From Gordonia bronchialis DSM 43247 (GTDB lineage Bacteria > Actinomycetota > Actinomycetes > Mycobacteriales > Mycobacteriaceae): a DNA stretch of 64,000 bases. Of this stretch, positions 1-64,000 are shown piece after piece. The notes below the pieces were generated by a model. It was given only the letters and a program-made list of their open reading frames with translations. It did not search any database and was not told where the DNA came from. A program made the translations under genes and the position numbers. The stretch is from contig NC_013441.1 in assembly GCF_000024785.1 (NCBI RefSeq), forward strand, positions 372,001 through 436,000, read 5' to 3'. How positions within the stretch are numbered: position 1 is the stretch's first letter; each line of letters begins with the position of its first letter.

Positions 1-217
1 AGCGGGACCAGCTGATGTTGGTGACGATGATCCCGAGGTCTGCGCAGAAGATCGAGTCGATGGTTCGCGGCTTGATCAGTGGCTTGCCGGTGCAGTCACG
101 GATCACGGTTGGTGCGGGGGCGGCCTGCGCGGTACCCGTGACCGGCACGATGGTGGCCGCGGCCAGCGCGAAGGCGATAAGCCAGAACCGAACGGAGTGC
201 CGCGCGTGTGAGTGCAT
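1..217 (-). CDS. Secreted protein, 3' end outside window
   Basis: The reading frame starts at the ATG at 217 on the minus strand and runs off the left edge, so 72 codons are visible. The protein starts with basic residues (MHSHARHSVRFW), then a hydrophobic stretch LIAFALAAATIVPV and an AQA-A type signal peptidase I site near residue 32. The mature part begins APAPTVIRDCTGKP and has a second Cys about 23 residues later, a pattern suggesting one disulfide. Small secreted proteins of this CTGKP type are common in Mycobacteriales and have no firm function. It is transcribed away from the SIR2 gene at 313, so 218-312 must hold divergent promoters. It probably marks the left border of the defence island. 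Confidence 0.7.
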   Translation of the reverse strand, partial: MHSHARHSVRFWLIAFALAAATIVPVTGTAQAAPAPTVIRDCTGKPLIKPRTIDSIFCADLGIIVTNISWSR

Positions 218-312
218 GAATCGAGTATCGCGCCGGTCACCGACAGATCGGCGCGGTTCGACCAACGCCGGGAGACCGCGGGCGTTGAGAACTCCCCGCC
301 TAGAGTGACGAC

Positions 313-1737
313 ATGGCAGACACCGCTCGCGCGCCCGGGCATCTCTTCGTGGTGCACGGACGACTCGAGTCGGTGCGCTACGACGCCGTGATCGTCCCGA
401 CCGATCGCCACTTCGACGTTTCGTCGCAGTGGGACCGGCTGCTGTCGGGACAAGTACCGTCGCGACCGCGCGGGTGGTCCCGAGGATTCGGACGCAGCGA
501 CGGTACCGAGGGGGTCTGGTTCATCAGCGTGTACGACGAGACCGCTGTCACCGGTGCTGAATTGGCTGAGCGTCTTGACGCATTGGTACGCGACATCGTC
601 GGCGAGATTGGCGCCGATGTAGGACGTCTGGTTGTTGCGATGCCGGTGCTCGGCATCCGAGGAGGTGCGCAAGGTGCCCGGCGTGGTGCGGTCGTTCGCG
701 ATCTGGTCGACGCGCTAACCACGATCAGCCACCGGCGTGGCGTCGACATCGCGCAGGTGACGCCAGATCGCGCCGTTCACGGGGCGATCCAACACTTTCG
801 GAAGGCTGGTACCTCCTCACTGTGGGAACTCACCGCGGAGGAGCTCCAACTTGCCGGGGAACTCGGAAGCTTCGCTCAGCAAGGACATCTCGCGCTGTTC
901 CTCGGAGCCGGGGTCAGCATGTCGGCTGGACTCCCGAGTTGGGGCAGTCTGCTCACCGAGCTCGCAAACAAGGCACAGATCGCCGCAGCCGATTTCGAGA
1001 GTCTCAACGGGTCGCCGCTCGATCAGGCGGAGTTGGTGTCCCTGCATCTGCAGGACCGGCTCGGCTCCGAAGTTGCTGCGTTGGAGCGCGAAGCGACGCA
1101 GGTGTCGCTGGCGCATGCTCTGCTGGCCGGCCTGAACTGCATGCAGGTGGTCACTACCAACTACGACGAGCTATACGAGGCGGCCGTCGACGCGACGGGT
1201 CACAAACGTCCCGCACTCCTCCCCCGGGAACACGCCGAACCCGGGCGGCCGTGGCTGCTGAAGATGCACGGGGACGTCGGCGACGAGAACGACATCGTGC
1301 TCACGCGACGCAGCTTCGTCCGATACGACGCGAACTCACGCCCGGCGGGATCGCTACTGCAGTCGCTCATGATGACGAAGCATCTGCTGGTCGTTGGGAC
1401 GTCGATGTCAGACGACAACGTTGTCCGGCTGGCCATAGAGGTGGACGACTTCCTCAGGAGCGACGCCACTTTTGGCACCTTCATCGACGTGTCACAACCC
1501 TCGGCCAGAGCCGAGCTCTGGCGAAAGCGCTTCCGCTGGCTCAACTGTGCCGGCGATGAGACCGCCGATCGCGTCCGGCGCATGGAGATTGTCCTCGACG
1601 CCATCGGCATGTACGCCGCTCAAGACGCGTCCTGGCTGCTCGATCCGAGATTCGCCGGCCTGCTGACCCCCGGTCGATCGGGAGGTGATCGACGAGGCCA
1701 GGGCACTGACTCGGCGAGTGCAGCGAGCATCCACTGA
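313..1737 (+). CDS. Macro-like / SIR2 family defence protein
   Basis: A 474-residue protein with two parts. Residues about 10-160 begin HLFVVHGRLESVRYDAVIVP and resemble a macro-domain fold, a module that binds ADP-ribose-type ligands; this assignment is tentative. Residues about 190-440 form a SIR2-like domain: FLGAGVSMSAGLPSW (near 195) is the NAD-binding loop, TTNYDEL (near 281) the second signature, KMHGDV (near 317) carries the catalytic His, and VVGTSMSDDNV (near 360) is the C-terminal NAD-contact segment. SIR2 proteins of this bacterial type act in abortive anti-phage defence by destroying NAD+. The 3' end overlaps the next gene by up to 53 bases. I infer an NAD-depleting effector, possibly gated by the macro-like part. 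Confidence 0.8.
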   Translation: MADTARAPGHLFVVHGRLESVRYDAVIVPTDRHFDVSSQWDRLLSGQVPSRPRGWSRGFGRSDGTEGVWFISVYDETAVTGAELAERLDALVRDIVGEIGADVGRLVVAMPVLGIRGGAQGARRGAVVRDLVDALTTISHRRGVDIAQVTPDRAVHGAIQHFRKAGTSSLWELTAEELQLAGELGSFAQQGHLALFLGAGVSMSAGLPSWGSLLTELANKAQIAAADFESLNGSPLDQAELVSLHLQDRLGSEVAALEREATQVSLAHALLAGLNCMQVVTTNYDELYEAAVDATGHKRPALLPREHAEPGRPWLLKMHGDVGDENDIVLTRRSFVRYDANSRPAGSLLQSLMMTKHLLVVGTSMSDDNVVRLAIEVDDFLRSDATFGTFIDVSQPSARAELWRKRFRWLNCAGDETADRVRRMEIVLDAIGMYAAQDASWLLDPRFAGLLTPGRSGGDRRGQGTDSASAASIH

Positions 1738-2260
1738 TTTGCTCTGGCCACTGCGGGGGCGACTGGAGGAGTTGGGGGCCGAACCTCTCTCCAATCTGAA
1801 GGAATGGTCCGATCTGCTCGACGAGCTTCCGCACCTTCGACGGGCATCGATGGATCAGCGGCGTGCACCGTACAAGTACGTCGTGCTGCTGTGGGCCGTC
1901 ACTCGAGCGCGGCGCGGTGCCGACCGGCTCGTTGCCTACAGCGAAGTCCGAGAAGAGCTCGGAGAGCTGTTGTCTCCGTTTAGAATCGCCCGATCATCGC
2001 CGAAGGCGAGTGATCCGTGGTTCGCGTTGCGTAGTTCGAACTGGTGGGAGTTGCGAGATGTTCCGCGAGGAGCCACCGAAAACGATGTTGCGCGGCTGGA
2101 TCTTCAGGGTGGGTTGTCGCGTCTGGTTCACCGCCTCCTTCACGAGGACCCGACGTTCGCGGATGTTGCGACACAACGACTCTCGCGGATGATACGAGAC
2201 GACTCCGATGGTGCCAGCGTTGACATGTTGCATCGTCGGTTGCGACAGGGTCAGCGGTAG
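1685..2260 (+). CDS. Sulfur-binding-domain-like protein without a visible nuclease domain
   Basis: A 191-residue protein. Residues about 60-130 read RRAPYKYVVLLWAVTRAR, then a YSEVREELGELLSPF stretch, then DPWFALRSSNWWEL. This K-x-x-x-L-W-A ... W-x-L ... WEL pattern is typical of the helical SBD module found at the N terminus of ScoMcrA-type HNH restriction enzymes, which in known cases recognises phosphorothioated DNA. No HNH motif follows. The start is uncertain: GTG at 1685 overlaps the SIR2 gene by 53 bases, and GTG at 1718 is an alternative. Overlap suggests co-expression with the SIR2 protein, so it may be its sensor. The SBD assignment rests on pattern memory and should be tested by profile search. 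Confidence 0.6.
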   Translation: MIDEARALTRRVQRASTDLLWPLRGRLEELGAEPLSNLKEWSDLLDELPHLRRASMDQRRAPYKYVVLLWAVTRARRGADRLVAYSEVREELGELLSPFRIARSSPKASDPWFALRSSNWWELRDVPRGATENDVARLDLQGGLSRLVHRLLHEDPTFADVATQRLSRMIRDDSDGASVDMLHRRLRQGQR

Positions 2261-2278
2261 CGCCCGTGAACTAGAAGC

Positions 2279-3139
2279 CTATCCGTGGCCAAGTGATTTG
2301 TGGTCACCGATCTCTTCCGCCCACCACTCTGTGCTGGCCCCCTCATACCGAAGGTGAGCTCGAAAACCATCGACGACTCGCACTGAATACCAGTCCTTAC
2401 CCCGTTTGTCCCACTGTTTGAAGTCGAGGCTTTTGAACGCAGTGGTGCGCTCCAGCAGGGCCTTCCTCTTTGCCCAACTCGATCGCACTGTACCGTCGAG
2501 TTTGCGCAGTGACCGCTGAAACCGTTGCGTCTCGCGAAGATTCGTGACCTTGCTGAACGACGAGACTCCGATGTTCAGGTTCGCAAGGGTTCCGGTATCG
2601 TCCTGAACAATGATGGGGCACCGGGTCCAGTCAATACGAGTCAGATCTGGATAGAAGATGAGATGGTCAAGGGCGCTGGGCGCTTGCCACGACGGCTCGG
2701 AACTGTGATGGTAGTCGGCTGCCAAGCGTCGGCACCCTTCCAGATACGACCGCCGCGATCGGGCATACTCAGGTCCTGCGTCGTATCCGCTTGGCTGCAT
2801 CCGGCAGAATTTCTGGATGGATAAATATGCTCCGGGAGACTGCGCTAGCTGTCGGGTCGGGTATCTGAAGCCTCGAAGCATGTATGCGTTGGCGAGGGTA
2901 TGACACCGCCAGGCACAGATCGAGATAATCGATGACCAGTATCCGCTGGTGATGATCTCCGGTGGAACGCTGGTGGAAACCGTCGATCGAATGGCTGCGG
3001 CCAACTGCGCGGGCGATCTCGAACAGTTTCTCCAGGCAACGATCGACGAGTGCGCGACCTCTGTGACGCACCGACGACCTGAAGAGATCATCGCGAACTG
3101 AGGGCGAACCTCGCTGATTGCCCGGGTGTTCGGGACCAT
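2279..3139 (-). pseudogene. RelE-like-tailed protein, probably frameshifted
   Basis: The open frame codes for 286 residues and converges on the SBD-like gene. The C-terminal part is convincing: GTVRSSWAKRKALLERTTAF is followed by KSLDFKQWDKRGKDWYSVRV, RAHLRYEG and IGDHKSLGHG, a RelE/HigB-like strand pattern (xxSVRVVDGFRAH ... IGDH). The middle (LANAYMLRGFRYPTRQ, SGYDAGPEYARSRRSYLEG) also looks natural. The N-terminal part, about 2920-3139, does not; there another minus frame (2769-3071 and upstream) reads much better, with RALVDRCLEKLFEIARAVG and RILVIDYLDLCLAV. The two halves would join if one extra base lies near 2900-2925. This could be a real inactivating mutation or a sequence error. No start codon is clear in the better N-terminal frame. 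Confidence 0.55.
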
Positions 3140-3180
3140 GCCGGCAGTTCGATATCGAGGAACCGATCTACGCTGGAACC

Positions 3181-3666
3181 ATGGTCAGCGCCGGCGTACC
3201 GCACCGACCCTCGGATCGCCCCGCCGCCTCGTCCGAGACGGTCCGCTCTCGAATGAGTCGGCAGCGGAACAAGGACACAGCTCCCGAGGTTCAGGTTCGC
3301 AAGATCCTGCATGCCAGGGGTGCGCGTTTCCGCACGGACGTCAAGCTGGAATCGGACCTCCGCACGCGCGCAGACCTTGCGTGGCGCGGGCTCCGGCTGG
3401 CCGTCTTCATCGACGGCTGCTTTTGGCACGGCTGTCCCGAACACGCGACCCGACCGGCGTCGAACGCTGAGTGGTGGGCTGAGAAGCTGGACGCCAACGT
3501 CGCAAGGGACCGTCGGACGGACGCGCTGCTGGCAGATCGGGGTTGGACAGTCAGGCGCTACTGGGAGCATGAAGATCCAGAGCGGGTTGCCGACGACATC
3601 CTGGCAACGTTGCGCCGACTCAGGAGGTGCACCGGGCGTGCTGATCGGTCGCACACGCCGAGATAG
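3181..3666 (+). CDS. vsr: Very short patch repair endonuclease (Vsr)
   Basis: The ATG at 3181 gives 161 residues, close to the family norm of about 140-160. The N terminus has the family signature RSRMSRQRNKDTAPEVQVRK. The core LAVFIDGCFWHGCPEH supplies the catalytic Asp and the Cys/His zinc ligands. SNAEWWAEKLDANVARDR and WEHED complete the fold. Vsr nicks DNA 5' of T:G mismatches that arise when 5-methylcytosine deaminates, so it normally travels with a C5 cytosine methyltransferase. The only such enzyme here is at 36284-37405, over 32 kb away across the island. Vsr-like proteins also occur as stand-alone genes in defence loci, so a direct restriction role cannot be excluded. Confidence 0.88.
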   Translation: MVSAGVPHRPSDRPAASSETVRSRMSRQRNKDTAPEVQVRKILHARGARFRTDVKLESDLRTRADLAWRGLRLAVFIDGCFWHGCPEHATRPASNAEWWAEKLDANVARDRRTDALLADRGWTVRRYWEHEDPERVADDILATLRRLRRCTGRADRSHTPR

Positions 3667-3822
3667 AGAGTTGTGGTGCTGGCAGGCCGATGTCGGATTT
3701 GCCCCGTTGATGGAGTAGAACTCTTGCATGGGTTCGGTTAAATCTCGGGTACGTGCCGATACTCTCGGGTTTGCTGGAAGCAGTAGTTCCCACTGTGTTC
3801 CGACACCGGCAAACTTGGAGGG

Positions 3823-5637
3823 GTGACGACCGAAGGCATGGAATCCGAGGTCGAGCTCGACGACGCGCAGCGGCGCGTCGCCGAGGCGCCGGTCGACAAG
3901 CGACTGCTTGTGGTGGCAGGCGCAGGTCAAGGGAAGACCGAAGTCGTTTCGGCACGCCTTGGACACCTGATTGAGGAGGAAGGGCTCTCCGCATCGTCGG
4001 AGCTTTTGGTCTTGAGCTTTTCGCGGGCAGCGGTCCATGCCGTACGCACGCGGCTCTCGGAGCGAGACATTGCCGAGCTCAACGTCAGGACCTTCGATTC
4101 GTTCGCATCGCAGGTACTAATCGACGCCGATGAGGAACCACAGGCGGGATTTGAGGCAAGGATCCGACAAGCCACCGGAGTCCTGGCCGAGCATGCCGCC
4201 GGAACCGAATGGATCGACGATCTCTGCCACGTTGTCATTGATGAGGTCCAGGACGTGGTTGGTGACCGGGCGGCACTGGTGCTCGCGCTGCTGGAGAGGC
4301 TCGACGAGCATGCAGGATTCACCGTTCTCGGAGACCCGCTTCAGGGCATCTATGACTTCGCCCGAACGGAGTCCGCCGACCAGACGACATCGGCGGAGTT
4401 CCTCGCCCGGGTGGCAGGTGACTTCGGTGCGACCGAGGTCGCGCTGTCCAAGAATCACCGAGCCCAAGGGCAGGACTGCGTCCGAATCGCGCAGCTAGGT
4501 CAAGAGTTGCGGCGCACGGACGACGCAACCGAGGCCTTGTCTGTGTTGCGCGCGGTCCGTGAGTCGCTACCGCAGATCAGCCGTGTGGATAGGTGGGAAT
4601 TCCTCGGTGACTACTCGGGGCGGTCTGCGGTGCTATGCCGCACGAACGCTGAGGTCTTGCGCATTTCTCGACAGCTCGTCGACGCCGGAGTTCGCCACGC
4701 TGTGCGCAGGCCCGCGCAGGCCTTTGGGGCGTCAAAGTGGATCGGACGTGCGCTGGGGCCCCTCGTTGGACCTGCCGCCGCGCGATCGGAGGTTGAGACT
4801 CGACTGGCGCAGATACTCGGGGCGGAAGCCTACGAAGCGTGGTATCTCCTCAAAGCGGTGGACGTACGGTCGCGCAGCACGGAGCAGATCGATCTCGGAC
4901 GTGTGAGGCGCGCTGTCGCCGCGGCCAACGTCCCGCTCGCCTTAACCCAGGATGATGTCGTCGGAGTCGTTGTCTCGACCATCCACCGTGCGAAGGGCTT
5001 GGAGTTCGACAACGTCTTTCTCGCTGACTGGCGCGATTCGTTCGCCGGTGAGCGTGATGATTGGGAACAGGTCCGGCTCGAGTATGTGGCGCTCACACGC
5101 GCATCGCAGTCGATCGTCAGGATCGAGACCCCGCGATCGCGGTCCGTGATCTCTGAGAGCGGTTGGCTACCTGGCCGGCACCAAGAGCGTGCCGGGACCA
5201 AAGGAAGGTTGCGAGCGCGCGCCATGGAGATTGGCTACGACGACGGTTACGTCTCGCGGCCAGTGGCGGTCGGAGAGCAGTCCGCCTCCTCGATCCAGGA
5301 GAACCTGGACCGCGCCATCCCCGGCACCGCAGTGAATGCGGTTCTGGACATCACCCGATCGGATCAACTGCGGCCTATCTACGCGCTGACCGTTGGCGGA
5401 TCTCCGATTGGTGTCACCACAGAAGATTTCGGGCGGGAGTTCGCGGCACTCTTCAGGGTCCGCCCTGGGCAGTGGCCCAGCGAGCTCACCGACATGGTGT
5501 TGGTATCGGTGGAAACGACAGCAGGTGATCCTCGTATTGCAGAAGAAGCCGGTGTGGGACCCGGAGGGTTCTGGTTGGTGCCCAGGGTCGCGGGTTTGGC
5601 ACGGCCACTGTGGGATGTCATGGAGAAAGTGGGATGA
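3823..5637 (+). CDS. UvrD/Rep-like superfamily 1 helicase (paralogue 1)
   Basis: A 604-residue protein starting GTG at 3823 behind a GGAGG; ATG at 3838 is an alternative. SF1 motifs are clear: Walker A AGAGQGKTEVV (near 33), DEVQD (near 140), GDPLQGIYDF (near 170), NHRAQ (near 217), TIHRAKGLEF (near 386) and YVALTRA (near 423). The C-terminal 100 residues, ending GPGGFWLVPRVAGLARP, follow the helicase core and are shared with the 603-residue protein at 26534. It should unwind or translocate on DNA using ATP. Its stop overlaps the drmA start as ATGA (5634-5637), so it heads the drm operon. UvrD-like helicases accompany several nuclease defence systems, but this one is not a core DISARM gene. 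Confidence 0.85.
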   Translation: MTTEGMESEVELDDAQRRVAEAPVDKRLLVVAGAGQGKTEVVSARLGHLIEEEGLSASSELLVLSFSRAAVHAVRTRLSERDIAELNVRTFDSFASQVLIDADEEPQAGFEARIRQATGVLAEHAAGTEWIDDLCHVVIDEVQDVVGDRAALVLALLERLDEHAGFTVLGDPLQGIYDFARTESADQTTSAEFLARVAGDFGATEVALSKNHRAQGQDCVRIAQLGQELRRTDDATEALSVLRAVRESLPQISRVDRWEFLGDYSGRSAVLCRTNAEVLRISRQLVDAGVRHAVRRPAQAFGASKWIGRALGPLVGPAAARSEVETRLAQILGAEAYEAWYLLKAVDVRSRSTEQIDLGRVRRAVAAANVPLALTQDDVVGVVVSTIHRAKGLEFDNVFLADWRDSFAGERDDWEQVRLEYVALTRASQSIVRIETPRSRSVISESGWLPGRHQERAGTKGRLRARAMEIGYDDGYVSRPVAVGEQSASSIQENLDRAIPGTAVNAVLDITRSDQLRPIYALTVGGSPIGVTTEDFGREFAALFRVRPGQWPSELTDMVLVSVETTAGDPRIAEEAGVGPGGFWLVPRVAGLARPLWDVMEKVG

Positions 5638-8600
5638 GCGTGGACGACGTTCTGGCAGAGAAGTATCGCTTTCGGGAGGCGATGGTCGACGCCTTGCGGG
5701 GTGACCTTGTCGGGCCTGGCGAGGGCGACGACGAAGTGATCGGCGAGGCGCCGCTGAGTCGATACATCATCGGTGCGCTGTGGCCGCAACCCGCGGACGA
5801 AGAGGACGCCGAGGCCACCGAGCAAGCCGCCGAGGCCGAGCCGACCGGCGCGGAGGCCGATGGTGAGTCCGATGAGGGCAGCCCGGTCGCGGAGTCCCGC
5901 ATGCGATTCCCGTCCTCGGTGGGTCTGACGTTCTCGGTGCGTGCGTCGGCTGAATCAGTGGTTATCGCCCCGAGCGCGGGACGCTACGAGGAGCTGACCG
6001 ACGATGACGAGGCAGCGCTTGGATGGCGACGCCACGAGGTTCCCGCAAAGACTTTCGCGCAGCAACTACAACGACCTGGCGTCTACCGGGATGATGTCGC
6101 GGACGGCCTGCAGCTCTATCGTTACGTGCGCCCAGAGCGGGATGGTGTGGTCACCGTGACCGTCGCCCTCAAGAACACCCATACCGCCATCAAAGGTGAC
6201 CTGCGCGACGGGATCTCGTGGTTCCAGGTGGGCATTGCCGTACAGACCCAACACGCCGACATCGTTGATCGATCGGCCGCCCACAACATCGGTGTCGATC
6301 CCGACCTTGACACCGCGGCCTTGATGTACCGCAACGCTCATACGTTCGCGATCGGACATGGGTGCGCAGCCGAGTGGGATCTGGACGAAGTGCACGACGG
6401 CGCGGTCTCGAAGGTTGCCACCACGTTCATCCCGTCGCACGAGGTCCACCGGGCCAAGCCGGGAGTCGTCACGGGCATCGACTTGCACATGAAGACGTTG
6501 GCCGAGCGGCCCATCGGAGAGATCAGCACCAACCTTCGGGGATTGACAAGCCAATACCGTTCGTGGATAGACACTTTGGAGGGCGAGGTCAGCACCGGGA
6601 CCGCACGCGTCGGCGGCGATCTGCAACCGGTCGCGGAGCGCCATCTTCGAGAGATGCGCAAGGCCGCCGATCGGATCGATGCCGGCATCCGGCTTCTCGA
6701 GGACGACGCCGACGCGCTGCGTGCGTTTCGTCTGGCGAATCGCGCGATGCAACTTCAACGTGCACGCCAGGATTGGGTGCGAGGTGGTGCGCAGGGAACT
6801 GTGGGCGATGGCGCCGACGCACGGTGGCGTCCCTTCCAGATCGCCTATGTACTGCTCAATCTCCCGGGCATCGCCGACCCCGCCCACGACGACCGGGGGA
6901 TCGCCGACCTCCTGTGGTTCCCCACGGGCGGCGGCAAGACCGAGGCCTATCTCGGGCTCGTGGCCTTCGTCATCCTCCTGCGTCGAATCCGCAACTCGGC
7001 GGCATACGGAGTCGCCGTCATCATGCGGTACACACTGCGTCTCCTCACCATCCAGCAATTCGAGCGCGCGTCCATGCTCATGTGCTCCTTGGAGACGGTT
7101 CGCAAGAGCAATCCGGAGCTGGGATCGCGTCCCTTCTCGATCGGACTGTGGGTTGGCGCGGGCGCCACTCCCAACAGCCTCAGAGAGGCGCGAACGTCAC
7201 TCAAGAAGCTCGCTCGTGGTGAGGAACTCCAGGAGAAGAACCCTGTCCAGCTCACCCAATGCCCCTGGTGCGGAACCTTTCTCGATCACGAGAACTACAA
7301 GGTGGCGAGAATGCCGAGCGAGCACCTCAACATCGCGTGCGGTACATCATCGTGCGACTTCCGCAGCGGGTTACCCGTTCACGTCATCGACGAGGATGTC
7401 TACCGCGAGCGGCCGGAATTGATCCTGGGCACCGTCGACAAGTTCGCCATGATGGCGTGGAACGAGAACGTCGGAAAGCTGTTCGCCCGCGACGGCAAGG
7501 GCACCCCGCCGGAGTTGATCATCCAGGACGAGTTGCATTTGATCTCCGGGCCGCTGGGATCGATGGTGGGTTTGTACGAGACGGCCGTCGATGCCGCGTG
7601 CTCGGTCCCGTCGATCCACGACGAGTACAACAGGGCGCGACCAAAGGTGATCGCCTCCACGGCGACGATCCGCCGCGCCGACGAGCAGATCGAAGCGGTA
7701 TTCGCCCGTTCGGCAACCCTTTTCCCGCCGCCGGGCATCGATCCCGATGAGTCATTCTTCGCCGAGCCCTCGGGGAAAGACCAGCTCGGCACCCGAAGGT
7801 ATGTGGGCGTGATGGCCTCCGGGACCAGCCATGCAACCCTGCTCGTCCGCGTCTACGCGGCATTGCTCCAGGCAGCCAAGGACATCGAGGGCGACGACGC
7901 CACTCGCGACCCGTACTGGACCCTGCTGGGCTACTTCAACAGCCTCCGTGTGTTGGGTAGCGCGAATCTCCAGGTCGAGGGAGATGTCAGGGAACGTCTC
8001 GGGGTTGTGTCGAAGCGCAATGGCACAGCGCAGCGTGAGCTCAAAACGGTCAATGAGTTGACCAGTCGTGTTCCTTCTTCGGAGATCCCGGGAAGGTTGA
8101 AGGCATTGGAACGCAAGCTCGGTGGTGGCAACGCGCCCGACGACGTCGTCTTGGCGACCAACATGATCTCCGTCGGTGTGGACATCGACCGACTCGGTCT
8201 GATGACCGTGATGGGTCAGCCGCAGGCCAGCGCCGAGTACATTCAGGCGACGAGCCGCGTGGGTCGTCAGCATCCTGGCCTCGTGGTCACGATCTTCAAC
8301 TCGGCCCGTTCTCGTGATCGTTCGCACTACGAGAGCTTCCGACCCTTTCACCAATCCCTCTACCGTGCAGTCGAAGCGACGAGCGCGACGCCCTTTGCCG
8401 CTCGGGCAAGGGATCGCGGTTTGCACGGCGTTCTCATCGCGATGACGCGGCTACTGGTAGGTGAGTTGGCAGGAAACGATTCGGCTCATCTCGCAGCCGA
8501 CTACTGGGATGACCTGACCAAGGTCGGAGACCTGATATCCGAGCGAGTCGGACGAGTGGCCCCGGACGAGCAGGCCGCAACCGAGGATGAGATCGCCGCG

Positions 8601-8822
8601 CTCCTGAAGGTGTGGGCTGACGAGGGCGAAGCGCGAGAGAACATGAAGTACCAGAACAGCCGGAACCCTCAGGCGGCACTCATGGTGCGCCCGGAGGACG
8701 CGCTCACCAGCGAAGAGATCGAGTATTCGCAGCGTGAGGTTCCGTGGCCGACCCTACAGAGCATGCGCGACGTAGACGCCGAGAGCAGCCTGCACCAGAT
8801 CCCTATGAGGAGGAAGAAGTGA
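5634..8822 (+). CDS. drmA: DISARM helicase DrmA
   Basis: The ATG at 5634 overlaps the preceding stop and gives 1062 residues; an upstream in-frame start lies inside the previous gene and is less likely. An acidic, low-complexity stretch (about residues 45-85) precedes a long N-terminal domain. The helicase core has Walker A FPTGGGKTEAYLGL (near 428), a DELH box (near 632), STATIRRADEQ (near 675), TNMISVGVDID (near 842) and QATSRVGRQHPG (near 872). The FPTGGGKTEAYLG motif and size are those of DrmA, which with DrmB forms the DISARM core that loads on incoming phage DNA. Its stop overlaps the drmB start (GTGA), so the two are translationally coupled. Confidence 0.88.
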   Translation: MSVDDVLAEKYRFREAMVDALRGDLVGPGEGDDEVIGEAPLSRYIIGALWPQPADEEDAEATEQAAEAEPTGAEADGESDEGSPVAESRMRFPSSVGLTFSVRASAESVVIAPSAGRYEELTDDDEAALGWRRHEVPAKTFAQQLQRPGVYRDDVADGLQLYRYVRPERDGVVTVTVALKNTHTAIKGDLRDGISWFQVGIAVQTQHADIVDRSAAHNIGVDPDLDTAALMYRNAHTFAIGHGCAAEWDLDEVHDGAVSKVATTFIPSHEVHRAKPGVVTGIDLHMKTLAERPIGEISTNLRGLTSQYRSWIDTLEGEVSTGTARVGGDLQPVAERHLREMRKAADRIDAGIRLLEDDADALRAFRLANRAMQLQRARQDWVRGGAQGTVGDGADARWRPFQIAYVLLNLPGIADPAHDDRGIADLLWFPTGGGKTEAYLGLVAFVILLRRIRNSAAYGVAVIMRYTLRLLTIQQFERASMLMCSLETVRKSNPELGSRPFSIGLWVGAGATPNSLREARTSLKKLARGEELQEKNPVQLTQCPWCGTFLDHENYKVARMPSEHLNIACGTSSCDFRSGLPVHVIDEDVYRERPELILGTVDKFAMMAWNENVGKLFARDGKGTPPELIIQDELHLISGPLGSMVGLYETAVDAACSVPSIHDEYNRARPKVIASTATIRRADEQIEAVFARSATLFPPPGIDPDESFFAEPSGKDQLGTRRYVGVMASGTSHATLLVRVYAALLQAAKDIEGDDATRDPYWTLLGYFNSLRVLGSANLQVEGDVRERLGVVSKRNGTAQRELKTVNELTSRVPSSEIPGRLKALERKLGGGNAPDDVVLATNMISVGVDIDRLGLMTVMGQPQASAEYIQATSRVGRQHPGLVVTIFNSARSRDRSHYESFRPFHQSLYRAVEATSATPFAARARDRGLHGVLIAMTRLLVGELAGNDSAHLAADYWDDLTKVGDLISERVGRVAPDEQAATEDEIAALLKVWADEGEARENMKYQNSRNPQAALMVRPEDALTSEEIEYSQREVPWPTLQSMRDVDAESSLHQIPMRRKK

Positions 8823-10561
8823 GCATCGCCGAGGCCAAGGCCCGTCGCAGCCAACTGCTCAGTACCTACGGCATCGGTGGTCTGTTTCCCTCGGAGACAT
8901 CGAGTTTCATGATCGTGGGACTGCACGAATGGAACGAGGAACGATCCCCGGTCATCAGTGAGCCCCGGCTTGCTCGATCATTGCGCGTCCAGGAGCTGAA
9001 ATCGCCTCCGGCCGGCGGAAGGAAAGACGTCCCGGTCGTCCGCTTCCCCGAAACCCAGATCTGCCCGGGATGCCGCCGCATCGGCACCACGGCTGCGCTC
9101 GGAGGGGACTGGAACGCATCGAACTGCAAGTGCAAGGAAGGCAGGGCGGGCGCCGCGCTCTCACCGTTTCGTCTGATCATCGCGTGCCCGCGCGGACACA
9201 TCGACGAATTCCCCTTCTACCAATGGCTGCATCGCGACGCGGGGGATCGAGCGGCTGTGAAACACGAGATGCGGATGGTGTCACTCGGACGGACATCATC
9301 ACTGGACGACCTCGTCCTCGAATGCAGCTGTGGCGTCAAGGAACAGACTCTCGAGAAGGCCTCGCAGGCATCCGCGATGAAGGGAATCACCCGCTGCCGG
9401 GGACGTCGTCCGTGGCTCGGTGAGGACCACTCGGAGGAGTGCGGCGAGACCCCACGTGTTCTCCAGCGTGGCGCTTCGAACGTGTGGTTCCCCGCGGTCC
9501 TGTCGGCGATCTCGATTCCGCCCTATTCGGAAGCCTTGGCGAAGTTCGTCGACAAGCATTGGGCGGCGCTCGAAGATCCGGAAGCGGTCAACGATGCGTT
9601 GCTCCGGAACATCGCCAAACAGTCCCGAGGTCGATTCACGGTCGAGCAGATCGTCGCCGAGGTCGAACGCCGCCGCGGCGAGGAGACGGCGGAGGATATC
9701 GACGAGGAGCAGTTGCGTCGGCAGGAGTTCCAGGCGCTCATGGACGGGCGCGAAGAGGACAAGGACGAATCCGACTTCGTCTGTGAGAAGACCGTGATCA
9801 AACGCCAGTTCTCCGGAGACGTTCCCGGCCTGTTCACGGATCTGCGCAAGGTCACGCGATTGCGGGAGGTACGCGCCTTGCGCGGATTCTCTCGCCTCAG
9901 CGGCTCCACCGACGAGGGATCGTTCTGCTCACTGTCACCCGAACCCCTGTACTGGCTGCCCGCCATCGAGGTCATCGGTGAGGGAATCTTCCTGGCACTC
10001 GACCGCGACGAACTGACCGATTGGGCTGCAACACCTTTCGCTCAGGGGCGGCGACGCAAGCTACAGGATGCCGCCGACAGACAAGGGATCGCCTTCAAAC
10101 GTCCACCCACCCAGGTCGACATCGCCAAGGTCGCTCTGCACACGCTCGCACACATCCTCATCGACCAACTCTCCCTCGACGCCGGCTACCCGGCGTCCTC
10201 GTTGCGGGAGCGCCTCTTCGTCGACGACGAGATGGCCGGCATCCTGATCTACACCGCCAGCTCCGATTCCGCGGGCAGCCTCGGCGGTGTGGCCTCCCAA
10301 GCCGACCCGGAGAAGTTCGCCGCGGCGATCAACGAAGGACTTGACAGGCTCTCCTGGTGCTCCTCGGACCCTGTCTGTATCGAGTCGCCCGCCTCGGGAA
10401 CCGACGCTCTCAACATGGCTGCCTGCCACGCGTGTGTGCTGGCCCCGGAGACGTCGTGCGAGCTCAACAACACCCTCCTCGATCGCGCTCTGCTGTTCGG
10501 GACCCACGAACCGGGCGAGGAGAGTGCAGGCCTGTTCAGTGTGCATCTGGGCCGGACATAG
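8819..10561 (+). CDS. drmB: DISARM protein DrmB (DUF1998)
   Basis: The GTG at 8819 overlaps the drmA stop and has a perfect AGGAGG at the right distance, so it is chosen over the longer frame from 8744. The product is 580 residues. Cysteine pairs CPGCRR (near 81) and CKCKEG (near 104), followed by ACPRGHIDEFPFYQWLH (near 122), fit the zinc-binding N-terminal part of DrmB. A helical middle is followed by the DUF1998 region: HTLAHILIDQLS (near 440), LYWLP-type segments, and ACHACVLAPETSCE (near 532). DrmB partners DrmA in every DISARM type. Order and overlap with drmA and spacing to drmD fit a single transcript. Confidence 0.87.
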   Translation: MSIAEAKARRSQLLSTYGIGGLFPSETSSFMIVGLHEWNEERSPVISEPRLARSLRVQELKSPPAGGRKDVPVVRFPETQICPGCRRIGTTAALGGDWNASNCKCKEGRAGAALSPFRLIIACPRGHIDEFPFYQWLHRDAGDRAAVKHEMRMVSLGRTSSLDDLVLECSCGVKEQTLEKASQASAMKGITRCRGRRPWLGEDHSEECGETPRVLQRGASNVWFPAVLSAISIPPYSEALAKFVDKHWAALEDPEAVNDALLRNIAKQSRGRFTVEQIVAEVERRRGEETAEDIDEEQLRRQEFQALMDGREEDKDESDFVCEKTVIKRQFSGDVPGLFTDLRKVTRLREVRALRGFSRLSGSTDEGSFCSLSPEPLYWLPAIEVIGEGIFLALDRDELTDWAATPFAQGRRRKLQDAADRQGIAFKRPPTQVDIAKVALHTLAHILIDQLSLDAGYPASSLRERLFVDDEMAGILIYTASSDSAGSLGGVASQADPEKFAAAINEGLDRLSWCSSDPVCIESPASGTDALNMAACHACVLAPETSCELNNTLLDRALLFGTHEPGEESAGLFSVHLGRT

Positions 10562-10596
10562 GCTGCCCTTGGGGCAGTATCGAGGAGGCAGAGCAC

Positions 10597-13410
10597 ATGG
10601 CTGACATCGCCGCAGGTGAGCGCGTCATCGTCCGCGACGAGGAGTGGCTCGTGCGTGCCGCGCGTGCCACCGACCTGGACGGCACGCGCGTCGAGGTCAC
10701 CGGCGTCAGCGAGTTGGTGCGGGATCAGGATGCGGTGTTCTTCGATCACCCAGAGCTCGATACCGTGCACCGGCTCGACCCGCGAGCGGGCACGCTCGTC
10801 GCCGACACGTCACCGGGATTCCGCCGCACGCGCCTGTGGTTGGAGTCGGTACGACGTGGCAGCCCGATCCCGGCCTCGGACACCCGCATCACCGTCGGCC
10901 ACGAGGCATTGCTCGACCGGATGGACTATCAGCTCCGGCCGGCCGCGCAGGCACTGAAGAACCTCCGGCCACGCATCCTCATCGGTGATGCCGTCGGACT
11001 CGGCAAGACACTGGAGATCGGCATCCTGCTCTCCGAGCTGATCCGTCGCGGACGTGGTGAACGCATCCTCGTGGTCACCCCGCGTGCGGTGCTCGAACAG
11101 TTCCAGCAGGAACTGTGGACCCGATTCGCCATCCCGCTGGTCCGATTGGACTCCGCAGGTATCCAGAAGGTCAAGCAGACGCTGCCCAGCTCACGCAATC
11201 CCTTCAGCTACTACAAGCGGGTCATCGTCTCCATCGACACACTCAAGAACCCGGCGCGGTACAAGCACCATCTCAAGAGCCAGCATTGGGATGCCGTCGT
11301 CATCGACGAATGCCACAACCTGATCAATCGGGGAACGCAGAACAACGAATTGGCGAGATTGCTGGCATCACAATCGGATGCATTCATCCTGGCGAGCGCG
11401 ACGCCACACAACGGCAAGCAGGAATCCTTCGCCGAGCTGATCAACATGCTCGATCCGACCGCCATCGTCGACCCGAACGACTACAAGGCCAAGGACATCG
11501 AACACCTCTACGTTCGTCGACACCGCAACTCCGCCGACGTGAAGCTCGACGTCTCCCACAAGTGGCGTGAGAGACGCAAGCCCGACATCGTCGGGGTGTC
11601 GCCGACCATCGCCGAACGAGCCGTGCTGCGCGAACTCGAAGACGTGTGGCTACACCCCACCGGTGACCCGGTCATCGAGGGCAAGGGACGCCAACTGTTC
11701 CCCTGGACCCTCTACAAGGCGTTTCTCTCATCGCCACGCGCCTTGCGCGCGAGTATCGCCCGCAGGCTCCGGACCATCGACAACGATAGGGACCGGGAGT
11801 CGGTCGCCCTGCAGCGGCTCGATGACCTCGCGGAACGAGCCGAGGCGACCACTCCCGCCAAACTCGAGGAGCTCGTAGCCTATCTGGGCAGGATCGGCGT
11901 TGCCGCGTCGTCCGACGAGCGCGTGGTGATCTTCTCCGAACGCATCGACACACTCGACTGGCTGCAGGCGGAACTCCGTCGCAGACTCAAGTTCCCGACC
12001 AAGGCGATCAACGGACTCCTGGCGGTGGAGGTGCTGCACGCGGGACTGTCCGACGAGAAGATCCAGGCGGTGGTCGAGGGATTCGGGCAGAAAGCTTCTC
12101 CCATCAGGATTCTCATCGCTTCCGACATGGCATCGGAGGGTCTGAATCTGCACAAGGAATGCCACCAGTTGGTGCATTACGATCTGCCGTGGTCGTTCAT
12201 CCGCATCCAACAGCGCAACGGACGCATCGATCGATACGGCCAACTCCATTCGCCTCAGATCGCGGCGCTCGCGCTTGCCGCTGAGGATGACGTCACCGAC
12301 GATCTGAACGTCGTCACGAAACTGCTGCAGAAGGAACACGAGGCCAACCGCGCGCTCGGCGACGCCGAGGTCCTCCTCGACCTCCACGACTCCAAGATCG
12401 AGGAGGAGACCGTCATGGAGGCCATCCGTACCGGCCGCGACCTCGACGACCTCGTACCCGAGCCCACCCCTGAGAGGCTCAATCCCTTTGCACGACTGAT
12501 GGTTCAGGGTGGGACCCACGAGAGCGAGCCGGCACCGGAAACCGCGGCCCGGCTGTCGTTGTTCGACGACGACGACAACTACCTGACCGATGAACTCGCC
12601 GACATTTCCGCCGACGGCGGTACCGACCTCGACATCCATCGCGAGGACGAACAGGATCTGGTCGCCTTCAAGCCGCCCCAGGATCTTCTCACCCGCTTTC
12701 GGGACCTGCCGCCGGACTATCTGCGCGAGCAGGAGATCGAGAAGCGTCTGCGCTTGACGGGCAGCCCTGACCTCGCCAGGGATCGACTGACGCGTGCCCA
12801 ACGAGCACAAGATAGTTCGTGGCCCGACGTGCACTTCCTGGCCCCCATCCATCCGGTGCTCGACTGGGCAGGGGATCGCGCGATCGGCCGATTCGGGCGC
12901 AACGAGATTCCCGTCGTCACCGGCGCCGTCGACCACCCCCATTTCCTCACCCAGGCTGTCTGGTCCAACGATGCAGGCCGTCCCGCCATCGCGCACTGGG
13001 GTGCGGTGACCGGCCTTCCCGACGCCCCCGAGGTCGTCGATTTCGAGTTCGTCGTCGAGGTCGCCGGGCTCAGTGAGGCGGCGGGCAACCCAGGGGTACC
13101 CGACGACGCCCTCGAGCCGCTCCAACATCTGGTCCCCGCGGCGGTCGACGCAGCCCGTAACCACATCCGTGCCAGACGCGACGACTTCGAACACAATCTG
13201 ATCGACCGTGTCGACCGCTACCGCGCCGACCTGACCAGGTGGGAACAAACCGCACTGACCATCGCCGCGGAGCCCGGCAAACGCACGGACGCCCGACTGG
13301 AGATCGAACACACCGCAGACAGCTGGGCCTCGATCATCGACTCGATGGCCGCGTCTGGTGAACCGTTTGTGCGGGTCGTCGGCGTCATCATTCCGAAGCC
13401 CAGAGGGTGA
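10597..13410 (+). CDS. drmD: SNF2-like helicase DrmD (class 1 DISARM)
   Basis: The ATG at 10597 has GAGGAGG upstream and gives 937 residues; the longer in-frame extension lies inside drmB. The SNF2 core has GDAVGLGKTLEIG (near 129), DECHNL (near 238), SATPHNGKQESF (near 267), SDMASEGLNLHKECH (near 508) and QQRNGRIDRYGQ (near 537). This is the RapA/HepA-type arrangement seen in DrmD, which defines class 1 DISARM together with DrmMI. A C-terminal part of about 350 residues contains acidic linkers and ends as a long helical region. Four bases separate its stop from the drmMI start. Confidence 0.87.
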   Translation: MADIAAGERVIVRDEEWLVRAARATDLDGTRVEVTGVSELVRDQDAVFFDHPELDTVHRLDPRAGTLVADTSPGFRRTRLWLESVRRGSPIPASDTRITVGHEALLDRMDYQLRPAAQALKNLRPRILIGDAVGLGKTLEIGILLSELIRRGRGERILVVTPRAVLEQFQQELWTRFAIPLVRLDSAGIQKVKQTLPSSRNPFSYYKRVIVSIDTLKNPARYKHHLKSQHWDAVVIDECHNLINRGTQNNELARLLASQSDAFILASATPHNGKQESFAELINMLDPTAIVDPNDYKAKDIEHLYVRRHRNSADVKLDVSHKWRERRKPDIVGVSPTIAERAVLRELEDVWLHPTGDPVIEGKGRQLFPWTLYKAFLSSPRALRASIARRLRTIDNDRDRESVALQRLDDLAERAEATTPAKLEELVAYLGRIGVAASSDERVVIFSERIDTLDWLQAELRRRLKFPTKAINGLLAVEVLHAGLSDEKIQAVVEGFGQKASPIRILIASDMASEGLNLHKECHQLVHYDLPWSFIRIQQRNGRIDRYGQLHSPQIAALALAAEDDVTDDLNVVTKLLQKEHEANRALGDAEVLLDLHDSKIEEETVMEAIRTGRDLDDLVPEPTPERLNPFARLMVQGGTHESEPAPETAARLSLFDDDDNYLTDELADISADGGTDLDIHREDEQDLVAFKPPQDLLTRFRDLPPDYLREQEIEKRLRLTGSPDLARDRLTRAQRAQDSSWPDVHFLAPIHPVLDWAGDRAIGRFGRNEIPVVTGAVDHPHFLTQAVWSNDAGRPAIAHWGAVTGLPDAPEVVDFEFVVEVAGLSEAAGNPGVPDDALEPLQHLVPAAVDAARNHIRARRDDFEHNLIDRVDRYRADLTRWEQTALTIAAEPGKRTDARLEIEHTADSWASIIDSMAASGEPFVRVVGVIIPKPRG

Positions 13411-13414
13411 GAGC

Positions 13415-16400
13415 ATGTTCGATTCGATTCACAACGTCAACGACTTCCTCTCCGAGCACTGGTTGGCCGAGGTCTTCCCCACCAACTTGAAGAACCTCGC
13501 TCGGCAATGGAAGGAGTGGGCCGAGCAGGACAAGCCGACCCCGGTGAAGGGACTCGCAACGATTGCGAGCACGTATATCCGCGATCTCGGCGACCTCCCC
13601 GCGCCCGCCACCGACACGATCGACGCGAGGGTGACGGAGTTGCACTCCACGTTGTTGGCAGCGGTCGGGTTCACCGCTGAAGCGGTGACCATCGAGACCG
13701 CCCAGGCCGATACGACAATCGACGTACCGGTCCTCGCGCGGTACCCCAGCACCGGTTCCACGGACTCGCTGCACATCCTGCAGGCGTATCCGGTGGACAA
13801 TGCCGACGCACTGTTCGGCGGCGATGCCGAACTCGTCGAACCTCTTCGCCGCCACGTCACCAGCGAGAAGATCGAGAAGATCGAGGCGGTAGGTGAAGCG
13901 GTCACGCAGCTGTTCGTCAGCGACGCCGCACCCCGCTACCTGCTCGTCGTGGCCGGTGGCGTCGCACTGCTGACCGACGTCGGCCGATGGTCGGAAGGAC
14001 GCTACCTCGCATTCGACGTGGCGACGGCCCTGGACCGCCGCGACGAGAAGGCAAGCGGCGAACTCACCTGGCATGCCGGGCTCTGGTCGGCCAACGCCCT
14101 TCTCCCCGACGAGGAAGACGGCAAGGCCGAGATCGACCACTACACCGAGAGCTCGGAGAAGCACGCCGTCGGCGTCAGCGAGGACCTCCGCGAAGGGCTG
14201 CGCACCTCCATCGAGAAGATCGCCAACGAGGTTCTCACCCGACGCCGCGAGGCGGGTTTGCCGGTCGAGGGCATCCCTGAACTCCCGCGCGATCTGACCA
14301 CACAGTCGCTGCGGTTCTTGTACCGAATCCTGTTCCTGCTCTTCGCCGAGGCGCGTCCCGAGCTTGGAGTGTTGCCGGTCGGCACCCCGGAGTACGAATC
14401 GGGCTATGGACTCGACCGACTGCGGGAACTCGTCCAGGTGCCCCTCACCGGACGCTCCGCCGACGGGCACCACCTCCACGAGTCGCTGGATCTGCTGTTC
14501 CGGCTGGTCAACACCGGCCACAAAGCAGGCGCCCGCGACGTCGACGGAATGGTCTTCGAGCCGCTGAGGTCGGATCTGTTCGATCCGGCAAAGACTCCCT
14601 ACATCGACGGGGAAGGGATGCGGATCAGCAACCGTGTCCTGCAAGAGGTACTCAACCTGTTGCTGCTCTCCAAACCCTCGAAGCGCAAAGGCGCACAGCG
14701 CGGCTACATCTCGTACGCGCAGCTCGGTATCAACCAGCTGGGTGCCGTCTATGAGGGCCTGATGTCCTACAGCGGTTTGATCGCCGATGACGACATGGTG
14801 GAGGTCGCCAAGGACGGCAACGCCGACAAGGGATCGTGGCTGGTTCCCTCCACCAGGTCCGGTGACTACGACGCCGATGACATCGTCTGGCGCGAGGACA
14901 GACTCACCGGCCGCAAGGACATCGTCCGGCATCCCAAGGGTAGCTTCGTCTTTCGACTTTCCGGACGGGACCGGCAGCGCAGTGCCTCTTACTACACCCC
15001 GGAAGTGCTCACCAAATGCGTGGTCAAACACGCACTCGCGGAGCTCATCACCGATGACACCAAGGCCCAGGACATCCTGGAGTACCGAATCTGCGAGCCG
15101 GCCCTGGGAAGCGGCGCCTTCCTCAACGAGGCCATCAACCAATTGGCCGCCGAGTATCTGCGTCGGCGTCAAGACGAATTGCAGACGCCGATCAAGCCGG
15201 AGGATTACACCACCCAACTCCAGAAGGTGAAGGCCTATCTGGCGTTACACCGAGCCTATGGAGTGGACCTCAATTCCACTGCGGTCGAGCTGGCCGAGGT
15301 CTCGTTGTGGCTCAACGTGATGCACAGCGGCCTGCAGGCACCGTGGTTCGGACTGCACCTGCGTCGTGGCAACTCGTTGATCGGCGCGCGCCGCGCCACC
15401 TACGACCTGACCTCGCTTGGGCGAGCCAAGAAGAGCTGGCTGAAGACGCCTCCCACCGATCGTCCTCTGTCGGAGGGATCGATCGGGGACGGCGAGATCC
15501 ACCACTTCCTCTTGCCCGCCGAAGGCTGGGCCGCGGTTGCCGACGCCAAGCAGGCGAAGGAACTCGCGCCCGATGCAGCGGCAGCGCTCCGGGAATGGCG
15601 CAAGAGGGTCACCAAGAAGCCGAACCAGAAGCAGACAGACCGACTCAAGGCGCTCGCCACTCGAGTGGAACGTCTGTGGGCGTTGGCGTTACGGCGTCTG
15701 GAGATCAGTGAGCAGCAGATCTCCCGCCAGATCGACGTCTGGGGAGCCGACTTGCCCGTCGTGGAAGACGCGGTGGACCGCGAACGCGTCGAGCGGGAAC
15801 TGCACGATCCAGAAGGACCATACGAGAGGTTGCGCCTGGCGATGGATGCCTGGTGCGCCCTTTGGTTCTGGCCCGTTACCGGTTCCGTCGCGGACAACGA
15901 CCAGGGTCACCCAGGGCCTCCAGGACTGGACGAGTGGATCGTCACGCTTGAAGAGCTTCTTGGTGCTGCGGGTATCAAAAAGGTTGAAGCCGGCCAGAGT
16001 TCGTTCCAGGACCTCGCCGACGGATTTAAAGAACTTGCTCAGATCGACGATCAGGACCGTCGGTTCTCGGGCATGCGAACCATCCCGGATCTGCTTCTGC
16101 GTCACCAATGGCTGGGTACGGCAAGGGAGATCGCGCAAGATCAGGGATTCTTCCACTGGGAACTGGACTTTGCCCAGATCTTCCAGCGTGGAGGGTTCGA
16201 TGTGCAGGTTGGGAACCCTCCCTGGGTGCGGCCCAAATGGCGTGATGACGAGACATTGAGCGAGTCTGATCCAGTGTTCGCGCTCCGTGAAAAGATCCCA
16301 GTAGCTGAGTTTAATTCGAGGCGAAGCCGTCTCCTGGCAGACGAGTGGACAAGAGCGCTGTATCTTGACGATTTAGCTTGGTGGGCAGGGACCGCTGAGC

Positions 16401-18136
16401 ATCTAGGTTCACCTGAGATCCATCCAGCTCTGACAGGTGTTCAAACGAATCTGTATACCAACTTCATGGAGCAGGTGTGGCGGAATGCGGCACCGCAGCG
16501 CTCCGCGACGGGGCTGATCCATCCGGAGGGTCATTTCAGCGATCCAAAAGCCGGCTCGTTACGAGCGAAAACCTATCCCCGTCTCCGTCGACATTGGCAA
16601 TTCTTCAACGAACATATGTATTTTGAAGGTATTGGAGACACTGTAGTTTTCGGAGTCCATGTGTATGGGCCTCCGAAAGAGGTGGGATTTCTACAGATTA
16701 CTTCCCTTTTTGACCCTCAGACCATTGACGATTCCTTCGCGAAGGCCGAATCGAAGGACGTTCCAGGAATCCAGTATCCGTGGGGCGGGTGGGACCTTCG
16801 GGGGCACGCTTCCCGAATCGAGACGATTTCTGAGAGAATCTTGGCGGACTGGGCGATGCTTTTTGATCCAGTCGGTACACCTGCGGTTCAAGCGCGTTTG
16901 CTGAGGCCTGTAACCCGCGAACATGTTGAGGTCTTATCCACCGTTGCCCGGTACCCATTCAGAACTGCTTCGCTCGGATACAAGTGGACCAGGTGCTTCG
17001 ACGAAGATAAGGGAAAGAAGGACGGGTACATCGAGTGGCGCACGGAGTTTCCCGGTAGTTGGGATGAAGTGGTCCTGCAGGGGCCGCACTTCACTGTTGC
17101 TACGCCGTTTGCCAAGGAGCCGAACGAGAATTGCAGGAGCAAGGGTGACTACACCACCTGGGACCTCGAATCCCTTCCGGAGTCGGTGATCCCGCGAACC
17201 AACTATCAGCGGGCGTGCGATCGCGACACCTACGATGCCGGCATCCCGAAGTGGGGGGATCGGCCGGCGACCGACTACTGGCGGGTGGCGTGGCGCAATA
17301 TGACCCAACCCGGGTTGGAGAGATCACTACACGCAGCCCTTGTGCCACCGGGGGCAGCACATGTAAACACAGTCAACTCGTTGACTGTGTGTACATGTGC
17401 TAGCACCTGTAAACAATTGTCGAGTCCTGACGGACTCTCCGATCTCAGAATGACCGGACTGGTAGCCGGACTTTGGGCATCGCTCCCATTCGACTATCTG
17501 GTGAAGGTCAGCGGTCGACCCCATGTGCAAACAGAAGTCGTGGATCGGTTTCCTGCGCCCGTGGATCACCCGGCTGCCGCCCAGCTCCTGTTCCGCACTC
17601 TCCGTCTGAACTGCTTGACGCGCGACTACCAACCGCTGTGGGATGCGCTGTACGAACAGGGATTCGCCACCGACATGTGGACCGCGCCTTTCGCCGGTCA
17701 GCTCAAGCCACTCGGGGTCTCGGTGCCCGAATGGTCGATGACCACTCCGCTCCGCACCGACTTCGAGCGTCGCGCCGCACTGGTCGAGATCGATGCGCTC
17801 TCGGCCCTGATGCTGGGGCTCACCGCAGAGCATCTTGCACTCATGTTCCGAACGCAGTTCCCGGTGCTTCGCAAGTACGAGTACGAGATGTATTTCGACG
17901 CCAACGGTCGTAAGATCGCGAAAGATCATCACGCACAAGGGGTTCACCAACAGAAGGAAGATTTCAAGCTCCTGCAGGAATGGATGATCGGCGGCGACCA
18001 CGGTGACTTGCTGGACCGCTACACGCCGTTCGAGCCGGATGCCGAGCACGCGGAACCCTGGTTCTACAAGCCCGATCGTGAGGCGGAGATGCGTGCGGCG
18101 TACGCCGAGTTCGAGCAGCGATTGGCGGATGGATGA
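13415..18136 (+). CDS. drmMI: N6-adenine DNA methyltransferase DrmMI
   Basis: A 1573-residue protein starting ATG at 13415. The N-terminal third is like type IIG/Eco57I-class enzymes. The methyltransferase has motif I EPALGSGAFLNEAINQLA (near 560) and catalytic motif IV VGNPPWVRPKW (near 931); the roughly 370 residues between them are a large insertion typical of this family. The part downstream of NPPW is expected to hold target recognition. The DNA from about 16240 to 17100 is visibly more A/T-rich than either side, which suggests an exchanged specificity segment. In class 1 DISARM this enzyme marks host DNA. The 3' end overlaps the next start as ATGA. A 46-base palindrome lies inside the gene at 17356-17401. 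Confidence 0.87.
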   Translation: MFDSIHNVNDFLSEHWLAEVFPTNLKNLARQWKEWAEQDKPTPVKGLATIASTYIRDLGDLPAPATDTIDARVTELHSTLLAAVGFTAEAVTIETAQADTTIDVPVLARYPSTGSTDSLHILQAYPVDNADALFGGDAELVEPLRRHVTSEKIEKIEAVGEAVTQLFVSDAAPRYLLVVAGGVALLTDVGRWSEGRYLAFDVATALDRRDEKASGELTWHAGLWSANALLPDEEDGKAEIDHYTESSEKHAVGVSEDLREGLRTSIEKIANEVLTRRREAGLPVEGIPELPRDLTTQSLRFLYRILFLLFAEARPELGVLPVGTPEYESGYGLDRLRELVQVPLTGRSADGHHLHESLDLLFRLVNTGHKAGARDVDGMVFEPLRSDLFDPAKTPYIDGEGMRISNRVLQEVLNLLLLSKPSKRKGAQRGYISYAQLGINQLGAVYEGLMSYSGLIADDDMVEVAKDGNADKGSWLVPSTRSGDYDADDIVWREDRLTGRKDIVRHPKGSFVFRLSGRDRQRSASYYTPEVLTKCVVKHALAELITDDTKAQDILEYRICEPALGSGAFLNEAINQLAAEYLRRRQDELQTPIKPEDYTTQLQKVKAYLALHRAYGVDLNSTAVELAEVSLWLNVMHSGLQAPWFGLHLRRGNSLIGARRATYDLTSLGRAKKSWLKTPPTDRPLSEGSIGDGEIHHFLLPAEGWAAVADAKQAKELAPDAAAALREWRKRVTKKPNQKQTDRLKALATRVERLWALALRRLEISEQQISRQIDVWGADLPVVEDAVDRERVERELHDPEGPYERLRLAMDAWCALWFWPVTGSVADNDQGHPGPPGLDEWIVTLEELLGAAGIKKVEAGQSSFQDLADGFKELAQIDDQDRRFSGMRTIPDLLLRHQWLGTAREIAQDQGFFHWELDFAQIFQRGGFDVQVGNPPWVRPKWRDDETLSESDPVFALREKIPVAEFNSRRSRLLADEWTRALYLDDLAWWAGTAEHLGSPEIHPALTGVQTNLYTNFMEQVWRNAAPQRSATGLIHPEGHFSDPKAGSLRAKTYPRLRRHWQFFNEHMYFEGIGDTVVFGVHVYGPPKEVGFLQITSLFDPQTIDDSFAKAESKDVPGIQYPWGGWDLRGHASRIETISERILADWAMLFDPVGTPAVQARLLRPVTREHVEVLSTVARYPFRTASLGYKWTRCFDEDKGKKDGYIEWRTEFPGSWDEVVLQGPHFTVATPFAKEPNENCRSKGDYTTWDLESLPESVIPRTNYQRACDRDTYDAGIPKWGDRPATDYWRVAWRNMTQPGLERSLHAALVPPGAAHVNTVNSLTVCTCASTCKQLSSPDGLSDLRMTGLVAGLWASLPFDYLVKVSGRPHVQTEVVDRFPAPVDHPAAAQLLFRTLRLNCLTRDYQPLWDALYEQGFATDMWTAPFAGQLKPLGVSVPEWSMTTPLRTDFERRAALVEIDALSALMLGLTAEHLALMFRTQFPVLRKYEYEMYFDANGRKIAKDHHAQGVHQQKEDFKLLQEWMIGGDHGDLLDRYTPFEPDAEHAEPWFYKPDREAEMRAAYAEFEQRLADG
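17356..17401. repeat. 46-base near-perfect palindrome inside drmMI
   Basis: Two 22-base arms flank a TC centre. The left arm starts AGCACATGTA and ends CAGTCAAC; the right arm is its reverse complement except for one position (A in the left arm faces a C-complement). The sequence is translated in frame as part of the methylase (around HVNTVNSLTVCTCAST), so it does not break the gene. It could form a strong hairpin in DNA or mRNA. No function is known. Confidence 0.85.
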
Positions 18137-21100
18137 CGCTCGCCCAACCCAGCCTCCCTTCGTTGCTGGCGGCAGAGACGCAAGAATCGATCGTCGAATA
18201 CCTGACGACAACCTTCGCCCTCTCCGATCCCGCGACCCAGACGGCGTTGCGCGACTTCCTCGGTGACACCGACACCGGCATCTTTCGCGGGCCCTACCTC
18301 AAGATCCGCACCCCGTACCAACCTGTCGGTGACGGCTGGGTGTCACCGCTGGAGTGGATGCCGTCGGGCTTTCGGCCCTTTCAACACCAGGCAGAGGCGT
18401 TTGCGCGACTCTCCACCAACGGGAAGGCGGCCCAGCCGACGATCGTCACGACCGGCACCGGATCGGGAAAGACGGAGTCGTTTCTCGTTCCGCTCCTGGA
18501 TCACTGCAAGAGAGCCGCGGCCCGCGGCGAGCGGGGAATCAAGGCGATCATCCTGTACCCGATGAACGCACTCGTCACCGATCAAGCTCGTCGCCTTGCC
18601 GATTATCTGCACGGTGATGAGCGCCTCGCCGGCGTGAGCGCCGGTGTCTACATCGGCGGTGAGGGTAAACGAAGGCATGCCGGCCCCCATGCCCTGATCG
18701 ATCACCGGGACACCCTGCGCGACAACCCACCCGACATCCTGCTCACCAACTACCGGATGCTCGATCTGCTCTTGCTGCGCCAGGCCGACACCCGCCTGTG
18801 GGACAACGCGACGACCACACTGCAGTATCTGGTGCTAGACGAGTTCCACACCTACGACGGAGCTCAGGGCACCGACGTCGCCATGCTCATCCGCCGTCTC
18901 GGTTCCCGGTTGGGACTGGAAGGTGCGGCCGGCCCGTTGGGGCGGGTCACCCCGGTCGCCACCTCGGCCACCCTTGGTGGTGGCTCACAATCCGTCGAAC
19001 TCCGTCGCTTCGCGAGCACCGTGTTCGGCTCCGACTTCGGGTCCGATTCGGTCGTAGGAGAGACCTCGTTGGCACCCATCGACGTTGTCCGCGAAGTCGA
19101 TTTCACCCTTGACATCCCCTCGGTCGCCGAGATCCTGGCCGTCCCAGAACCCGTCGCCGACGACCCGGCCTCGTGGGAGCCACTGGCACGTACCGTCCTC
19201 GCCGGCGGGCAATCGGGCGCCGAGGACTTCTCCGATCCCGTCACCATCGGTGGTGCACTGCGCCGACATTTCCTCACCCGCGTCGTCATCGACGTCCTGG
19301 GCGCGCAGCCCCGTACCGTCGCAGACGCAGTGCTGGACGTCGCGCAGGCGGGCATCCTCCCGTGGGGAGTGCACAACTCGACGGCCCCACGCGAGGCGCA
19401 GACCGCGCTGCTGAGATTCCTTGCGCTGCTGTCGATAGCGCGGGTGCGAGACGTCTCCGGATCGCTGCGCCCTCTGGTCAATGTTCAGGTCCAGATGTGG
19501 GTACGGGAACTCAGCCGCATGCTCCGACTGGTCTCCGACACCCCCGACTTCCGTTGGTGGCACTCGGGTCCCGCCGAAGGACAACGACATCTGCCCGCGA
19601 CCTACTGCCGAGTGTGCGGACGATCCGGATGGATGGCCGCGACCACCGAACTCGGCGACAGCCTCTCCGGTGAATCACCGGCCATCTGGCGCAACAGCGC
19701 GCGGTCCGGCAGCCGTGCGAAAAACCGCGTGATGCTCGCAGCCAACCCGGCCGAAGACGGGGTTCGTCACCTCGACCCCGAAACCCTCGAGGTGCATGCG
19801 GCGCCGCGCGAGGGCACCGTGGCCGTTCACATCTCCATCGATGACGAGGAAGCCGCAGGCGAGGTCTGTCCATCATGCGGCGCCCGAAACGCGATCCGGT
19901 ACATGGGCTCGAGCGTCGCAACCCTGCTCAGTGTCGGCCTCACCACGGAGTTCGGTTCACGTCTGCTCCCTGATGCGGAGAAGAAGACCCTGGTGTTCAC
20001 CGACTCAGTCCAGGACGCCGCCCACCGCGCCGCGTTCATCGAGGGCCGCGCCTTCGCGTTCAACTTCCGCTCGGCTCTGTACGCCTGTGTGGAGGACGGG
20101 AACCGCACCCTCGCCGAGGTCGGGCAAGCACTCGCCACCCGGGCCACCACCGACGAGCTGTACGCCATCACCCCGCCCGATTTTGCCCGGCGCCTCACCA
20201 CCGACGCCGACTGGCTGGACCACGACGACGGGACCCTGCGACGAATCCTGGCCACCAGACTCGTTTTTCAGTCCCAACTCGAGGTCGGACTGGGCACACG
20301 CACCGGCCGCACACTCGAACTCACGTCCTCACTAGCCGTCGATGTCGACGTCGACCTGGCGTATTTCGGCGCGGCTGCACGCGACGTCCACCAGAACCTG
20401 CCCCAGCTGAGCGTGACCGACCTCCCCGACGACGCGTCCTATCGCATCTGGCTGCTCGGACTCCTCGACCACCTCAGGACCGGCGGTGGCATCCTCCACC
20501 CGTGGCTGACGACCTACATCACGCAAGAGGGCAAGCGGTGGTCGATCTGGGGAGGTAGCGCCGACGGCATGCCCAAGTTCCCACGCGGTCGACCGGCACC
20601 GTCGTTCTACACCACGGGTACCGCGGGAGAGACCGACTTCCAATCACTGAGTCCGCGTGGCGAATCCTGGCTGACCGACTGGACCAAGAGATGCCTGGGA
20701 GTCACCGCAGGCGAGGCGAGAGCCATGCTCATGAGCGTCGTCGCCCTGCTCGCCGGCGACAACGGACCCCTGCACGACCGCGCAGGAGAGAAAGGCGCGC
20801 GCATCTTTGGCCTCGATCCGCAGTCGGTGACGCTCCACACCGATGAGCTCGGGCGGCTGGTGTGCCCCACGTGCCACCACCTCCAACCATGCTCTGCCTC
20901 TCGCATCGAGATCTGGGAGAAAGCACCGTGCCCCCGGATGCGGTGCACCGGACGACTCGAACCAGCCGAGATCCCGGCCGCGAATTTCTACCGAACGATG
21001 TACCGAGGCGGCCGCATCCGTCGCATCGTCAGTGCCGAACACACCGGCCTCCTGGGACGAGACGAGCGTGAAGAGGTCGAAACCCGATTCAAGGTCGGCG

Positions 21101-24100
21101 GCTCGGCGTCGGATCCCAACATCCTCGCGTGTACACCGACACTCGAACTAGGCATCGACATCGGAGATCTGAGCACCGTGTCGTTGGCCTCGCTGCCACG
21201 CTCGACTGCGGGCTACCTCCAGCGAGTCGGTCGTGCGGGCCGGTCCACTGGCAACGCATTCGTGTTCGCGGCGGTACCCACCTCACCTCGCGACCTGTAC
21301 TACTTCGCCCAACCCGAGCACCTTCTCGCCGGCGAGGTACTGCCACCCGGCGCGTATCTGGAGGCCACCGAACTCCTGCAACGCCAATACCTGGCATTCT
21401 GCCTCGACCGGATCGCCGGCGGCGCTCTGCGTATCGGGCCCCCGATGCCGGCGAGATTGGCCGACTGCCTCGACAACGGGATGGACGAGGGCCGATGGCT
21501 ACGTGGCGTCGTCGACACCTGCACGGCCGGAGCCGCGAAGCTGTCCGCCGACTTCCTGGGTCTCTTCGGCGAGCACCTCAGCGATCTCGCACGAGAACAG
21601 TTGGGTGACTTCGCATCCGACGGCCTTCGTCTGCAGGTGGCAGCCGTCGCTGCGCGATGGGTGGAGGAGACCGACGAGATCCGGGACCGGATGAGCGCCC
21701 TCTCGGAGGCGATCGCCGTCCTCGACGGTCACGGTCACCTCGACGATGCCCAGCGCGAAGACCGTAAGCGTTGCGCGGGCGAATTCAAGGCCCTCTCGGA
21801 CCAGCTCTACGACCGCGCCACCATCGAGACGTTGACCGGCCTCTCCGGGGTGGGGCTGTTGCCGAACTACAACCTCCTCGATGACTCCACGACCCTCGAC
21901 GTGCACCTCTGGTGGACCGTCGGACGAGAGGGCAACACCTCTCAAGGGGACAAACCCCAGACCGAGGCCCTCGACCTCACCTATGAGCGGGGCAGCTCCA
22001 CCGCATTGACCGAACTCGCGCCCGGTGCCTACTTCTACGCAGGCGGAAAGCGCGTCGAGATCGACGCCATGGACATCGGGCCCGCAACCAAGCCGCACTG
22101 GCGTCGAACCCGACTCTGTCCTGATTGTGGTTGGGGGACAACCGACTCCGCAACCGTACCGTCGTGCCCGCGTTGCCATTCCGGTGCGGTGTCTGATTCG
22201 GGTGCGGTCCACAAGGTCCTCGAACTGCGCAAGGTGTCGGCGGTTCACCGACTCGACGACGTCCTCATCGACGAGGAGGTGGAGGACCGCACGAGGACCT
22301 TCTTCGGCACCATCACCGGTGTCGACATCGAACCCAAGGACATCAATCGGGCGTGGCGGCTCAAGAACACGGCGTTCGGAGCCGAGTATGCGCGGTCGGC
22401 GACGATCAGGACCGTCAACACCGGCTATGGCGATGCGCCCGGCGAACAGATCACCATCGCGGGCGAGGCCCGCACCGCACCGGGTTTCACCACCTGTGAA
22501 CACTGCGGGGTGGTGGCGCCCGGACCCAACTCCACGGACAAGGTCCGCCACCGCGGCTATTGCGTCACCCGTCGAGGTGGGACCGAGAAATGGACGCGCC
22601 TGCTGCTGTCGCACGAACTGCGTACTCAGGCCGTCCGACTCCTGCTGCCCGTCTCGCTGCTGAACTTCGAGACGACCCTCGCGTCGTTCAAGGGCGCTCT
22701 GCTCCTGGGACTGCGCAAGGACTTCGGCGGTGACCCGCAGCACCTGGCGGTCGTGGCCTCCAGCATGAGCGACACCCAAGGGGCCACCCGACGGTTTCTC
22801 GTGCTGCACGACACGGTTCCCGGCGGAACGGGATACCTCGATAGGTTCGGCGACCCACAACGCATGCATCAGATTCTGTCCCTCGCCAGAGACGCACTTG
22901 CACAGTGCCCGTGCAGAACCGAAGAGCAGCAGGCATGCCACCGTTGCCTTTACGGGGTTCTGCCGGCCCGGGACATGGAACACGCATCTCGCGAAGCCGC
23001 ATTACGGTTGATCGAGGAGTTCCTCTCCGAGTGGGATGTCGAGAGTATCGGGACGGTCACCGGAATCGACATCGGCAAGGTGCAACTCAGTGAGCTGGAG
23101 ATCCGATTCCGCGAGTTGCTCAAGTCCCGGTTGGACGCGCGAGAAGGGGCGTCCTACGAGGTCGCGCTCGGAGGCAAGGGCGAGGAACTCGACATCCGGA
23201 TACCGGCCCCAGACGGTCGGACGCGACGCTGGCGGATGCGTCCGCTGGTTCAGATGAGCCACAGCGGCGTGGCGACCGAGCCAGACTTCCTGTTCACCCG
23301 CGTTGACGCCCAGACCGCCGACGTCGCCATTTATCTGGACGGCAAGCAGTTCCATGCGAGCGTCGAGCACAATCGTACCGACGACGATGCGCGCAAGCGT
23401 GACGCGTTGCGCCGCTCCGACATCCGGGTCTGGTCGATCTCATGGGATGACGTCATCGCCGATGAGACGGGCTCGGCCAAGCAGCGTTCCGCCGACATCG
23501 TCCACCAGCACATCAAGAATCTCGTTGCCGAGAACGTGTCCGACAACCGTGTGCGCCACATCTGGGCCAACCCCATCGAGTTCCTGCTCGAATACATCGC
23601 CGACCCCGACGCCACGGTCTGGGGAGAAGGGGCAGAGGCCACCGTCTTCGAATTGGTGACCGGCCCGGCAGAGCATGGCACCGCCCAGCACTTCCGGGTG
23701 GCACCGTCGGAACTGGCCACCGCTCTGATCGACGCGGCCGCCGGGGCGGCGATGACGGATGACGAGACCGGCTCGGTCATGGTCGTTCCCCGCCACGGGC
23801 TCAGCGGTCTCCCACTGATCATCTGCGCAGTGCCGGACTCCTTCCGGACCACGCTCGGGGTGTTCACACTGCTCGACGACCGGGCGAACGTGGTCGGCGG
23901 ACCAGAGCACGACGCACGGTGGCGGGCCTGGCTGCGGTGGTCCAACATCCTGCAGTTCCTCACCCTGCCGCGCTACGGCGACCTCATGCCCCAGCGCATG
24001 GCCGCGATATGGACCACCAGGTCGGTCGACGACTTCCTCGCCGTTCCGGTGCCGTTGGCGATCACCGCAGGCGGTCGCGCCGACATGATCACCCCGCTGT

Positions 24101-24396
24101 CCGGAGAATGGGAGATCGTCCGCGAGTACGCCGATCCCGTCGTCGACGATCTCGTGACCGGTTTGGCCCAGGCCGGTCTCGACGCCCCCGAGGTCGGATT
24201 GGAACTGGGCCCCGACGAGTCGATCTGGCAGGTCGAATTGGGTTGGGAGGAACCGAAGGTGGCCGTGGTGACCGATGTCGACGAGGCTCGCGAGGCATGG
24301 TTGGACGACAACGGTTGGAAGGTGTTCCGCGTGGACACCACGACAGGTGCCGGTGTGGACGACGTCGCCACATGTCTGACGGAAGGGACACGATGA
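18133..24396 (+). CDS. DruE-like DUF1998 helicase with nuclease-like C terminus
   Basis: A 2087-residue superfamily 2 helicase starting in an ATGA overlap with drmMI. It has Walker A TTGTGSGKTESF (near 105), DEFHTYDGAQGTD (near 235), ATSATLG (near 276), ELGIDIGDL (near 1005) and QRVGRAGRSTGN (near 1029). Cysteine pairs occur near 491, 578, 910, 1329 and 1343, suggesting zinc sites. A DUF1998 region (about 1515-1625) contains VPGGTGYLDRFG and a CPCR...CHRCLYG cluster. Size and architecture match DruE, the large helicase of Druantia systems. After that, residues about 1690-1770 contain ATEPDFLF, YLDGKQFHAS and IRVWSISWDDV, a Vsr/DUF559-like nuclease pattern, and a further 300 residues of unknown type follow. 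The stop overlaps the next start. Confidence 0.82.
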   Translation: MTLAQPSLPSLLAAETQESIVEYLTTTFALSDPATQTALRDFLGDTDTGIFRGPYLKIRTPYQPVGDGWVSPLEWMPSGFRPFQHQAEAFARLSTNGKAAQPTIVTTGTGSGKTESFLVPLLDHCKRAAARGERGIKAIILYPMNALVTDQARRLADYLHGDERLAGVSAGVYIGGEGKRRHAGPHALIDHRDTLRDNPPDILLTNYRMLDLLLLRQADTRLWDNATTTLQYLVLDEFHTYDGAQGTDVAMLIRRLGSRLGLEGAAGPLGRVTPVATSATLGGGSQSVELRRFASTVFGSDFGSDSVVGETSLAPIDVVREVDFTLDIPSVAEILAVPEPVADDPASWEPLARTVLAGGQSGAEDFSDPVTIGGALRRHFLTRVVIDVLGAQPRTVADAVLDVAQAGILPWGVHNSTAPREAQTALLRFLALLSIARVRDVSGSLRPLVNVQVQMWVRELSRMLRLVSDTPDFRWWHSGPAEGQRHLPATYCRVCGRSGWMAATTELGDSLSGESPAIWRNSARSGSRAKNRVMLAANPAEDGVRHLDPETLEVHAAPREGTVAVHISIDDEEAAGEVCPSCGARNAIRYMGSSVATLLSVGLTTEFGSRLLPDAEKKTLVFTDSVQDAAHRAAFIEGRAFAFNFRSALYACVEDGNRTLAEVGQALATRATTDELYAITPPDFARRLTTDADWLDHDDGTLRRILATRLVFQSQLEVGLGTRTGRTLELTSSLAVDVDVDLAYFGAAARDVHQNLPQLSVTDLPDDASYRIWLLGLLDHLRTGGGILHPWLTTYITQEGKRWSIWGGSADGMPKFPRGRPAPSFYTTGTAGETDFQSLSPRGESWLTDWTKRCLGVTAGEARAMLMSVVALLAGDNGPLHDRAGEKGARIFGLDPQSVTLHTDELGRLVCPTCHHLQPCSASRIEIWEKAPCPRMRCTGRLEPAEIPAANFYRTMYRGGRIRRIVSAEHTGLLGRDEREEVETRFKVGGSASDPNILACTPTLELGIDIGDLSTVSLASLPRSTAGYLQRVGRAGRSTGNAFVFAAVPTSPRDLYYFAQPEHLLAGEVLPPGAYLEATELLQRQYLAFCLDRIAGGALRIGPPMPARLADCLDNGMDEGRWLRGVVDTCTAGAAKLSADFLGLFGEHLSDLAREQLGDFASDGLRLQVAAVAARWVEETDEIRDRMSALSEAIAVLDGHGHLDDAQREDRKRCAGEFKALSDQLYDRATIETLTGLSGVGLLPNYNLLDDSTTLDVHLWWTVGREGNTSQGDKPQTEALDLTYERGSSTALTELAPGAYFYAGGKRVEIDAMDIGPATKPHWRRTRLCPDCGWGTTDSATVPSCPRCHSGAVSDSGAVHKVLELRKVSAVHRLDDVLIDEEVEDRTRTFFGTITGVDIEPKDINRAWRLKNTAFGAEYARSATIRTVNTGYGDAPGEQITIAGEARTAPGFTTCEHCGVVAPGPNSTDKVRHRGYCVTRRGGTEKWTRLLLSHELRTQAVRLLLPVSLLNFETTLASFKGALLLGLRKDFGGDPQHLAVVASSMSDTQGATRRFLVLHDTVPGGTGYLDRFGDPQRMHQILSLARDALAQCPCRTEEQQACHRCLYGVLPARDMEHASREAALRLIEEFLSEWDVESIGTVTGIDIGKVQLSELEIRFRELLKSRLDAREGASYEVALGGKGEELDIRIPAPDGRTRRWRMRPLVQMSHSGVATEPDFLFTRVDAQTADVAIYLDGKQFHASVEHNRTDDDARKRDALRRSDIRVWSISWDDVIADETGSAKQRSADIVHQHIKNLVAENVSDNRVRHIWANPIEFLLEYIADPDATVWGEGAEATVFELVTGPAEHGTAQHFRVAPSELATALIDAAAGAAMTDDETGSVMVVPRHGLSGLPLIICAVPDSFRTTLGVFTLLDDRANVVGGPEHDARWRAWLRWSNILQFLTLPRYGDLMPQRMAAIWTTRSVDDFLAVPVPLAITAGGRADMITPLSGEWEIVREYADPVVDDLVTGLAQAGLDAPEVGLELGPDESIWQVELGWEEPKVAVVTDVDEAREAWLDDNGWKVFRVDTTTGAGVDDVATCLTEGTR

Positions 24397-26537
24397 CCCG
24401 ATATGTGCAGATGCACGAAATGTTCCAGGGCTCCTACAACAAGCTGGACGGAAGCATCAAGTCCCGGGTCCTGAACTTCATGGTCAAGCTCCAACAGGAC
24501 CCCGACGGAAGCGGCCTGGATTTCAAGCAGCCAAAAGGGGCAGCCGACAAGCACATTCGGACAGCCCGCGTCACCGACAACTACCGTGCCGTACTGATGG
24601 ACCCTGGTGGGCAATCCGCCCTCTACCTCATTGCGGTGATGAAGCACGACGACGCATACGAGTTCGCCGAGAAGGTCACCGTCCAGGTCAATGAGAAGAC
24701 CGGAGCTGCAGAACTTTTCGACAAGGTGGCTTTGAAGACCGCTGTGGACACAGCACCCGTCGCCCAGCCGAGCGAACAACCATTCATGCCATCGACCGTC
24801 CGCACCTCAGACCTCGAACGCTTCGGCGTGGAACCCGGGATCGCCGAGCGCCTCACCGAGGTGACCGGCGAAGAAGCCTTCCTGGCAATCGCGGGCGCGC
24901 TTCCGTCCACGCAGGGCGGAGCCGTCCTCGACCTCGCCTTCGGCAAGAGCCCCGATGACGTGTGGAAGGACTACGCCCTCCAGGAACCCGGGCCCATCGA
25001 CACCGACGACCTGGAGAAGGCGCTCGAGCGCCCCATCTCCCGGCTCGCGTTCACCGCCGCGGCCGGCGATAACGAGGCCGAGCTGCGCGCCGTGCTCGAA
25101 GGAGACTTCGCGAAGTGGCGCGTGTGGCTGCATCCGCTGCAGCGTGATCTGGCCACCCATGATGGGTGGAACGGTCCGTTCCGTGTCACCGGTGGCGCGG
25201 GGACCGGCAAGACCGTCACCGCCCTACATCGTGCCCGCCATCTCGCCCGACGCATCGAGGACAGCGGCAGTGGCGAGAAGGTGCTGCTCACCACCTACAC
25301 CCGAAACCTGGTGCGAGACATCGAAGCCCAGCTGATCATGTTGGCCGGCAAGGAGATCACCGGCCTTGTCGACGTCCTCAATGTCGACGCACTGGCGCGT
25401 AAGGTTCTCACCGCCGGTGACAACGGTCGCGTCCTCGTCAATTCCTCGAGCATCGTGCAGGACAGCGACACCCGGGTTGCGCAGCTGTGGGCCACCGCCG
25501 CCCAGACGGCAACCGGGAAGTGGGAGCCGGGCTTCCTTTCCGACGAATGGGCGCTGGTGGTGCTGGGCAACTCCATCGAGGACGAGGCCGGGTACCTTCG
25601 TGTACCCAGGACGGGCCGCTCACAGCGACTCTCCAGACCCCAGCGTGCCGACGTCTGGAAGGTCGTCGAACACTTCCAACGCCTGATGCGTGCCGAGGGA
25701 CTCATCACCTTCACCGAGCTCGCGGCGCGGGCTGCATCGGCCCTCGCCGCGGACCCGGGACTGCGCGACAGGTTCGGCTATCGGAACGCCGTCATCGACG
25801 AGGCCCAGGATCTGCACCCAGCCCACTGGAAGATGCTGCGCGCTCTCGTCGCGCCGGACACCGACGACCTCTTCATCGTCGGCGACGCACACCAACGTAT
25901 CTACGGCCGCCCGACACCGTTGTCCCGCTACGGAATCGAGACTCGAGGACGATCGCGACGGCTCACGATCAACTATCGCACGAGTCGCGAGATCCTTCGG
26001 TGGACCCTGCTAATGGCTGACCCCGACGTCGACGACCTCGACGTGGACTCCGACACCCTCCAAGGCGCCCGATCGGTGTTCGGGGGACCCGAGCCGGAAA
26101 TGCTCGGTTTCGAGTCTCACGGTGAGGAGAACAGCGGAATCGGGACCCTGATCAAGACCTGGCGGGCAGAGGGGCTGGAACTTCGCGACATCGCGGTGTT
26201 CACCTACGAAAAGCGTCATGTCGATGAGATCTGCGATGCTCTCGAGTCCGAAGGGGTGCCCAGCGCCGCCGTGGGGCCGAACACGGCGGAGGAGAAACTG
26301 GGTGATGCGGTTCGTGTGATGACCATGCACCGCGCCAAGGGTCTCGAATATCGAGGCGTGATCCTCGCGCGGATGGGCGAAAAGGACTTCCCGCCTCCAT
26401 TTCTGCTCCGGAAAGCGGGCGACGAACTCGGCCGCGAGCGGAAGAAACTGCGAAGTGTTCTCTACGTTGCCGGTTCGAGGGCGCGTGAACGGATGGCGAT
26501 CGCCTATTCCGGCAAGCCTGCGAAGATGCTCTCATGA
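24393..26537 (+). CDS. RelE-like domain fused to UvrD-like helicase
   Basis: The ATG at 24393 lies in an ATGA overlap with the previous gene and gives 714 residues; the open frame further upstream is antisense noise inside that gene. Residues about 1-95 resemble a RelE/ParE fold: QMHEMFQGSYNKLDGSIKSR, DFKQPKGAADKHIRTARV, YRAVLMD and LYLIAVMKHDDAYEFAEK. A helical linker follows. The SF1 helicase has GGAGTGKTVTAL (near 267), DEAQDLHPAHW (near 469), VGDAHQRIYG (near 496), NYRTSREI (near 526) and TMHRAKGLEYRG (near 643). RelE-UvrD fusions are known in actinobacteria; the RelE-like part may bind RNA or ribosomes, or may only be a structural module. Its stop overlaps the next start. Confidence 0.82.
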   Translation: MTRYVQMHEMFQGSYNKLDGSIKSRVLNFMVKLQQDPDGSGLDFKQPKGAADKHIRTARVTDNYRAVLMDPGGQSALYLIAVMKHDDAYEFAEKVTVQVNEKTGAAELFDKVALKTAVDTAPVAQPSEQPFMPSTVRTSDLERFGVEPGIAERLTEVTGEEAFLAIAGALPSTQGGAVLDLAFGKSPDDVWKDYALQEPGPIDTDDLEKALERPISRLAFTAAAGDNEAELRAVLEGDFAKWRVWLHPLQRDLATHDGWNGPFRVTGGAGTGKTVTALHRARHLARRIEDSGSGEKVLLTTYTRNLVRDIEAQLIMLAGKEITGLVDVLNVDALARKVLTAGDNGRVLVNSSSIVQDSDTRVAQLWATAAQTATGKWEPGFLSDEWALVVLGNSIEDEAGYLRVPRTGRSQRLSRPQRADVWKVVEHFQRLMRAEGLITFTELAARAASALAADPGLRDRFGYRNAVIDEAQDLHPAHWKMLRALVAPDTDDLFIVGDAHQRIYGRPTPLSRYGIETRGRSRRLTINYRTSREILRWTLLMADPDVDDLDVDSDTLQGARSVFGGPEPEMLGFESHGEENSGIGTLIKTWRAEGLELRDIAVFTYEKRHVDEICDALESEGVPSAAVGPNTAEEKLGDAVRVMTMHRAKGLEYRGVILARMGEKDFPPPFLLRKAGDELGRERKKLRSVLYVAGSRARERMAIAYSGKPAKMLS

Positions 26538-28345
26538 CCGAGACGACAGCCGCTGGGGACGCTGTCGCGTTCGAACTCGACGAATCGCAACGTGCTGTCG
26601 CCGAGGCGCCCGCAGACGCGCGACTCCTGGTGATCGCGGGAGCCGGGCAGGGCAAGACCGAGGTGGTGGCATCTCGGATCGAGTATCTCGTAGAAGATGA
26701 GGGGCTTTCGGCGTCCACCGAGATCATGGCACTGAGCTTCTCGCGTGCTGCGGTACATGCAGTGCGAACGCGACTTGACGTGCGAGACATCGCGCGTACA
26801 GACGTGAGGACGTTTGATTCGCTGGCGTCGTATCTGTTGTCGCAGAACGGTATCGAGCCTGCGGGGGACTTCAACGAGAGGGTTCGTGCCGCCACCAGAC
26901 TGCTGACGACTTCGGCTGAAGTCGACGGGGTGGAGGACATCGCGCACATCATTCTCGACGAGGTCCAGGACCTCGTTGGTGACCGTGCAGAGATGGTATT
27001 GGCGTTGCTGTCGCGCCTGGACGAGTCTGCGGGGTTTACAGCCCTGGGTGATCCACTGCAGGCCCTCTATGATTTCACCCTCGACGACTCTCGGAGCAAA
27101 CTCACATCGAGCGAGTTCATCGACGCCCTCACGAAATCCCACGGTGGCACCGAACTAAGCCTCGACCGCAACTATCGCGCCCGCGGCGAATTCCCGCGCG
27201 GCGTGATCGAACTGGGCAACAAGATGAGAGACGAGCAGAGGGGCGAAGCAGCTCAGATCATCACGGAGTTCGAGAGCACACTGCCACACTCGGGCGAAAT
27301 CCGGGATTGGCACTTTCTCGATGACGCCTCCGCTGGTCGGACGGCGGTGCTGTGCGCAACGAACGGCGAGGTCCTGAGGGTGTCCAACTTCCTGTCTGAG
27401 CAGGGCATTGATCATGTCGTCCGACGACCCGCGCAGGACTTTGGCGCCGCCAAATGGATCGCGGAGCTGTTCGAGGGGGTCGAGGGACCGGAGTTGGCGA
27501 GGTCTGACGTCGAGTCGGCGATCGAGAGCAAACTCGCGGCTCGACTTCGGGACGAGGCGTGGTACCTGCTCAAGGGTGCCGAAGGGCGCTCGCGCACCAT
27601 GAATCAGCTCAACCTCCCTCGCCTGCGCAGCTTGATATCGACCCACGCGATGCCGCTGACCCTCACTGAACCCGACCAAGCGCATGTGATCGTCTCCACG
27701 ATCCACCGAGCCAAAGGACTTGAATTCGAACGAGCGTACTTCGTGCACCCGAATAGCCCGATGAACGATCAGAACGATTGGCCGGCCATCCGTCAGAGAT
27801 ACGTTGCGCTGAGCCGGGCGCGCGACATGGTCGCGGTGATCGACATCCCCACCGAGTGGGTCTGGTTCGACAAACGGAATGGGCGATCGCGGGAACGCAA
27901 GAAGGGCAAGTCCGGGAAGCACTACACTCTTGCGGTGGAGCTACGTGGCAATGATGTGATGGACTCGCGGCCACTGCAGGGCGACCCGAGAAGGGCGCAC
28001 GAGATCCAGAGGAATCTCGCCGAGGTTTCGCCGGGCCAGGAGATCTTCGGGGTGTTCGATCCCACCCAGTCCACAGCGGACAAACCGATATTCTGCCTGA
28101 GCACCTCGAAGGGCGCGGAACTCGGCTTCACCGATAAGTGGTTCGGGAGAGCACTTGCCTACGATTTCGGCTGGCGACGCGAGTTCCGTGATGGTTGGGA
28201 TGGAGCCGTTGTCGAGGGAGTGCGCTTGGTGTCAGTTGAGACGGTTGCAGGAGATCCGCGAGTGACAGAGGCTGCCGGTCTGGGTCCCTCGGGATTCTGG
28301 TTGGTACCGCGGGTATTCGGGTTGGTTGCGCCGAAACCGTCGTGA
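26534..28345 (+). CDS. UvrD/Rep-like superfamily 1 helicase (paralogue 2)
   Basis: A 603-residue protein starting in an ATGA overlap. SF1 motifs are AGAGQGKTEVV (near 34), DEVQDLVGD (near 141), GDPLQALYDF (near 172), NYRARG (near 216) and TIHRAKGLEF (near 388), with YVALSRARDM near 423. It aligns over its whole length with the protein at 3823-5637, including LSFSRAAVHAVRTRL near residue 68 and the shared tail GPSGFWLVPRVFGL. The two therefore arose by duplication and bracket the drm/druE-like genes. It is the last gene of the + strand operon and converges on the DUF262 gene with three bases between stop codons. Confidence 0.85.
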   Translation: MTETTAAGDAVAFELDESQRAVAEAPADARLLVIAGAGQGKTEVVASRIEYLVEDEGLSASTEIMALSFSRAAVHAVRTRLDVRDIARTDVRTFDSLASYLLSQNGIEPAGDFNERVRAATRLLTTSAEVDGVEDIAHIILDEVQDLVGDRAEMVLALLSRLDESAGFTALGDPLQALYDFTLDDSRSKLTSSEFIDALTKSHGGTELSLDRNYRARGEFPRGVIELGNKMRDEQRGEAAQIITEFESTLPHSGEIRDWHFLDDASAGRTAVLCATNGEVLRVSNFLSEQGIDHVVRRPAQDFGAAKWIAELFEGVEGPELARSDVESAIESKLAARLRDEAWYLLKGAEGRSRTMNQLNLPRLRSLISTHAMPLTLTEPDQAHVIVSTIHRAKGLEFERAYFVHPNSPMNDQNDWPAIRQRYVALSRARDMVAVIDIPTEWVWFDKRNGRSRERKKGKSGKHYTLAVELRGNDVMDSRPLQGDPRRAHEIQRNLAEVSPGQEIFGVFDPTQSTADKPIFCLSTSKGAELGFTDKWFGRALAYDFGWRREFRDGWDGAVVEGVRLVSVETVAGDPRVTEAAGLGPSGFWLVPRVFGLVAPKPS

Positions 28346-28348
28346 GCA

Positions 28349-30706
28349 TCAGTCGGGCTTGCGTCTACGAAACCGCTCGCGCACCTGCTCGAGTGTTTCG
28401 CCGGTCCGCTCCAGCCGCCAGTCGCGCCAGCCATTCCTGTTGGAACCCACTAGGTCCGACAACGCGCCTGAGGGTGTCGCGAACTCACGATGCCCCACAA
28501 GTAGGCGGCCGGCCCGACTGATTCGGGCAGCGAAGGATCGGCCCTTTCGAGGCTGCTCGTGGTAAACGCGGTCGCCTTCGTGTATGTATCCCGCCAGGAT
28601 GAGATCACCGATCGTCTCCTCGTAGACGACTCGGCTTGCGGCTCGGACCTTGCCATCGGTGTTCTCGGCATCGGAAAAGAGTTTCTCGGCCACCGGTGAT
28701 TTCTGAGCATCCTGCTCTCGCCCGTCGTTGGCAGGTACATCCTGCGACGCTCCGGAGGGGGCGGCAACCTTCTCGATATAGAGAGTGCCTGCGATCTCGC
28801 GAAACTCGAACCCGGTCACGGGATCATCTTTGAGCACACCCAGAGCCCCGGCATCGCCTGGGAGTGCTTGGGTGACGCGATCTTCGACGCGGGAGACGGA
28901 ACCCACTGGGAGGCGGTCGAAGAACTCCTCGATCTCGGCCCATGCGGTTCGAATCCAGTCGTCGGGATCAGGTTGTGGTTCGGCCTCTGATATCGCAGGC
29001 GCCGCCGCGGGGACGACCTCGGCATTGGGGTGAGGCCACGTTCGACAGAAGCCATCTGCGAGAAGTGCACCCCGCATGCTGATCGCCACACCATCCAGCG
29101 ACTCTGGCAGAGCGGCGTTGAGCGCAAGTGTGGATTCGGTGAGCATGGATCGTCGCTCTCCCCACGTTGACGCCCGAGACAGTGCGCGGGGGCTATCGAA
29201 CAACGTCAGATTGCCCAACGATGCGCGCAGCGTATCGTCGATGGGATCCTCTGCTCCCGCGAGTAGTGCATAGTCCGTCGAGGTGAGATCGGGCGCTACC
29301 TCGAAGTTCCCGATCAAGCCGAGCTCGCACCCACGAAGCACCATCCGGATCCGGGCACGTGTCAGGTTTCGGAATATCGGCGCCGACACCAATGCCTCGC
29401 GGATTTCCGCATCGGTCGGCCAACGGCCCGACTCGGAATCGTTGTTCAGGAAGAACTCTCGGACAACCGGCGCATACGGCTGCTGACTGCGCTTCAACGC
29501 CTTCAGCAGCTCCAACAGCATGCGGTTGTAGTTCTTGCTGGTCGAACGCAGTACAGCGCGCCGAACGAGCCATGACTCAATGTAAATAAATGCTTCTGCG
29601 CGGTCGCTATCGCCGGCTTCTCGGTCCAGGTAGAGCACCACCGGCGACAACACGGTCGTGTCGAGCGTCTCGGCGGTTTTCAGGAGTCGAGTGTGCGCGT
29701 CATCGCCGAGGGGATCGATGATCGCGCGATACAAGTCGCTGCATTCGGCGACCTCTCGTGTCAGGGTCTCCAGCTCTGCCAGAGACATCTGTGCCGAGAG
29801 ATCCTTGAAACGGTTGAAGAGTCCGGTGGCAAGCACCTCTTCCCCAGTCCGCATAGTGAGATAGTGTGCGAAGAAGGCGTCGACGCGGGTTCGAATGAGT
29901 CGACCTTGTCGGACTTCCGCTTGCCAGAACGAGGTCTCGAGTCGTCGCCAGTAGTCATCGAAAATCCGTTCAACGTCCGCGCCGGCGCGCTCCAGCTTTT
30001 GAAACAGTGAGTTCTTCACCAGATCGCTGGGCAGGAGAGGTGTCCCGCGGTCGTTGAGGCTCTCGAAGATCACTTGTGCGTTGTCATTTGCGGCGAGTTC
30101 GATCACGACCAACTGCAGCCCTATCCGTAGGGCGTGGACGAGCGATTGGATTCGGGCGCGGTCCTGATCGACGTCGGCGAGCCACTCCAGCGCAGCTTCG
30201 TAGAAGAACTGGTACGCGTCGAGGAGCCGCGAATCCTGATCTTCGTCGGGACTCCGGCGGTCGACGATCCCCGCGAACACACGTCTATCGCGAAGCGTCG
30301 GCCAGACCTTGTACGGAGCGAACTCGGCGGTCGAGAGTTGATCCTCGTTGGTGACGAGTCTGTTCAGCGCCTTGGTGAACGTCTCCTCCACCTCTGCGGT
30401 CTGGAACGCATCGCGAATTGCGCAGAGCGCGATCTGGAGCGTGGTGATCCGCTGTTGCCCGTCGATGACCTGGAGCACGCTGATGTCCGCCGCGTCCTTG
30501 TCCGTCGAGTCGAGGACAACCGCCCCCAGGAAGTGCGGCTCCGCGGTATGTCCGGCCGCGAACGACTCCGACATGGAGATCACGTCGGCCCACAAGGGCT
30601 CCCAGTTCTTCACCCTGTCCCACACGTACGGACGCTGGAACACCGGCACCACCAGACACTGCTCACCCTCGAACAACTCGCGGACAAGTTTGGCCTCGGC
30701 CTTCAT
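28349..30706 (-). CDS. DUF262 (GmrS-like) protein with C-terminal RAMA domain
   Basis: A 785-residue protein. The N-terminal DUF262 domain has VVPVFQRPYVWD (near 18), PHFLGAVVLDS (near 60) and VIDGQQRITTLQ (near 83), the ParB-like nucleotide-hydrolysing signature of GmrSD-type type IV restriction enzymes. A helical middle follows. A region around residues 505-560 (SLGNLTLFDSPRALSRAS) resembles the end of DUF1524, but the usual His-x-x-Pro nuclease motif before it is not visible. The C-terminal 75 residues (ILAGYIHEGDRVY ... FATPSGAL ... NGWRDWRLE) fit a RAMA domain, a module linked to modified DNA. I infer a modification-sensing restriction factor whose nuclease is degenerate or supplied in trans. 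Confidence 0.78.
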   Translation of the reverse strand: MKAEAKLVRELFEGEQCLVVPVFQRPYVWDRVKNWEPLWADVISMSESFAAGHTAEPHFLGAVVLDSTDKDAADISVLQVIDGQQRITTLQIALCAIRDAFQTAEVEETFTKALNRLVTNEDQLSTAEFAPYKVWPTLRDRRVFAGIVDRRSPDEDQDSRLLDAYQFFYEAALEWLADVDQDRARIQSLVHALRIGLQLVVIELAANDNAQVIFESLNDRGTPLLPSDLVKNSLFQKLERAGADVERIFDDYWRRLETSFWQAEVRQGRLIRTRVDAFFAHYLTMRTGEEVLATGLFNRFKDLSAQMSLAELETLTREVAECSDLYRAIIDPLGDDAHTRLLKTAETLDTTVLSPVVLYLDREAGDSDRAEAFIYIESWLVRRAVLRSTSKNYNRMLLELLKALKRSQQPYAPVVREFFLNNDSESGRWPTDAEIREALVSAPIFRNLTRARIRMVLRGCELGLIGNFEVAPDLTSTDYALLAGAEDPIDDTLRASLGNLTLFDSPRALSRASTWGERRSMLTESTLALNAALPESLDGVAISMRGALLADGFCRTWPHPNAEVVPAAAPAISEAEPQPDPDDWIRTAWAEIEEFFDRLPVGSVSRVEDRVTQALPGDAGALGVLKDDPVTGFEFREIAGTLYIEKVAAPSGASQDVPANDGREQDAQKSPVAEKLFSDAENTDGKVRAASRVVYEETIGDLILAGYIHEGDRVYHEQPRKGRSFAARISRAGRLLVGHREFATPSGALSDLVGSNRNGWRDWRLERTGETLEQVRERFRRRKPD

Positions 30707-30786
30707 GCGGTGAACCTCGTCGGTGTCGATTGATCTAATACTTGAAGATCAACGTAGCGGACGGCGACGACAGGGGTAACGGGACG
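30707..30786. promoter_or_regulatory. Divergent intergenic region with inverted repeat
   Basis: This 80-base gap separates the DUF262 gene and the helicase gene, which are transcribed away from each other. It contains the inverted repeat TTGATCT (30730-30736) and AGATCAA (30746-30752) with a 9-base spacer. The region is A/T-rich for this genome, including TCTAATACTTG. It must hold both promoters, and the inverted repeat is a plausible operator. A TTG at 30742 within it is an alternative start for the helicase, but the ATG at 30787 is preferred. Confidence 0.45.
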
Positions 30787-33132
30787 ATGCAGTCACTCGG
30801 CGAATCGGTGCTCGGCGAGCTCACCAGGGTAGGACCCTTGACCTCCGTCGAACTGGGAGAGCGCCTCTCCCAGCCCGTGACCGCTGTCCAAGAGGTACTG
30901 CTCGAGTGCGACCAGGTGTTCGTGCGGCCCCCCGAAGGGTCTGACAAGTGGAGTGTCGTCTCATCAGACGACATGGCGCAGCGACTGGGGATGAATCGTG
31001 GTCTGCGGCCGTGGCAGGTCGACGCCTTTCAACGGTGGCTGGTCGCCGGACGAGCAGGGGTCATCGAGGCCGTGACCGGCGCCGGAAAGACTGACGTGGG
31101 AGTGGCCGCCATCGCAGACGCGAGAAGACGGGGCGTCCCGACGCTGGTCCTCCTGCCCGATCGCGATTTGGCGGATCACTGGCGTGGCGTACTCGAAACA
31201 GCCTTCCCTGGCGTGAAGGTCGGTACACCGCATTCAACACGTGCTATCGCTGTCGCTGAACAGATGGTCGTTACCACAGTCGAGGGGTTGGGCAATAAGC
31301 GTCTGACTGCGTTTCGGGAAGCCGGCCTGTTGGTGGTCGACGAGATCCAACGATTCGGTGCCGCCACACTCACCGCGTCCGTATTTCCTCGCGAAGGTTT
31401 AACGGAGAAGCTCGGACTGACGGCATCGTACGAAGGGAGCAATGCGCAGATACAGCGGGTCCTGCGTCCCTACTTTGGTGAGCGAATCTCCGGCTGTTCG
31501 TACACCCGTGCGGTCGATGAAGGAATTCTGGGAAAGCCGTTGGTTTTGACCGTAGGGGTGAGCTTTTCATCCAAAGAGCGCGACGAGTACGAAGCGTTGT
31601 CGCGCCGGATCGAGAGTGCGGAACGCAAGCTTCGCGACACAGGAGCAGATCTGAGTGCCGGGATCTACGAGACCGCGCGGGATATCGACTCTGGGTCGCT
31701 TGTGGGTGAGATCAGTTTCTTGGCACATGAGTATCTTGAGGCGGTGGACGCGCGGCGTCGCGTAACGGCAATGTGTCAGTCGAAAATTCAGGCTGTTGCT
31801 GAGATTGCAAGAGGTGTTGCCACAGCCCAACGGACAACGGTTTTCACAGACCCAGAGAGCATCTCGGAAAGCATCGCAGAAGTCGTTTCGACCCAGAGTG
31901 GTGTCACCGCTGACTTCATATCGTCGAGCAGCAATATCCCGTTTACCATCGGCCGGTTCAGTAGCGAAGCAGTGAAGGTCCTCGCTACCGCGCGATTAAT
32001 GGACGAGGGCGTTCCGGTCCCCACATCTCAGGTGGGAATCGTGACCGCAGCAGCGAGATCCCGCGCGCAGATGCTACAGCGTATGGGTAGGGTGGTGCAT
32101 CCTGCGGACTGGGCCCTACGCAGCGCGATCGTGGTGGTGTACGTAAACGCGACCATCGAGGACCCGGACGTGGGCTCGCTGGCCGAGACGCACCTTGACG
32201 AGCTTGTGCCGATTGCCGCGCAACGCCGCGACGTCGATCCTCAGGAGGCCGCTGATCGGCTCAAAGACTGGCTCTCCCCGAGGTCAGACGTCGAGGACAT
32301 TGGTGCAAACGAGATTCCTGTTCCTGTCGTGGAGACGGAGATATGGGATCCCCGAGGCGCAATCCTCGACATCGTGGCTGAGCACGAGGGTCTGCTCACC
32401 TGGCGTGAACTACGCGACTTGCTTCCTGATCTCGAAGTCGAAGATGCACTGATGAACGGTCTCGATGAACTCAACTGGATGCGGGTGGGTGGTGTCCTGG
32501 CGGGTATTGGCGATGTCAAGGTCCGAGACAGCGATCGGCGAATAGTCGCTCTAGATGCCCTAGCCCGCGCTCGCGACGTGTTGGGCGAAATACCCACATC
32601 CGCGCCCCAGATCCGGGCGGAGTTGGGGTCGGCGGCCGAGATTCTGCGGACAGTCTCCAGCGAGCGCCTTGGTGAGTTCTGGCAATCCGTCGGCGGCCGA
32701 ATCGAGCTCCCTGCCGCGGCCGGACCGGAGTCGCAGGACGCGGCTACCCCCCTGCCAGACACGGGCGACGTGCAGGTTGCCCCAGAAGCAGTGGAGCCGT
32801 TGCCAGAACCGCGGGCGCACGTCTCGATGAGTCCGGCGATACGGGCGGTGATTGAGCAGATCGGTGTCGAAGGCGGTGAAGCGTCTCTGGCCTCCGATCA
32901 TGTGAGCGGGACGCTTGAGATCCGTGATCCAGCAGGACGAACCAAGCTGGTTCGCGTCCACAGCGGCATCGGTGGCAATTGGAGGGTCAGGACCACTGAT
33001 GGTGATCTCGGAGAACGCACTGCTGAGCACGATGCGATCATCTTTCTGGATCGAGGCACCACGCCGCCCAAGTTTTACATTGCGCCAGTCGGACCTTATG
33101 CCAAGCGCGTCAAAGCAGTTGTTGAGGCACGG
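30787..33132 (+). pseudogene. SSL2-type helicase, 5' part, interrupted by IS21
   Basis: This is the first 782 codons of a gene that continues at 35788. An N-terminal winged-helix-like segment (TSVELGERLSQPVTAVQEVL) precedes an SF2 helicase: VTGAGKTDVGVAA (near 94), VVDEIQRFG (near 183, DEIQ in place of the usual DEAH), LGLTAS (near 210), TARLMDEGVPVP (near 400) and QRMGRVVHP (near 430). These are features of XPB/SSL2 and type III restriction helicases. The IS21 element joins the frame to a 62-codon tail ending at 33318, so a shortened protein with an intact helicase core could still be made. It is transcribed away from the DUF262 gene. Confidence 0.85.
33126..33132 (+). repeat. Target site duplication of IS21, left copy
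   Basis: GGCACGG lies directly left of the IS21 end and is repeated at 35781-35787. Both copies read in the helicase frame, so removing the element plus one copy restores the gene exactly. Confidence 0.92.
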
Positions 33133-33320
33133 TGTCAGCGGTCATGTAATTCCCCAGGTTGGTGGGGTTGTCCGTCACGTAATTCCTCACCTGTCCGTCA
33201 CGTAATTCCCCACCCTGGGGCGTGTCGGGCGGGGTTGGGGTGCTGCTACAGGTTCGCTCCTTGCAGGGCCCCTTCCCGGGCCCCTGGAAGGGGCCTGAGG
33301 TGGCACGGAGGACGTTGACG

Positions 33321-34877
33321 ATGACCCAGCTGTTGGAGTTGTTTCGGCATTGGTATGCCGGACGCTCGCAGGTACAGATTTCCCAGGCGTTGGGCCTGGA
33401 TCGCAAGACCATCCGCAAGTATCTCGCGCCGGCGCTGGCGGCGGGAATGAGCCCGGGCACCGGGGACAAGTTCGACGAGTCGGTGTGGCGGGAGTTGATC
33501 GGCGGCTGGTTCCCCGAAGTTGTCGATCCCTCGACGCGGGCGGTGACGTGGCCGCCGATCGCCAAGCATCATAAGTGGATCAGCGGCCAGCTCGATGCCA
33601 CGGTGACGGTGGCCACGATCGCGCAACGTCTGCGCGACGACCACGGGGTTGATGTGTCGGAATCGTCGGTACGCCGTTATGTGACAGCACATTTCGCTGA
33701 CAAGATCAACGAGAAACGCGCAACCCCACCACGACCCCCGGTACCTGCAGGCGAGGAAGCCCAAGTCGATTACGGCAAGCTCGGGATGTGGACCAACCCT
33801 GAGACCGGGAAGCGGGTGTCGGTGTGGGCGTTCGCGATCATCCTGTCGTGCTCGCGGTGGTTGTTTGTGCAGCCGGTCCTCAAGATGGACCAAACATCTT
33901 GGTGCGCTTCGCATGTGGATGCGTTCGAGTTTTTCGGCGGCGTGCCCGAGCGAATCGTTTGTGACAACCTCAAGACCGGGGTCAGCAAGCCTGATCTCTA
34001 CGATCCGCAGATCAACCGGGCCTACGCCGAACTCGCCTCGTTCTACGAGGTGCTGATCGATCCGGCGCGCGCGTTCACTCCGAAAGACAAACCGCGCATC
34101 GAGCGCCCGATGCCCTACATTCGGGACTCGTTCTTCACGGGCCGCGAGTTCACCAGCCTGCCGCAGATGCAACAGGCCGCCCTCGACTGGTGTCTGAACG
34201 TGTACGGCCGCCACGCCCACCGCGGGATCGATGGGGTGCCGCCCGCCGAACTGTTCGCGCAGATCGAACGGGATGTGTTGACTCCGTTGCCGCCCAGACG
34301 ATTTGAACGTGTCACCTACCACGTGGGCAAGGTCGCCCCCGACTGTCATGTCAAGGCGGGCACAGCGTTGTACTCGGTGCCGTGGCGGCTGATCGGCTCA
34401 CACGTGCGGGTCCGCACGTGCGGGGATATGGTCCAGGTCTTCGCCGACGACCAGGTCGTGGCAACCCACGTACTGCACCTGAGCGGACGAGCAACCAACC
34501 TCGAGCACTATCCGCCGCACAAGGTCGCCTACCACTCCCGCCCGGTGGCGTGGTGCCGCAAGCAGGCCGAAGAGATCGGCGAGCACGCGGTCGCAGTCGT
34601 CGCTGAACTCTCCGAGGTCAATGCGATCCACCGCCTGCGCGCGATCCAGTCCATCGTCGGCTTGCGCACCAAGTATCCCGATGACCGCATCAACGCCGCC
34701 TGCGCCCGCGCGATCGCCGTCGGCGATGTCGGGCCACGCACCATCAAAGGCATCCTGATCGCCGGTACCGAATACGACGACACCATCACCACATCGCCGG
34801 TAGCGCCGACACCACCGGCATTTCTGCGTGGCCCGCACGCCTTCGCCGACGACCTCGACACGGCAGCCGGCCAGTAG
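33321..34877 (+). CDS. istA: IS21 transposase IstA
   Basis: A 518-residue protein starting ATG at 33321 (MTQLLELFRHWYAGRSQ); the frame is open further upstream but that part covers the IS end repeats. An N-terminal helix-turn-helix is visible (QISQALGLDRKTIRKYL). The DDE catalytic domain starts near EAQVDYGKLG and includes VCDNLKTGV and ERPMPYIRDSFFTGREF, with the central integrase-core region between. It cuts and joins the element ends with the help of IstB. Length is normal for the family and no disruption is seen. Confidence 0.93.
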   Translation: MTQLLELFRHWYAGRSQVQISQALGLDRKTIRKYLAPALAAGMSPGTGDKFDESVWRELIGGWFPEVVDPSTRAVTWPPIAKHHKWISGQLDATVTVATIAQRLRDDHGVDVSESSVRRYVTAHFADKINEKRATPPRPPVPAGEEAQVDYGKLGMWTNPETGKRVSVWAFAIILSCSRWLFVQPVLKMDQTSWCASHVDAFEFFGGVPERIVCDNLKTGVSKPDLYDPQINRAYAELASFYEVLIDPARAFTPKDKPRIERPMPYIRDSFFTGREFTSLPQMQQAALDWCLNVYGRHAHRGIDGVPPAELFAQIERDVLTPLPPRRFERVTYHVGKVAPDCHVKAGTALYSVPWRLIGSHVRVRTCGDMVQVFADDQVVATHVLHLSGRATNLEHYPPHKVAYHSRPVAWCRKQAEEIGEHAVAVVAELSEVNAIHRLRAIQSIVGLRTKYPDDRINAACARAIAVGDVGPRTIKGILIAGTEYDDTITTSPVAPTPPAFLRGPHAFADDLDTAAGQ

Positions 34878-34929
34878 ACCTCACACCCAATCCCATTAAC
34901 TACCAGCTTATTCCACTAAGGACGTTCTG

Positions 34930-35691
34930 ATGACCATTCATGATCCCAGCCTGCGAGCCGCGTTGAAAACGTTGAAGTTGACCGGCATGCTCGACACCCT
35001 CGACGCCCGGCTGGCCCAAACCCGCGCCGGCGAACTGGGTCACCTGGAGTTCCTGCAGGTGTTGTGCGAAGACGAGATCGCCCGCCGTGAGTCCGCCGCC
35101 CTGGCGCGGCGCGTGCGCCGGGCCCGCTTCGAACAATCAGCAACCTTCGACGACTTCGACTTCACCGCCAACCCGAAACTGCCCGCCGCGATGCTGCGTG
35201 ACCTCGCCGCCCTGCGCTGGCTCGACGCCGGCGAATCAGTCATCCTCTACGGACCCGTCGGAGTCGGCAAAACCCATGTGGCACAAGCACTCGGCCACCA
35301 AGTCGCGTTACGCGGACACGACATCCGATTCGTCAAATGCGCCCGCATGCTCGCCGACCTCGCCGGCGGCCACGCCGATCGCACCATCGGGCAACGCATG
35401 CGCGAATACACCCGCCCCGCCGTCCTGATCATCGACGACTTCGCCATGCGCGAACACACCACCACCGGCTCCGACGACCTCTACGACCTCGTCTCCGACC
35501 GCGCCATCGCAGCCAAACCCGTCATCCTCACCAGCAACCGCGCACCCAAAGACTGGTACCCCCTGTTCCCCAACCCCGTCGTCGCCGAATCACTACTCGA
35601 CCGACTCATCAACACCAGCCACCAGATCCTCATGGACGGCCCGTCCTACCGACCACGCAAACGCCCCGGACGAACACCGAAAACCACCTAA
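34930..35691 (+). CDS. istB: IS21 helper ATPase IstB
   Basis: A 253-residue AAA+ ATPase of the DnaC/IstB type. The Walker A motif is YGPVGVGKTHVAQALGH and the Walker B motif is LIIDDFAMREH. LTSNRAPKDWYPLFPNPV is the sensor region typical of IstB. It selects target DNA and activates IstA. It lies 52 bases after istA in the same element and appears intact. Confidence 0.93.
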   Translation: MTIHDPSLRAALKTLKLTGMLDTLDARLAQTRAGELGHLEFLQVLCEDEIARRESAALARRVRRARFEQSATFDDFDFTANPKLPAAMLRDLAALRWLDAGESVILYGPVGVGKTHVAQALGHQVALRGHDIRFVKCARMLADLAGGHADRTIGQRMREYTRPAVLIIDDFAMREHTTTGSDDLYDLVSDRAIAAKPVILTSNRAPKDWYPLFPNPVVAESLLDRLINTSHQILMDGPSYRPRKRPGRTPKTT

Positions 35692-35780
35692 CCCACAACC
35701 CCAGCTACCCTCAACCCAGCACACCCGAACATGGGGAAATCCGTGACGGACACACCTGGGGAATTACGTGACCGTCGACA

Positions 35781-35787
35781 GGCACGG
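35781..35787 (+). repeat. Target site duplication of IS21, right copy
   Basis: GGCACGG directly follows the right end of the IS21 element and matches 33126-33132. Confidence 0.92.
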
Positions 35788-36267
35788 GCAAGATCCAATC
35801 CTCGAGATCGCCACGCTGATCACATCAACATAGAAGCGTGGGTCGTAGAGGACGGACTCGATCGCTGGGATTTACTTGGCCTTGGTGTTCCTCGGAAGAG
35901 GCCGATAGCCGCTGCTGCGTCCGATGAAGTGACAACGGCACAAACCGACATACGCGAAGAGAGGGTCACGGCCACAGCGCCACCAGACCTACAATGGTCA
36001 GCTGATAACGAATTGCGGGTCATTCTTGATTTCGACGGCCATCGGATCGTCGGCTTCTTCGACCCGGAAAGCACCAAACTCAGGATAGCCAGAGCGCCTG
36101 GAATCAGCTCACTAGCCGGCAAAGAATTCCGTAATCCCGCGGTGGCTGCCGGCACGATAAAGTCGAAGATCGCGAAACGAACGCTATTTGGGGTCGGCTA
36201 CGATGACTGGGTTGTCGATGAAAACACAAGGGAGACGCTGGCTGGTTACCTGGAAACGACAAACTAG
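35788..36267 (+). pseudogene. SSL2-type helicase, severed C-terminal part
   Basis: These 159 codons plus stop continue the helicase frame from 33132 exactly when the IS21 element and one GGCACGG copy are removed, giving an ancestral protein of 941 residues. The fragment reads DHINIEAWVVEDGLDRWDLL at its start, where a short module with a W-x-V-x-D ... W-D-L-L pattern is visible, and later contains FDGHRIVGFFDPESTKL and GVGYDDWVVDENTRETLAGY. The function of this tail is unknown. It now lacks its own start and probably is not expressed. Base composition is more A/T-rich than the drm operon. Confidence 0.85.
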
Positions 36268-36283
36268 TTGATTTTGTCGGTCA

Positions 36284-37405
36284 CTATGCTTCTCGTGTGG
36301 GAATGCAGCCAAACGATCCTGCCCAAGGTCGCCTGACCGCCGCATCGAGATCCCTCCTTTTGAACTCGCGCCCGAGAGCCGCAGCCAATATATGAACTCC
36401 CATGCGCGGCGGAATTGCGTTGCCTACCTGTTGAGCCTGATTGCTGCCGCGCCATGGATAGTCGTACGGGAAGGTCTGGAGGACGCCGGCTTCCTGAATG
36501 GTAAGACGCCCGTAGTCTTTGCCGCGTATCCCCCTTATCCTGTTTCTGTTTGCTTTGCCGGTGATGGTGTAGGCAGGTAGGGAAGAGTGACGAACGCCAC
36601 GATTGGTTGAGACTCCACCCGATCCGTAGTTGGAGACGAGTTCAAACTGTTGTGGGCGGTTGTTCTTTGGTATCAAAGACAGTGCCTCACTCATCGATAC
36701 ACACCGCGGGTATGCCGGAGCCTCACTGCCCTGGGGAAGTCCCCGGCGAAAGCGAGCGTGTGATGGTTCGAGTGCAGCCAGACCACCCATGCTCTTGTGA
36801 CGCGCGATGAGCACGGCGCGTCGACGAGTTTGGGGAACGCCATACTCTTCTGTCCACAGAACCTTTGGAATCGCACGGTATCCAATCTCTTCAAGAGCCT
36901 CTGCCATCTGCTCCCAAACTGGGAGGACAGACGGAACCTGTTCGAAGACAAGCGATCCGTAAGGTACACCTGCAGAATAGGCGGCGAATGCCCACTTCAG
37001 GGGTTCGAGGACCAAACCAGTACGTTCGTCATCGAACTCGCTCAACGACTTGGAAATGTCCTCCCCTCTTGCCACTTTCTTAACGAGCAAGAGAAGGGTG
37101 TTCAACGCCGAGCGTCCCCTGCCTGTGCCGGCGACGGTGAACGTCTGGCAAGGCGGCCCCGCCGTCAGAATGGTTGCCCGGAAGTCCGCAGGTGTGCATC
37201 TCTGAACGCTTCTATGATGTGACTTCAAACCGGCGGCGTGCCGGGTGGCAATCGCATCTGCGTCGAGCTCGACGCCGACAACAGGTAAGCCCAGCCAGTG
37301 AGCGGCAACGTCTAGGCCCCCAGGGCCGGCGAACAAATCAATTACCGTGTCCTTCGATGTGCTTGGGGTTCCGGCCACAGATGTAGGGTACCGCACTCGC
37401 ATCAC
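36284..37405 (-). CDS. C5 cytosine DNA methyltransferase
   Basis: A 373-residue enzyme with ordered motifs: I DLFAGPGGLD (near 24), IV TAGPPCQTF with catalytic Cys (near 84), VI FEQVPSV (near 155; EQV instead of the common ENV), VIII QTRRRAVLIA (near 190), IX ITGKANRNRIRG and LTIQEAGVLQTFP, and X QVGNAIPP (near 340). It transfers a methyl group from SAM to cytosine C5. No restriction partner is next to it, though the truncated upstream gene overlaps its start by 4 bases and may have been one. The Vsr gene at 3181 is the expected repair partner. The coding DNA is more A/T-rich than the backbone, consistent with transfer. Confidence 0.9.
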   Translation of the reverse strand: MMRVRYPTSVAGTPSTSKDTVIDLFAGPGGLDVAAHWLGLPVVGVELDADAIATRHAAGLKSHHRSVQRCTPADFRATILTAGPPCQTFTVAGTGRGRSALNTLLLLVKKVARGEDISKSLSEFDDERTGLVLEPLKWAFAAYSAGVPYGSLVFEQVPSVLPVWEQMAEALEEIGYRAIPKVLWTEEYGVPQTRRRAVLIARHKSMGGLAALEPSHARFRRGLPQGSEAPAYPRCVSMSEALSLIPKNNRPQQFELVSNYGSGGVSTNRGVRHSSLPAYTITGKANRNRIRGIRGKDYGRLTIQEAGVLQTFPYDYPWRGSNQAQQVGNAIPPRMGVHILAAALGREFKRRDLDAAVRRPWAGSFGCIPTREA

Positions 37406-37906
37406 GTACCCAATGCACAGAGGACGGCGGCGTAGGCAGAGCTGAGAAGCGGGGATGCCTGGTGTGCAGAGTTCGCTAGACCGGCGAGCATACGCTTCTG
37501 GGTTTCGAGGATCTCTGCAGCGGTAACAGACTCGTGGTTCGCCTTATTGAGAGCGGATCTCGTAATTCTCTCGATCTCAGCCTTGGCGTCTTTGGTGGCC
37601 ATGTTCGGGTCGTGGCCGTCCACCTCGTGAAGCAGCGCTGCTTCGGGGACGCGACCAGCGATGAAGCGGACGTTGTCCCGGCACCATCGAAGATTTCGGG
37701 CGATCTCTTGTATCTCGCGCACGTTCGATCTATGGCTGTCCCCGTCGCGGGTGTGTATGTCGAAGCGAACGCTCTCCCCGAATATTGATTCGACTACCGC
37801 GCGCCACCGTTCGACCAGCTCTTCAGCCTCTGCGTCTGACTCCGCCTCCGTGGGAATCTGATCCAGCTCTGACCAGTCCGGAACACTGTCGCGACAGGGG
37901 TATACG
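37402..37906 (-). pseudogene. 5'-truncated gene of unknown function upstream of C5 methyltransferase
   Basis: An open minus-strand frame runs from the ISL3 end at 37907 to a stop at 37402, overlapping the methyltransferase start (37402-37405). It has no start at its natural beginning; a GTG at 37722 would give only 106 residues. The readable part begins EEPVYPCRDSVPDWSELDQI, continues VERWRAVVESIFGESVRF, then HEVDGHDPNMATKDAKAEIE and TRSALNKANHESVTAAEILE. I do not recognise it. The coupling with a C5 methyltransferase makes a restriction-associated role possible. The missing 5' part is not present on the far side of the ISL3 element, so a deletion occurred. Confidence 0.65.
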
Positions 37907-37933
37907 GGCTCTTCGAAGTTAGCCGGGCACTGC

Positions 37934-38660
37934 TCAGCAGTGGAATTGCTGGTTGTTGGCCCGCTGGGCGCGGGTGCAGTGGAATCGTATCCGGCGGCGT
38001 GAGTTTTCGGTGTTACGAAAGCCGCAGGCCACGCGTTTGACCTGTTTGACCAGCCGGTTGTAGCCCTCGGTGCGGGCGTTGGTCAGGCCGGTGTGCACGA
38101 ATGCCAGGATCGCCGGCCACCACGTCTCGATGGTGGCGGCCAGGCGGGTGAGTTCGGGGATGTTCGCCTCGGCGCACCAGGTGTAGAAGCGGTACAGACG
38201 CCGGCGGACCTCGCTGTCGTCGGCGTCTTCGCGGGCGCAGGCCAGCAGTGCGCGAAGTTCCTCTTTCGCGATGTAGGCGGTGAGGATCTCACTGGTGGGG
38301 TCGTTGTCGATAAGAGCGTTCCACATCTTCGCAAATGATCTGTCCGACAATCGTTCTCGCGCAGTGAGCAGGCGCCGTCGGTTGGCCCATTCCGGGTCTT
38401 GTTTCCGGCCACGGCGACCGTGGGCATCGAAGGTGACCCGCCGCCGCACCCCAGTGACGGCGTCGTTGGCGAGCTTGATCAGATGGAAATGATCGACAAC
38501 CAGAGTCGCATTCGCAAGCAGCTCGGTGGTGACCGCGGCCGCATACGCTGCGGACGGGTCGATCACCACATGGGTGATCTCGGTGCGGAACTGCTTACTT
38601 TGGGTGATGAGCCAGTCAGTGACCGCCTTGCTGGTGCGGCCCTCGACTTGGCCCAGCAGC
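37934..38660 (-). pseudogene. ISL3 transposase, C-terminal fragment
   Basis: This piece codes for the C-terminal half of an ISL3 DDE transposase (LLGQVEGRTSKAVTDWLI, then VVIDPSAAYAAAV with the second Asp, VVDHFHLIKLAND, and EGYNRLVKQVKRVACGFRN with the Glu). It is separated from the middle piece by IS3 copy 1. Joining at the AGC duplication gives an uninterrupted frame (SGDQG-LLGQVE). Confidence 0.9.
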
Positions 38661-38690
38661 TGAATCGCCCCGGGTTTGCTGGAGGCTCGG

Positions 38691-39659
38691 TTAGTTGGTT
38701 CCGGCCTCTGCTGGGACCGGGTTCTCACGGTAGCTGGTGACCGTGTGGGCCGCCCAGTAGGCGGCCTCGTACTCGACCGGCGGGACGTGTCCGATCTCGC
38801 CGTGCAGACGGCGGTGGTTGAACCACTCGATGTACTCGGCGACCGCGATCTCGACGTCGCCGACACCGCCCCACCCGCTCTTCGGGCGCATGATCGGGTT
38901 GCGGATACATTCCGCCTTGAATAACGAGTTGAACGCCTCGGCCATCGCGTTGTCATACGAATCACCCTTGGAGCCAACCGAAGTCACCGCTTCAGCTTCG
39001 GCGAGACGCTCGGTGTAACGAATCGCTCGATACTGCACTCCGCGGTCCGAGTGGTGAATCAGTCCGGCCACATCCTGGCCGGCACGATCACGCGCCCACA
39101 ATCCCATGTCTAAGGCGTCCAATGCGAGGTCGGTGTGCATCGTGGTCGAGACCTGCCAGCCGACGACCACGCGCGAGTACACGTCGAGGATGAACGCCGC
39201 GTACACCCACCCGGAGTGGGTGCGGATGTAGGTCAGGTCCGCCACCCACAAGGTGTTCGGCGCCTCGGCGGTGAACTGCCGGCCGACTCGGTCGGCCGGT
39301 TGCGGGGTTTCGGCGCCATCGCTGCGGGTGGTCCTGCGTGTCTTCAACCTCGGTATCCCTTGCAGTCCATCGGCTTTCATCAATCGTTCGACAGTGCAGC
39401 GCGCCACGTCGATATCCTTTCTGCGTAGTTCGGCGTGGACCTTGCGGGCACCGTAGACGCCGAGATTGTCGGCGTGCACGGTGCGGATCTCGCCGAGCAT
39501 CTCCCGGTCACGCACCGTGCGTGGCGCCTCGGTCTTGTTCGCACTCAGGTGGGCTCGTACCGTGGACGGAGCGATCTGGGCGGCCGTGTCGCGTAGGGCC
39601 GCGCAGATCGGATCGACTCCGTGTTCGTCGCGAGAAGCGGCGACGAACTCCACGATCAA
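38691..39659 (-). CDS. IS3 transposase OrfB (copy 1)
   Basis: A 322-residue rve-type integrase. It contains the HTH_21 region (SANKTEAPRTVRDREMLGEI, YGARKVHAELRRKDIDVAR), then the DDE core: WVADLTYIRTHSGWVYAAF (D), LIHHSDRGVQYRAIRY (D) and DNAMAEAFNSLFKAECI (E). Its frame is -1 relative to orfA, and orfA contains a T7 run where ribosomes could slip to make the OrfAB fusion transposase. Confidence 0.93.
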   Translation of the reverse strand: MIVEFVAASRDEHGVDPICAALRDTAAQIAPSTVRAHLSANKTEAPRTVRDREMLGEIRTVHADNLGVYGARKVHAELRRKDIDVARCTVERLMKADGLQGIPRLKTRRTTRSDGAETPQPADRVGRQFTAEAPNTLWVADLTYIRTHSGWVYAAFILDVYSRVVVGWQVSTTMHTDLALDALDMGLWARDRAGQDVAGLIHHSDRGVQYRAIRYTERLAEAEAVTSVGSKGDSYDNAMAEAFNSLFKAECIRNPIMRPKSGWGGVGDVEIAVAEYIEWFNHRRLHGEIGHVPPVEYEAAYWAAHTVTSYRENPVPAEAGTN

Positions 39660-39982
39660 CGCTGTGGGCGGTCGATCTCCGCGGCAAAAAAAGCCGACGC
39701 CTGCTTCAAGATCGTGTTCGCCCGCCGCAGCTCGCGGTTCTCCCGCTCGAGCTGCGCGATCCGCTCGGAATCGCTGCTCGTGGTACCCGGCCGCTGCCCG
39801 CCATCGATTTCGGCTTGCTTGACCCAGGTGCGTAGCGCCTCCGGGTGCACACCGAGTTGATCGCCGATCCGTTTGAACGCTCCCGGCCGTGTGGCCGGGT
39901 CCTTGCGGGCTTCCACCGCCATCCGCGTCGCTCGCTCCTTCAGCTCAATGCTGTACTTCCGAGGTGCTGCCATGCTCTCCAT
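39656..39982 (-). CDS. IS3 OrfA helix-turn-helix protein (copy 1)
   Basis: A 108-residue protein: an HTH_Tnp_1 domain (KYSIELKERATRMAVEARKD, IGDQLGVHPEALRTWVKQAE) followed by a leucine-zipper-like coiled coil (SERIAQLERENRELRRANTI). It ends FFAAEIDRPQR. The run of seven T in the ASAFFA codons is the likely -1 slippage site. It overlaps orfB by 4 bases. Confidence 0.92.
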   Translation of the reverse strand: MESMAAPRKYSIELKERATRMAVEARKDPATRPGAFKRIGDQLGVHPEALRTWVKQAEIDGGQRPGTTSSDSERIAQLERENRELRRANTILKQASAFFAAEIDRPQR

Positions 39983-40025
39983 CCTTCACAGGTTCGAGAG
40001 CCTCCGACGAACCCGGGGCGGTTCA

Positions 40026-40335
40026 AGCCCCTGATCACCGCTCAGATCGACGAACCCGGTGTCCCACGGATCGACACGCACCCACCGCCGCCCGTCGACG
40101 TCACGAGTCCATCGGGGCTTGCCACGGCGGGTTTCATCAATGCCGAGGACACGCACCGGTTTCGGCGTGGAGAGGACCTTGCTGGCGTGCTCAATGAACG
40201 CGGCATGCGCGGTCGGCCACGACACGCCCACGCTGGCGGCGACTTCGCTGACCGAGCGGGCAGCCTCACCGACATCACGGCCGATCTGAGTGCGCAACCG
40301 GGTGGTGGTTCGTCGCCGCGGCGGGATCTGCGGTA
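40026..40335 (-). pseudogene. ISL3 transposase, middle fragment
   Basis: This 310-base piece lies between the two inverted IS3 copies. It codes for IPQIPPRRRTTTRLRTQIG, then VGVSWPTAHAAF, and VRVLGIDETRRGKPRW, which carries the first catalytic Asp of the DDE triad. Its two ends rejoin the C-terminal and N-terminal pieces in frame once each IS3 copy and one 3-base duplication are removed. Confidence 0.9.
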
Positions 40336-40378
40336 TGAACCGCCCCGGGTTCGTCGGAGGCTCTCGAACCTGTGAAGG

Positions 40379-40705
40379 ATGGAGAGCATGGCAGCACCTC
40401 GGAAGTACAGCATTGAGCTGAAGGAGCGAGCGACGCGGATGGCGGTGGAAGCCCGCAAGGACCCGGCCACACGGCCGGGAGCGTTCAAACGGATCGGCGA
40501 TCAACTCGGTGTGCACCCGGAGGCGCTACGCACCTGGGTCAAGCAAGCCGAAATCGATGGCGGGCAGCGGCCGGGGACCACGAGCAGCGATTCCGAGCGG
40601 ATCGCGCAGCTCGAGCGGGAGAACCGCGAGCTGCGGCGGGCGAACACGATCTTGAAGCAGGCGTCGGCTTTTTTTGCCGCGGAGATCGACCGCCCACAGC
40701 GTTGA
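40379..40705 (+). CDS. IS3 OrfA helix-turn-helix protein (copy 2)
   Basis: The product is identical to the copy 1 OrfA: 108 residues, an N-terminal helix-turn-helix and a leucine-rich coiled coil. A T7 run at 40669-40675 is the likely -1 frameshift site leading into orfB. Confidence 0.92.
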   Translation: MESMAAPRKYSIELKERATRMAVEARKDPATRPGAFKRIGDQLGVHPEALRTWVKQAEIDGGQRPGTTSSDSERIAQLERENRELRRANTILKQASAFFAAEIDRPQR

Positions 40706-41670
40706 TCGTGGAGTTCGTCGCCGCTTCTCGCGACGAACACGGAGTCGATCCGATCTGCGCGGCCCTACGCGACACGGCCGCCCAGATCGCTCCGTCCACG
40801 GTACGAGCCCACCTGAGTGCGAACAAGACCGAGGCGCCACGCACGGTGCGTGACCGGGAGATGCTCGGCGAGATCCGCACCGTGCACGCCGACAATCTCG
40901 GCGTCTACGGTGCCCGCAAGGTCCACGCCGAACTACGCAGAAAGGATATCGACGTGGCGCGCTGCACTGTCGAACGATTGATGAAAGCCGATGGACTGCA
41001 AGGGATACCGAGGTTGAAGACACGCAGGACCACCCGCAGCGATGGCGCCGAAACCCCGCAACCGGCCGACCGAGTCGGCCGGCAGTTCACCGCCGAGGCG
41101 CCGAACACCTTGTGGGTGGCGGACCTGACCTACATCCGCACCCACTCCGGGTGGGTGTACGCGGCGTTCATCCTCGACGTGTACTCGCGCGTGGTCGTCG
41201 GCTGGCAGGTCTCGACCACGATGCACACCGACCTCGCATTGGACGCCTTAGACATGGGATTGTGGGCGCGTGATCGTGCCGGCCAGGATGTGGCCGGACT
41301 GATTCACCACTCGGACCGCGGAGTGCAGTATCGAGCGATTCGTTACACCGAGCGTCTCGCCGAAGCTGAAGCGGTGACTTCGGTTGGCTCCAAGGGTGAT
41401 TCGTATGACAACGCGATGGCCGAGGCGTTCAACTCGTTATTCAAGGCGGAATGTATCCGCAACCCGATCATGCGCCCGAAGAGCGGGTGGGGCGGTGTCG
41501 GCGACGTCGAGATCGCGGTCGCCGAGTACATCGAGTGGTTCAACCACCGCCGTCTGCACGGCGAGATCGGACACGTCCCGCCGGTCGAGTACGAGGCCGC
41601 CTACTGGGCGGCCCACACGGTCACCAGCTACCGTGAGAACCCGGTCCCAGCAGAGGCCGGAACCAACTAA
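40702..41670 (+). CDS. IS3 transposase OrfB (copy 2)
   Basis: The product is identical to the copy 1 OrfB: 322 residues with the integrase DDE residues in WVADLTYIRT, HHSDRGVQY and NAMAEAFNSLFK. It overlaps orfA by 4 bases in the -1 frame. It appears intact, so the element may be active. Confidence 0.93.
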   Translation: MIVEFVAASRDEHGVDPICAALRDTAAQIAPSTVRAHLSANKTEAPRTVRDREMLGEIRTVHADNLGVYGARKVHAELRRKDIDVARCTVERLMKADGLQGIPRLKTRRTTRSDGAETPQPADRVGRQFTAEAPNTLWVADLTYIRTHSGWVYAAFILDVYSRVVVGWQVSTTMHTDLALDALDMGLWARDRAGQDVAGLIHHSDRGVQYRAIRYTERLAEAEAVTSVGSKGDSYDNAMAEAFNSLFKAECIRNPIMRPKSGWGGVGDVEIAVAEYIEWFNHRRLHGEIGHVPPVEYEAAYWAAHTVTSYRENPVPAEAGTN

Positions 41671-41700
41671 CCGAGCCTCCAGCAAACCCGGGGCGATTCA

Positions 41701-41983
41701 GTATCGACTCAGTGAACGAACGCCGCTCACACGCCGGATTCACGCAGTAGTATCGGGTTTTGGTCCACCGCAACATGATTGGGTCATCCCCGTATCGGAT
41801 ATCGCGGGGCCGTGTCACCGCGTGGCCCTTCACTGATGACGAAGCAACCTTGCATTGCGGGCAATGTGCCGCCCGCCGATCCGCGGTCACCACATCGACA
41901 ACCCGACTGCGATCGGTGCCCCTGGTCACCGCGGTGACCTCCAGGCCTTCCAACCCCAACAACAACGACGTAGGCTCGGCCAT
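41701..41983 (-). pseudogene. ISL3 transposase, N-terminal fragment
   Basis: The ATG at 41983 starts MAEPTSLLLGLEGLEVTAVT. The four-Cys zinc-finger region of ISL3 transposases is present (CPQCKVASSSVKGHAV ... YYCVNPACERRSF). It stops being ISL3 sequence at the GTA duplication, after which the frame runs into IS3 copy 2. With the middle and C-terminal pieces it makes a 437-residue transposase. Confidence 0.9.
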
Positions 41984-42209
41984 GCCCCTGGTACTCCTTC
42001 AAGAATTCTGATGCTTCGCAACATCCAGATTTCCGGAGACCAGGGGCGTCTCACCTCAACGACACGCCGCGGCCCTGACCAGGCATTGCCCGCTCAACTT
42101 CGAAGAGCCGGTTTCACGATCTGATTTCGTTTGACAGATTCTTCCGGTTAGGGTCAAATCGGCCTTTCGCAATGGTGCGATCGGTACCTGTTCGAAGGAT
42201 GAACGATCG

Positions 42210-42851
42210 ATGGTTTATCCATCCCCACCGCCCGCTGGGTCACAGCCGTTTCAGCCGCAGCTGCCGCGCAGATCCGGGCCTCCATGGTGGGCATGGTTGC
42301 TGATCGCCGGTGCGTCCGTCATGGCCTTTCTTATGATGGCTGGTTGCCTTGCCGTCGTGGCCAGCTCGGACTCCTCGACGGAATCGGAGCAGTCGACGAG
42401 CCGCTCGGGTATAACCTCGAAGCCGCAACAGTCGTCGGTGGAGAAACGTCCAGCAACGACACCGGGCATGAATGTCGCTGTGCCGGATGGCAGTTCCGCG
42501 CGATTCGAAGTGCTGGAATTGCGCACAGGACTGGCCTCGGTTGGCTCCGTCCTGACTGAGACGGCGCAGGGTGTGTTTAACGTGGTCGTCGTTCGAGTGG
42601 CGAACACATCGGAACATCCGATCGAGTTCACCACGTCGCAGCAGTTCGTTCGTGACTCCGGCGGTCGCGTCTTCGACGTTGATTCGTCGGCGACCGCGTA
42701 CGCGAACGACGAGGCGTCCTGGTTCAACAAGATCAACCCCGGCAACGCGATCGTTGTGGAGCTGGTTTTCGACATGCCCACCGGAGTGCAGCCGGCAACG
42801 ATCTCCCTTCGGGCCTCCGGGGGACGTCCTGTAACGGTGGCACTTCGCTGA
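42210..42851 (+). CDS. DUF4352-like membrane-anchored protein
   Basis: A 213-residue protein. A proline-rich cytoplasmic N terminus (YPSPPPAGSQPFQPQLP) is followed by one membrane segment (WWAWLLIAGASVMAFLMMAG, residues about 26-50), a Ser/Thr-rich linker and an extracellular beta-rich domain of about 125 residues. That domain (SARFEVLELRTGLASV, GVFNVVVVRVANTSEHPIEF, GRVFDVDSSATAYAN) fits the telokin-like DUF4352 fold. The function is unknown. It lies 100 bases right of the ISL3 end and just before an MmpS-type gene. Confidence 0.7.
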   Translation: MVYPSPPPAGSQPFQPQLPRRSGPPWWAWLLIAGASVMAFLMMAGCLAVVASSDSSTESEQSTSRSGITSKPQQSSVEKRPATTPGMNVAVPDGSSARFEVLELRTGLASVGSVLTETAQGVFNVVVVRVANTSEHPIEFTTSQQFVRDSGGRVFDVDSSATAYANDEASWFNKINPGNAIVVELVFDMPTGVQPATISLRASGGRPVTVALR

Positions 42852-42962
42852 CGATCTATCGCTGGAGCATCGCGAAATGCGTTCGCCGTCAACGTGTGTG
42901 TGCAGAAATGGTTCTCGGTCCGGGCAGATGCGCCCGCACCGCGGTGAGAGAAAGAGTGGCAG

Positions 42963-43451
42963 ATGACTGATCCGAATAATCCAGGACAGCAGTATCCGCA
43001 GCAGCCGGGACAGTACCCGCCTCCTGGCCCGTACGTACCGCCGCAGAAGAAGCGCAAGAAGTGGCCCTGGGTGCTTCTGGCGCTGGTCGTCGTCTTCCTA
43101 GTGCTCGTCGGAGGCTGCGTCGCACTGATCGGAGGAGCAGCAGAGTCGATCGACGACGAGGCCAAGCGGACTGTTGATGTCACCTATGAGATCACGGGCG
43201 ACGGCCCGACAGGATCCGCTACCTACACCACCGGCAACCTGGAGACCGCTCAGGACACCGACATCACCATTCCGTGGAAGAAAGAGGTCCAGATCACCGG
43301 GCTGGGCAAGTCGGTGAGTCTGTTCGCGAGCAATGGACTTAATAGCAGTGGTTCGATCACCTGCACCATTCGGCAGGGCGACAAGGTGATCTCCACCAAC
43401 ACCTCGTCGGGTCCGGGTGCGAGCGCGAGTTGTTCGGGCACTGCTGACTGA
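42963..43451 (+). CDS. MmpS-family transport accessory protein
   Basis: A 162-residue protein with a Pro/Gln-rich cytoplasmic N terminus, one membrane helix (WPWVLLALVVVFLVLVGG, about residues 38-58) and an extracytoplasmic domain: VDVTYEITGDGPTGSATYT, TIPWKKEVQITG and SITCTIRQGDKVISTNTSSG. These are the conserved parts of the mycobacterial MmpS domain. MmpS proteins usually serve MmpL lipid exporters, but no mmpL gene lies nearby. It is probably a Mycobacteriales backbone gene, although the C-terminal Cys pair is not in all relatives. Confidence 0.8.
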   Translation: MTDPNNPGQQYPQQPGQYPPPGPYVPPQKKRKKWPWVLLALVVVFLVLVGGCVALIGGAAESIDDEAKRTVDVTYEITGDGPTGSATYTTGNLETAQDTDITIPWKKEVQITGLGKSVSLFASNGLNSSGSITCTIRQGDKVISTNTSSGPGASASCSGTAD

Positions 43452-43471
43452 GTGACCGGCGACGTGCACCT

Positions 43472-43488
43472 AGGTAGCGGCGCTACCT
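43472..43488 (+). terminator. Short hairpin downstream of the MmpS gene
   Basis: AGGTAGC and GCTACCT form a 7-base stem with a GGC loop 21 bases after the stop codon. No T-run follows, so a terminator role is only possible. Confidence 0.3.
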
Positions 43489-43580
43489 GTGTGTACATGT
43501 GCTCAACAACAGGTGACCCCGGTGTTGATCTCGAATCTGCATCGGGGTTACTGCTGTTGACAAATGCCGTCCTTTTTATG

Positions 43581-44934
43581 GGATCTACTGACCTTCTTGT
43601 GGGTGGATTACGACCACGGCAACTCCGGGCACGCGCCGCCGCGGGTGAGTTCGGCCATCGCGATCAGTGCTTCGGGAGTGTGGAATCCGTAGGCCCGCTT
43701 GGTCAATGCGCGTAGGTGGGTGTTGGTGGCCTCACTGCGCGCGTTAGAAATGTTGTGGCGCAGGGCGTTGCGGATACGTGTGTTGTAAAGATCCAGAGTC
43801 CTTCCCAACGCGGCGATTTCAGGAATATCACTAGCGCGGGCCCACGCCTGCACCCCGGTCAGCAGCACCAACCGCCGACGACCCTTGCTGCGGATGGCCT
43901 CGCGGAGTTGCTCTTTGAGCATGTACGCCTCATACAGGTCACTGTTGTCGGCACGTAGTTGCTCGACGATCCCCCGCTGCTCGGGTGACTGATCGCCGTG
44001 ACTCTTGCGCACCGCCCACATCGCACCCTTGCCGCCACCGTGGGTGGCCACGGTACGCCGGCGCACCTTGTCGACCATGGCCCCGGCCCACTGGATCAGA
44101 TGAAACACATCCAAACACTGGATGGCGTGCGGAGCGCGGGTGGTGACCGCCGACCAGATCCACTCGGCGCCATCAGCAGAGACCTTCTCGATCATCGCCG
44201 CCCGCTCGGCACCCAACGCATCGAAGAACTCGCCCAGCACCGCACTGTCGCGGCCCTCTTTCGCCCACACGATCAGGCCGGTGTCATGGTTGATCACCAC
44301 CGTCAGATAACGATGGCCCTTGCGATAGGCGATCTCATCGATACCCACGTTGACCAGACCGTCGAGCCGGTCGATGCCGGCGAAATGATCGTCGACGACC
44401 CGCTCCACGATCCCCGACACCGTGCGCCAGGCCACCCGCAGGAACTGCGTGACCGCCGAGACGGTGGCATGGGCTGCCAACCACGCCGCCATGTCGTCGA
44501 AGGCCCGGGTGAACCGCGCCCGCGGCCGCGCCCACGGCACCGCCTCGGTGACCACGCCATGGACCGTGCAGCGCACCCGACGCAGCGACGCCGCCAGCAC
44601 GCACCGACGCCCGGCCACATCCAGATGCCGCCACCGCCGCCGCGCACTGACCTGGTCATAGCCCGGACACCGCCGCCCGCATTCGCCACACCGGGACCGA
44701 TCACGCGCATAGGCACGGACACTGACCACAACCATCCCGTCGGGATCGACAGTTGTCTCCTCGAGCGTGACATCCTCGACGATCGCATCGATGGTCAACA
44801 CCTTCTGCACTACACTGGACATGCGCAACGCCGGAACTCCTCAGGTTTAGTCTTCGCAAACCAAACCTTAAGCAGGACAACGGCGTTGCGCCCTACGCCA
44901 CGCCGAAACAACCCACAACTACGTCACAAGTGCC
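43581..44934 (-). mobile_element. Intact ISL3-family element with 8-base duplication
   Basis: A 1354-base element. Its ends, read inward, are GGATCTACTGACC...TTGTGGGTGG and GGCACTTGTGACG...TTGTGGGTTG, which agree at 18 of 26 positions. The 8-base target duplication TTTTTATG lies at 43573-43580 and 44935-44942. It is unrelated at the sequence level to the other ISL3 element. It sits between the MmpS gene and a decayed DUF6308 gene and does not visibly break a gene. Confidence 0.9.
43608..44822 (-). CDS. ISL3-family transposase
   Basis: The ATG at 44822 (MSSVVQKVLTIDAIVEDVTL) gives 404 residues. The N-terminal zinc finger is present (CGECGRRCPGYD), followed by a helix-turn-helix region and the DDE domain: VNVGIDEIAYRKGHRY (D), KVSADGAEWIWSAV (D), QCLDVFHLIQWA, and NARSEATNTHLRALTKRAYGF (E, last line trimmed to key residues). 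The gene is open throughout and the element has clean ends, so it may be active. Confidence 0.92.
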   Translation of the reverse strand: MSSVVQKVLTIDAIVEDVTLEETTVDPDGMVVVSVRAYARDRSRCGECGRRCPGYDQVSARRRWRHLDVAGRRCVLAASLRRVRCTVHGVVTEAVPWARPRARFTRAFDDMAAWLAAHATVSAVTQFLRVAWRTVSGIVERVVDDHFAGIDRLDGLVNVGIDEIAYRKGHRYLTVVINHDTGLIVWAKEGRDSAVLGEFFDALGAERAAMIEKVSADGAEWIWSAVTTRAPHAIQCLDVFHLIQWAGAMVDKVRRRTVATHGGGKGAMWAVRKSHGDQSPEQRGIVEQLRADNSDLYEAYMLKEQLREAIRSKGRRRLVLLTGVQAWARASDIPEIAALGRTLDLYNTRIRNALRHNISNARSEATNTHLRALTKRAYGFHTPEALIAMAELTRGGACPELPWS

Positions 44935-45005
44935 TTTTTATGTGCAGGACAAGAGTGCTAAACATTGTTCGCAGCGGAGTACCGGCAATTTGATAAGGTG
45001 CGACA

Positions 45006-45586
45006 ATGAGGTTTGCCGCTTGGACATTGCCGCCTATTCTTGATCCTGCGAATTCCGAGTCCGCCGTTCTGACACTGCAACGGTACTTTTCGATCTCGAA
45101 AGGGGGCGATCAGCCCCTATTCAGCGGGTCAAGATTCGAACGGCTTGCTGGTGGCGAACAGAAGGAAGTTGCGGCCGATAGGTTCACGGCCGTTGATCTC
45201 GTCGCCGTAACAACACGGCGCAGGTCCCTGCTGACCTCGAACTGATCGACGCCAGCGACAAACACCTTGATACCGGCAACAGACTCTGGAAAATGTTGCG
45301 CTCGAATCGTGGTGTGGGACCCACCAAGACCAGCAAACTCCTTGCTCGTAAACGCCCGCACCTGTTTCCGGTTCTCGATAGCATCGTCACCCGCGAACTC
45401 AGCCACGGCAACCGCACTGACTTCTACGTGACGCTCCGCGAGCATTTGCGCAACGACGATCGTGCCCTCTGGCGGCACCTCAGGGACGTACGGGAACACG
45501 CTGGGGTGGGATCGGACATCAGCGTGATCCGGTGTTTCGACATCCTGGTGTGGATGGCGGGAAGCGGCCGGCTCATCTCGTCATGA
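45006..45586 (+). pseudogene. Decayed DUF6308-like gene
   Basis: Two frames each hold part of one protein. The first, from ATG at 45006, reads MRFAAWTLPPILDPANSE ... GSRFERLAGG ... ADRFTAVDLVAVT and then stops at 45245. The second frame continues with VPADLELIDASDKHLDTG before the ATG at 45293 and then GVGPTKTSKLLARKRPHLFP. The order RYF...DRFTA.DLVAV...P.DLEL.DA...LLARKRP matches actinobacterial DUF6308 proteins. The segment between the two parts seems shorter than in the family, so an internal deletion with frameshift near 45215 is likely. No function is known for the family. Confidence 0.6.
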
Positions 45587-45737
45587 CCTGACGAGGCTAC
45601 GGTGACGGCACCAACGGCATCGGGCTGGGGTGTCAAGGCCGCGGTATCAATGTCGTAGGGGTCGCCTACGGTCGCCCCATGAGTCACCTCCAGTGCCACC
45701 CCGCGACGGCTCCCGCCCGGCAACTCGCGAGCCGCAA

Positions 45738-48700
45738 GTGACGAGCGTGAATGAAGTGATCGAGTCGGGAATCTTCTCCGCGGCGACACGCCTAGGGTCG
45801 TGGTCGGAGTGGATCACGCCACGTAATCTCGGGCCGGTGACCAGCGCTTCCCTCGACGTCAGCAACGCGCAACTGCACCGTCTGTTCACGGTGAACACGG
45901 TGAGTCGTGGACGTGGTTACGCCATGCAGGGAATGGTGGTCGAGCACAAGTGGACCGGCGACGGGTTGCTGCTGACCGGACTGTGCCGCGGCAGCGGCGG
46001 GCAACGGTACCGACAGAACATCACCTTCCGCGATCAGCCGACGCTGTTCAATCTCGTGCATGCCATGTGCACCTGCCCGGTCGGGTCGCGGTGCAAGCAC
46101 TCGGTTGCATTGTTGATCACCGCGGCGCGGTCGATGAACACGACGATGACCGGCCCCGCCGCGCATCTCCAGCTTGTCCGCGACGTACCCGCACCGGCAC
46201 CCACCTGGCGCACCGCGATCGCGTCGATCCTCGACTGTGACGAGCCGACCTCGGCGTCGGCGCGCGCGGTCCGGCCGTTGGCGTTGTCCTTCGGTGCGTC
46301 CGGTCACCGACCGGGTCAGCCGGTACAGGTGCTGACCCTGCGGCCGATGATCACCGGAAGCCGGGACAATTGGATCAAGACCGGGGCGTCGTGGCGCGAC
46401 GTCGCCGTCGGCTACATGCCCGAGGCCCAGCCCGCGCAGGTGGCCGCGCTGAAGCAGCTGTACCGCCATGTGACAGGCGGTGGATATGCGGCGGCTCGCG
46501 ACTACCTCACGCTCGTGGCGCCGCCGCTCGGCTGGTTGCAGATTCTCGCCGAGGCAGTCAACGCCGGTGTGACCCTTCTCGCCGACCCGTCGCTGCGTAC
46601 CCGGCAGGTGCGACTCGGCACCGCCGAGCTGCGTTACTCGGTCAGTGAACATCCCGAGGGCGCCACGCTGGTCAGCACCACCCACATCGACGGCACACCC
46701 GTCGCCGCCACCAACTCGGGCACCTTCGGCCGGCCGGAGGTCCACGGCATGTGGAGCCTGACCGAGGACGCCCTCGCGCTGGGCTCCTTCCCAGCCCCGG
46801 TCCGTGAACACGAGGTGCAAACCGCCCGTGAGGGAACCGAAATCCTCATCCCGACAGCCGATCTCGATGAGTTCTCGGTCGATGTGCTGCCACGCCTGCA
46901 GGTTCGACGCCCGGTGCAGGTCGCCGACGGGGTACTCGCACCGCCGGTCATCACCGGACCAGAGGCGGTGCTCACCGTCACCGACACCAATGGCGGCGCC
47001 CGCTACTACTGGAGCGTCGGCTACCGCGTCAACGACACCCATGTGGTGTTCGATCCGACCGCCGACGCCGGGTCCACCTCCTACCGCGACGCCCGCGCCG
47101 AAACCGCGCTCTGGGACGAGATCCGCGACGACATGGGTACCCTGACCCTGTTCTGTGGGACGTGGCAACAGCAGGCCACCGCCCACCTCCTGACCGCCCT
47201 TGCCCTCAGCATGGACGATGATCTCATCCTCGAGCAGGAGCGAATCTCCCCCGCGCCCAATGCTGCCGACGCTGCACACGCCGCGTCGAACCGCGTCCTG
47301 TGTGCGCCGGTGCGGCTCACACCGACCGAACTCGCCGTCATCTGCGGGGAGGCACTGCCCGAACTGCGGCTGCATCCACGCATCCGCGTCGACTACCAGT
47401 GCGGCACACAGTATCGCGCGGCGTCGGCGAGCCCGACGGTCGCATTCACCGCCGACGAGACCGCCGGCAACGACTGGTTCTCCCTCGATGTCACCGTCAC
47501 CGTCGGCGCGGTGGCCATCCCGATCACCGAGCTGATCACCGAATTATCCTGCGGCGCAACACACATGCTGCTCACCAACGGGGAGTACTTCTCGCTCGAC
47601 AGCCCCGAACTCGCCGCGCTGGCCGAACTGCTCGTCGAGGCGCGATCGCTCGGTGAGATCGAGTCGGGTCGCGTCAACGCCCGCAGCCTCAACGCCACCT
47701 TCTGGGAAGAACTTCTCGCCCTCGGCACCGTCGATGAGCAACTGGCGCGATGGCGTAAGCGGATGGCGAAGCTTTCCGCAGCCAAGCCACCGCGGACGGT
47801 CGCACCGTCGCGACGACTCAAGGCCGAGCTCCGCGACTATCAGCAGAACGGCCTCAACTGGCTGACGTTCCTGTGGAAGAACAGGCTCGGGGGCATCCTC
47901 GCCGACGACATGGGCCTGGGCAAGACCGTGCAGACATTGGCGCTGATCGCACGCGCCGTCGATGCCAAACGGACCAGCCGGTTCCTGGTGATCGCGCCCA
48001 CCAGCGTGGTCCCCAACTGGGTCGCCGAATGCCAGAAATTCGTTCCGGGACTGCGGGTCTCGTCGATCACCGCCACCGAGGCCCGCACCGGACTGACGGT
48101 GGCCGAGCACGTCGGCGATGCGCACGTCGTCGTCACCTCTTACACCCTGCTGCGGTTGCTGTTCGACGACATCGACGCCTACACGTGGGACGGCGTCATC
48201 TTCGACGAGGCGCAGTTCATCAAGAACCACAACGGCAAAACCCATCAGTGTGCGCGGCGCATCGACTCCGAGTTCAAACTCGCCATCACCGGCACGCCGA
48301 TGGAGAACAACCTGATGGAGTTGTGGTCGTTGCTGTCGGTGACCGCACCCGGCCTGTTCTCCTCGCCGACGGCCTTCACCGATTACTATCGCAAACCCAT
48401 CGAATCCAATCAGGCACCCGAGCGGCTCGAGACGCTGCGTCGTCGGATCAAGCCGGTCATGTTGCGGCGCACAAAATCTCAGGTCGCTGTCGATCTGCCG
48501 CCGAAACAGGAGCAGTCGATGGTGCTCGACCTCGCCGGTAAACACCGCAAGATCTACGACACCCGGCTGGCCCGCGAACGGCAGAAGGTGCTCGGTCTGC
48601 TCGGTGACTGGGAGAAGAACCGCTTCCAGGTGTTCCGGTCGCTGAGCATGCTACGTCAACTGAGTCTGCATGCCGCACTGGTGGATTCGTCGCACGACTC

Positions 48701-49217
48701 GGTGAACTCCGCCAAGGTGGACTACCTCATCGAGCAACTGCCGGGCCTGGTCGACGAGGGCCACAGCTCACTGGTGTTCAGCCAGTTCACTGGGTTCCTC
48801 GACATCCTGCGCGCCCACCTCGACGCCGAGGGCATCGTCTACAGCTATCTCGACGGCTCGATGAGCGCCAAACAGCGCGCCGCCGCCGTGCAACGCTTCC
48901 GATCCGGTGCGGCACAGGTGTTCTTGATCAGCCTCAAGGCCGGCGGCTTCGGGCTCAACCTCACCGAGGCCGACTACTGCTTCGTCTGCGACCCGTGGTG
49001 GAACCCGGCCGCCGAGGCACAGGCCGTCGACCGCGCCCACCGCATCGGGCAGCAACGCCCGGTGAACGTCTACCGCCTGGTGTCCGCGGACACCATCGAA
49101 GAGCGGGTGGTGCGACTGCAGGAACGCAAGCGTGCGCTGTTCGACGCCGTTGTCGATGACGGGGAGCTCTTCGGCTCGGCGATCAGCGCCGCGGATATTC
49201 GGGAGATGCTGGCGTAG
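45738..49217 (+). CDS. SWIM zinc-finger SNF2 helicase
   Basis: The GTG at 45738 (VTSVNEVIESG) gives 1159 residues; the open frame starts earlier, at 45630, but the extra part looks non-coding. A SWIM zinc motif CTCPVGSRCKH lies near residue 111. The SNF2 core has ADDMGLGKTVQTL (near 722), DEAQFIKNH (near 824), ITGTPMENNLMELWS (near 850), a C-terminal helicase with ISLKAGGFGLNLTEAD (near 1065) and DRAHRIGQQRPVNVYR (near 1098). Such HepA-type helicases are part of the normal actinobacterial chromosome and remodel nucleic acid-protein complexes. It ends just before a strong bidirectional terminator. Confidence 0.85.
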   Translation: MTSVNEVIESGIFSAATRLGSWSEWITPRNLGPVTSASLDVSNAQLHRLFTVNTVSRGRGYAMQGMVVEHKWTGDGLLLTGLCRGSGGQRYRQNITFRDQPTLFNLVHAMCTCPVGSRCKHSVALLITAARSMNTTMTGPAAHLQLVRDVPAPAPTWRTAIASILDCDEPTSASARAVRPLALSFGASGHRPGQPVQVLTLRPMITGSRDNWIKTGASWRDVAVGYMPEAQPAQVAALKQLYRHVTGGGYAAARDYLTLVAPPLGWLQILAEAVNAGVTLLADPSLRTRQVRLGTAELRYSVSEHPEGATLVSTTHIDGTPVAATNSGTFGRPEVHGMWSLTEDALALGSFPAPVREHEVQTAREGTEILIPTADLDEFSVDVLPRLQVRRPVQVADGVLAPPVITGPEAVLTVTDTNGGARYYWSVGYRVNDTHVVFDPTADAGSTSYRDARAETALWDEIRDDMGTLTLFCGTWQQQATAHLLTALALSMDDDLILEQERISPAPNAADAAHAASNRVLCAPVRLTPTELAVICGEALPELRLHPRIRVDYQCGTQYRAASASPTVAFTADETAGNDWFSLDVTVTVGAVAIPITELITELSCGATHMLLTNGEYFSLDSPELAALAELLVEARSLGEIESGRVNARSLNATFWEELLALGTVDEQLARWRKRMAKLSAAKPPRTVAPSRRLKAELRDYQQNGLNWLTFLWKNRLGGILADDMGLGKTVQTLALIARAVDAKRTSRFLVIAPTSVVPNWVAECQKFVPGLRVSSITATEARTGLTVAEHVGDAHVVVTSYTLLRLLFDDIDAYTWDGVIFDEAQFIKNHNGKTHQCARRIDSEFKLAITGTPMENNLMELWSLLSVTAPGLFSSPTAFTDYYRKPIESNQAPERLETLRRRIKPVMLRRTKSQVAVDLPPKQEQSMVLDLAGKHRKIYDTRLARERQKVLGLLGDWEKNRFQVFRSLSMLRQLSLHAALVDSSHDSVNSAKVDYLIEQLPGLVDEGHSSLVFSQFTGFLDILRAHLDAEGIVYSYLDGSMSAKQRAAAVQRFRSGAAQVFLISLKAGGFGLNLTEADYCFVCDPWWNPAAEAQAVDRAHRIGQQRPVNVYRLVSADTIEERVVRLQERKRALFDAVVDDGELFGSAISAADIREMLA

Positions 49218-49227
49218 CCCGCCGACA

Positions 49228-49305
49228 ATGACTGAAAACGGGCCCCTGAGGTCTCGCCTCGGGAATATTCCAGAGGTGGCGCGTCACGGGCCCGTTTTCA
49301 GTCAT
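49228..49305. terminator. Bidirectional terminator with 18-base perfect arms
   Basis: ATGACTGAAAACGGGCCC at 49228-49245 and its exact reverse complement at 49288-49305 flank a 42-base loop. The G/C block with an A-run on one side and a T-run on the other can stop transcription from both sides. It lies between the convergent SNF2 and PAP2 genes, and its right arm overlaps the PAP2 stop codon. Confidence 0.8.
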
Positions 49306-50087
49306 CTTCCGGTGGCAGTGATGGCCACGGCCACGACTCCGGCCACCAGCACAGTCGTTGCAACCGCGATTCCCGCCGGGTAGTAGACCGCGACCAGCAC
49401 CGGCGCGGCCAGCGCGACGGTGACGCCGGCCAGCAGCCATTCGACGTGGGAGGCACGCGGGCCGGTGTGCGGATCGGGCAGCAGGCAGCCGACGCCGACC
49501 ACCAGCACCGTCGAGATGATCACGTCGCTTGGCCGGTGCCAACCGGCGGCGATGAGACCGAACTCGATCACCGCGGCCCAGGTACCCAGCAGCGCGGCCA
49601 CCCACGGACGGAACCGGCGCGGCGTCGCCAGCATCACCACGACGGCACACGCGGTGACCGCAGCCGCATGCCCGCTCGGCGCCGAGTTGGTCTCGGTGAT
49701 CCAGTCGTGCAGCTGCGGCCGGGCCAGGACGTGGTCGCGCAGGAACTGCACCACGACCACCGTCACCGGCGGAAAGGCGACCGGCGCGGCCAGCGACCCC
49801 CAGCGTCGCGTCGGCGCCACCAGCCCGACCACCACAATGCCCACGACCAGCCACAACAACGGATTGCTGACCGCCTGCGGCACCAGCACCCGCGGGATGC
49901 CGGTCACCGGCGTGAGACGTCGGCACAGGTCGAGGATCGTCTGATCGACGAGCTGACCCGGCGACGTCCACACCGCCAGCCCGTAGACACCCGCCGCGAC
50001 CAGCACCGCGCCGACGACACCCGCGATCCGCGGCAGCGTCGGCAGGGCGGAACGCGCGCGGGTGGGTCGGCTGGTGGTCAGGGTCAC
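49302..50087 (-). CDS. PAP2-family phosphatase, integral membrane
   Basis: A 261-residue protein with about six membrane segments. The PAP2 phosphatase signatures are present: RDHVLARPQL, NSAPSGHAAAV and GWHRPSDVIIS, giving the catalytic His pair and the Arg and Asp residues. It probably dephosphorylates a lipid phosphate or diphosphate at the outer face of the membrane. It is transcribed towards the SNF2 gene and away from the SnoaL-like gene, with 87 bases between the divergent starts. Confidence 0.85.
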   Translation of the reverse strand: MTLTTSRPTRARSALPTLPRIAGVVGAVLVAAGVYGLAVWTSPGQLVDQTILDLCRRLTPVTGIPRVLVPQAVSNPLLWLVVGIVVVGLVAPTRRWGSLAAPVAFPPVTVVVVQFLRDHVLARPQLHDWITETNSAPSGHAAAVTACAVVVMLATPRRFRPWVAALLGTWAAVIEFGLIAAGWHRPSDVIISTVLVVGVGCLLPDPHTGPRASHVEWLLAGVTVALAAPVLVAVYYPAGIAVATTVLVAGVVAVAITATGR

Positions 50088-50174
50088 CGGTTGAGTTTAC
50101 GAATCAAGCCTGGGAGGCGGCTGCGGAGAATCTGAGAACTATCCTGAATCGCACCCACGAAACGGAGGCCGACG

Positions 50175-50690
50175 ATGCCCTCAGCCGACGATCTGGCACG
50201 CCGCCTAAGCCACCTCGAACAGATCGAGGACATCAAACGTCTCAAGCACCGATACTGGCGGGCCTGTGATGCCAAGGACCCCAAGACTTTCCGCGAGTGC
50301 TTCATCGCGTCGGGCGCGCGCATCGACTACGGGCGGCTCGGCGCCTTCGATGACGTCGAACCGATGGCGCGCATCTTCGAGAAGGTCGCGACCGCTCGGA
50401 TCGGTGGCCGGTTCGTCGTCTACGACATGCATCACGGCATGCACCCGGACATCACCATCACCGGCGCGGGCACCGCTCGCGGCACGTGGAGTCTGCGGTT
50501 CCGGCAGGTCAACACCGTCGAGCGCACCGAAACCGTGGTGACCGGCGACTACGACGACGAGTACGTGATCGAGGATGGCCGCTGGAAGATGTCGGTGTGC
50601 CGGTTCACCGAGCGGTGGGCGATCCGGCGGCCGTTGGGTGACGCCGAGATCGTCGGCGGGACCTTCGACGTCGGGGACATCGGCACTTAG
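50175..50690 (+). CDS. SnoaL-like / NTF2-fold protein
   Basis: A 171-residue protein starting ATG at 50175, with GGAGG-like CGGAGG upstream. The N-terminal helix (LEQIEDIKRLKHRYWRACDA) and the following DPKTFRECFIASGARIDYG, YDMHHGMHP and DDEYVIEDGRWKMSV segments are the standard SnoaL-like SnoaL_4 cone fold. Members include dehydratases, isomerases and non-enzymatic proteins, so the substrate is unknown. It lies 17 bases before the next gene and may be co-transcribed with it. Confidence 0.75.
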   Translation: MPSADDLARRLSHLEQIEDIKRLKHRYWRACDAKDPKTFRECFIASGARIDYGRLGAFDDVEPMARIFEKVATARIGGRFVVYDMHHGMHPDITITGAGTARGTWSLRFRQVNTVERTETVVTGDYDDEYVIEDGRWKMSVCRFTERWAIRRPLGDAEIVGGTFDVGDIGT

Positions 50691-50707
50691 CGTACCCTTA
50701 CCTACTC

Positions 50708-52222
50708 ATGGTGAGTGTTGCCGTCGACGAACGGCCACAGGAACGCGCGATCAACCGCTCGGGTGTGCTGGTGGTCGGACTGGTCGCGGTCGTGGCGGCG
50801 GTCTTGCGGCTCGGTCCGCTGTTGTTGCGGGGCACGTCGGGCCGGTCGTTCGCGTTCGACGAGTCCGTGTACTTCCTCGGTGCGCAACACCTGTGGTCTG
50901 GCTCGCTGCCGTATCGCGACTTCGTCTTCGTCCATCCGCCGGGGCTGCTCGTCGGGCTGGGGCCGGCGACCTGGTTGGCGGCTTGGACCGGCGACGCGAC
51001 CGCACTGCTGGTGGCGCAGGTCGTCGTCGCCTTGATCGGCGCGGCATGTGCGGGACTCGTGGCGACGCTGCTGCTGAGGTACGGCGCGATGGCCGCGGTC
51101 TTCGGCGGTGGGCTGTATGCGGTGTGGTCGGCGACGGTGCTGGCCGAGACCGCCGTCCTGATGGAGTCGGTGCTGAATCTGCTGGTGTTGATCGCGCTGG
51201 TGCTGCTGCGCCGACGACGCTGTGCCGCGGCCGGCGTGGCGCTCGGGTTGGCGTTGACGGTGAAGCTGTGGGCGATCGTGCCGTTGGTGGTGCTCGCGGT
51301 CTGGGTGGCGGTCCGATATGGGCGGCGTCGGGTGGCGCGATTCGCGCTCGGCGCGGTGGGTGCGGCGTCGGTGGTGACGCTGCCGTTCTTCGTGGCCGCG
51401 CCCGGCCGGATGTGGACCGACGTCATCGCCTTCCAGGCCGGCCGTCCACGGTCGGACACGGGCATGTCGCGACGCGCGTTCTTCTTCACCGGCAACGTGA
51501 TCGGCTACGACCTGCTCTCGGCCGCGGTGTGGTTCACGGTCGGGGTGATCCTGCTTCTTCTCGCCGCACTTCCGTTGGTGCATGCGCTGATTCGACGCCG
51601 CTCGCCTGCGCGATGGGACGACCCGGCGTGGTGGTCGGCGCTCACGTTGACGCTGGTACTCGCCTTGCTGTGGTCGCCGACCTTCTACGACCACTACGCG
51701 GCCTTCGCCGCGCCACCCGTGTGTCTACTCGCCGGGTACGGGGTTCACGTCGTCGCGGCCAGGATGTCCGGGCGCATCGGTGGTGGTGTTCTCGGCGCCG
51801 CGGGTGTGGTGGTGCTGGCGGTCCTGGCGTTGGGCACGTTGTCGGTCAGTGGGGTGCGACCGGAACAACCCACGGGTCTCGCCGACGCGGTGGCCGGCCG
51901 CGACTGCGTCTGGTCCTATGACCCGGCACTCCTGATCGCCGCTGATGTGTCCGGCGATCAGATCGCCCGGGACTGCCCGATGTTCGTGGATCGCTACGCG
52001 ACCGCCATCGCCGAAGTCGACGTCACCGACGCCGATCTCGACGCCAGTCTGCCGTCGGCGACCGATTATCAGCGGCAGATCCTCGACCAAGGGCGGGGTA
52101 GCGACGCGGTTCTCATCACCGGCGCGCAACTCTTCGAGCTGGCGCCGGAGACGATTGCCGTTCTACGGGAGGAGTTCTCGTTCGACCGGATGGTTGGCGG
52201 GTATCAGTTGTGGGTGCGTTGA
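50708..52222 (+). CDS. GT39-like polytopic glycosyltransferase
   Basis: A 504-residue protein with about ten membrane segments. The first extracytoplasmic loop has the GT-C signature FAFDESVYFLGAQHL with Asp-Glu, and FVFVHPPGLL follows. The soluble C-terminal part (DCVWSYDPALLIAAD, FVDRYATAIAEVDV) lies outside the membrane. GT39/GT87-type enzymes use polyprenyl-phosphate sugars to glycosylate lipids or proteins on the outer face of the cell membrane. The exact donor and acceptor cannot be told from sequence. Confidence 0.75.
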   Translation: MVSVAVDERPQERAINRSGVLVVGLVAVVAAVLRLGPLLLRGTSGRSFAFDESVYFLGAQHLWSGSLPYRDFVFVHPPGLLVGLGPATWLAAWTGDATALLVAQVVVALIGAACAGLVATLLLRYGAMAAVFGGGLYAVWSATVLAETAVLMESVLNLLVLIALVLLRRRRCAAAGVALGLALTVKLWAIVPLVVLAVWVAVRYGRRRVARFALGAVGAASVVTLPFFVAAPGRMWTDVIAFQAGRPRSDTGMSRRAFFFTGNVIGYDLLSAAVWFTVGVILLLLAALPLVHALIRRRSPARWDDPAWWSALTLTLVLALLWSPTFYDHYAAFAAPPVCLLAGYGVHVVAARMSGRIGGGVLGAAGVVVLAVLALGTLSVSGVRPEQPTGLADAVAGRDCVWSYDPALLIAADVSGDQIARDCPMFVDRYATAIAEVDVTDADLDASLPSATDYQRQILDQGRGSDAVLITGAQLFELAPETIAVLREEFSFDRMVGGYQLWVR

Positions 52223-52268
52223 GCCGTACCGTGCCGGATTCAGCGGATGGCATCCTCCTGCATGGGCT

Positions 52269-52787
52269 TCACGATCGCCCGTCCGGATCGACCCGATCGT
52301 CCAGGGTCAGTTGCAGAAACGCGAGATCGAGCCAGCGGCCGAACTTGGTACCCACTTGCCGCAGCTCACCGGCCGGAACAAAGCCGAGCTTCTCATGCAG
52401 CCGGATGGAGCCGCTGTTCTCGGCGTCGACCGCGGCGATCATCACGTGCTTGTCGAGTTGGCGTGCCCGCTCGATGAGTTCGACCATCAACGACCAGCCG
52501 ACCTGTCGTCCACGCTGGTCGAACCGCACATAGACCGAGTGTTCGACGGTGTGCCGGTAGCCGTCGAAGGGACGGTAGTCGCCGAAGGTCGCGTAACCCA
52601 CGATGTCGCCGTCGTCGTCGGCCACCAACACCGGATAGCCGGCCGCCCGACGGTCGACCATCCAGGCGCGACGGTTCTCCACGTCGACGACGCGCTCGTT
52701 CCAGATGGCCGTCGTGTTTTCGACGGCGTCGTTGTAGATCGCGGTGATGGCGTCGAGGTCTGCTTGCAAGGCGTCCCGGATGTCCAT
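52269..52787 (-). CDS. GNAT N-acetyltransferase, phosphinothricin-type
   Basis: A 172-residue protein starting MDIRDALQADLDAITAIYND. The order AVENTTAIWNE, AGYPVLVADDDGDIVGYA, DQRGRQVGWSLMVELIERA and SIRLHEKLGFVPAGELRQVG is that of the phosphinothricin/methionine-sulfone acetyltransferase subfamily. It would transfer acetyl from acetyl-CoA to a small amine. It converges with the GT39-like gene and is divergent from the cyclase gene. Confidence 0.85.
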   Translation of the reverse strand: MDIRDALQADLDAITAIYNDAVENTTAIWNERVVDVENRRAWMVDRRAAGYPVLVADDDGDIVGYATFGDYRPFDGYRHTVEHSVYVRFDQRGRQVGWSLMVELIERARQLDKHVMIAAVDAENSGSIRLHEKLGFVPAGELRQVGTKFGRWLDLAFLQLTLDDRVDPDGRS

Positions 52788-52869
52788 GCGTCACCTTCTC
52801 ACACCGGGTGGACGGCGGGCGGGGCATGATGACGGTTGAGCCGATGACGCCGAAGAGAAGGACCACCGC

Positions 52870-53658
52870 ATGAGCACCACCGACCTCACCGGATTCGTCG
52901 ACGCGATCGTCGCGGGCCACCTTCGGGTCGTCGACCTGACCACGCCGCTGTCCGCGTCGACCCCGTCACTCGTGCTGCCGCCGCCGTTCGCCAATCTCAT
53001 CGACTTCAGCCTCGAGGAGGTCAGCGCCTACAACGAACCGGGACCGTTCTGGCGGCACAACAACATTCACACCGGTGAGCACATCGGTACCCACCTCGAC
53101 GCGCCCGTGCACTGGATCACCGGACGCGACGGCGACGATGTCTCGCAGATCCCCGTGCAACGCCTCATCGGACATGCCGCGGTACTCGACCTCACCGCAC
53201 GCGTGGCCGACGACCCCGATTACCTGCTCAGCGTCGACGATGTGCAGGAGTGGGAGAGTGAGCACCGGCGGCTCGGGGCCGGCGACTGGCTGCTGCTGCG
53301 CACCGGGTGGGAATCCCGCGGCGGTTCGCAGAAGGACTTCCTCAACGCCGACGACACCGGCCCGCACACCCCCGGCGTCACCGCCGACTGCGCGCAATGG
53401 CTTGCCACCCAACGCGATATCACCGGACTCGGGGTGGAGACGGTCGGCGTTGACGCGGGTCTGGCCGGGGGTTTCGACCCGGCTTTCCCGGTCCACCACT
53501 TCTTCCTCGGTAACAACAAGTACGGCATCACCTCGCTACGCAATCTCGGTGAGTTGCCGCCGCTGGGCGCGGTACTCATCGTCACGCCGCTCCCGATCGT
53601 CGGCGGAACGGGAAGTCCGTCGCGGGTGCTTGCGGTGGTGGAGAACGCGGCCCGATGA
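52870..53658 (+). CDS. Cyclase / kynurenine formamidase-like metal hydrolase
   Basis: A 262-residue protein with the metal-binding signature HTGEHIGTHLDAPVHW (near 75) and VGVDAGLAGGF and HHFFLGNNKYG later, as in the cyclase family that includes KynB. A GAAGGA ribosome site lies before the ATG. Its stop overlaps the start of the TPP-enzyme gene as ATGA, so the two proteins probably act in one pathway, for example hydrolysis of a cyclic or amide substrate followed by a thiamine-dependent step. Confidence 0.85.
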   Translation: MSTTDLTGFVDAIVAGHLRVVDLTTPLSASTPSLVLPPPFANLIDFSLEEVSAYNEPGPFWRHNNIHTGEHIGTHLDAPVHWITGRDGDDVSQIPVQRLIGHAAVLDLTARVADDPDYLLSVDDVQEWESEHRRLGAGDWLLLRTGWESRGGSQKDFLNADDTGPHTPGVTADCAQWLATQRDITGLGVETVGVDAGLAGGFDPAFPVHHFFLGNNKYGITSLRNLGELPPLGAVLIVTPLPIVGGTGSPSRVLAVVENAAR

Positions 53659-55319
53659 CGGCCGGGACCACCGTCGGCGACGTCGTCGGTCAGGTGCTCG
53701 CCGGACTCGGGGTCGGGCACGCCTTCGGCGTGGTGGGCAGCGGCAACTTCGTGATGACCAATGCGCTGCGACGAGGTGGTGTCCCGTACATCGCCGCCCG
53801 GCACGAGGGTGGCGCGGCGATGATGGCCGACGGCTATTCACGGATGTCGGGACGTGTCGGAGTGCTCACGCTGCATCAGGGTTGCGGCCTGACCAACGCG
53901 ATGACCGGCATCACCGAGGCCGCCAAGAGTCGCACCCCGATGATCGTGCTTGCCGCCGACAGTCCCGCTGCCGCACTGCGTTCCAACTTTCGCATCGATC
54001 AGGAGGCGATGGTGGCCGCGGTCGGCGCGGTCAGTGGCCGCGTGTATTCGGCATCGACGGTGGTCGCCGACGTCACGCGCGCGTACCGCACGGCCGTCAC
54101 CCAGCGGCGAACCGTGATCCTCAACGTGGCCATCGATGTGGCCGCGGCGCCCGCCGACGCGCCCGGACCGGTGCGCGTGGACCTGACCCCGACCGCGGTC
54201 CGGCCGAACCGCGATGCGGTGATGGATCTGGTTGCGCTGCTGCGTAAATCGTCTCGTCCGGTATTCGTGGTGGGGCGCGGCGGGCGCGGAGCGGGACCGC
54301 AGATCGCGTCGCTCGCGCAACGCAGCGGAGCTCTGCTGGCGACATCGGCGGTGGCCAACGGTCTGTTTGTCGGCGAGGAGTACGCGCTGGGCATCTCCGG
54401 CGGATTCTCCTCTCCCACAACGGCTGAGCTGATATCCGACGCCGACCTCATCGTCGGCTGGGGGTGTGCGCTCAACATGTGGACCATGCGGCACGGCCGG
54501 CTCATCGGGGAATCGACCACCGTGGTGCAGGTCGACGACGACGTGGATGCCATCGGCGCGCACCGCGCCGTCGACCTGGGGGTGGTCGGTGACTGCGGAC
54601 TGACCGCCGCCGACGCACTGATCCTGCTCGCCGAATCCGGTGACCCCGATCCCACCGGCTACCGCACCCCCAAGGTTGCCGAGCGCATTACCGAAAGCGC
54701 ACGGTGGCAAGATGTTCCGGTCGACGATGTGTCCGACGACCGACGAATCGACCCGCGCAGGTTGACCATCGCGCTGGACACGGTGCTGCCGGCCGAGCGG
54801 GTCGTGTCGATCGACTCGGGCAACTTCATGGGTTACCCGGCCACCCATCTGTCGGTGCCCGATGAGCACGGATTCTGCTTCACGCAGGCGTTCCAGTCCA
54901 TCGGTCTCGGCGTGGGAACCGCGATCGGCGCGGGCATCGCCCAGCCGGGCCGGCTTCCGGTACTCGGCACCGGCGACGGCGGCTTCCTGATGGGCATCTC
55001 CGAACTCGACACCGCGGTCCGGATCGGTCTGCCGCTGGTGGTGATCGTCTACAACGACGCCGCCTACGGAGCCGAGGTGCACCACTTCGGCGACGCCGAC
55101 ATGTCCACGGTGACCTTCCCCGACACCGACATCGCGGCCATTGCACGAGGTTTCGGGGCAGTCGGCATCACCGTGCGGAGTCTGGACGATCTTAGTGCAG
55201 TCCGTGGCTGGGTTTCCGGGTACGTCGCGACCCGCGCCGCACGACCCCTCGTGATCGACGCCAAGATCGCCGACGACGGCGGTGCCTGGTGGCTGGCGGA
55301 GGCGTTCGCCGGGCATTGA
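53655..55319 (+). CDS. Thiamine pyrophosphate-binding enzyme (acetolactate synthase-like)
   Basis: A 554-residue protein with the three domains of the TPP family. RHEGGAAMMADGYSR (near 48) holds the Glu that activates TPP. A central domain follows (about 190-330). The PP domain has GTGDGGFLMGISELDTA (near 435) ending in the YNDAAYG that supplies the metal-binding Asn. The members nearest in layout decarboxylate 2-oxo acids, but the substrate is not predictable. It starts within an ATGA overlap with the cyclase gene. Confidence 0.85.
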   Translation: MTAGTTVGDVVGQVLAGLGVGHAFGVVGSGNFVMTNALRRGGVPYIAARHEGGAAMMADGYSRMSGRVGVLTLHQGCGLTNAMTGITEAAKSRTPMIVLAADSPAAALRSNFRIDQEAMVAAVGAVSGRVYSASTVVADVTRAYRTAVTQRRTVILNVAIDVAAAPADAPGPVRVDLTPTAVRPNRDAVMDLVALLRKSSRPVFVVGRGGRGAGPQIASLAQRSGALLATSAVANGLFVGEEYALGISGGFSSPTTAELISDADLIVGWGCALNMWTMRHGRLIGESTTVVQVDDDVDAIGAHRAVDLGVVGDCGLTAADALILLAESGDPDPTGYRTPKVAERITESARWQDVPVDDVSDDRRIDPRRLTIALDTVLPAERVVSIDSGNFMGYPATHLSVPDEHGFCFTQAFQSIGLGVGTAIGAGIAQPGRLPVLGTGDGGFLMGISELDTAVRIGLPLVVIVYNDAAYGAEVHHFGDADMSTVTFPDTDIAAIARGFGAVGITVRSLDDLSAVRGWVSGYVATRAARPLVIDAKIADDGGAWWLAEAFAGH

Positions 55320-55338
55320 GCGGCCCACCATCTGTTGA

Positions 55339-55400
55339 TTGAGCCGTCCCGAGCCCCAACTGCTGGTTGAGCCGTCCCGAGCCCCAACTGCTGGTTGAGC
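55339..55400. repeat. Tandem 28-base repeats, third unit cut by IS3 element
   Basis: TTGAGCCGTCCCGAGCCCC followed by AACTGCTGG occurs at 55339-55366 and 55367-55394. A third unit starts TTGAGC at 55395-55400 and continues after the IS3 element at 56759-56780 with two changes. The units have no coding capacity and lie downstream of the TPP-enzyme gene. Confidence 0.85.
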
Positions 55401-55427
55401 TGATCCACCCCGGCTTTTCCGGAGAGC

Positions 55428-56381
55428 TCAGGTTGTGAGTGCCCCCTCCGGATTGAGGGTGCGCATGTGATCGTAATGGAGTCGCTCAGCGTGGTCGGGG
55501 GTGAGGTCGTCGCAGTAACTGTGTGGGCGTTCACGGTTGTAGAACGCCACCCATTCGGCCGTGCCCAGTGACAGTTCGGTCGCGCCGTGAAATCGCGGCT
55601 GGTTGTCGACGAGTTCGTTCTTGTAGTCAGAGTTCACCGACTCCGCGAGCGCGTTGTCGTAGCTATCCCCAACGCTGCCAATAGAAGCCGCGATGCCTTC
55701 CTCGGCCAACCGCTGCCCGAACACAATCGCTGTGTACTGCGATCCCGCGTCTGAATGGTGTATGAGTCTCGTTAAATCAACTACACCGCAACGCTTTCGG
55801 TTGTCTATCGCGTTGTTGATGGCATCGGTAACCAGGTTCACTGTCATTTCCGAGGCCACTTTCCAGCCGACAATCTTGCGGGCGAACACATCGATGACGA
55901 ACGCCGTGTACGCCCACCCCGACTTGGTGCGGCAGTAGGTAAAATCGGCTACCCACAACCGATTTGGTGCCGCAGCATAGAACTGTCTGTCGACCAGATC
56001 CGCCGGCCGCGACGCTGCCGCATCAGGGATGGTCGTACGCACTCGCTTCTTCTTACTCGCGCCATGCCATCCCATCTCCCGCATCACTCGTTCAACAGTG
56101 CATCGAGCAACATCAATACCACTGCTGCGCAATACTATCCATGTCTTGCGTGAACCCAGAACCCGCATCAGCGGTCGCTTCCGGCGCAAAGCGAAGATCG
56201 CATCGATGACCTGCGCATCGGCGAACATGCGGGCGCTCGGCCCGCGGTTGATGTGATCATAGTAAGTGGACGGGGCGATGTGGATACCATGCTCGCAGAG
56301 CACGGCGCACATCGAATCGACGCCCCAGACAAGGCCATCCGCACCCACCTGGTGTCCCTGGTGAGTGCGGATGAACTCCAC
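55428..56381 (-). CDS. IS3 transposase OrfB (second type)
   Basis: A 317-residue integrase starting GTG at 56381. The core residues lie in LWVADFTYCRTKSGWAY (D), LIHHSDAGSQYTAIVF (D) and DNALAESVNSDYKNELVD (E). Its frame is -1 relative to orfA, so it is probably made mostly as an OrfAB frameshift product. It is intact. Confidence 0.92.
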   Translation of the reverse strand: MEFIRTHQGHQVGADGLVWGVDSMCAVLCEHGIHIAPSTYYDHINRGPSARMFADAQVIDAIFALRRKRPLMRVLGSRKTWIVLRSSGIDVARCTVERVMREMGWHGASKKKRVRTTIPDAAASRPADLVDRQFYAAAPNRLWVADFTYCRTKSGWAYTAFVIDVFARKIVGWKVASEMTVNLVTDAINNAIDNRKRCGVVDLTRLIHHSDAGSQYTAIVFGQRLAEEGIAASIGSVGDSYDNALAESVNSDYKNELVDNQPRFHGATELSLGTAEWVAFYNRERPHSYCDDLTPDHAERLHYDHMRTLNPEGALTT

Positions 56382-56383
56382 AA

Positions 56384-56713
56384 TTAGCGGTGTGGCCGGT
56401 CGATCTCGGCCGCGAAGAAAGCCGACGCCGCCTTCAGGATCCCGTTCGCTCGTTTGAGCTCGGCCACCTCGCGCTTGAGTCGTCGAATCTCCTCGCTATC
56501 GGCCTTGGCTGGCGCGCTGGCGGCGCCCGACGGCGCCTTGCGCACCCACTGGCGAACCGTCTCCGCCGAGCCGACTCCGAGCAAATCCGCAGTCTTGCCC
56601 ATCGCCGCCCACTCGGTGGACCCCTGAGCCACCAACTGCTCGACCATGTCCACCGCGTCGCGCTTCAACTCATCCGAGTATCGCTTCGATCCTGCCACTG
56701 CCATAGGTTTCAT
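56384..56713 (-). CDS. IS3 OrfA helix-turn-helix protein (second type)
   Basis: About 109 residues from ATG at 56713, with ATG at 56704 possible. The helix-turn-helix part (KRYSDELKRDAVDMVEQL, DLLGVGSAETVRQWVRKAP) is followed by a coiled coil (SEEIRRLKREVAELKRAN). It ends FFAAEIDRPHR near the slippage region TTTCTTC. Confidence 0.9.
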   Translation of the reverse strand: MKPMAVAGSKRYSDELKRDAVDMVEQLVAQGSTEWAAMGKTADLLGVGSAETVRQWVRKAPSGAASAPAKADSEEIRRLKREVAELKRANGILKAASAFFAAEIDRPHR

Positions 56714-56790
56714 TCTCCCTTGAGACGAACCCTCCGGAAACACCGGGACGGATCAAGCCGTCCCGAGTCCTCACTGCTGGTTGAGCCATG

Positions 56791-56955
56791 GTTGAGCCGG
56801 CACGGGCGAGCGCCCGCGAGTCCGAGCCGCGTCGAAACCACTGGCGAGCCCAACATGTCCGTACCCATCGAAGAGCCTTGTGGTTGCGAACAGTGTTGTC
56901 TCGCTAGTGGTTTCGACACGCTGCGGACTCGCAGGCTCGTCCGTCGCGGCTCAAC
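56791..56955. repeat. Imperfect long inverted repeat, arms about 57 bases
   Basis: The arm at 56791-56848 starts GTTGAGCCGGCACGGGCGAG and ends CGAAACCACTGGCGAG. The arm at 56900-56955 is its imperfect reverse complement. This unit belongs to the same family as the repeats at 63169. It fills the gap between the IS3 element and the tandem repeat at 56956. No gene is seen in 56756-57133. Confidence 0.75.
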
Positions 56956-57097
56956 CAGCGGATGGGGCGACCGGCTGGACCAGCGGATGGGGGCGACCAG
57001 CTCGGCCAGCGGATGGGGGCGACCAGCTCGGCCAGCGGATGGGGGCGACCAGCTCGGCCAGCGGATGGGGGCGACCAGCTCGGCCAGCGGATGGGGA
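56956..57097. repeat. Tandem 26-base repeat array, about 5.5 units
   Basis: The unit CAGCGGATGGGGGCGACCAG plus CTCGGC occurs in full at 56981, 57007, 57033 and 57059, with a 25-base variant before and a partial unit after. There are no spacers. It lies just downstream of the LpqH-like gene's stop codon. Confidence 0.9.
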
Positions 57098-57133
57098 TTG
57101 TTCGGTCGGCAGGTGGGTTGGCGCTGGTCGCCT

Positions 57134-57673
57134 CTACCGGTAACAACCGAAGACGGCCTCGTAGGCCTTGCTGACCGTGTGGGTGTCGGCGTCGACCGCG
57201 ACGCCGGTGACGGTGTAGGTGTTGCCGTTCACCTCGACCTCGGCGCTTCCCCTGTTGCGGTCCGGTTCGGTGACGTAGCGGACGCCGTCGATCTCGAAGG
57301 TGGTGCGCACGAGCTGCGGTGGATTGCTGTTGGTGAGATCGGTGACGAACATTTCGGTGCCGTCGCCCGAGGTGTCGGTGCCCTTGAGGCGGAAGGTGGC
57401 GGCGCCGTCCGGGCGGGTGCACCACAGGTTGGTTTCGTCGAGGCCGGGGATCGGTTCTCCTTCGACCCAGACCTGTGCGGGTTCGGGGAGGTCGATGTTG
57501 GCGATGGTGGCCGGGGTGCTCGGGGCGCCGACCGAAGCCTCGTCTGAGCAACCGGCGACAAGTAGTGCACCCGCTGTCAGGGTCACAGCAACGCCACACA
57601 CCGACCGTCGACCGTAGAATCCCCGCCCACCCACGCCAGATATGTTAAGGCACAACCGTTCTCGAGCGCACAT
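57134..57673 (-). CDS. LpqH-like lipoprotein
   Basis: A 179-residue frame; a GTG start at VGGRGFYGRRS, about 13 codons in, is an alternative. Basic residues (RGFYGRRS) and a hydrophobic stretch lead to the lipobox LLVAGC, with lipidated Cys near residue 42. The mature domain (TNLWCTRPDGAATFRLKG, VRTTFEIDGVRYV, AEVEVNGNTYTVTGVAVD) ends AVFGCYR, so its two Cys can pair. This matches the LpqH/19 kDa antigen domain of Mycobacteriales surface lipoproteins. Its role is not known. Confidence 0.75.
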   Translation of the reverse strand: MCARERLCLNISGVGGRGFYGRRSVCGVAVTLTAGALLVAGCSDEASVGAPSTPATIANIDLPEPAQVWVEGEPIPGLDETNLWCTRPDGAATFRLKGTDTSGDGTEMFVTDLTNSNPPQLVRTTFEIDGVRYVTEPDRNRGSAEVEVNGNTYTVTGVAVDADTHTVSKAYEAVFGCYR

Positions 57674-57721
57674 TGTGAGTTCTGTACTGAACTCTCTTGC
57701 CGATGGGCAATCTCCTGCGCG

Positions 57722-58738
57722 TTATTCAATTCCGCGTACTGCGTAGCGCCGTTGTTGGTGGACGAGGTCGGTCAGGTCCTGCGCCGTCGTCGGGCCGTGC
57801 GCGCGGAGCGGCCAGCCGTGTACCGCGAAGCGCCACTCGTCCGGGATTGCTTTGGCGCCCCAGCGTGCGCCGAGCAGTCCGCCGGCGATGGCGGCGACGG
57901 TGTCGGTGTCGTCGCCGATCCGGATGGCGGCGTGCAAGGCGTGGGGCAGATGTGACGGATCGTCCCTCGTGGTGCCGATGATCGCGGACCCGGCCGCTTG
58001 CAGAGCAGTCACGGTGTACCCGTTGGGGGAGAAGCTCTTCGGGTCGTCGGAGTGGAGTGAGTCCAGCCATTGCCGCCACCGGCTGCGCCGGTTGTCGTCG
58101 ATGAGGTCGACTCCGGCGCGAATGTCGATGTGGCCGTCGAGGATCGCGACGCGGATCGCTTCGCACCACAGGACGCACGAGTCGGCCGCGAAGACGTCGG
58201 CGTGTGTCAGCTCCGCGATCATGCGGGCCGATCGGGCGAGATCCTCCCGATCGTCGAGGTGGGCGAGAGCGACCGGCGTGGTACGCATCAGCGCTCCGTT
58301 GCCCGCCGATCGCGGGTGCGCCTCGGCGAAGGCCAGTGACTCCGCGCGCATGACGACACCGGGCCGCCCGCCGGGTTCGGTGTCCAGGCGGTGCCGGGTG
58401 GCGGCCAGCAGCGCGCGAGTCTGGTTGCCGATGTCCGGCGGATCGCCGCTGAAGTCGTCGTACCAGCGCAGGAACCCCGCCGCGACGGCGTCGAGTGCGT
58501 CGTCGGAGCTGAGGTCGGCACCGGTGGCGACGACCTCGAGGATGGGCACGGCCATGGAGGTGTCGTCGCTCCACTCGCCGGGTGCGTAGTCGCCGAGGCC
58601 ACCGCCGATCATCTCGGCATACTCGTTGTCGGCGAGCACGGGACGTCGGAACTCGTAGGGCACGCCGAGGGCGTCGCCCACGGCGGAACCGAGGACGGCG
58701 CCCAGCACGCGGTCGAGTTGATCGGGGGTCAGAGTCAT
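57722..58738 (-). CDS. ADP-ribosylglycohydrolase family protein
   Basis: A 338-residue protein. The conserved metal-binding residues are in LGSAVGDALGVPYEF (start), WSDDTSMAVPILEVV (near 56), SAGNGALMRTTPVAL (near 145) and AIRIGDDTDTVAAIAGGLLG (near 270). Such enzymes remove ADP-ribose from proteins or small molecules using two Mg ions. The start overlaps the stop of the VWA gene, and the NrtR-like gene lies divergently beyond, so the three genes probably form one ADP-ribose-related regulon. Confidence 0.88.
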   Translation of the reverse strand: MTLTPDQLDRVLGAVLGSAVGDALGVPYEFRRPVLADNEYAEMIGGGLGDYAPGEWSDDTSMAVPILEVVATGADLSSDDALDAVAAGFLRWYDDFSGDPPDIGNQTRALLAATRHRLDTEPGGRPGVVMRAESLAFAEAHPRSAGNGALMRTTPVALAHLDDREDLARSARMIAELTHADVFAADSCVLWCEAIRVAILDGHIDIRAGVDLIDDNRRSRWRQWLDSLHSDDPKSFSPNGYTVTALQAAGSAIIGTTRDDPSHLPHALHAAIRIGDDTDTVAAIAGGLLGARWGAKAIPDEWRFAVHGWPLRAHGPTTAQDLTDLVHQQRRYAVRGIE

Positions 58739-60006
58739 GAACGCTTGCGACCTCGCTTGCGGTTGCCCGCATGGTAGGAATCCCGAGACATCTTGGAAGC
58801 GTAGGCCGAACCGGCCGTGACGGCCTGCGCCGAGAGGCCGTCGATCATGCTCAACTCGTCGTCGAATGCTGCGTGATCTGCTGCGGGGGCCGCCATCATC
58901 GCGGACCGAATCTTGCTGCTCGCGGTGGCGAGCAACGCATTTCCGGCGCCCAGGTCACCCGCCTCGTAGGCGCGTGACGCGCGGAGCTTGTCGGCCTGGC
59001 CCTCTTGATACAGCTTCTCGGAGACGACCGTCGGGTCGGGGACGCGGGTGCCGAGCTCGTCACCGGGAACGACGTTCACCGAGATCGGCAGTGTCACCGT
59101 GTGTTCGGTGAGGGTCGCCGTTTGCACGTAGCGCAGCTCCAGCATGGCCAGCTGGGCCAGTCCCAGCGATGCGAGGGCATCGACCTTCATGCGCAACAAC
59201 AGCTTTCGGGCCTCGGCGGCGTAGAGGTCACCCAGTTCGATCATCACCTCGCCGTCGCCGATCTGGTGCGCGGGTAGGTCGTTGTACAACGACAACTCGG
59301 TCACCTTCTGGATGTAGCGGACCGTGAGCGTGACCGCCTGCGCCGACTTGGACAGCAAGCCGTCGACCTCGCCGGCGATGGCCGCGCCGGCAGCGTCGGG
59401 GTCGTCGGCGAAGACGTGATTTCCGTTGCCGGAACGAGCAATTGCCGATAGCAGTGTCTCGTCGTAGCCACGTCCGTAGCCGAGGGTGGAGGTGATGATG
59501 CCGTCGGCGGCGGCCTTGGCGGTGATGCTCGCGAACTCATCGAGGTCGCGGATTCCACGGTTGACGTGGCCGTCGCTGATGACCAGGACGGTCCCGCCTC
59601 GAATGCCCGCGGATGCGGTGGCCCGACGCAGTTCCTGGAGTCCGCGCAGGTAGCCCGACGACAGGTCGGTGCACCCACCGGGGACGATGGACCCGACCGC
59701 GTCGACTGCCCGCGCCTTGTCAGCGAGCGGGGCGGCGGGCAGCACGACCTGCGCGTCGTCGTCGAAGGTGACGACGCCGAAGACGTCGCGGGGATCGAGC
59801 TGGCCGATCACTCCGGCGAGTGCGCGTTGCGCCCCGGCCAGCGGTGGGCCCGACATCGAACCACTGCGGTCGAGGACCACCTGCAGGGCTGCCGGCGCGC
59901 GGTCGGTGACCTTCCCCTCGGGGGCAACGATTTCCAGGAGAACCGTCACCTCGTCGGCGGATTCGTGCGCGACGACGTCGACGTCGAGGGCGGCGGTGAA
60001 CTTCAT
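58735..60006 (-). CDS. VWA domain protein (VIT-less, MIDAS intact)
   Basis: A 423-residue cytoplasmic protein. The von Willebrand A domain begins QVVLDRSGSMSGPPLAGAQR with an intact MIDAS DxSxS, and TDLSSGYLRGLQEL and VISDGHVNRG supply the other metal ligands. The C-terminal 200 residues are helical. It is the first gene of an operon with the ADP-ribosylglycohydrolase. Related pairs of VWA and ADP-ribosylglycohydrolase genes exist in actinobacteria, but the job of the VWA protein is unknown. Confidence 0.85.
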   Translation of the reverse strand: MKFTAALDVDVVAHESADEVTVLLEIVAPEGKVTDRAPAALQVVLDRSGSMSGPPLAGAQRALAGVIGQLDPRDVFGVVTFDDDAQVVLPAAPLADKARAVDAVGSIVPGGCTDLSSGYLRGLQELRRATASAGIRGGTVLVISDGHVNRGIRDLDEFASITAKAAADGIITSTLGYGRGYDETLLSAIARSGNGNHVFADDPDAAGAAIAGEVDGLLSKSAQAVTLTVRYIQKVTELSLYNDLPAHQIGDGEVMIELGDLYAAEARKLLLRMKVDALASLGLAQLAMLELRYVQTATLTEHTVTLPISVNVVPGDELGTRVPDPTVVSEKLYQEGQADKLRASRAYEAGDLGAGNALLATASSKIRSAMMAAPAADHAAFDDELSMIDGLSAQAVTAGSAYASKMSRDSYHAGNRKRGRKRS

Positions 60007-60016
60007 GGGATTCTCC

Positions 60017-60058
60017 TTTGCGCGGATCTGCGATTACTACTTTGCGCGATTTCTCGCA
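60017..60058. promoter_or_regulatory. Direct-repeat operator candidate between VWA and NrtR-like genes
   Basis: TTTGCGCGGATCTGCG at 60017 and TTTGCGCGATTTCTCGC at 60041 are direct repeats spaced 24 bases apart. They fill the 64-base gap between the divergent starts of the VWA gene (60006) and the NrtR-like gene (60071). Their position fits binding by the NrtR-like repressor. This is inferred from position only. Confidence 0.5.
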
Positions 60059-60070
60059 TACAGTCAACCT

Positions 60071-60787
60071 GTGGCTGCGAGATCCTCCGATCGACTGACC
60101 GACTACCCGCGTCCCAGCGTCGCCGTCGACATCGCTGTCCTCACCGTGCAGAGCGGTGGGTTGCAGGTCGTCGTGCAGCACGATGCGTCGGGCCGTGCCG
60201 CGTTGCCGGGCCGGTTCGTCCGCGAACGACGCACCGTCGAGGAGACGGTGCGCGAGGTACTCGAGCTCAAGCTGGGGCTCTCGCCCGATCACATCCGGCC
60301 GCATCTGCTCGCGGTCTTCAGTGATCCTGATCGCGATCCCCGGGGGTGGACGATCTCGATCGCGCATGCCGTCGCGATCCCGGCCGGGGACCTGACGGAT
60401 GTGGTCGGTGAGCTGGTGCCGGTGACGCCGGACGGTCGGTTGGCGTCAGGGGAGCGGTTGCTCTACGACCATGACCACATCATCGCAGCGGCCACCGACA
60501 GTTTGCGCGATCGCTATGAGGACAAACCCGACCCGGATAACCTGCTCCGACCCCCCTACACCCTGTCTGAACTGCGGGAACTGCATGAGGCAATCCTCGG
60601 ACGCAAGCTGATGCGCGACTCGTTCAACCGTCGCGTGCAGCCGCTGCTGGCACCGCAGGTCGACGCCGCGGGCACACCGGTGACCCGCGCAGCCGGCGGC
60701 CGGCCGGCCCGGCTCTTCGCCAAGGACGTGCCGCCGACGGCGACCTTCGGATGGCGGTTGCCCAGCGTCGACGAGACAGCGGGTTGA
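60071..60787 (+). CDS. NrtR-like Nudix/winged-helix transcription regulator
   Basis: The GTG at 60071 gives 238 residues; the longer open frame runs back through the VWA gene and is rejected. Residues about 15-150 form a Nudix domain (PSVAVDIAVLTVQSGG) whose Nudix box is degenerate (TVEETVREVLELKLGL lacks the full E-E pair), as in NrtR, which senses ADP-ribose and does not hydrolyse it. Residues about 165-230 contain YTLSELRELHEAILGRK and DSFNRRVQPLL, the NrtR-type DNA-binding domain. The regulator probably controls itself and the divergent VWA/ADP-ribosylglycohydrolase genes. Confidence 0.85.
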   Translation: MAARSSDRLTDYPRPSVAVDIAVLTVQSGGLQVVVQHDASGRAALPGRFVRERRTVEETVREVLELKLGLSPDHIRPHLLAVFSDPDRDPRGWTISIAHAVAIPAGDLTDVVGELVPVTPDGRLASGERLLYDHDHIIAAATDSLRDRYEDKPDPDNLLRPPYTLSELRELHEAILGRKLMRDSFNRRVQPLLAPQVDAAGTPVTRAAGGRPARLFAKDVPPTATFGWRLPSVDETAG

Positions 60788-60925
60788 AGCGGCACGAGCC
60801 GGCGCCGGCGACGAGTAGCGTCGGTGCGCGGTGCGCGGTGCGCGGTGCGGGGTTTGGATCACCACCGCCCGGCCTGGGACCGACGCGTGCCAAGGCGGCA
60901 CCCAAAGCGACTCTGCCGGACAGCG

Positions 60926-61513
60926 TCATCCGCCGCCTAACGGGAGACCACCTGGTCGAGCTGGCGTAGTACTCAGCCGGTCGGGCCAGACGCTGGTGAC
61001 CGCGGTGGCGGGCTGACGGACCGCGCGCAACGCCAGCGCGACGGTTCCGGTGACGGTCACCTGCGACGGGATCTCGGCATGCACGGTTCGACGATGGCCG
61101 GAGGCGTCGACGACGGTCACGTCCATCATGCGCGCTCCGGCGAGTTCGTTTCCGGGGAAGGCGACGTCGCCGATGGCGCAGTGTAGCGGTAGCGTGGCGT
61201 CGACGTGCAGGACGGCGCGGTCGGCGGTGATGTGCGCGGCGACGATGCGCGTGACGAGGACCGGGAAGATGCGGTCCGGTGGGCACAATGACTGGCACAC
61301 GGGTTCGCCCTGGTCGTCGAGATAGAAGGCGACCTTGCGACGGCATGACTCGGCACGCAGGGACACCTCGCCGACGCGGACGTCGGAACCGTTGCAGGAG
61401 AGGGCGAGCCGCCACACCTGCGGATCGAATGACTTGTGCATCCAGAGACCTTTCAACGACGGAAGAACGTCCAGCAGTGTCTCAGGACTCGGTCTACCCG
61501 CGGTGTGCGTCAA
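60926..61513 (-). CDS. Hypothetical protein, 195 residues
   Basis: I do not recognise this protein. The minus-strand frame gives a well-behaved sequence, with a beta-rich middle (VLVTRIVAAHITADRAVLHV, MMDVTVVDASGHRRTV) and Cys residues in CNGSDV, SCRRK and SLCPPDR, and shows the codon choice expected for the genome. A later ATG at 61441 (MHKSFDPQVWRL) could be the true start, in which case the first 24 codons are non-coding. There is no signal peptide or membrane segment. 60788-60925 holds a short tandem GCGCGGT repeat and no gene. Confidence 0.5.
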   Translation of the reverse strand: MTHTAGRPSPETLLDVLPSLKGLWMHKSFDPQVWRLALSCNGSDVRVGEVSLRAESCRRKVAFYLDDQGEPVCQSLCPPDRIFPVLVTRIVAAHITADRAVLHVDATLPLHCAIGDVAFPGNELAGARMMDVTVVDASGHRRTVHAEIPSQVTVTGTVALALRAVRQPATAVTSVWPDRLSTTPARPGGLPLGGG

Positions 61514-61552
61514 GAAGGAAGGACTCGGGCGCTAAGGTTTTGTCAAGATCCG

Positions 61553-62560
61553 TCAGCGCACGGGCGCGGGCAGCGGCATGCCGCGCTCACGCAGGATGGT
61601 GCGAAGCCGGGTGGGGTAGTCGGTGATGAGGCCGTCGACACCGAGATCGATCTGGGCGTTCATCGCCGCGGGATCGTTGACCGTCCACGGAATGACCTTG
61701 AGTCCCAGCCGATGTGCACGTGTCACGAGCACCTTGGTGGACAGGTCGTAGTCCGGGGACAGGATCGATGCGACCTGACGCGCGCCGTTGATGACGTCGC
61801 CACGCACGCCGGCGTACGAGACCGGACCCAACCAACGTGACCCCGGCTTCCAGGTGGTGGTGTCCCACAGAGCAACTCGCGGAAGGTCGGGAGCGATGCG
61901 CGCGACGATGGGCAGAGTGCGCCAGTCGAAGCTCTGGATCGTCGCCCGAATGGGTGCACCCTGCGCCGATGCCGCGGCGCGTACCGAGGCGACGATGACA
62001 CCCACATACTGTTCGGGAGTTGCTGACTGCCAGCGTTTCTCGGCCTCGATCTTGGTCTCGATGTTGTAGCCGATGTGCTTGGCGCCCAGCTTCCGGGTGA
62101 GCGCGAACAGATCGCCGAGGCGCGCGATCCGGTTCCCGACAACGGGTTTCGCATCGGGATAGTCGGCGAGATTCTTGTCGCAGTGCAAGGTGGCGATCTG
62201 AGCGTACGTCAGATCGTGTACGACCTTCCCGACGTAAGGGAACTGCCGATCGCCGGGCGTCGCCGGAGCGGTGTCACGGCACTTGTCGGCCTGAATGGTC
62301 GGATCGTGCCAGATGATGGGCTGGAGGTCGCGGGTGAGCACGATGTCGAGTTCGAGGGTGCTGACGCCGAGTCGTAGTGCGGACTCGAAGCCACGCAAAG
62401 ACTCCTCGGTGTGTTCACCCCGACCACCGCGGTGGGCTTGCAGGTCGAACGACGCCGCGGTGGGACCAGGTGCGGCGACGGCCGACGGCGGTGGTGCACC
62501 CACGAGAGTCGCGGCGGCGACGCCGGAGAGCAGGATCGTGGAACGGCGGACGAGCCGCAT
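61553..62560 (-). CDS. Secreted glycerophosphodiester phosphodiesterase
   Basis: The ATG at 62560 (MRLVRRSTILLSGVAAATLV) starts a 335-residue protein with a signal peptide ending VAAP; ATG at 62572 is also possible. The GDPD TIM-barrel motifs are present: QAHRGGRGEHTEESLRGFES (His and Arg), TLELDIVLTRDLQPIIWHDP (Glu, Asp, His) and IGYNIETKIEAEK. QSFDWRTLPIVA and LGLKVIPWTVND complete the barrel. It hydrolyses glycerophosphodiesters outside the cell. Confidence 0.87.
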   Translation of the reverse strand: MRLVRRSTILLSGVAAATLVGAPPPSAVAAPGPTAASFDLQAHRGGRGEHTEESLRGFESALRLGVSTLELDIVLTRDLQPIIWHDPTIQADKCRDTAPATPGDRQFPYVGKVVHDLTYAQIATLHCDKNLADYPDAKPVVGNRIARLGDLFALTRKLGAKHIGYNIETKIEAEKRWQSATPEQYVGVIVASVRAAASAQGAPIRATIQSFDWRTLPIVARIAPDLPRVALWDTTTWKPGSRWLGPVSYAGVRGDVINGARQVASILSPDYDLSTKVLVTRAHRLGLKVIPWTVNDPAAMNAQIDLGVDGLITDYPTRLRTILRERGMPLPAPVR

Positions 62561-62648
62561 ACCCCAGTGCATGGGCTGAACGTAAGTGACGCTGGCGCCC
62601 AACGCAATCCGGGGTCACGCGGTGCTCACCGGTTGTTCATACACAGTT

Positions 62649-63023
62649 TCACTGCGGCGGTTCTTGGAAGGCTCGGACCTCGATGGCGCCTCCGACAGCG
62701 GCGGAGCAACGCTCCGCCCACTGGAGTGCCGCCGCCTCGTCGGCGACGTCGATGATCCAGAAGCCACCGACGTACTGGTCCGCCTCGACGAACGGTCCGG
62801 GGGTGTGGGTGGGCGGTGTCGACGTGGCGTCCACCATGATGGCCGACGACGGCGGGTGCAGTCCGCCGGCATGGACGAGCACCTTCGACTCGGTGAGATC
62901 ATTGTTGAGCTTGGTGGTCTCGGCCATGAGTCGTTCCAGGTCGGTCGGGTCCATCTCCTGCATCGACTCCATGGTCGGCTCGTCGGCGCTGTCGTGGGGA
63001 ACGGTGAGGAAGTATTGCGGCAT
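62649..63023 (-). CDS. YCII-related (DGPF) domain protein
   Basis: The ATG at 63023 is preceded by GAAGGA at good spacing and gives 124 residues; the longer frame upstream is rejected. MPQYFLTVPHDS and ESMQEMDPTDLERLMAETTK start the fold, and KVLVHAGGLHPPSSA, EADQYVGGFWIIDVADEAAA and GGAIEVRAFQEP end it, as in actinobacterial YCII proteins. The substrate is unknown. Confidence 0.82.
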   Translation of the reverse strand: MPQYFLTVPHDSADEPTMESMQEMDPTDLERLMAETTKLNNDLTESKVLVHAGGLHPPSSAIMVDATSTPPTHTPGPFVEADQYVGGFWIIDVADEAAALQWAERCSAAVGGAIEVRAFQEPPQ

Positions 63024-63168
63024 TGTGCTGTCCTTCTTCGTAGCGTGGCTACGTCGGCAATCAGGTAGACCGTGGGCGTCGGTGGAACTCATCGGTGGTG
63101 TGCCGATTGTGTGCGATGCCTGTCGGGTGGTTGCGGACATTGTTGGGTCGCTGGTGGTTTCGATACGC

Positions 63169-63342
63169 GTCGGGCTCGCAAGCTCGCTCGTCGCTACTCA
63201 ACCAGCAAAGGGGGTCGGGCTCGCAAGCTCGCTCGTCGCTACTCAACCAGCAAAGGGGGTCGGGCTCGCAAGCTCGCTCGTCGCTACTCAACCAGCAAAG
63301 GGGGTCGGGCTCGCAAGCTCGCTCGTCGCTACTCAACCAACG
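63169..63342. repeat. Tandem 45-base intergenic repeats, four units
   Basis: The unit GTCGGGCTCGCAAGCTCGCT, then CGTCGCTACTCAACCAGCAA, then AGGGG occurs at 63169, 63214, 63259 and 63304 (last unit changed at its end). There are no spacers, so this is not a CRISPR array. The stretch 63024-63366 between the YCII gene and nuoN holds no gene. The inner part CTCGCAAGC/GCTCGCTCGTCG is self-complementary and can form hairpins. Confidence 0.92.
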
Positions 63343-63366
63343 GGGAGGGTGGGTTGAGGGGAGCGG

Positions 63367-64000
63367 TCAGCGCAGGAAGGTGGCGGCGTGTTCGGTGAGG
63401 TCGAGGAGCGGCTGGGGGAACACGCCGAGGGCGATGGTGACGACGGTGCAGACGGCGATGCCGGTGGTGGTGAAGATGCTCGGTTTCACCACGTGCGGGG
63501 CGTCGACGGGGACGTCGTGGAAGAACATGGCGACGATGATGCGGACGTAGAAGTAGGCTGCGATGGCGCTGCTGATGACGCCGATCACCACCAGCACACC
63601 CCCGCCGGTGCCGGCGACCGCGGCGAACACGTCGAACTTGGCGATGAAGCCACTGGTGAGCGGGATGCCGGCGAAGGCCAGCAGGAACATCGAGAACATC
63701 GCGCCCACAAGGGGATAACGTCTTCCGAGGCCCGCCCACTGGGACAGGTTGGTGGCCTCGCGGCCGGACAGATGCGGACTGCGCGACACCGGGAGCCGTG
63801 CCTGCTGGCCGTGGCTGATCTGCGAGCGCAGGGAGGTGGGATTGTCTGCGGCGGTGTTGTCCGGCTCGCGGACCACGGCGATGGTCGCAAACGCGCCGAG
63901 CGTCGAAAAACCATAGGCGGCAAGGTAGAACAGCGTGGCGGCCAGCCCGGCGTCGTCGAAGGCGATGACGCCGAGCAGGATGAAGCCGGCGTGCGTGATC
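63367..64000 (-). CDS. nuoN: NADH-quinone oxidoreductase subunit N, C-terminal part
   Basis: The minus-strand frame runs from the right window edge to a stop at 63367, with 211 codons visible. HAGFILLGVIAFDDAGLAAT, YLAAYGFSTLGAFAT, SMFLLAFAGIPLTSGFIAK and SAIAAYFYVRIIVAMFF are the conserved transmembrane segments of the Mrp-like NuoN subunit of complex I. The start of the gene lies outside the window. It is the last gene of the nuo operon in this order of bacteria. Confidence 0.92.
   Translation of the reverse strand, partial: ITHAGFILLGVIAFDDAGLAATLFYLAAYGFSTLGAFATIAVVREPDNTAADNPTSLRSQISHGQQARLPVSRSPHLSGREATNLSQWAGLGRRYPLVGAMFSMFLLAFAGIPLTSGFIAKFDVFAAVAGTGGGVLVVIGVISSAIAAYFYVRIIVAMFFHDVPVDAPHVVKPSIFTTTGIAVCTVVTIALGVFPQPLLDLTEHAATFLR

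What the first reader, a model, noticed from the sequence alone, without database searches (positions are those of the whole stretch)
3823..28345. DISARM class 1 core without DrmC, joined to a DruE-like helicase in one overlapping operon
Seen: eight + strand genes in a row, six of whose junctions are 4-base stop/start overlaps (5634, 8819, 18133, 24393, 26534) or very short gaps (10561-10597 and 13410-13415). Established: DrmA, DrmB, DrmD and DrmMI define class 1 DISARM, which normally also has DrmC; DruE is the large helicase of Druantia. Inference: a DruE-type protein and two UvrD helicases have replaced DrmC, producing a chimeric system that marks self DNA by adenine methylation and clears unmarked DNA with several helicases.
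Basis: partly seen in the sequence, partly recalled or inferred. Interest (0 to 1): 0.88.

Follow-up and report, generated by a model that had tools for sequence, protein, structure and literature searches.

The report
ARMADA II joined to DISARM-like helicases
Eight genes in a probable Gordonia bacterium join two kinds of phage-defence machinery in one operon: a complete ARMADA type II system and the helicase pair of DISARM, the latter taken from a conserved gene module for which I found no description.

Summary
The eight-gene + strand operon (3823-28345) is real, with five (not six) 4-base overlaps. Genes 4-7 are not DrmD, DrmMI and a Druantia DruE but a complete ARMADA type II set (ArmA-ArmB-ArmC-ArmD) in that system's order: 30-36% identity over 98-100% of their length to an E. 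coli ARMADA II locus, with all eight residues mutated in E. coli conserved. DISARM DrmD and DrmMI fall in separate clades. Genes 1-3 are a UvrD helicase, DrmA and DrmB; gene 8 is a duplicate of gene 1. No DrmC was found; ArmC ends in a Vsr-like region (weak match). In 23 of 23 other loci with this DrmA type a related UvrD gene precedes DrmA, and in 22 of 23 a sacsin-like/SF2-helicase gene stands in front: a conserved DISARM-like module, undescribed in the literature I could search. On an ArmA tree, linkage of this module to ARMADA II changes six times. In Gordonia and Tsukamurella the two are fused, the sacsin-helicase is gone and the UvrD gene duplicated. Function is inferred: ArmB marks self DNA; DrmAB and ArmC attack unmarked DNA ends. 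New variant of a known kind.

The parts
3823..5637 (+). UvrDa, SF1A (UvrD/GajB-like) helicase, 604 aa, Walker A (GAGQGKTE) and DEVQD present; ends in a beta-rich C-terminal region (about 440-604) of unknown role
   Evidence: Pfam UvrD-helicase; AlphaFold model mean pLDDT 86; a relative sits directly before DrmA in 23 of 23 other loci
5634..8822 (+). DrmA, DISARM-type YprA-family helicase, 1062 aa
   Evidence: NCBIfam DISARM_DrmAS 1034 bits, cut-off 950; aligns to solved DrmA 7s9v from its residue 134 onward
5787..5903 (+). acidic low-complexity loop of DrmA (residues about 52-90), at the place of the Serratia trigger loop
   Evidence: alignment to 7s9v; trigger loop 176-232 from PMC9142583 (passages)
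8819..10561 (+). DrmB, DUF1998/MZB partner of DrmA, 580 aa, GTG start
   Evidence: NCBIfam DrmB_fam 465 bits, cut-off 240; Pfam MZB
10597..13410 (+). ArmA, SNF2/BrxHII-like helicase, 937 aa
   Evidence: 36% over 99% to E. coli ArmA; K137 and D237 conserved; groups with ARMADA, not DrmD
13415..18136 (+). ArmB, PglX/Eco57I-like adenine methyltransferase, 1573 aa
   Evidence: 34% over 99% to E. coli ArmB; SAM-motif G565 and NPPW N934 conserved; Pfam Eco57I; best PADLOC profile is a type IIG REase-MTase, 1100 bits
18133..24396 (+). ArmC, YprA-family helicase with DUF1998, 2087 aa
   Evidence: 30% over 98% to E. coli ArmC; K113 and D236 conserved; Pfam DEAD, Helicase_C, MZB
23308..23475 (+). Vsr/REase-like (PD-(D/E)XK) core in the C-terminal part of ArmC
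   Evidence: MTES_1575 in 9 of 22 C-termini scanned (best 6.9e-6; window 0.0015, below cut-off); invariant D, DG and H columns in 22 rows
24393..26537 (+). ArmD, UvrD/GajB-like helicase with N-terminal RelE-like region, 714 aa
   Evidence: 33% over 100% to E. coli ArmD; K273 and D469 conserved
24393..24707 (+). RelE-like N-terminal region of ArmD (approximate bounds)
   Evidence: collinear with E. coli ArmD; RelE assignment from PMC12458937; no Pfam match here
26534..28345 (+). UvrDb, 603 aa, duplicate of UvrDa at the 3' end
   Evidence: 47% to UvrDa; the two form sister clades inside the module UvrD tree, joint support 98/97

Best explanation
The operon is a superoperon of two defence units. 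Unit 1 is a complete ARMADA type II system (ArmA SNF2 motor, ArmB methyltransferase, ArmC helicase with Vsr-like end, ArmD UvrD with RelE-like region). Unit 2 is UvrD-DrmA-DrmB, the reduced form of a conserved actinobacterial DISARM-like module whose full form is [sacsin-like/SF2 helicase]-UvrD-DrmA-DrmB. Shown: gene identities, order, conservation of tested residues, purifying selection, recurrent linkage. Inferred: ArmB methylates host DNA as the self mark; unmarked phage DNA with exposed ends or gaps is loaded by DrmAB (whose Serratia relative prefers 5' overhangs) and by ArmC (whose relative DruE loads on 3' single strands); ArmA and the UvrD motors translocate or remodel; the Vsr-like domain of ArmC cuts, in the place of DrmC.
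For: ArmA-D match E. coli ARMADA II full length and keep 8 of 8 residues mutated there. ArmA and ArmB group with ARMADA, not DISARM. DrmA and DrmB pass NCBIfam cut-offs. Module DrmA is one clade apart from class 1 (SH-aLRT 100 on 28 module rows; 100/100 on 15). Same eight-gene order in a Tsukamurella plasmid and in G397; DrmAB directly before ArmABCD also in Mycolicibacterium peregrinum L007. Short or overlapping junctions throughout and selection on all eight. In the class sample, without G000, module genomes carry ArmA more often: 7 of 15 against 34 of 378 (p 2.8e-4); linked within 25 kb 4 of 15 against 0 of 19 for other DrmA genomes (p 0.03) (not corrected for kinship; draft contigs can hide linkage). 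The linkage label changes 6 times on the ArmA tree, 5 forced.
Against: No experiment. ARMADA II works alone in E. coli (PMC12458937), and most loci found with the ArmC profile show no module: module-type DrmAB in 4 of 80 (many loci too short to tell). 11 of 22 module genomes have no ArmC match, and in 5 of the 11 that do it is not within 25 kb. Loss of the sacsin-like helicase could mean that unit 2 is impaired. Multiple changes on the tree can also be losses of an old linkage. The nuclease match of the window's ArmC alone is below Pfam's cut-off. End preferences are carried over from distant relatives.
Confidence: 0.6

Rival explanations
1. Two independent systems stacked in one transcript: ARMADA II works alone, UvrD-DrmAB works alone, and linkage reflects defence-island clustering and shared regulation, without joint mechanism.
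For: In 16 of 22 module genomes ARMADA II is not within 25 kb of DrmA, and most loci found with the ArmC profile lack the module (4 of 80 have it). Partner exchange: L140, L141 and L142 have close DrmA but distant ArmA lineages. ARMADA II is sufficient in E. coli (PMC12458937).
Against: Overlapping or very short junctions through both units in Gordonia and Tsukamurella; repeated linkage, not seen for other DrmA types (0 of 19); ArmD kept beside DrmB without ArmC in the genomes of L138 and L139.
Confidence: 0.35
2. Decaying remnant: UvrD-DrmAB lost its first gene and is on the way out; only ARMADA II acts.
For: The sacsin-like helicase is missing from the window genome (only a short match elsewhere) though present in 22 of 23 relatives.
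Against: UvrDa, DrmA and DrmB are intact in the window, G397 and Tsukamurella; dN/dS between window and G397 is 0.09-0.18 for these three, and the UvrD gene was duplicated and kept.
Confidence: 0.08
3. One reading: class 1 DISARM core without DrmC, with a Druantia DruE added.
For: PADLOC DrmD, DrmMI and DruE profiles do hit.
Against: Those profiles cover shared superfamilies; full-length matches, curated cut-offs and trees all give ARMADA.
Confidence: 0.02

Closest known systems
ARMADA type II (Bell et al. 2025, PMC12458937; E. coli locus L209)
   Same: ArmA-ArmB-ArmC-ArmD in the same order, full-length homology, all eight residues mutated in E. coli conserved
   Different: Preceded by UvrD-DrmA-DrmB and followed by a second UvrD in one operon; the parts of the paper that I read do not mention this
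DISARM class 1 (e.g. Rhodococcus ruber plasmid L211: DrmD, MTase, DrmA, DUF1998 protein, DrmC)
   Same: DrmA and DrmB; an SNF2 helicase and a methyltransferase in the same operon
   Different: SNF2 and methyltransferase group with ARMADA; no DrmC found; DrmA lacks the N-terminal ~130 residues of the Serratia protein
Druantia type III (DruE + DruH; E. coli locus L209)
   Same: YprA-family giant helicase with DUF1998
   Different: 117 bits only and 46% coverage to DruE; no DruH in the proteins scanned; Vsr-like instead of PLD C-terminus
[sacsin-like/SF2 helicase]-UvrD-DrmA-DrmB module (found here; unnamed)
   Same: UvrD, DrmA and DrmB of the window are its members
   Different: The window lacks the first gene and has ARMADA II and a duplicated UvrD behind it

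Membership tests
ARMADA type II | Gene order BrxHII-like helicase, PglX-like methyltransferase, YprA helicase, RelE-UvrD | tested here: met
ARMADA type II | Full-length homology of all four proteins to the validated E. coli type | tested here: met
   36/34/30/33% identity, 98-100% coverage, to an E. coli locus of the same kind (L209, strain F138), not to NCTC 12900 itself
ARMADA type II | Residues whose mutation lowered or abolished E. coli activity | tested here: met
   8 of 8 positions conserved (positions from PMC12458937)
ARMADA type II | ArmC C-terminal Vsr-type nuclease | tested here: inconclusive
   MTES_1575 in 9 of 22 homologues, window E 0.0015 below cut-off; core residues invariant; no PDB sequence match; no fold obtained
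ARMADA type II | RelE-like domain at ArmD N-terminus | tested here: inconclusive
   collinear with E. coli ArmD, no Pfam RelE match
ARMADA type II | Anti-phage activity | not testable with these tools
   no experiment
DISARM class 1 | DrmA and DrmB | tested here: met
   NCBIfam cut-offs passed
DISARM class 1 | DrmD | tested here: not met
   312 bits, cut-off 610; outside the DrmD clade
DISARM class 1 | DrmMI | tested here: not met
   no NCBIfam DrmMI match; 25-30% coverage; outside the DrmMI clade
DISARM class 1 | DrmC (PLD nuclease) | tested here: not met
   no PLDc_2 (PF13091) match in the window; DrmC models run only on the eight proteins and some neighbours; DrmC is often missing and dispensable in DISARM (PMC9142583, passages)
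DISARM class 1 | EVE-like N-terminal domain of DrmA | tested here: not met
   alignment to 7s9v begins at its residue 134; domain assignment from PMC12458937
Druantia | DruE | tested here: not met
   117 bits to an E. coli DruE against 703 to ArmC
Druantia | DruH or other Dru partners | tested here: inconclusive
   none seen among the eight operon proteins in PADLOC scans (several lists cut at the best 25 families); the C5 methyltransferase at 36284-37405 has DruM2-type hits
Sacsin-helicase-UvrD-DrmA-DrmB module | UvrD directly before DrmA, DrmA in the module clade | tested here: met
Sacsin-helicase-UvrD-DrmA-DrmB module | Sacsin-like/SF2 helicase as first gene | tested here: not met
   absent from the window genome; so the window is a reduced derivative

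The most novel reading that the evidence does not exclude
One integrated immune machine with two YprA-family motors of complementary end preference (DrmAB on 5' single-strand ends, ArmC on 3' ends), one methylation mark (ArmB) and one fused nuclease (ArmC), formed by repeated recruitment of ARMADA II behind an undescribed sacsin-helicase-UvrD-DrmAB system; in the Gordonia/Tsukamurella lineage ARMADA took over so fully that the sacsin-like helicase became dispensable and was lost.
Probability: 0.25. Interest if true: 0.82.

Novelty: new variant of a known kind. Interest (0 to 1): 0.62.

Why it matters
ARMADA was proposed as the 'missing link' between DISARM and Druantia on phylogenetic grounds (PMC12458937). 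Here the DISARM core and ARMADA II sit in one operon, in Gordonia and Tsukamurella (and contiguously in Mycolicibacterium peregrinum), so the question whether these YprA motors cooperate becomes directly testable by single deletions. The comparison also brings out a conserved DISARM-like module (sacsin-like/SF2 helicase, UvrD, DrmA, DrmB) in which I saw no DrmC, DrmD or DrmMI; its DrmA type is found in 16 of 394 sampled genomes of the window's class, and the papers I could search do not describe it. It warns that PADLOC profile names alone (DrmD, DrmMI, DruE) can mislabel ARMADA genes.

Tried and rejected
Rejected: DISARM class 1 and Druantia membership (see tests). Rejected: UvrD genes as a stand-in for DrmC; a UvrD gene precedes DrmA in all 23 module loci fetched, so it is an old part. 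Rejected: Gabija; the UvrD proteins hit many GajB profiles, but these are general SF1 matches, and no GajA is among the families listed. Rejected: a phage-borne module; 18 DrmA relatives in viral contigs, none above 44% identity. Inconclusive: 10 ORFs near modules gave no recognised DNA methyltransferase: five had no Pfam match, the others were a protein-isoaspartate methyltransferase, a kinase-FtsK protein, a WD40-STAND protein, a metallo-beta-lactamase-fold protein and a NO VEIN-domain protein; the last two could be nucleases (recalled, not tested), so a partner nuclease of the module is not excluded. No fold of the ArmC C-terminus and no fold search of any model was obtained; PDB sequence search with the ArmC C-terminus found nothing.

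Limits and dropped rows: the HMMs were built mostly from the loci they were then counted in (first labels came from blastp with window proteins). The SNF2 and methyltransferase trees carry a warning that long branches meet. The methyltransferase set has four of five DISARM loci, the Nostoc one (L213) being annotated in pieces around a transposase. Trees used part of what was found: DrmA 51 rows, drawn from 102 loci with hits of which many are duplicate fetches, then 26 rows (120); ArmD 38 loci of 95 (80); UvrD 17 of 27 rows (118). ArmA took one hit per locus of at least 780 residues and left out L006. Linked loci there are enriched because I chose several by DrmA. Contig-length sharing between ArmC and UvrD hits, 20 of 45, is only a hint. 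Supplementary tables of PMC12458937 could not be read.
Full report
What is there. The window lies in contig C1 of a genome of 5,290,012 bases in 2 contigs (G000:C1:372001-436000). No organism is named; the nearest protein to ArmC (98%) is from an uncultured Gordonia, so the host is probably Gordonia. Eight + strand genes run from 3823 to 28345. Five junctions are 4-base overlaps and two are gaps of 35 and 4 bases.

Genes 4-7 are ARMADA type II. The preprint that defines ARMADA (PMC12458937; I read parts 1-4 of 8 of the text, from the abstract to the start of Methods, the figure legends and searched passages, not the supplement) gives type II as ArmA (BrxHII-like helicase), ArmB (PglX-like methyltransferase), ArmC (YprA-like helicase with C-terminal Vsr-type nuclease) and, almost always, ArmD (GajB-like UvrD with N-terminal RelE-like domain), in strict order. 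Against the four proteins of such an E. coli locus (L209) the window proteins give 36, 34, 30 and 33% identity over 98-100% of their length. The eight positions mutated in E. coli (ArmA K136, D236; ArmB G605, N971; ArmC K110, D234; ArmD K266, D454) carry the same residue in the window. DISARM DrmD from five class 1 loci aligns over only 50-59%, DrmMI from four over 25-30%, and DruE of an E. coli Druantia III gives 117 bits against 703 for ArmC. Trees put the five DrmD and the four DrmMI in one clade each, with the window outside, though both carry a long-branch warning. The NCBIfam DrmD cut-off is missed and no DrmMI model matches.

Genes 1-3 and 8. DrmA and DrmB pass NCBIfam cut-offs, and the only solved chain matched by DrmA is Serratia DrmA 7s9v. 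The window DrmA begins where 7s9v has residue 134, so the N-terminal domain that PMC12458937 calls EVE-like is missing; an acidic stretch (residues about 52-90) sits at the place of the autoinhibitory trigger loop (176-232; PMC9142583, passages). In samples of 397 genomes of the same order and 394 of the same class there is a gap in DrmA scores: one group at 820 bits and above, all others at about 640 or less. I fetched all 23 loci of the high group outside the window. In 23 of 23 a UvrD gene related to UvrDa stands directly before DrmA; in 22 of 23 a further gene stands before it, about 1,550-1,660 residues where complete (12 loci), with an N-terminal sacsin/TmtA-like region and a C-terminal SF2 helicase. 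The exception is L141; the frame in L142 ends early. DrmA of these loci plus the window's lineage and Arthrobacter forms one clade (SH-aLRT 100, 28 rows; 100/100, 15 rows) apart from class 1 DISARM. I saw no DrmC, DrmD or DrmMI in it. The window genome has no copy of the first gene, only a short match at 1.29 Mb. UvrDa and UvrDb of the window, G397 and Tsukamurella are sister clades within the module UvrD tree (98/97): a duplication in this lineage.

How the two units are joined. The same eight-gene order is found in a Tsukamurella plasmid (its ArmC is annotated as two reading frames) and in G397. DrmAB-ArmABCD also runs on without a break in Mycolicibacterium peregrinum (L007, locus cut upstream). 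G262 and G178 have [sacsin-helicase]-UvrD-DrmA-DrmB followed by ArmA-B-C-D, G178 with about 0.6 kb between DrmB and ArmA; G547 has the same order through ArmC, ArmD not examined. G328 and G067 have gaps of about 3 and 11 kb. Arthrobacter/Pseudarthrobacter loci (L030, L036, L072) have both units converging. Of 22 module genomes (without G000 and G397), 11 have ArmC and 6 have it within 25 kb of DrmA. In the class sample, without G000, ArmA occurs in 7 of 15 module genomes and 34 of 378 others (p 2.8e-4), but in 3 of 19 genomes with other DrmA types (p 0.32); linked within 25 kb: 4 of 15 against 0 of 19 (p 0.03) (no correction for kinship, and draft contigs can hide linkage). On an ArmA FastTree of 48 rows the label 'linked' (12 rows) needs 6 changes, 5 forced by supported branches; old linkage with losses is also possible. 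L140, L141 and L142 have close DrmA (89/90) but their ArmA come from three separate parts of the ARMADA tree: the partner has been exchanged. Two loci, L138 and L139, keep an ArmD of the same lineage as ARMADA-bearing relatives behind DrmB, with no ArmC match in the genome, so ArmD may serve DrmAB too. Against this: of 80 loci fetched with the ArmC profile, 4 carry module-type DrmAB and one (L025) another DrmA, though many loci are too short to tell.

Selection. Between the window and G397 all eight genes are free of stops in the aligned parts, with dN 0.11-0.28 and dS 1.07-1.83, including the three genes of the reduced module. That argues against decay.

Mechanism, step by step. Shown: motifs of SF2, SF1 and SNF2 motors and of an adenine methyltransferase (NPPW). 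Supported by homology: YprA motors act on ssDNA-containing ends; Serratia DrmAB is activated by 5' overhangs and less by methylated DNA (PMC9142583, passages including the abstract); a Druantia III DruE loads on 3' ssDNA and cuts long DNA (PMC13192584, passages); E. coli ARMADA II needs all four genes and is non-abortive (PMC12458937); a 2026 review lists ARMADA with systems that treat unmodified DNA as foreign by unknown mechanisms (PMC12904381, passages). Inferred: ArmB supplies the self mark; DrmAB and ArmC cover both end polarities of unmarked DNA; the Vsr-like region of ArmC cuts. The nuclease assignment for this protein is weak alone (MTES_1575 E 0.0015, below cut-off; 9 of 22 members match, best 6.9e-6). 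The two extra UvrD proteins have a C-terminal region, beta-rich in the UvrDa model (mean pLDDT 86), of unknown role.

Novelty. ARMADA II is known; DrmAB is known; their union in one operon and the four-gene sacsin-helicase-UvrD-DrmA-DrmB module are not mentioned in what I read. Searches. [quoted passage not shown] PMC11090510 (passages) mentions a DISARM-like system associated with McrBC; I could not tell whether it is related. Class composition of DISARM beyond the passages and annotated records seen is recalled from Ofir et al. 2018, not read here.

Verdict. Real, conserved, partly misread: an ARMADA II plus DISARM-core superoperon, a new variant of known kinds.

Noticed in passing
L185:2505-7184 (also L186-L195, L197 and others): A protein of about 1,550-1,660 residues with sacsin/TmtA-like N-terminus and SF2 helicase C-terminus heads a UvrD-DrmA-DrmB module in 22 of 23 loci; related proteins of about 1,110 residues carry the sacsin domain without the helicase domains in Pfam.
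   Followed up: partly
28349-30706 (-) and 30742-33318 (+): A DUF262/GmrSD protein with RAMA domain and a divergent SF2 (ResIII) helicase follow the operon and are conserved beside it in G397 (71/61%) and the Tsukamurella plasmid (62/47%).
   Followed up: partly
33222-35691: An IS21-type element (transposase and IstB) lies at the 3' end of the ResIII helicase gene; 35731-36267 beyond it resembles a downstream stretch of the Tsukamurella helicase gene.
   Followed up: partly
36284-37405 (-): C5-cytosine DNA methyltransferase, 52% to one upstream of the Tsukamurella operon; ISL3 and IS3-type transposases follow at 37934-39659.
   Followed up: no
313-1737: SIR2-like protein with ThsA (Thoeris)-type PADLOC matches, upstream of the operon.
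   Followed up: no
L138:10935-13145 and L139:11602-13812: ArmD-type helicase behind DrmB with no ArmC match in the genome; also L191 and L193 with a more distant ArmD (G741 of L191 has an ArmC on another contig).
   Followed up: partly
L212:5436-14955: Azospirillum plasmid with UvrD (about 930 aa)-DrmA-DrmB-NERD helicase: a UvrD-DrmAB arrangement outside Actinomycetota.
   Followed up: no
L151, L152, L155, L156: A second DrmA type with a sacsin-helicase relative upstream; in L155 the gene directly before DrmA is a NERD-nuclease SF1 helicase instead of UvrD, giving a parallel four-gene arrangement.
   Followed up: partly
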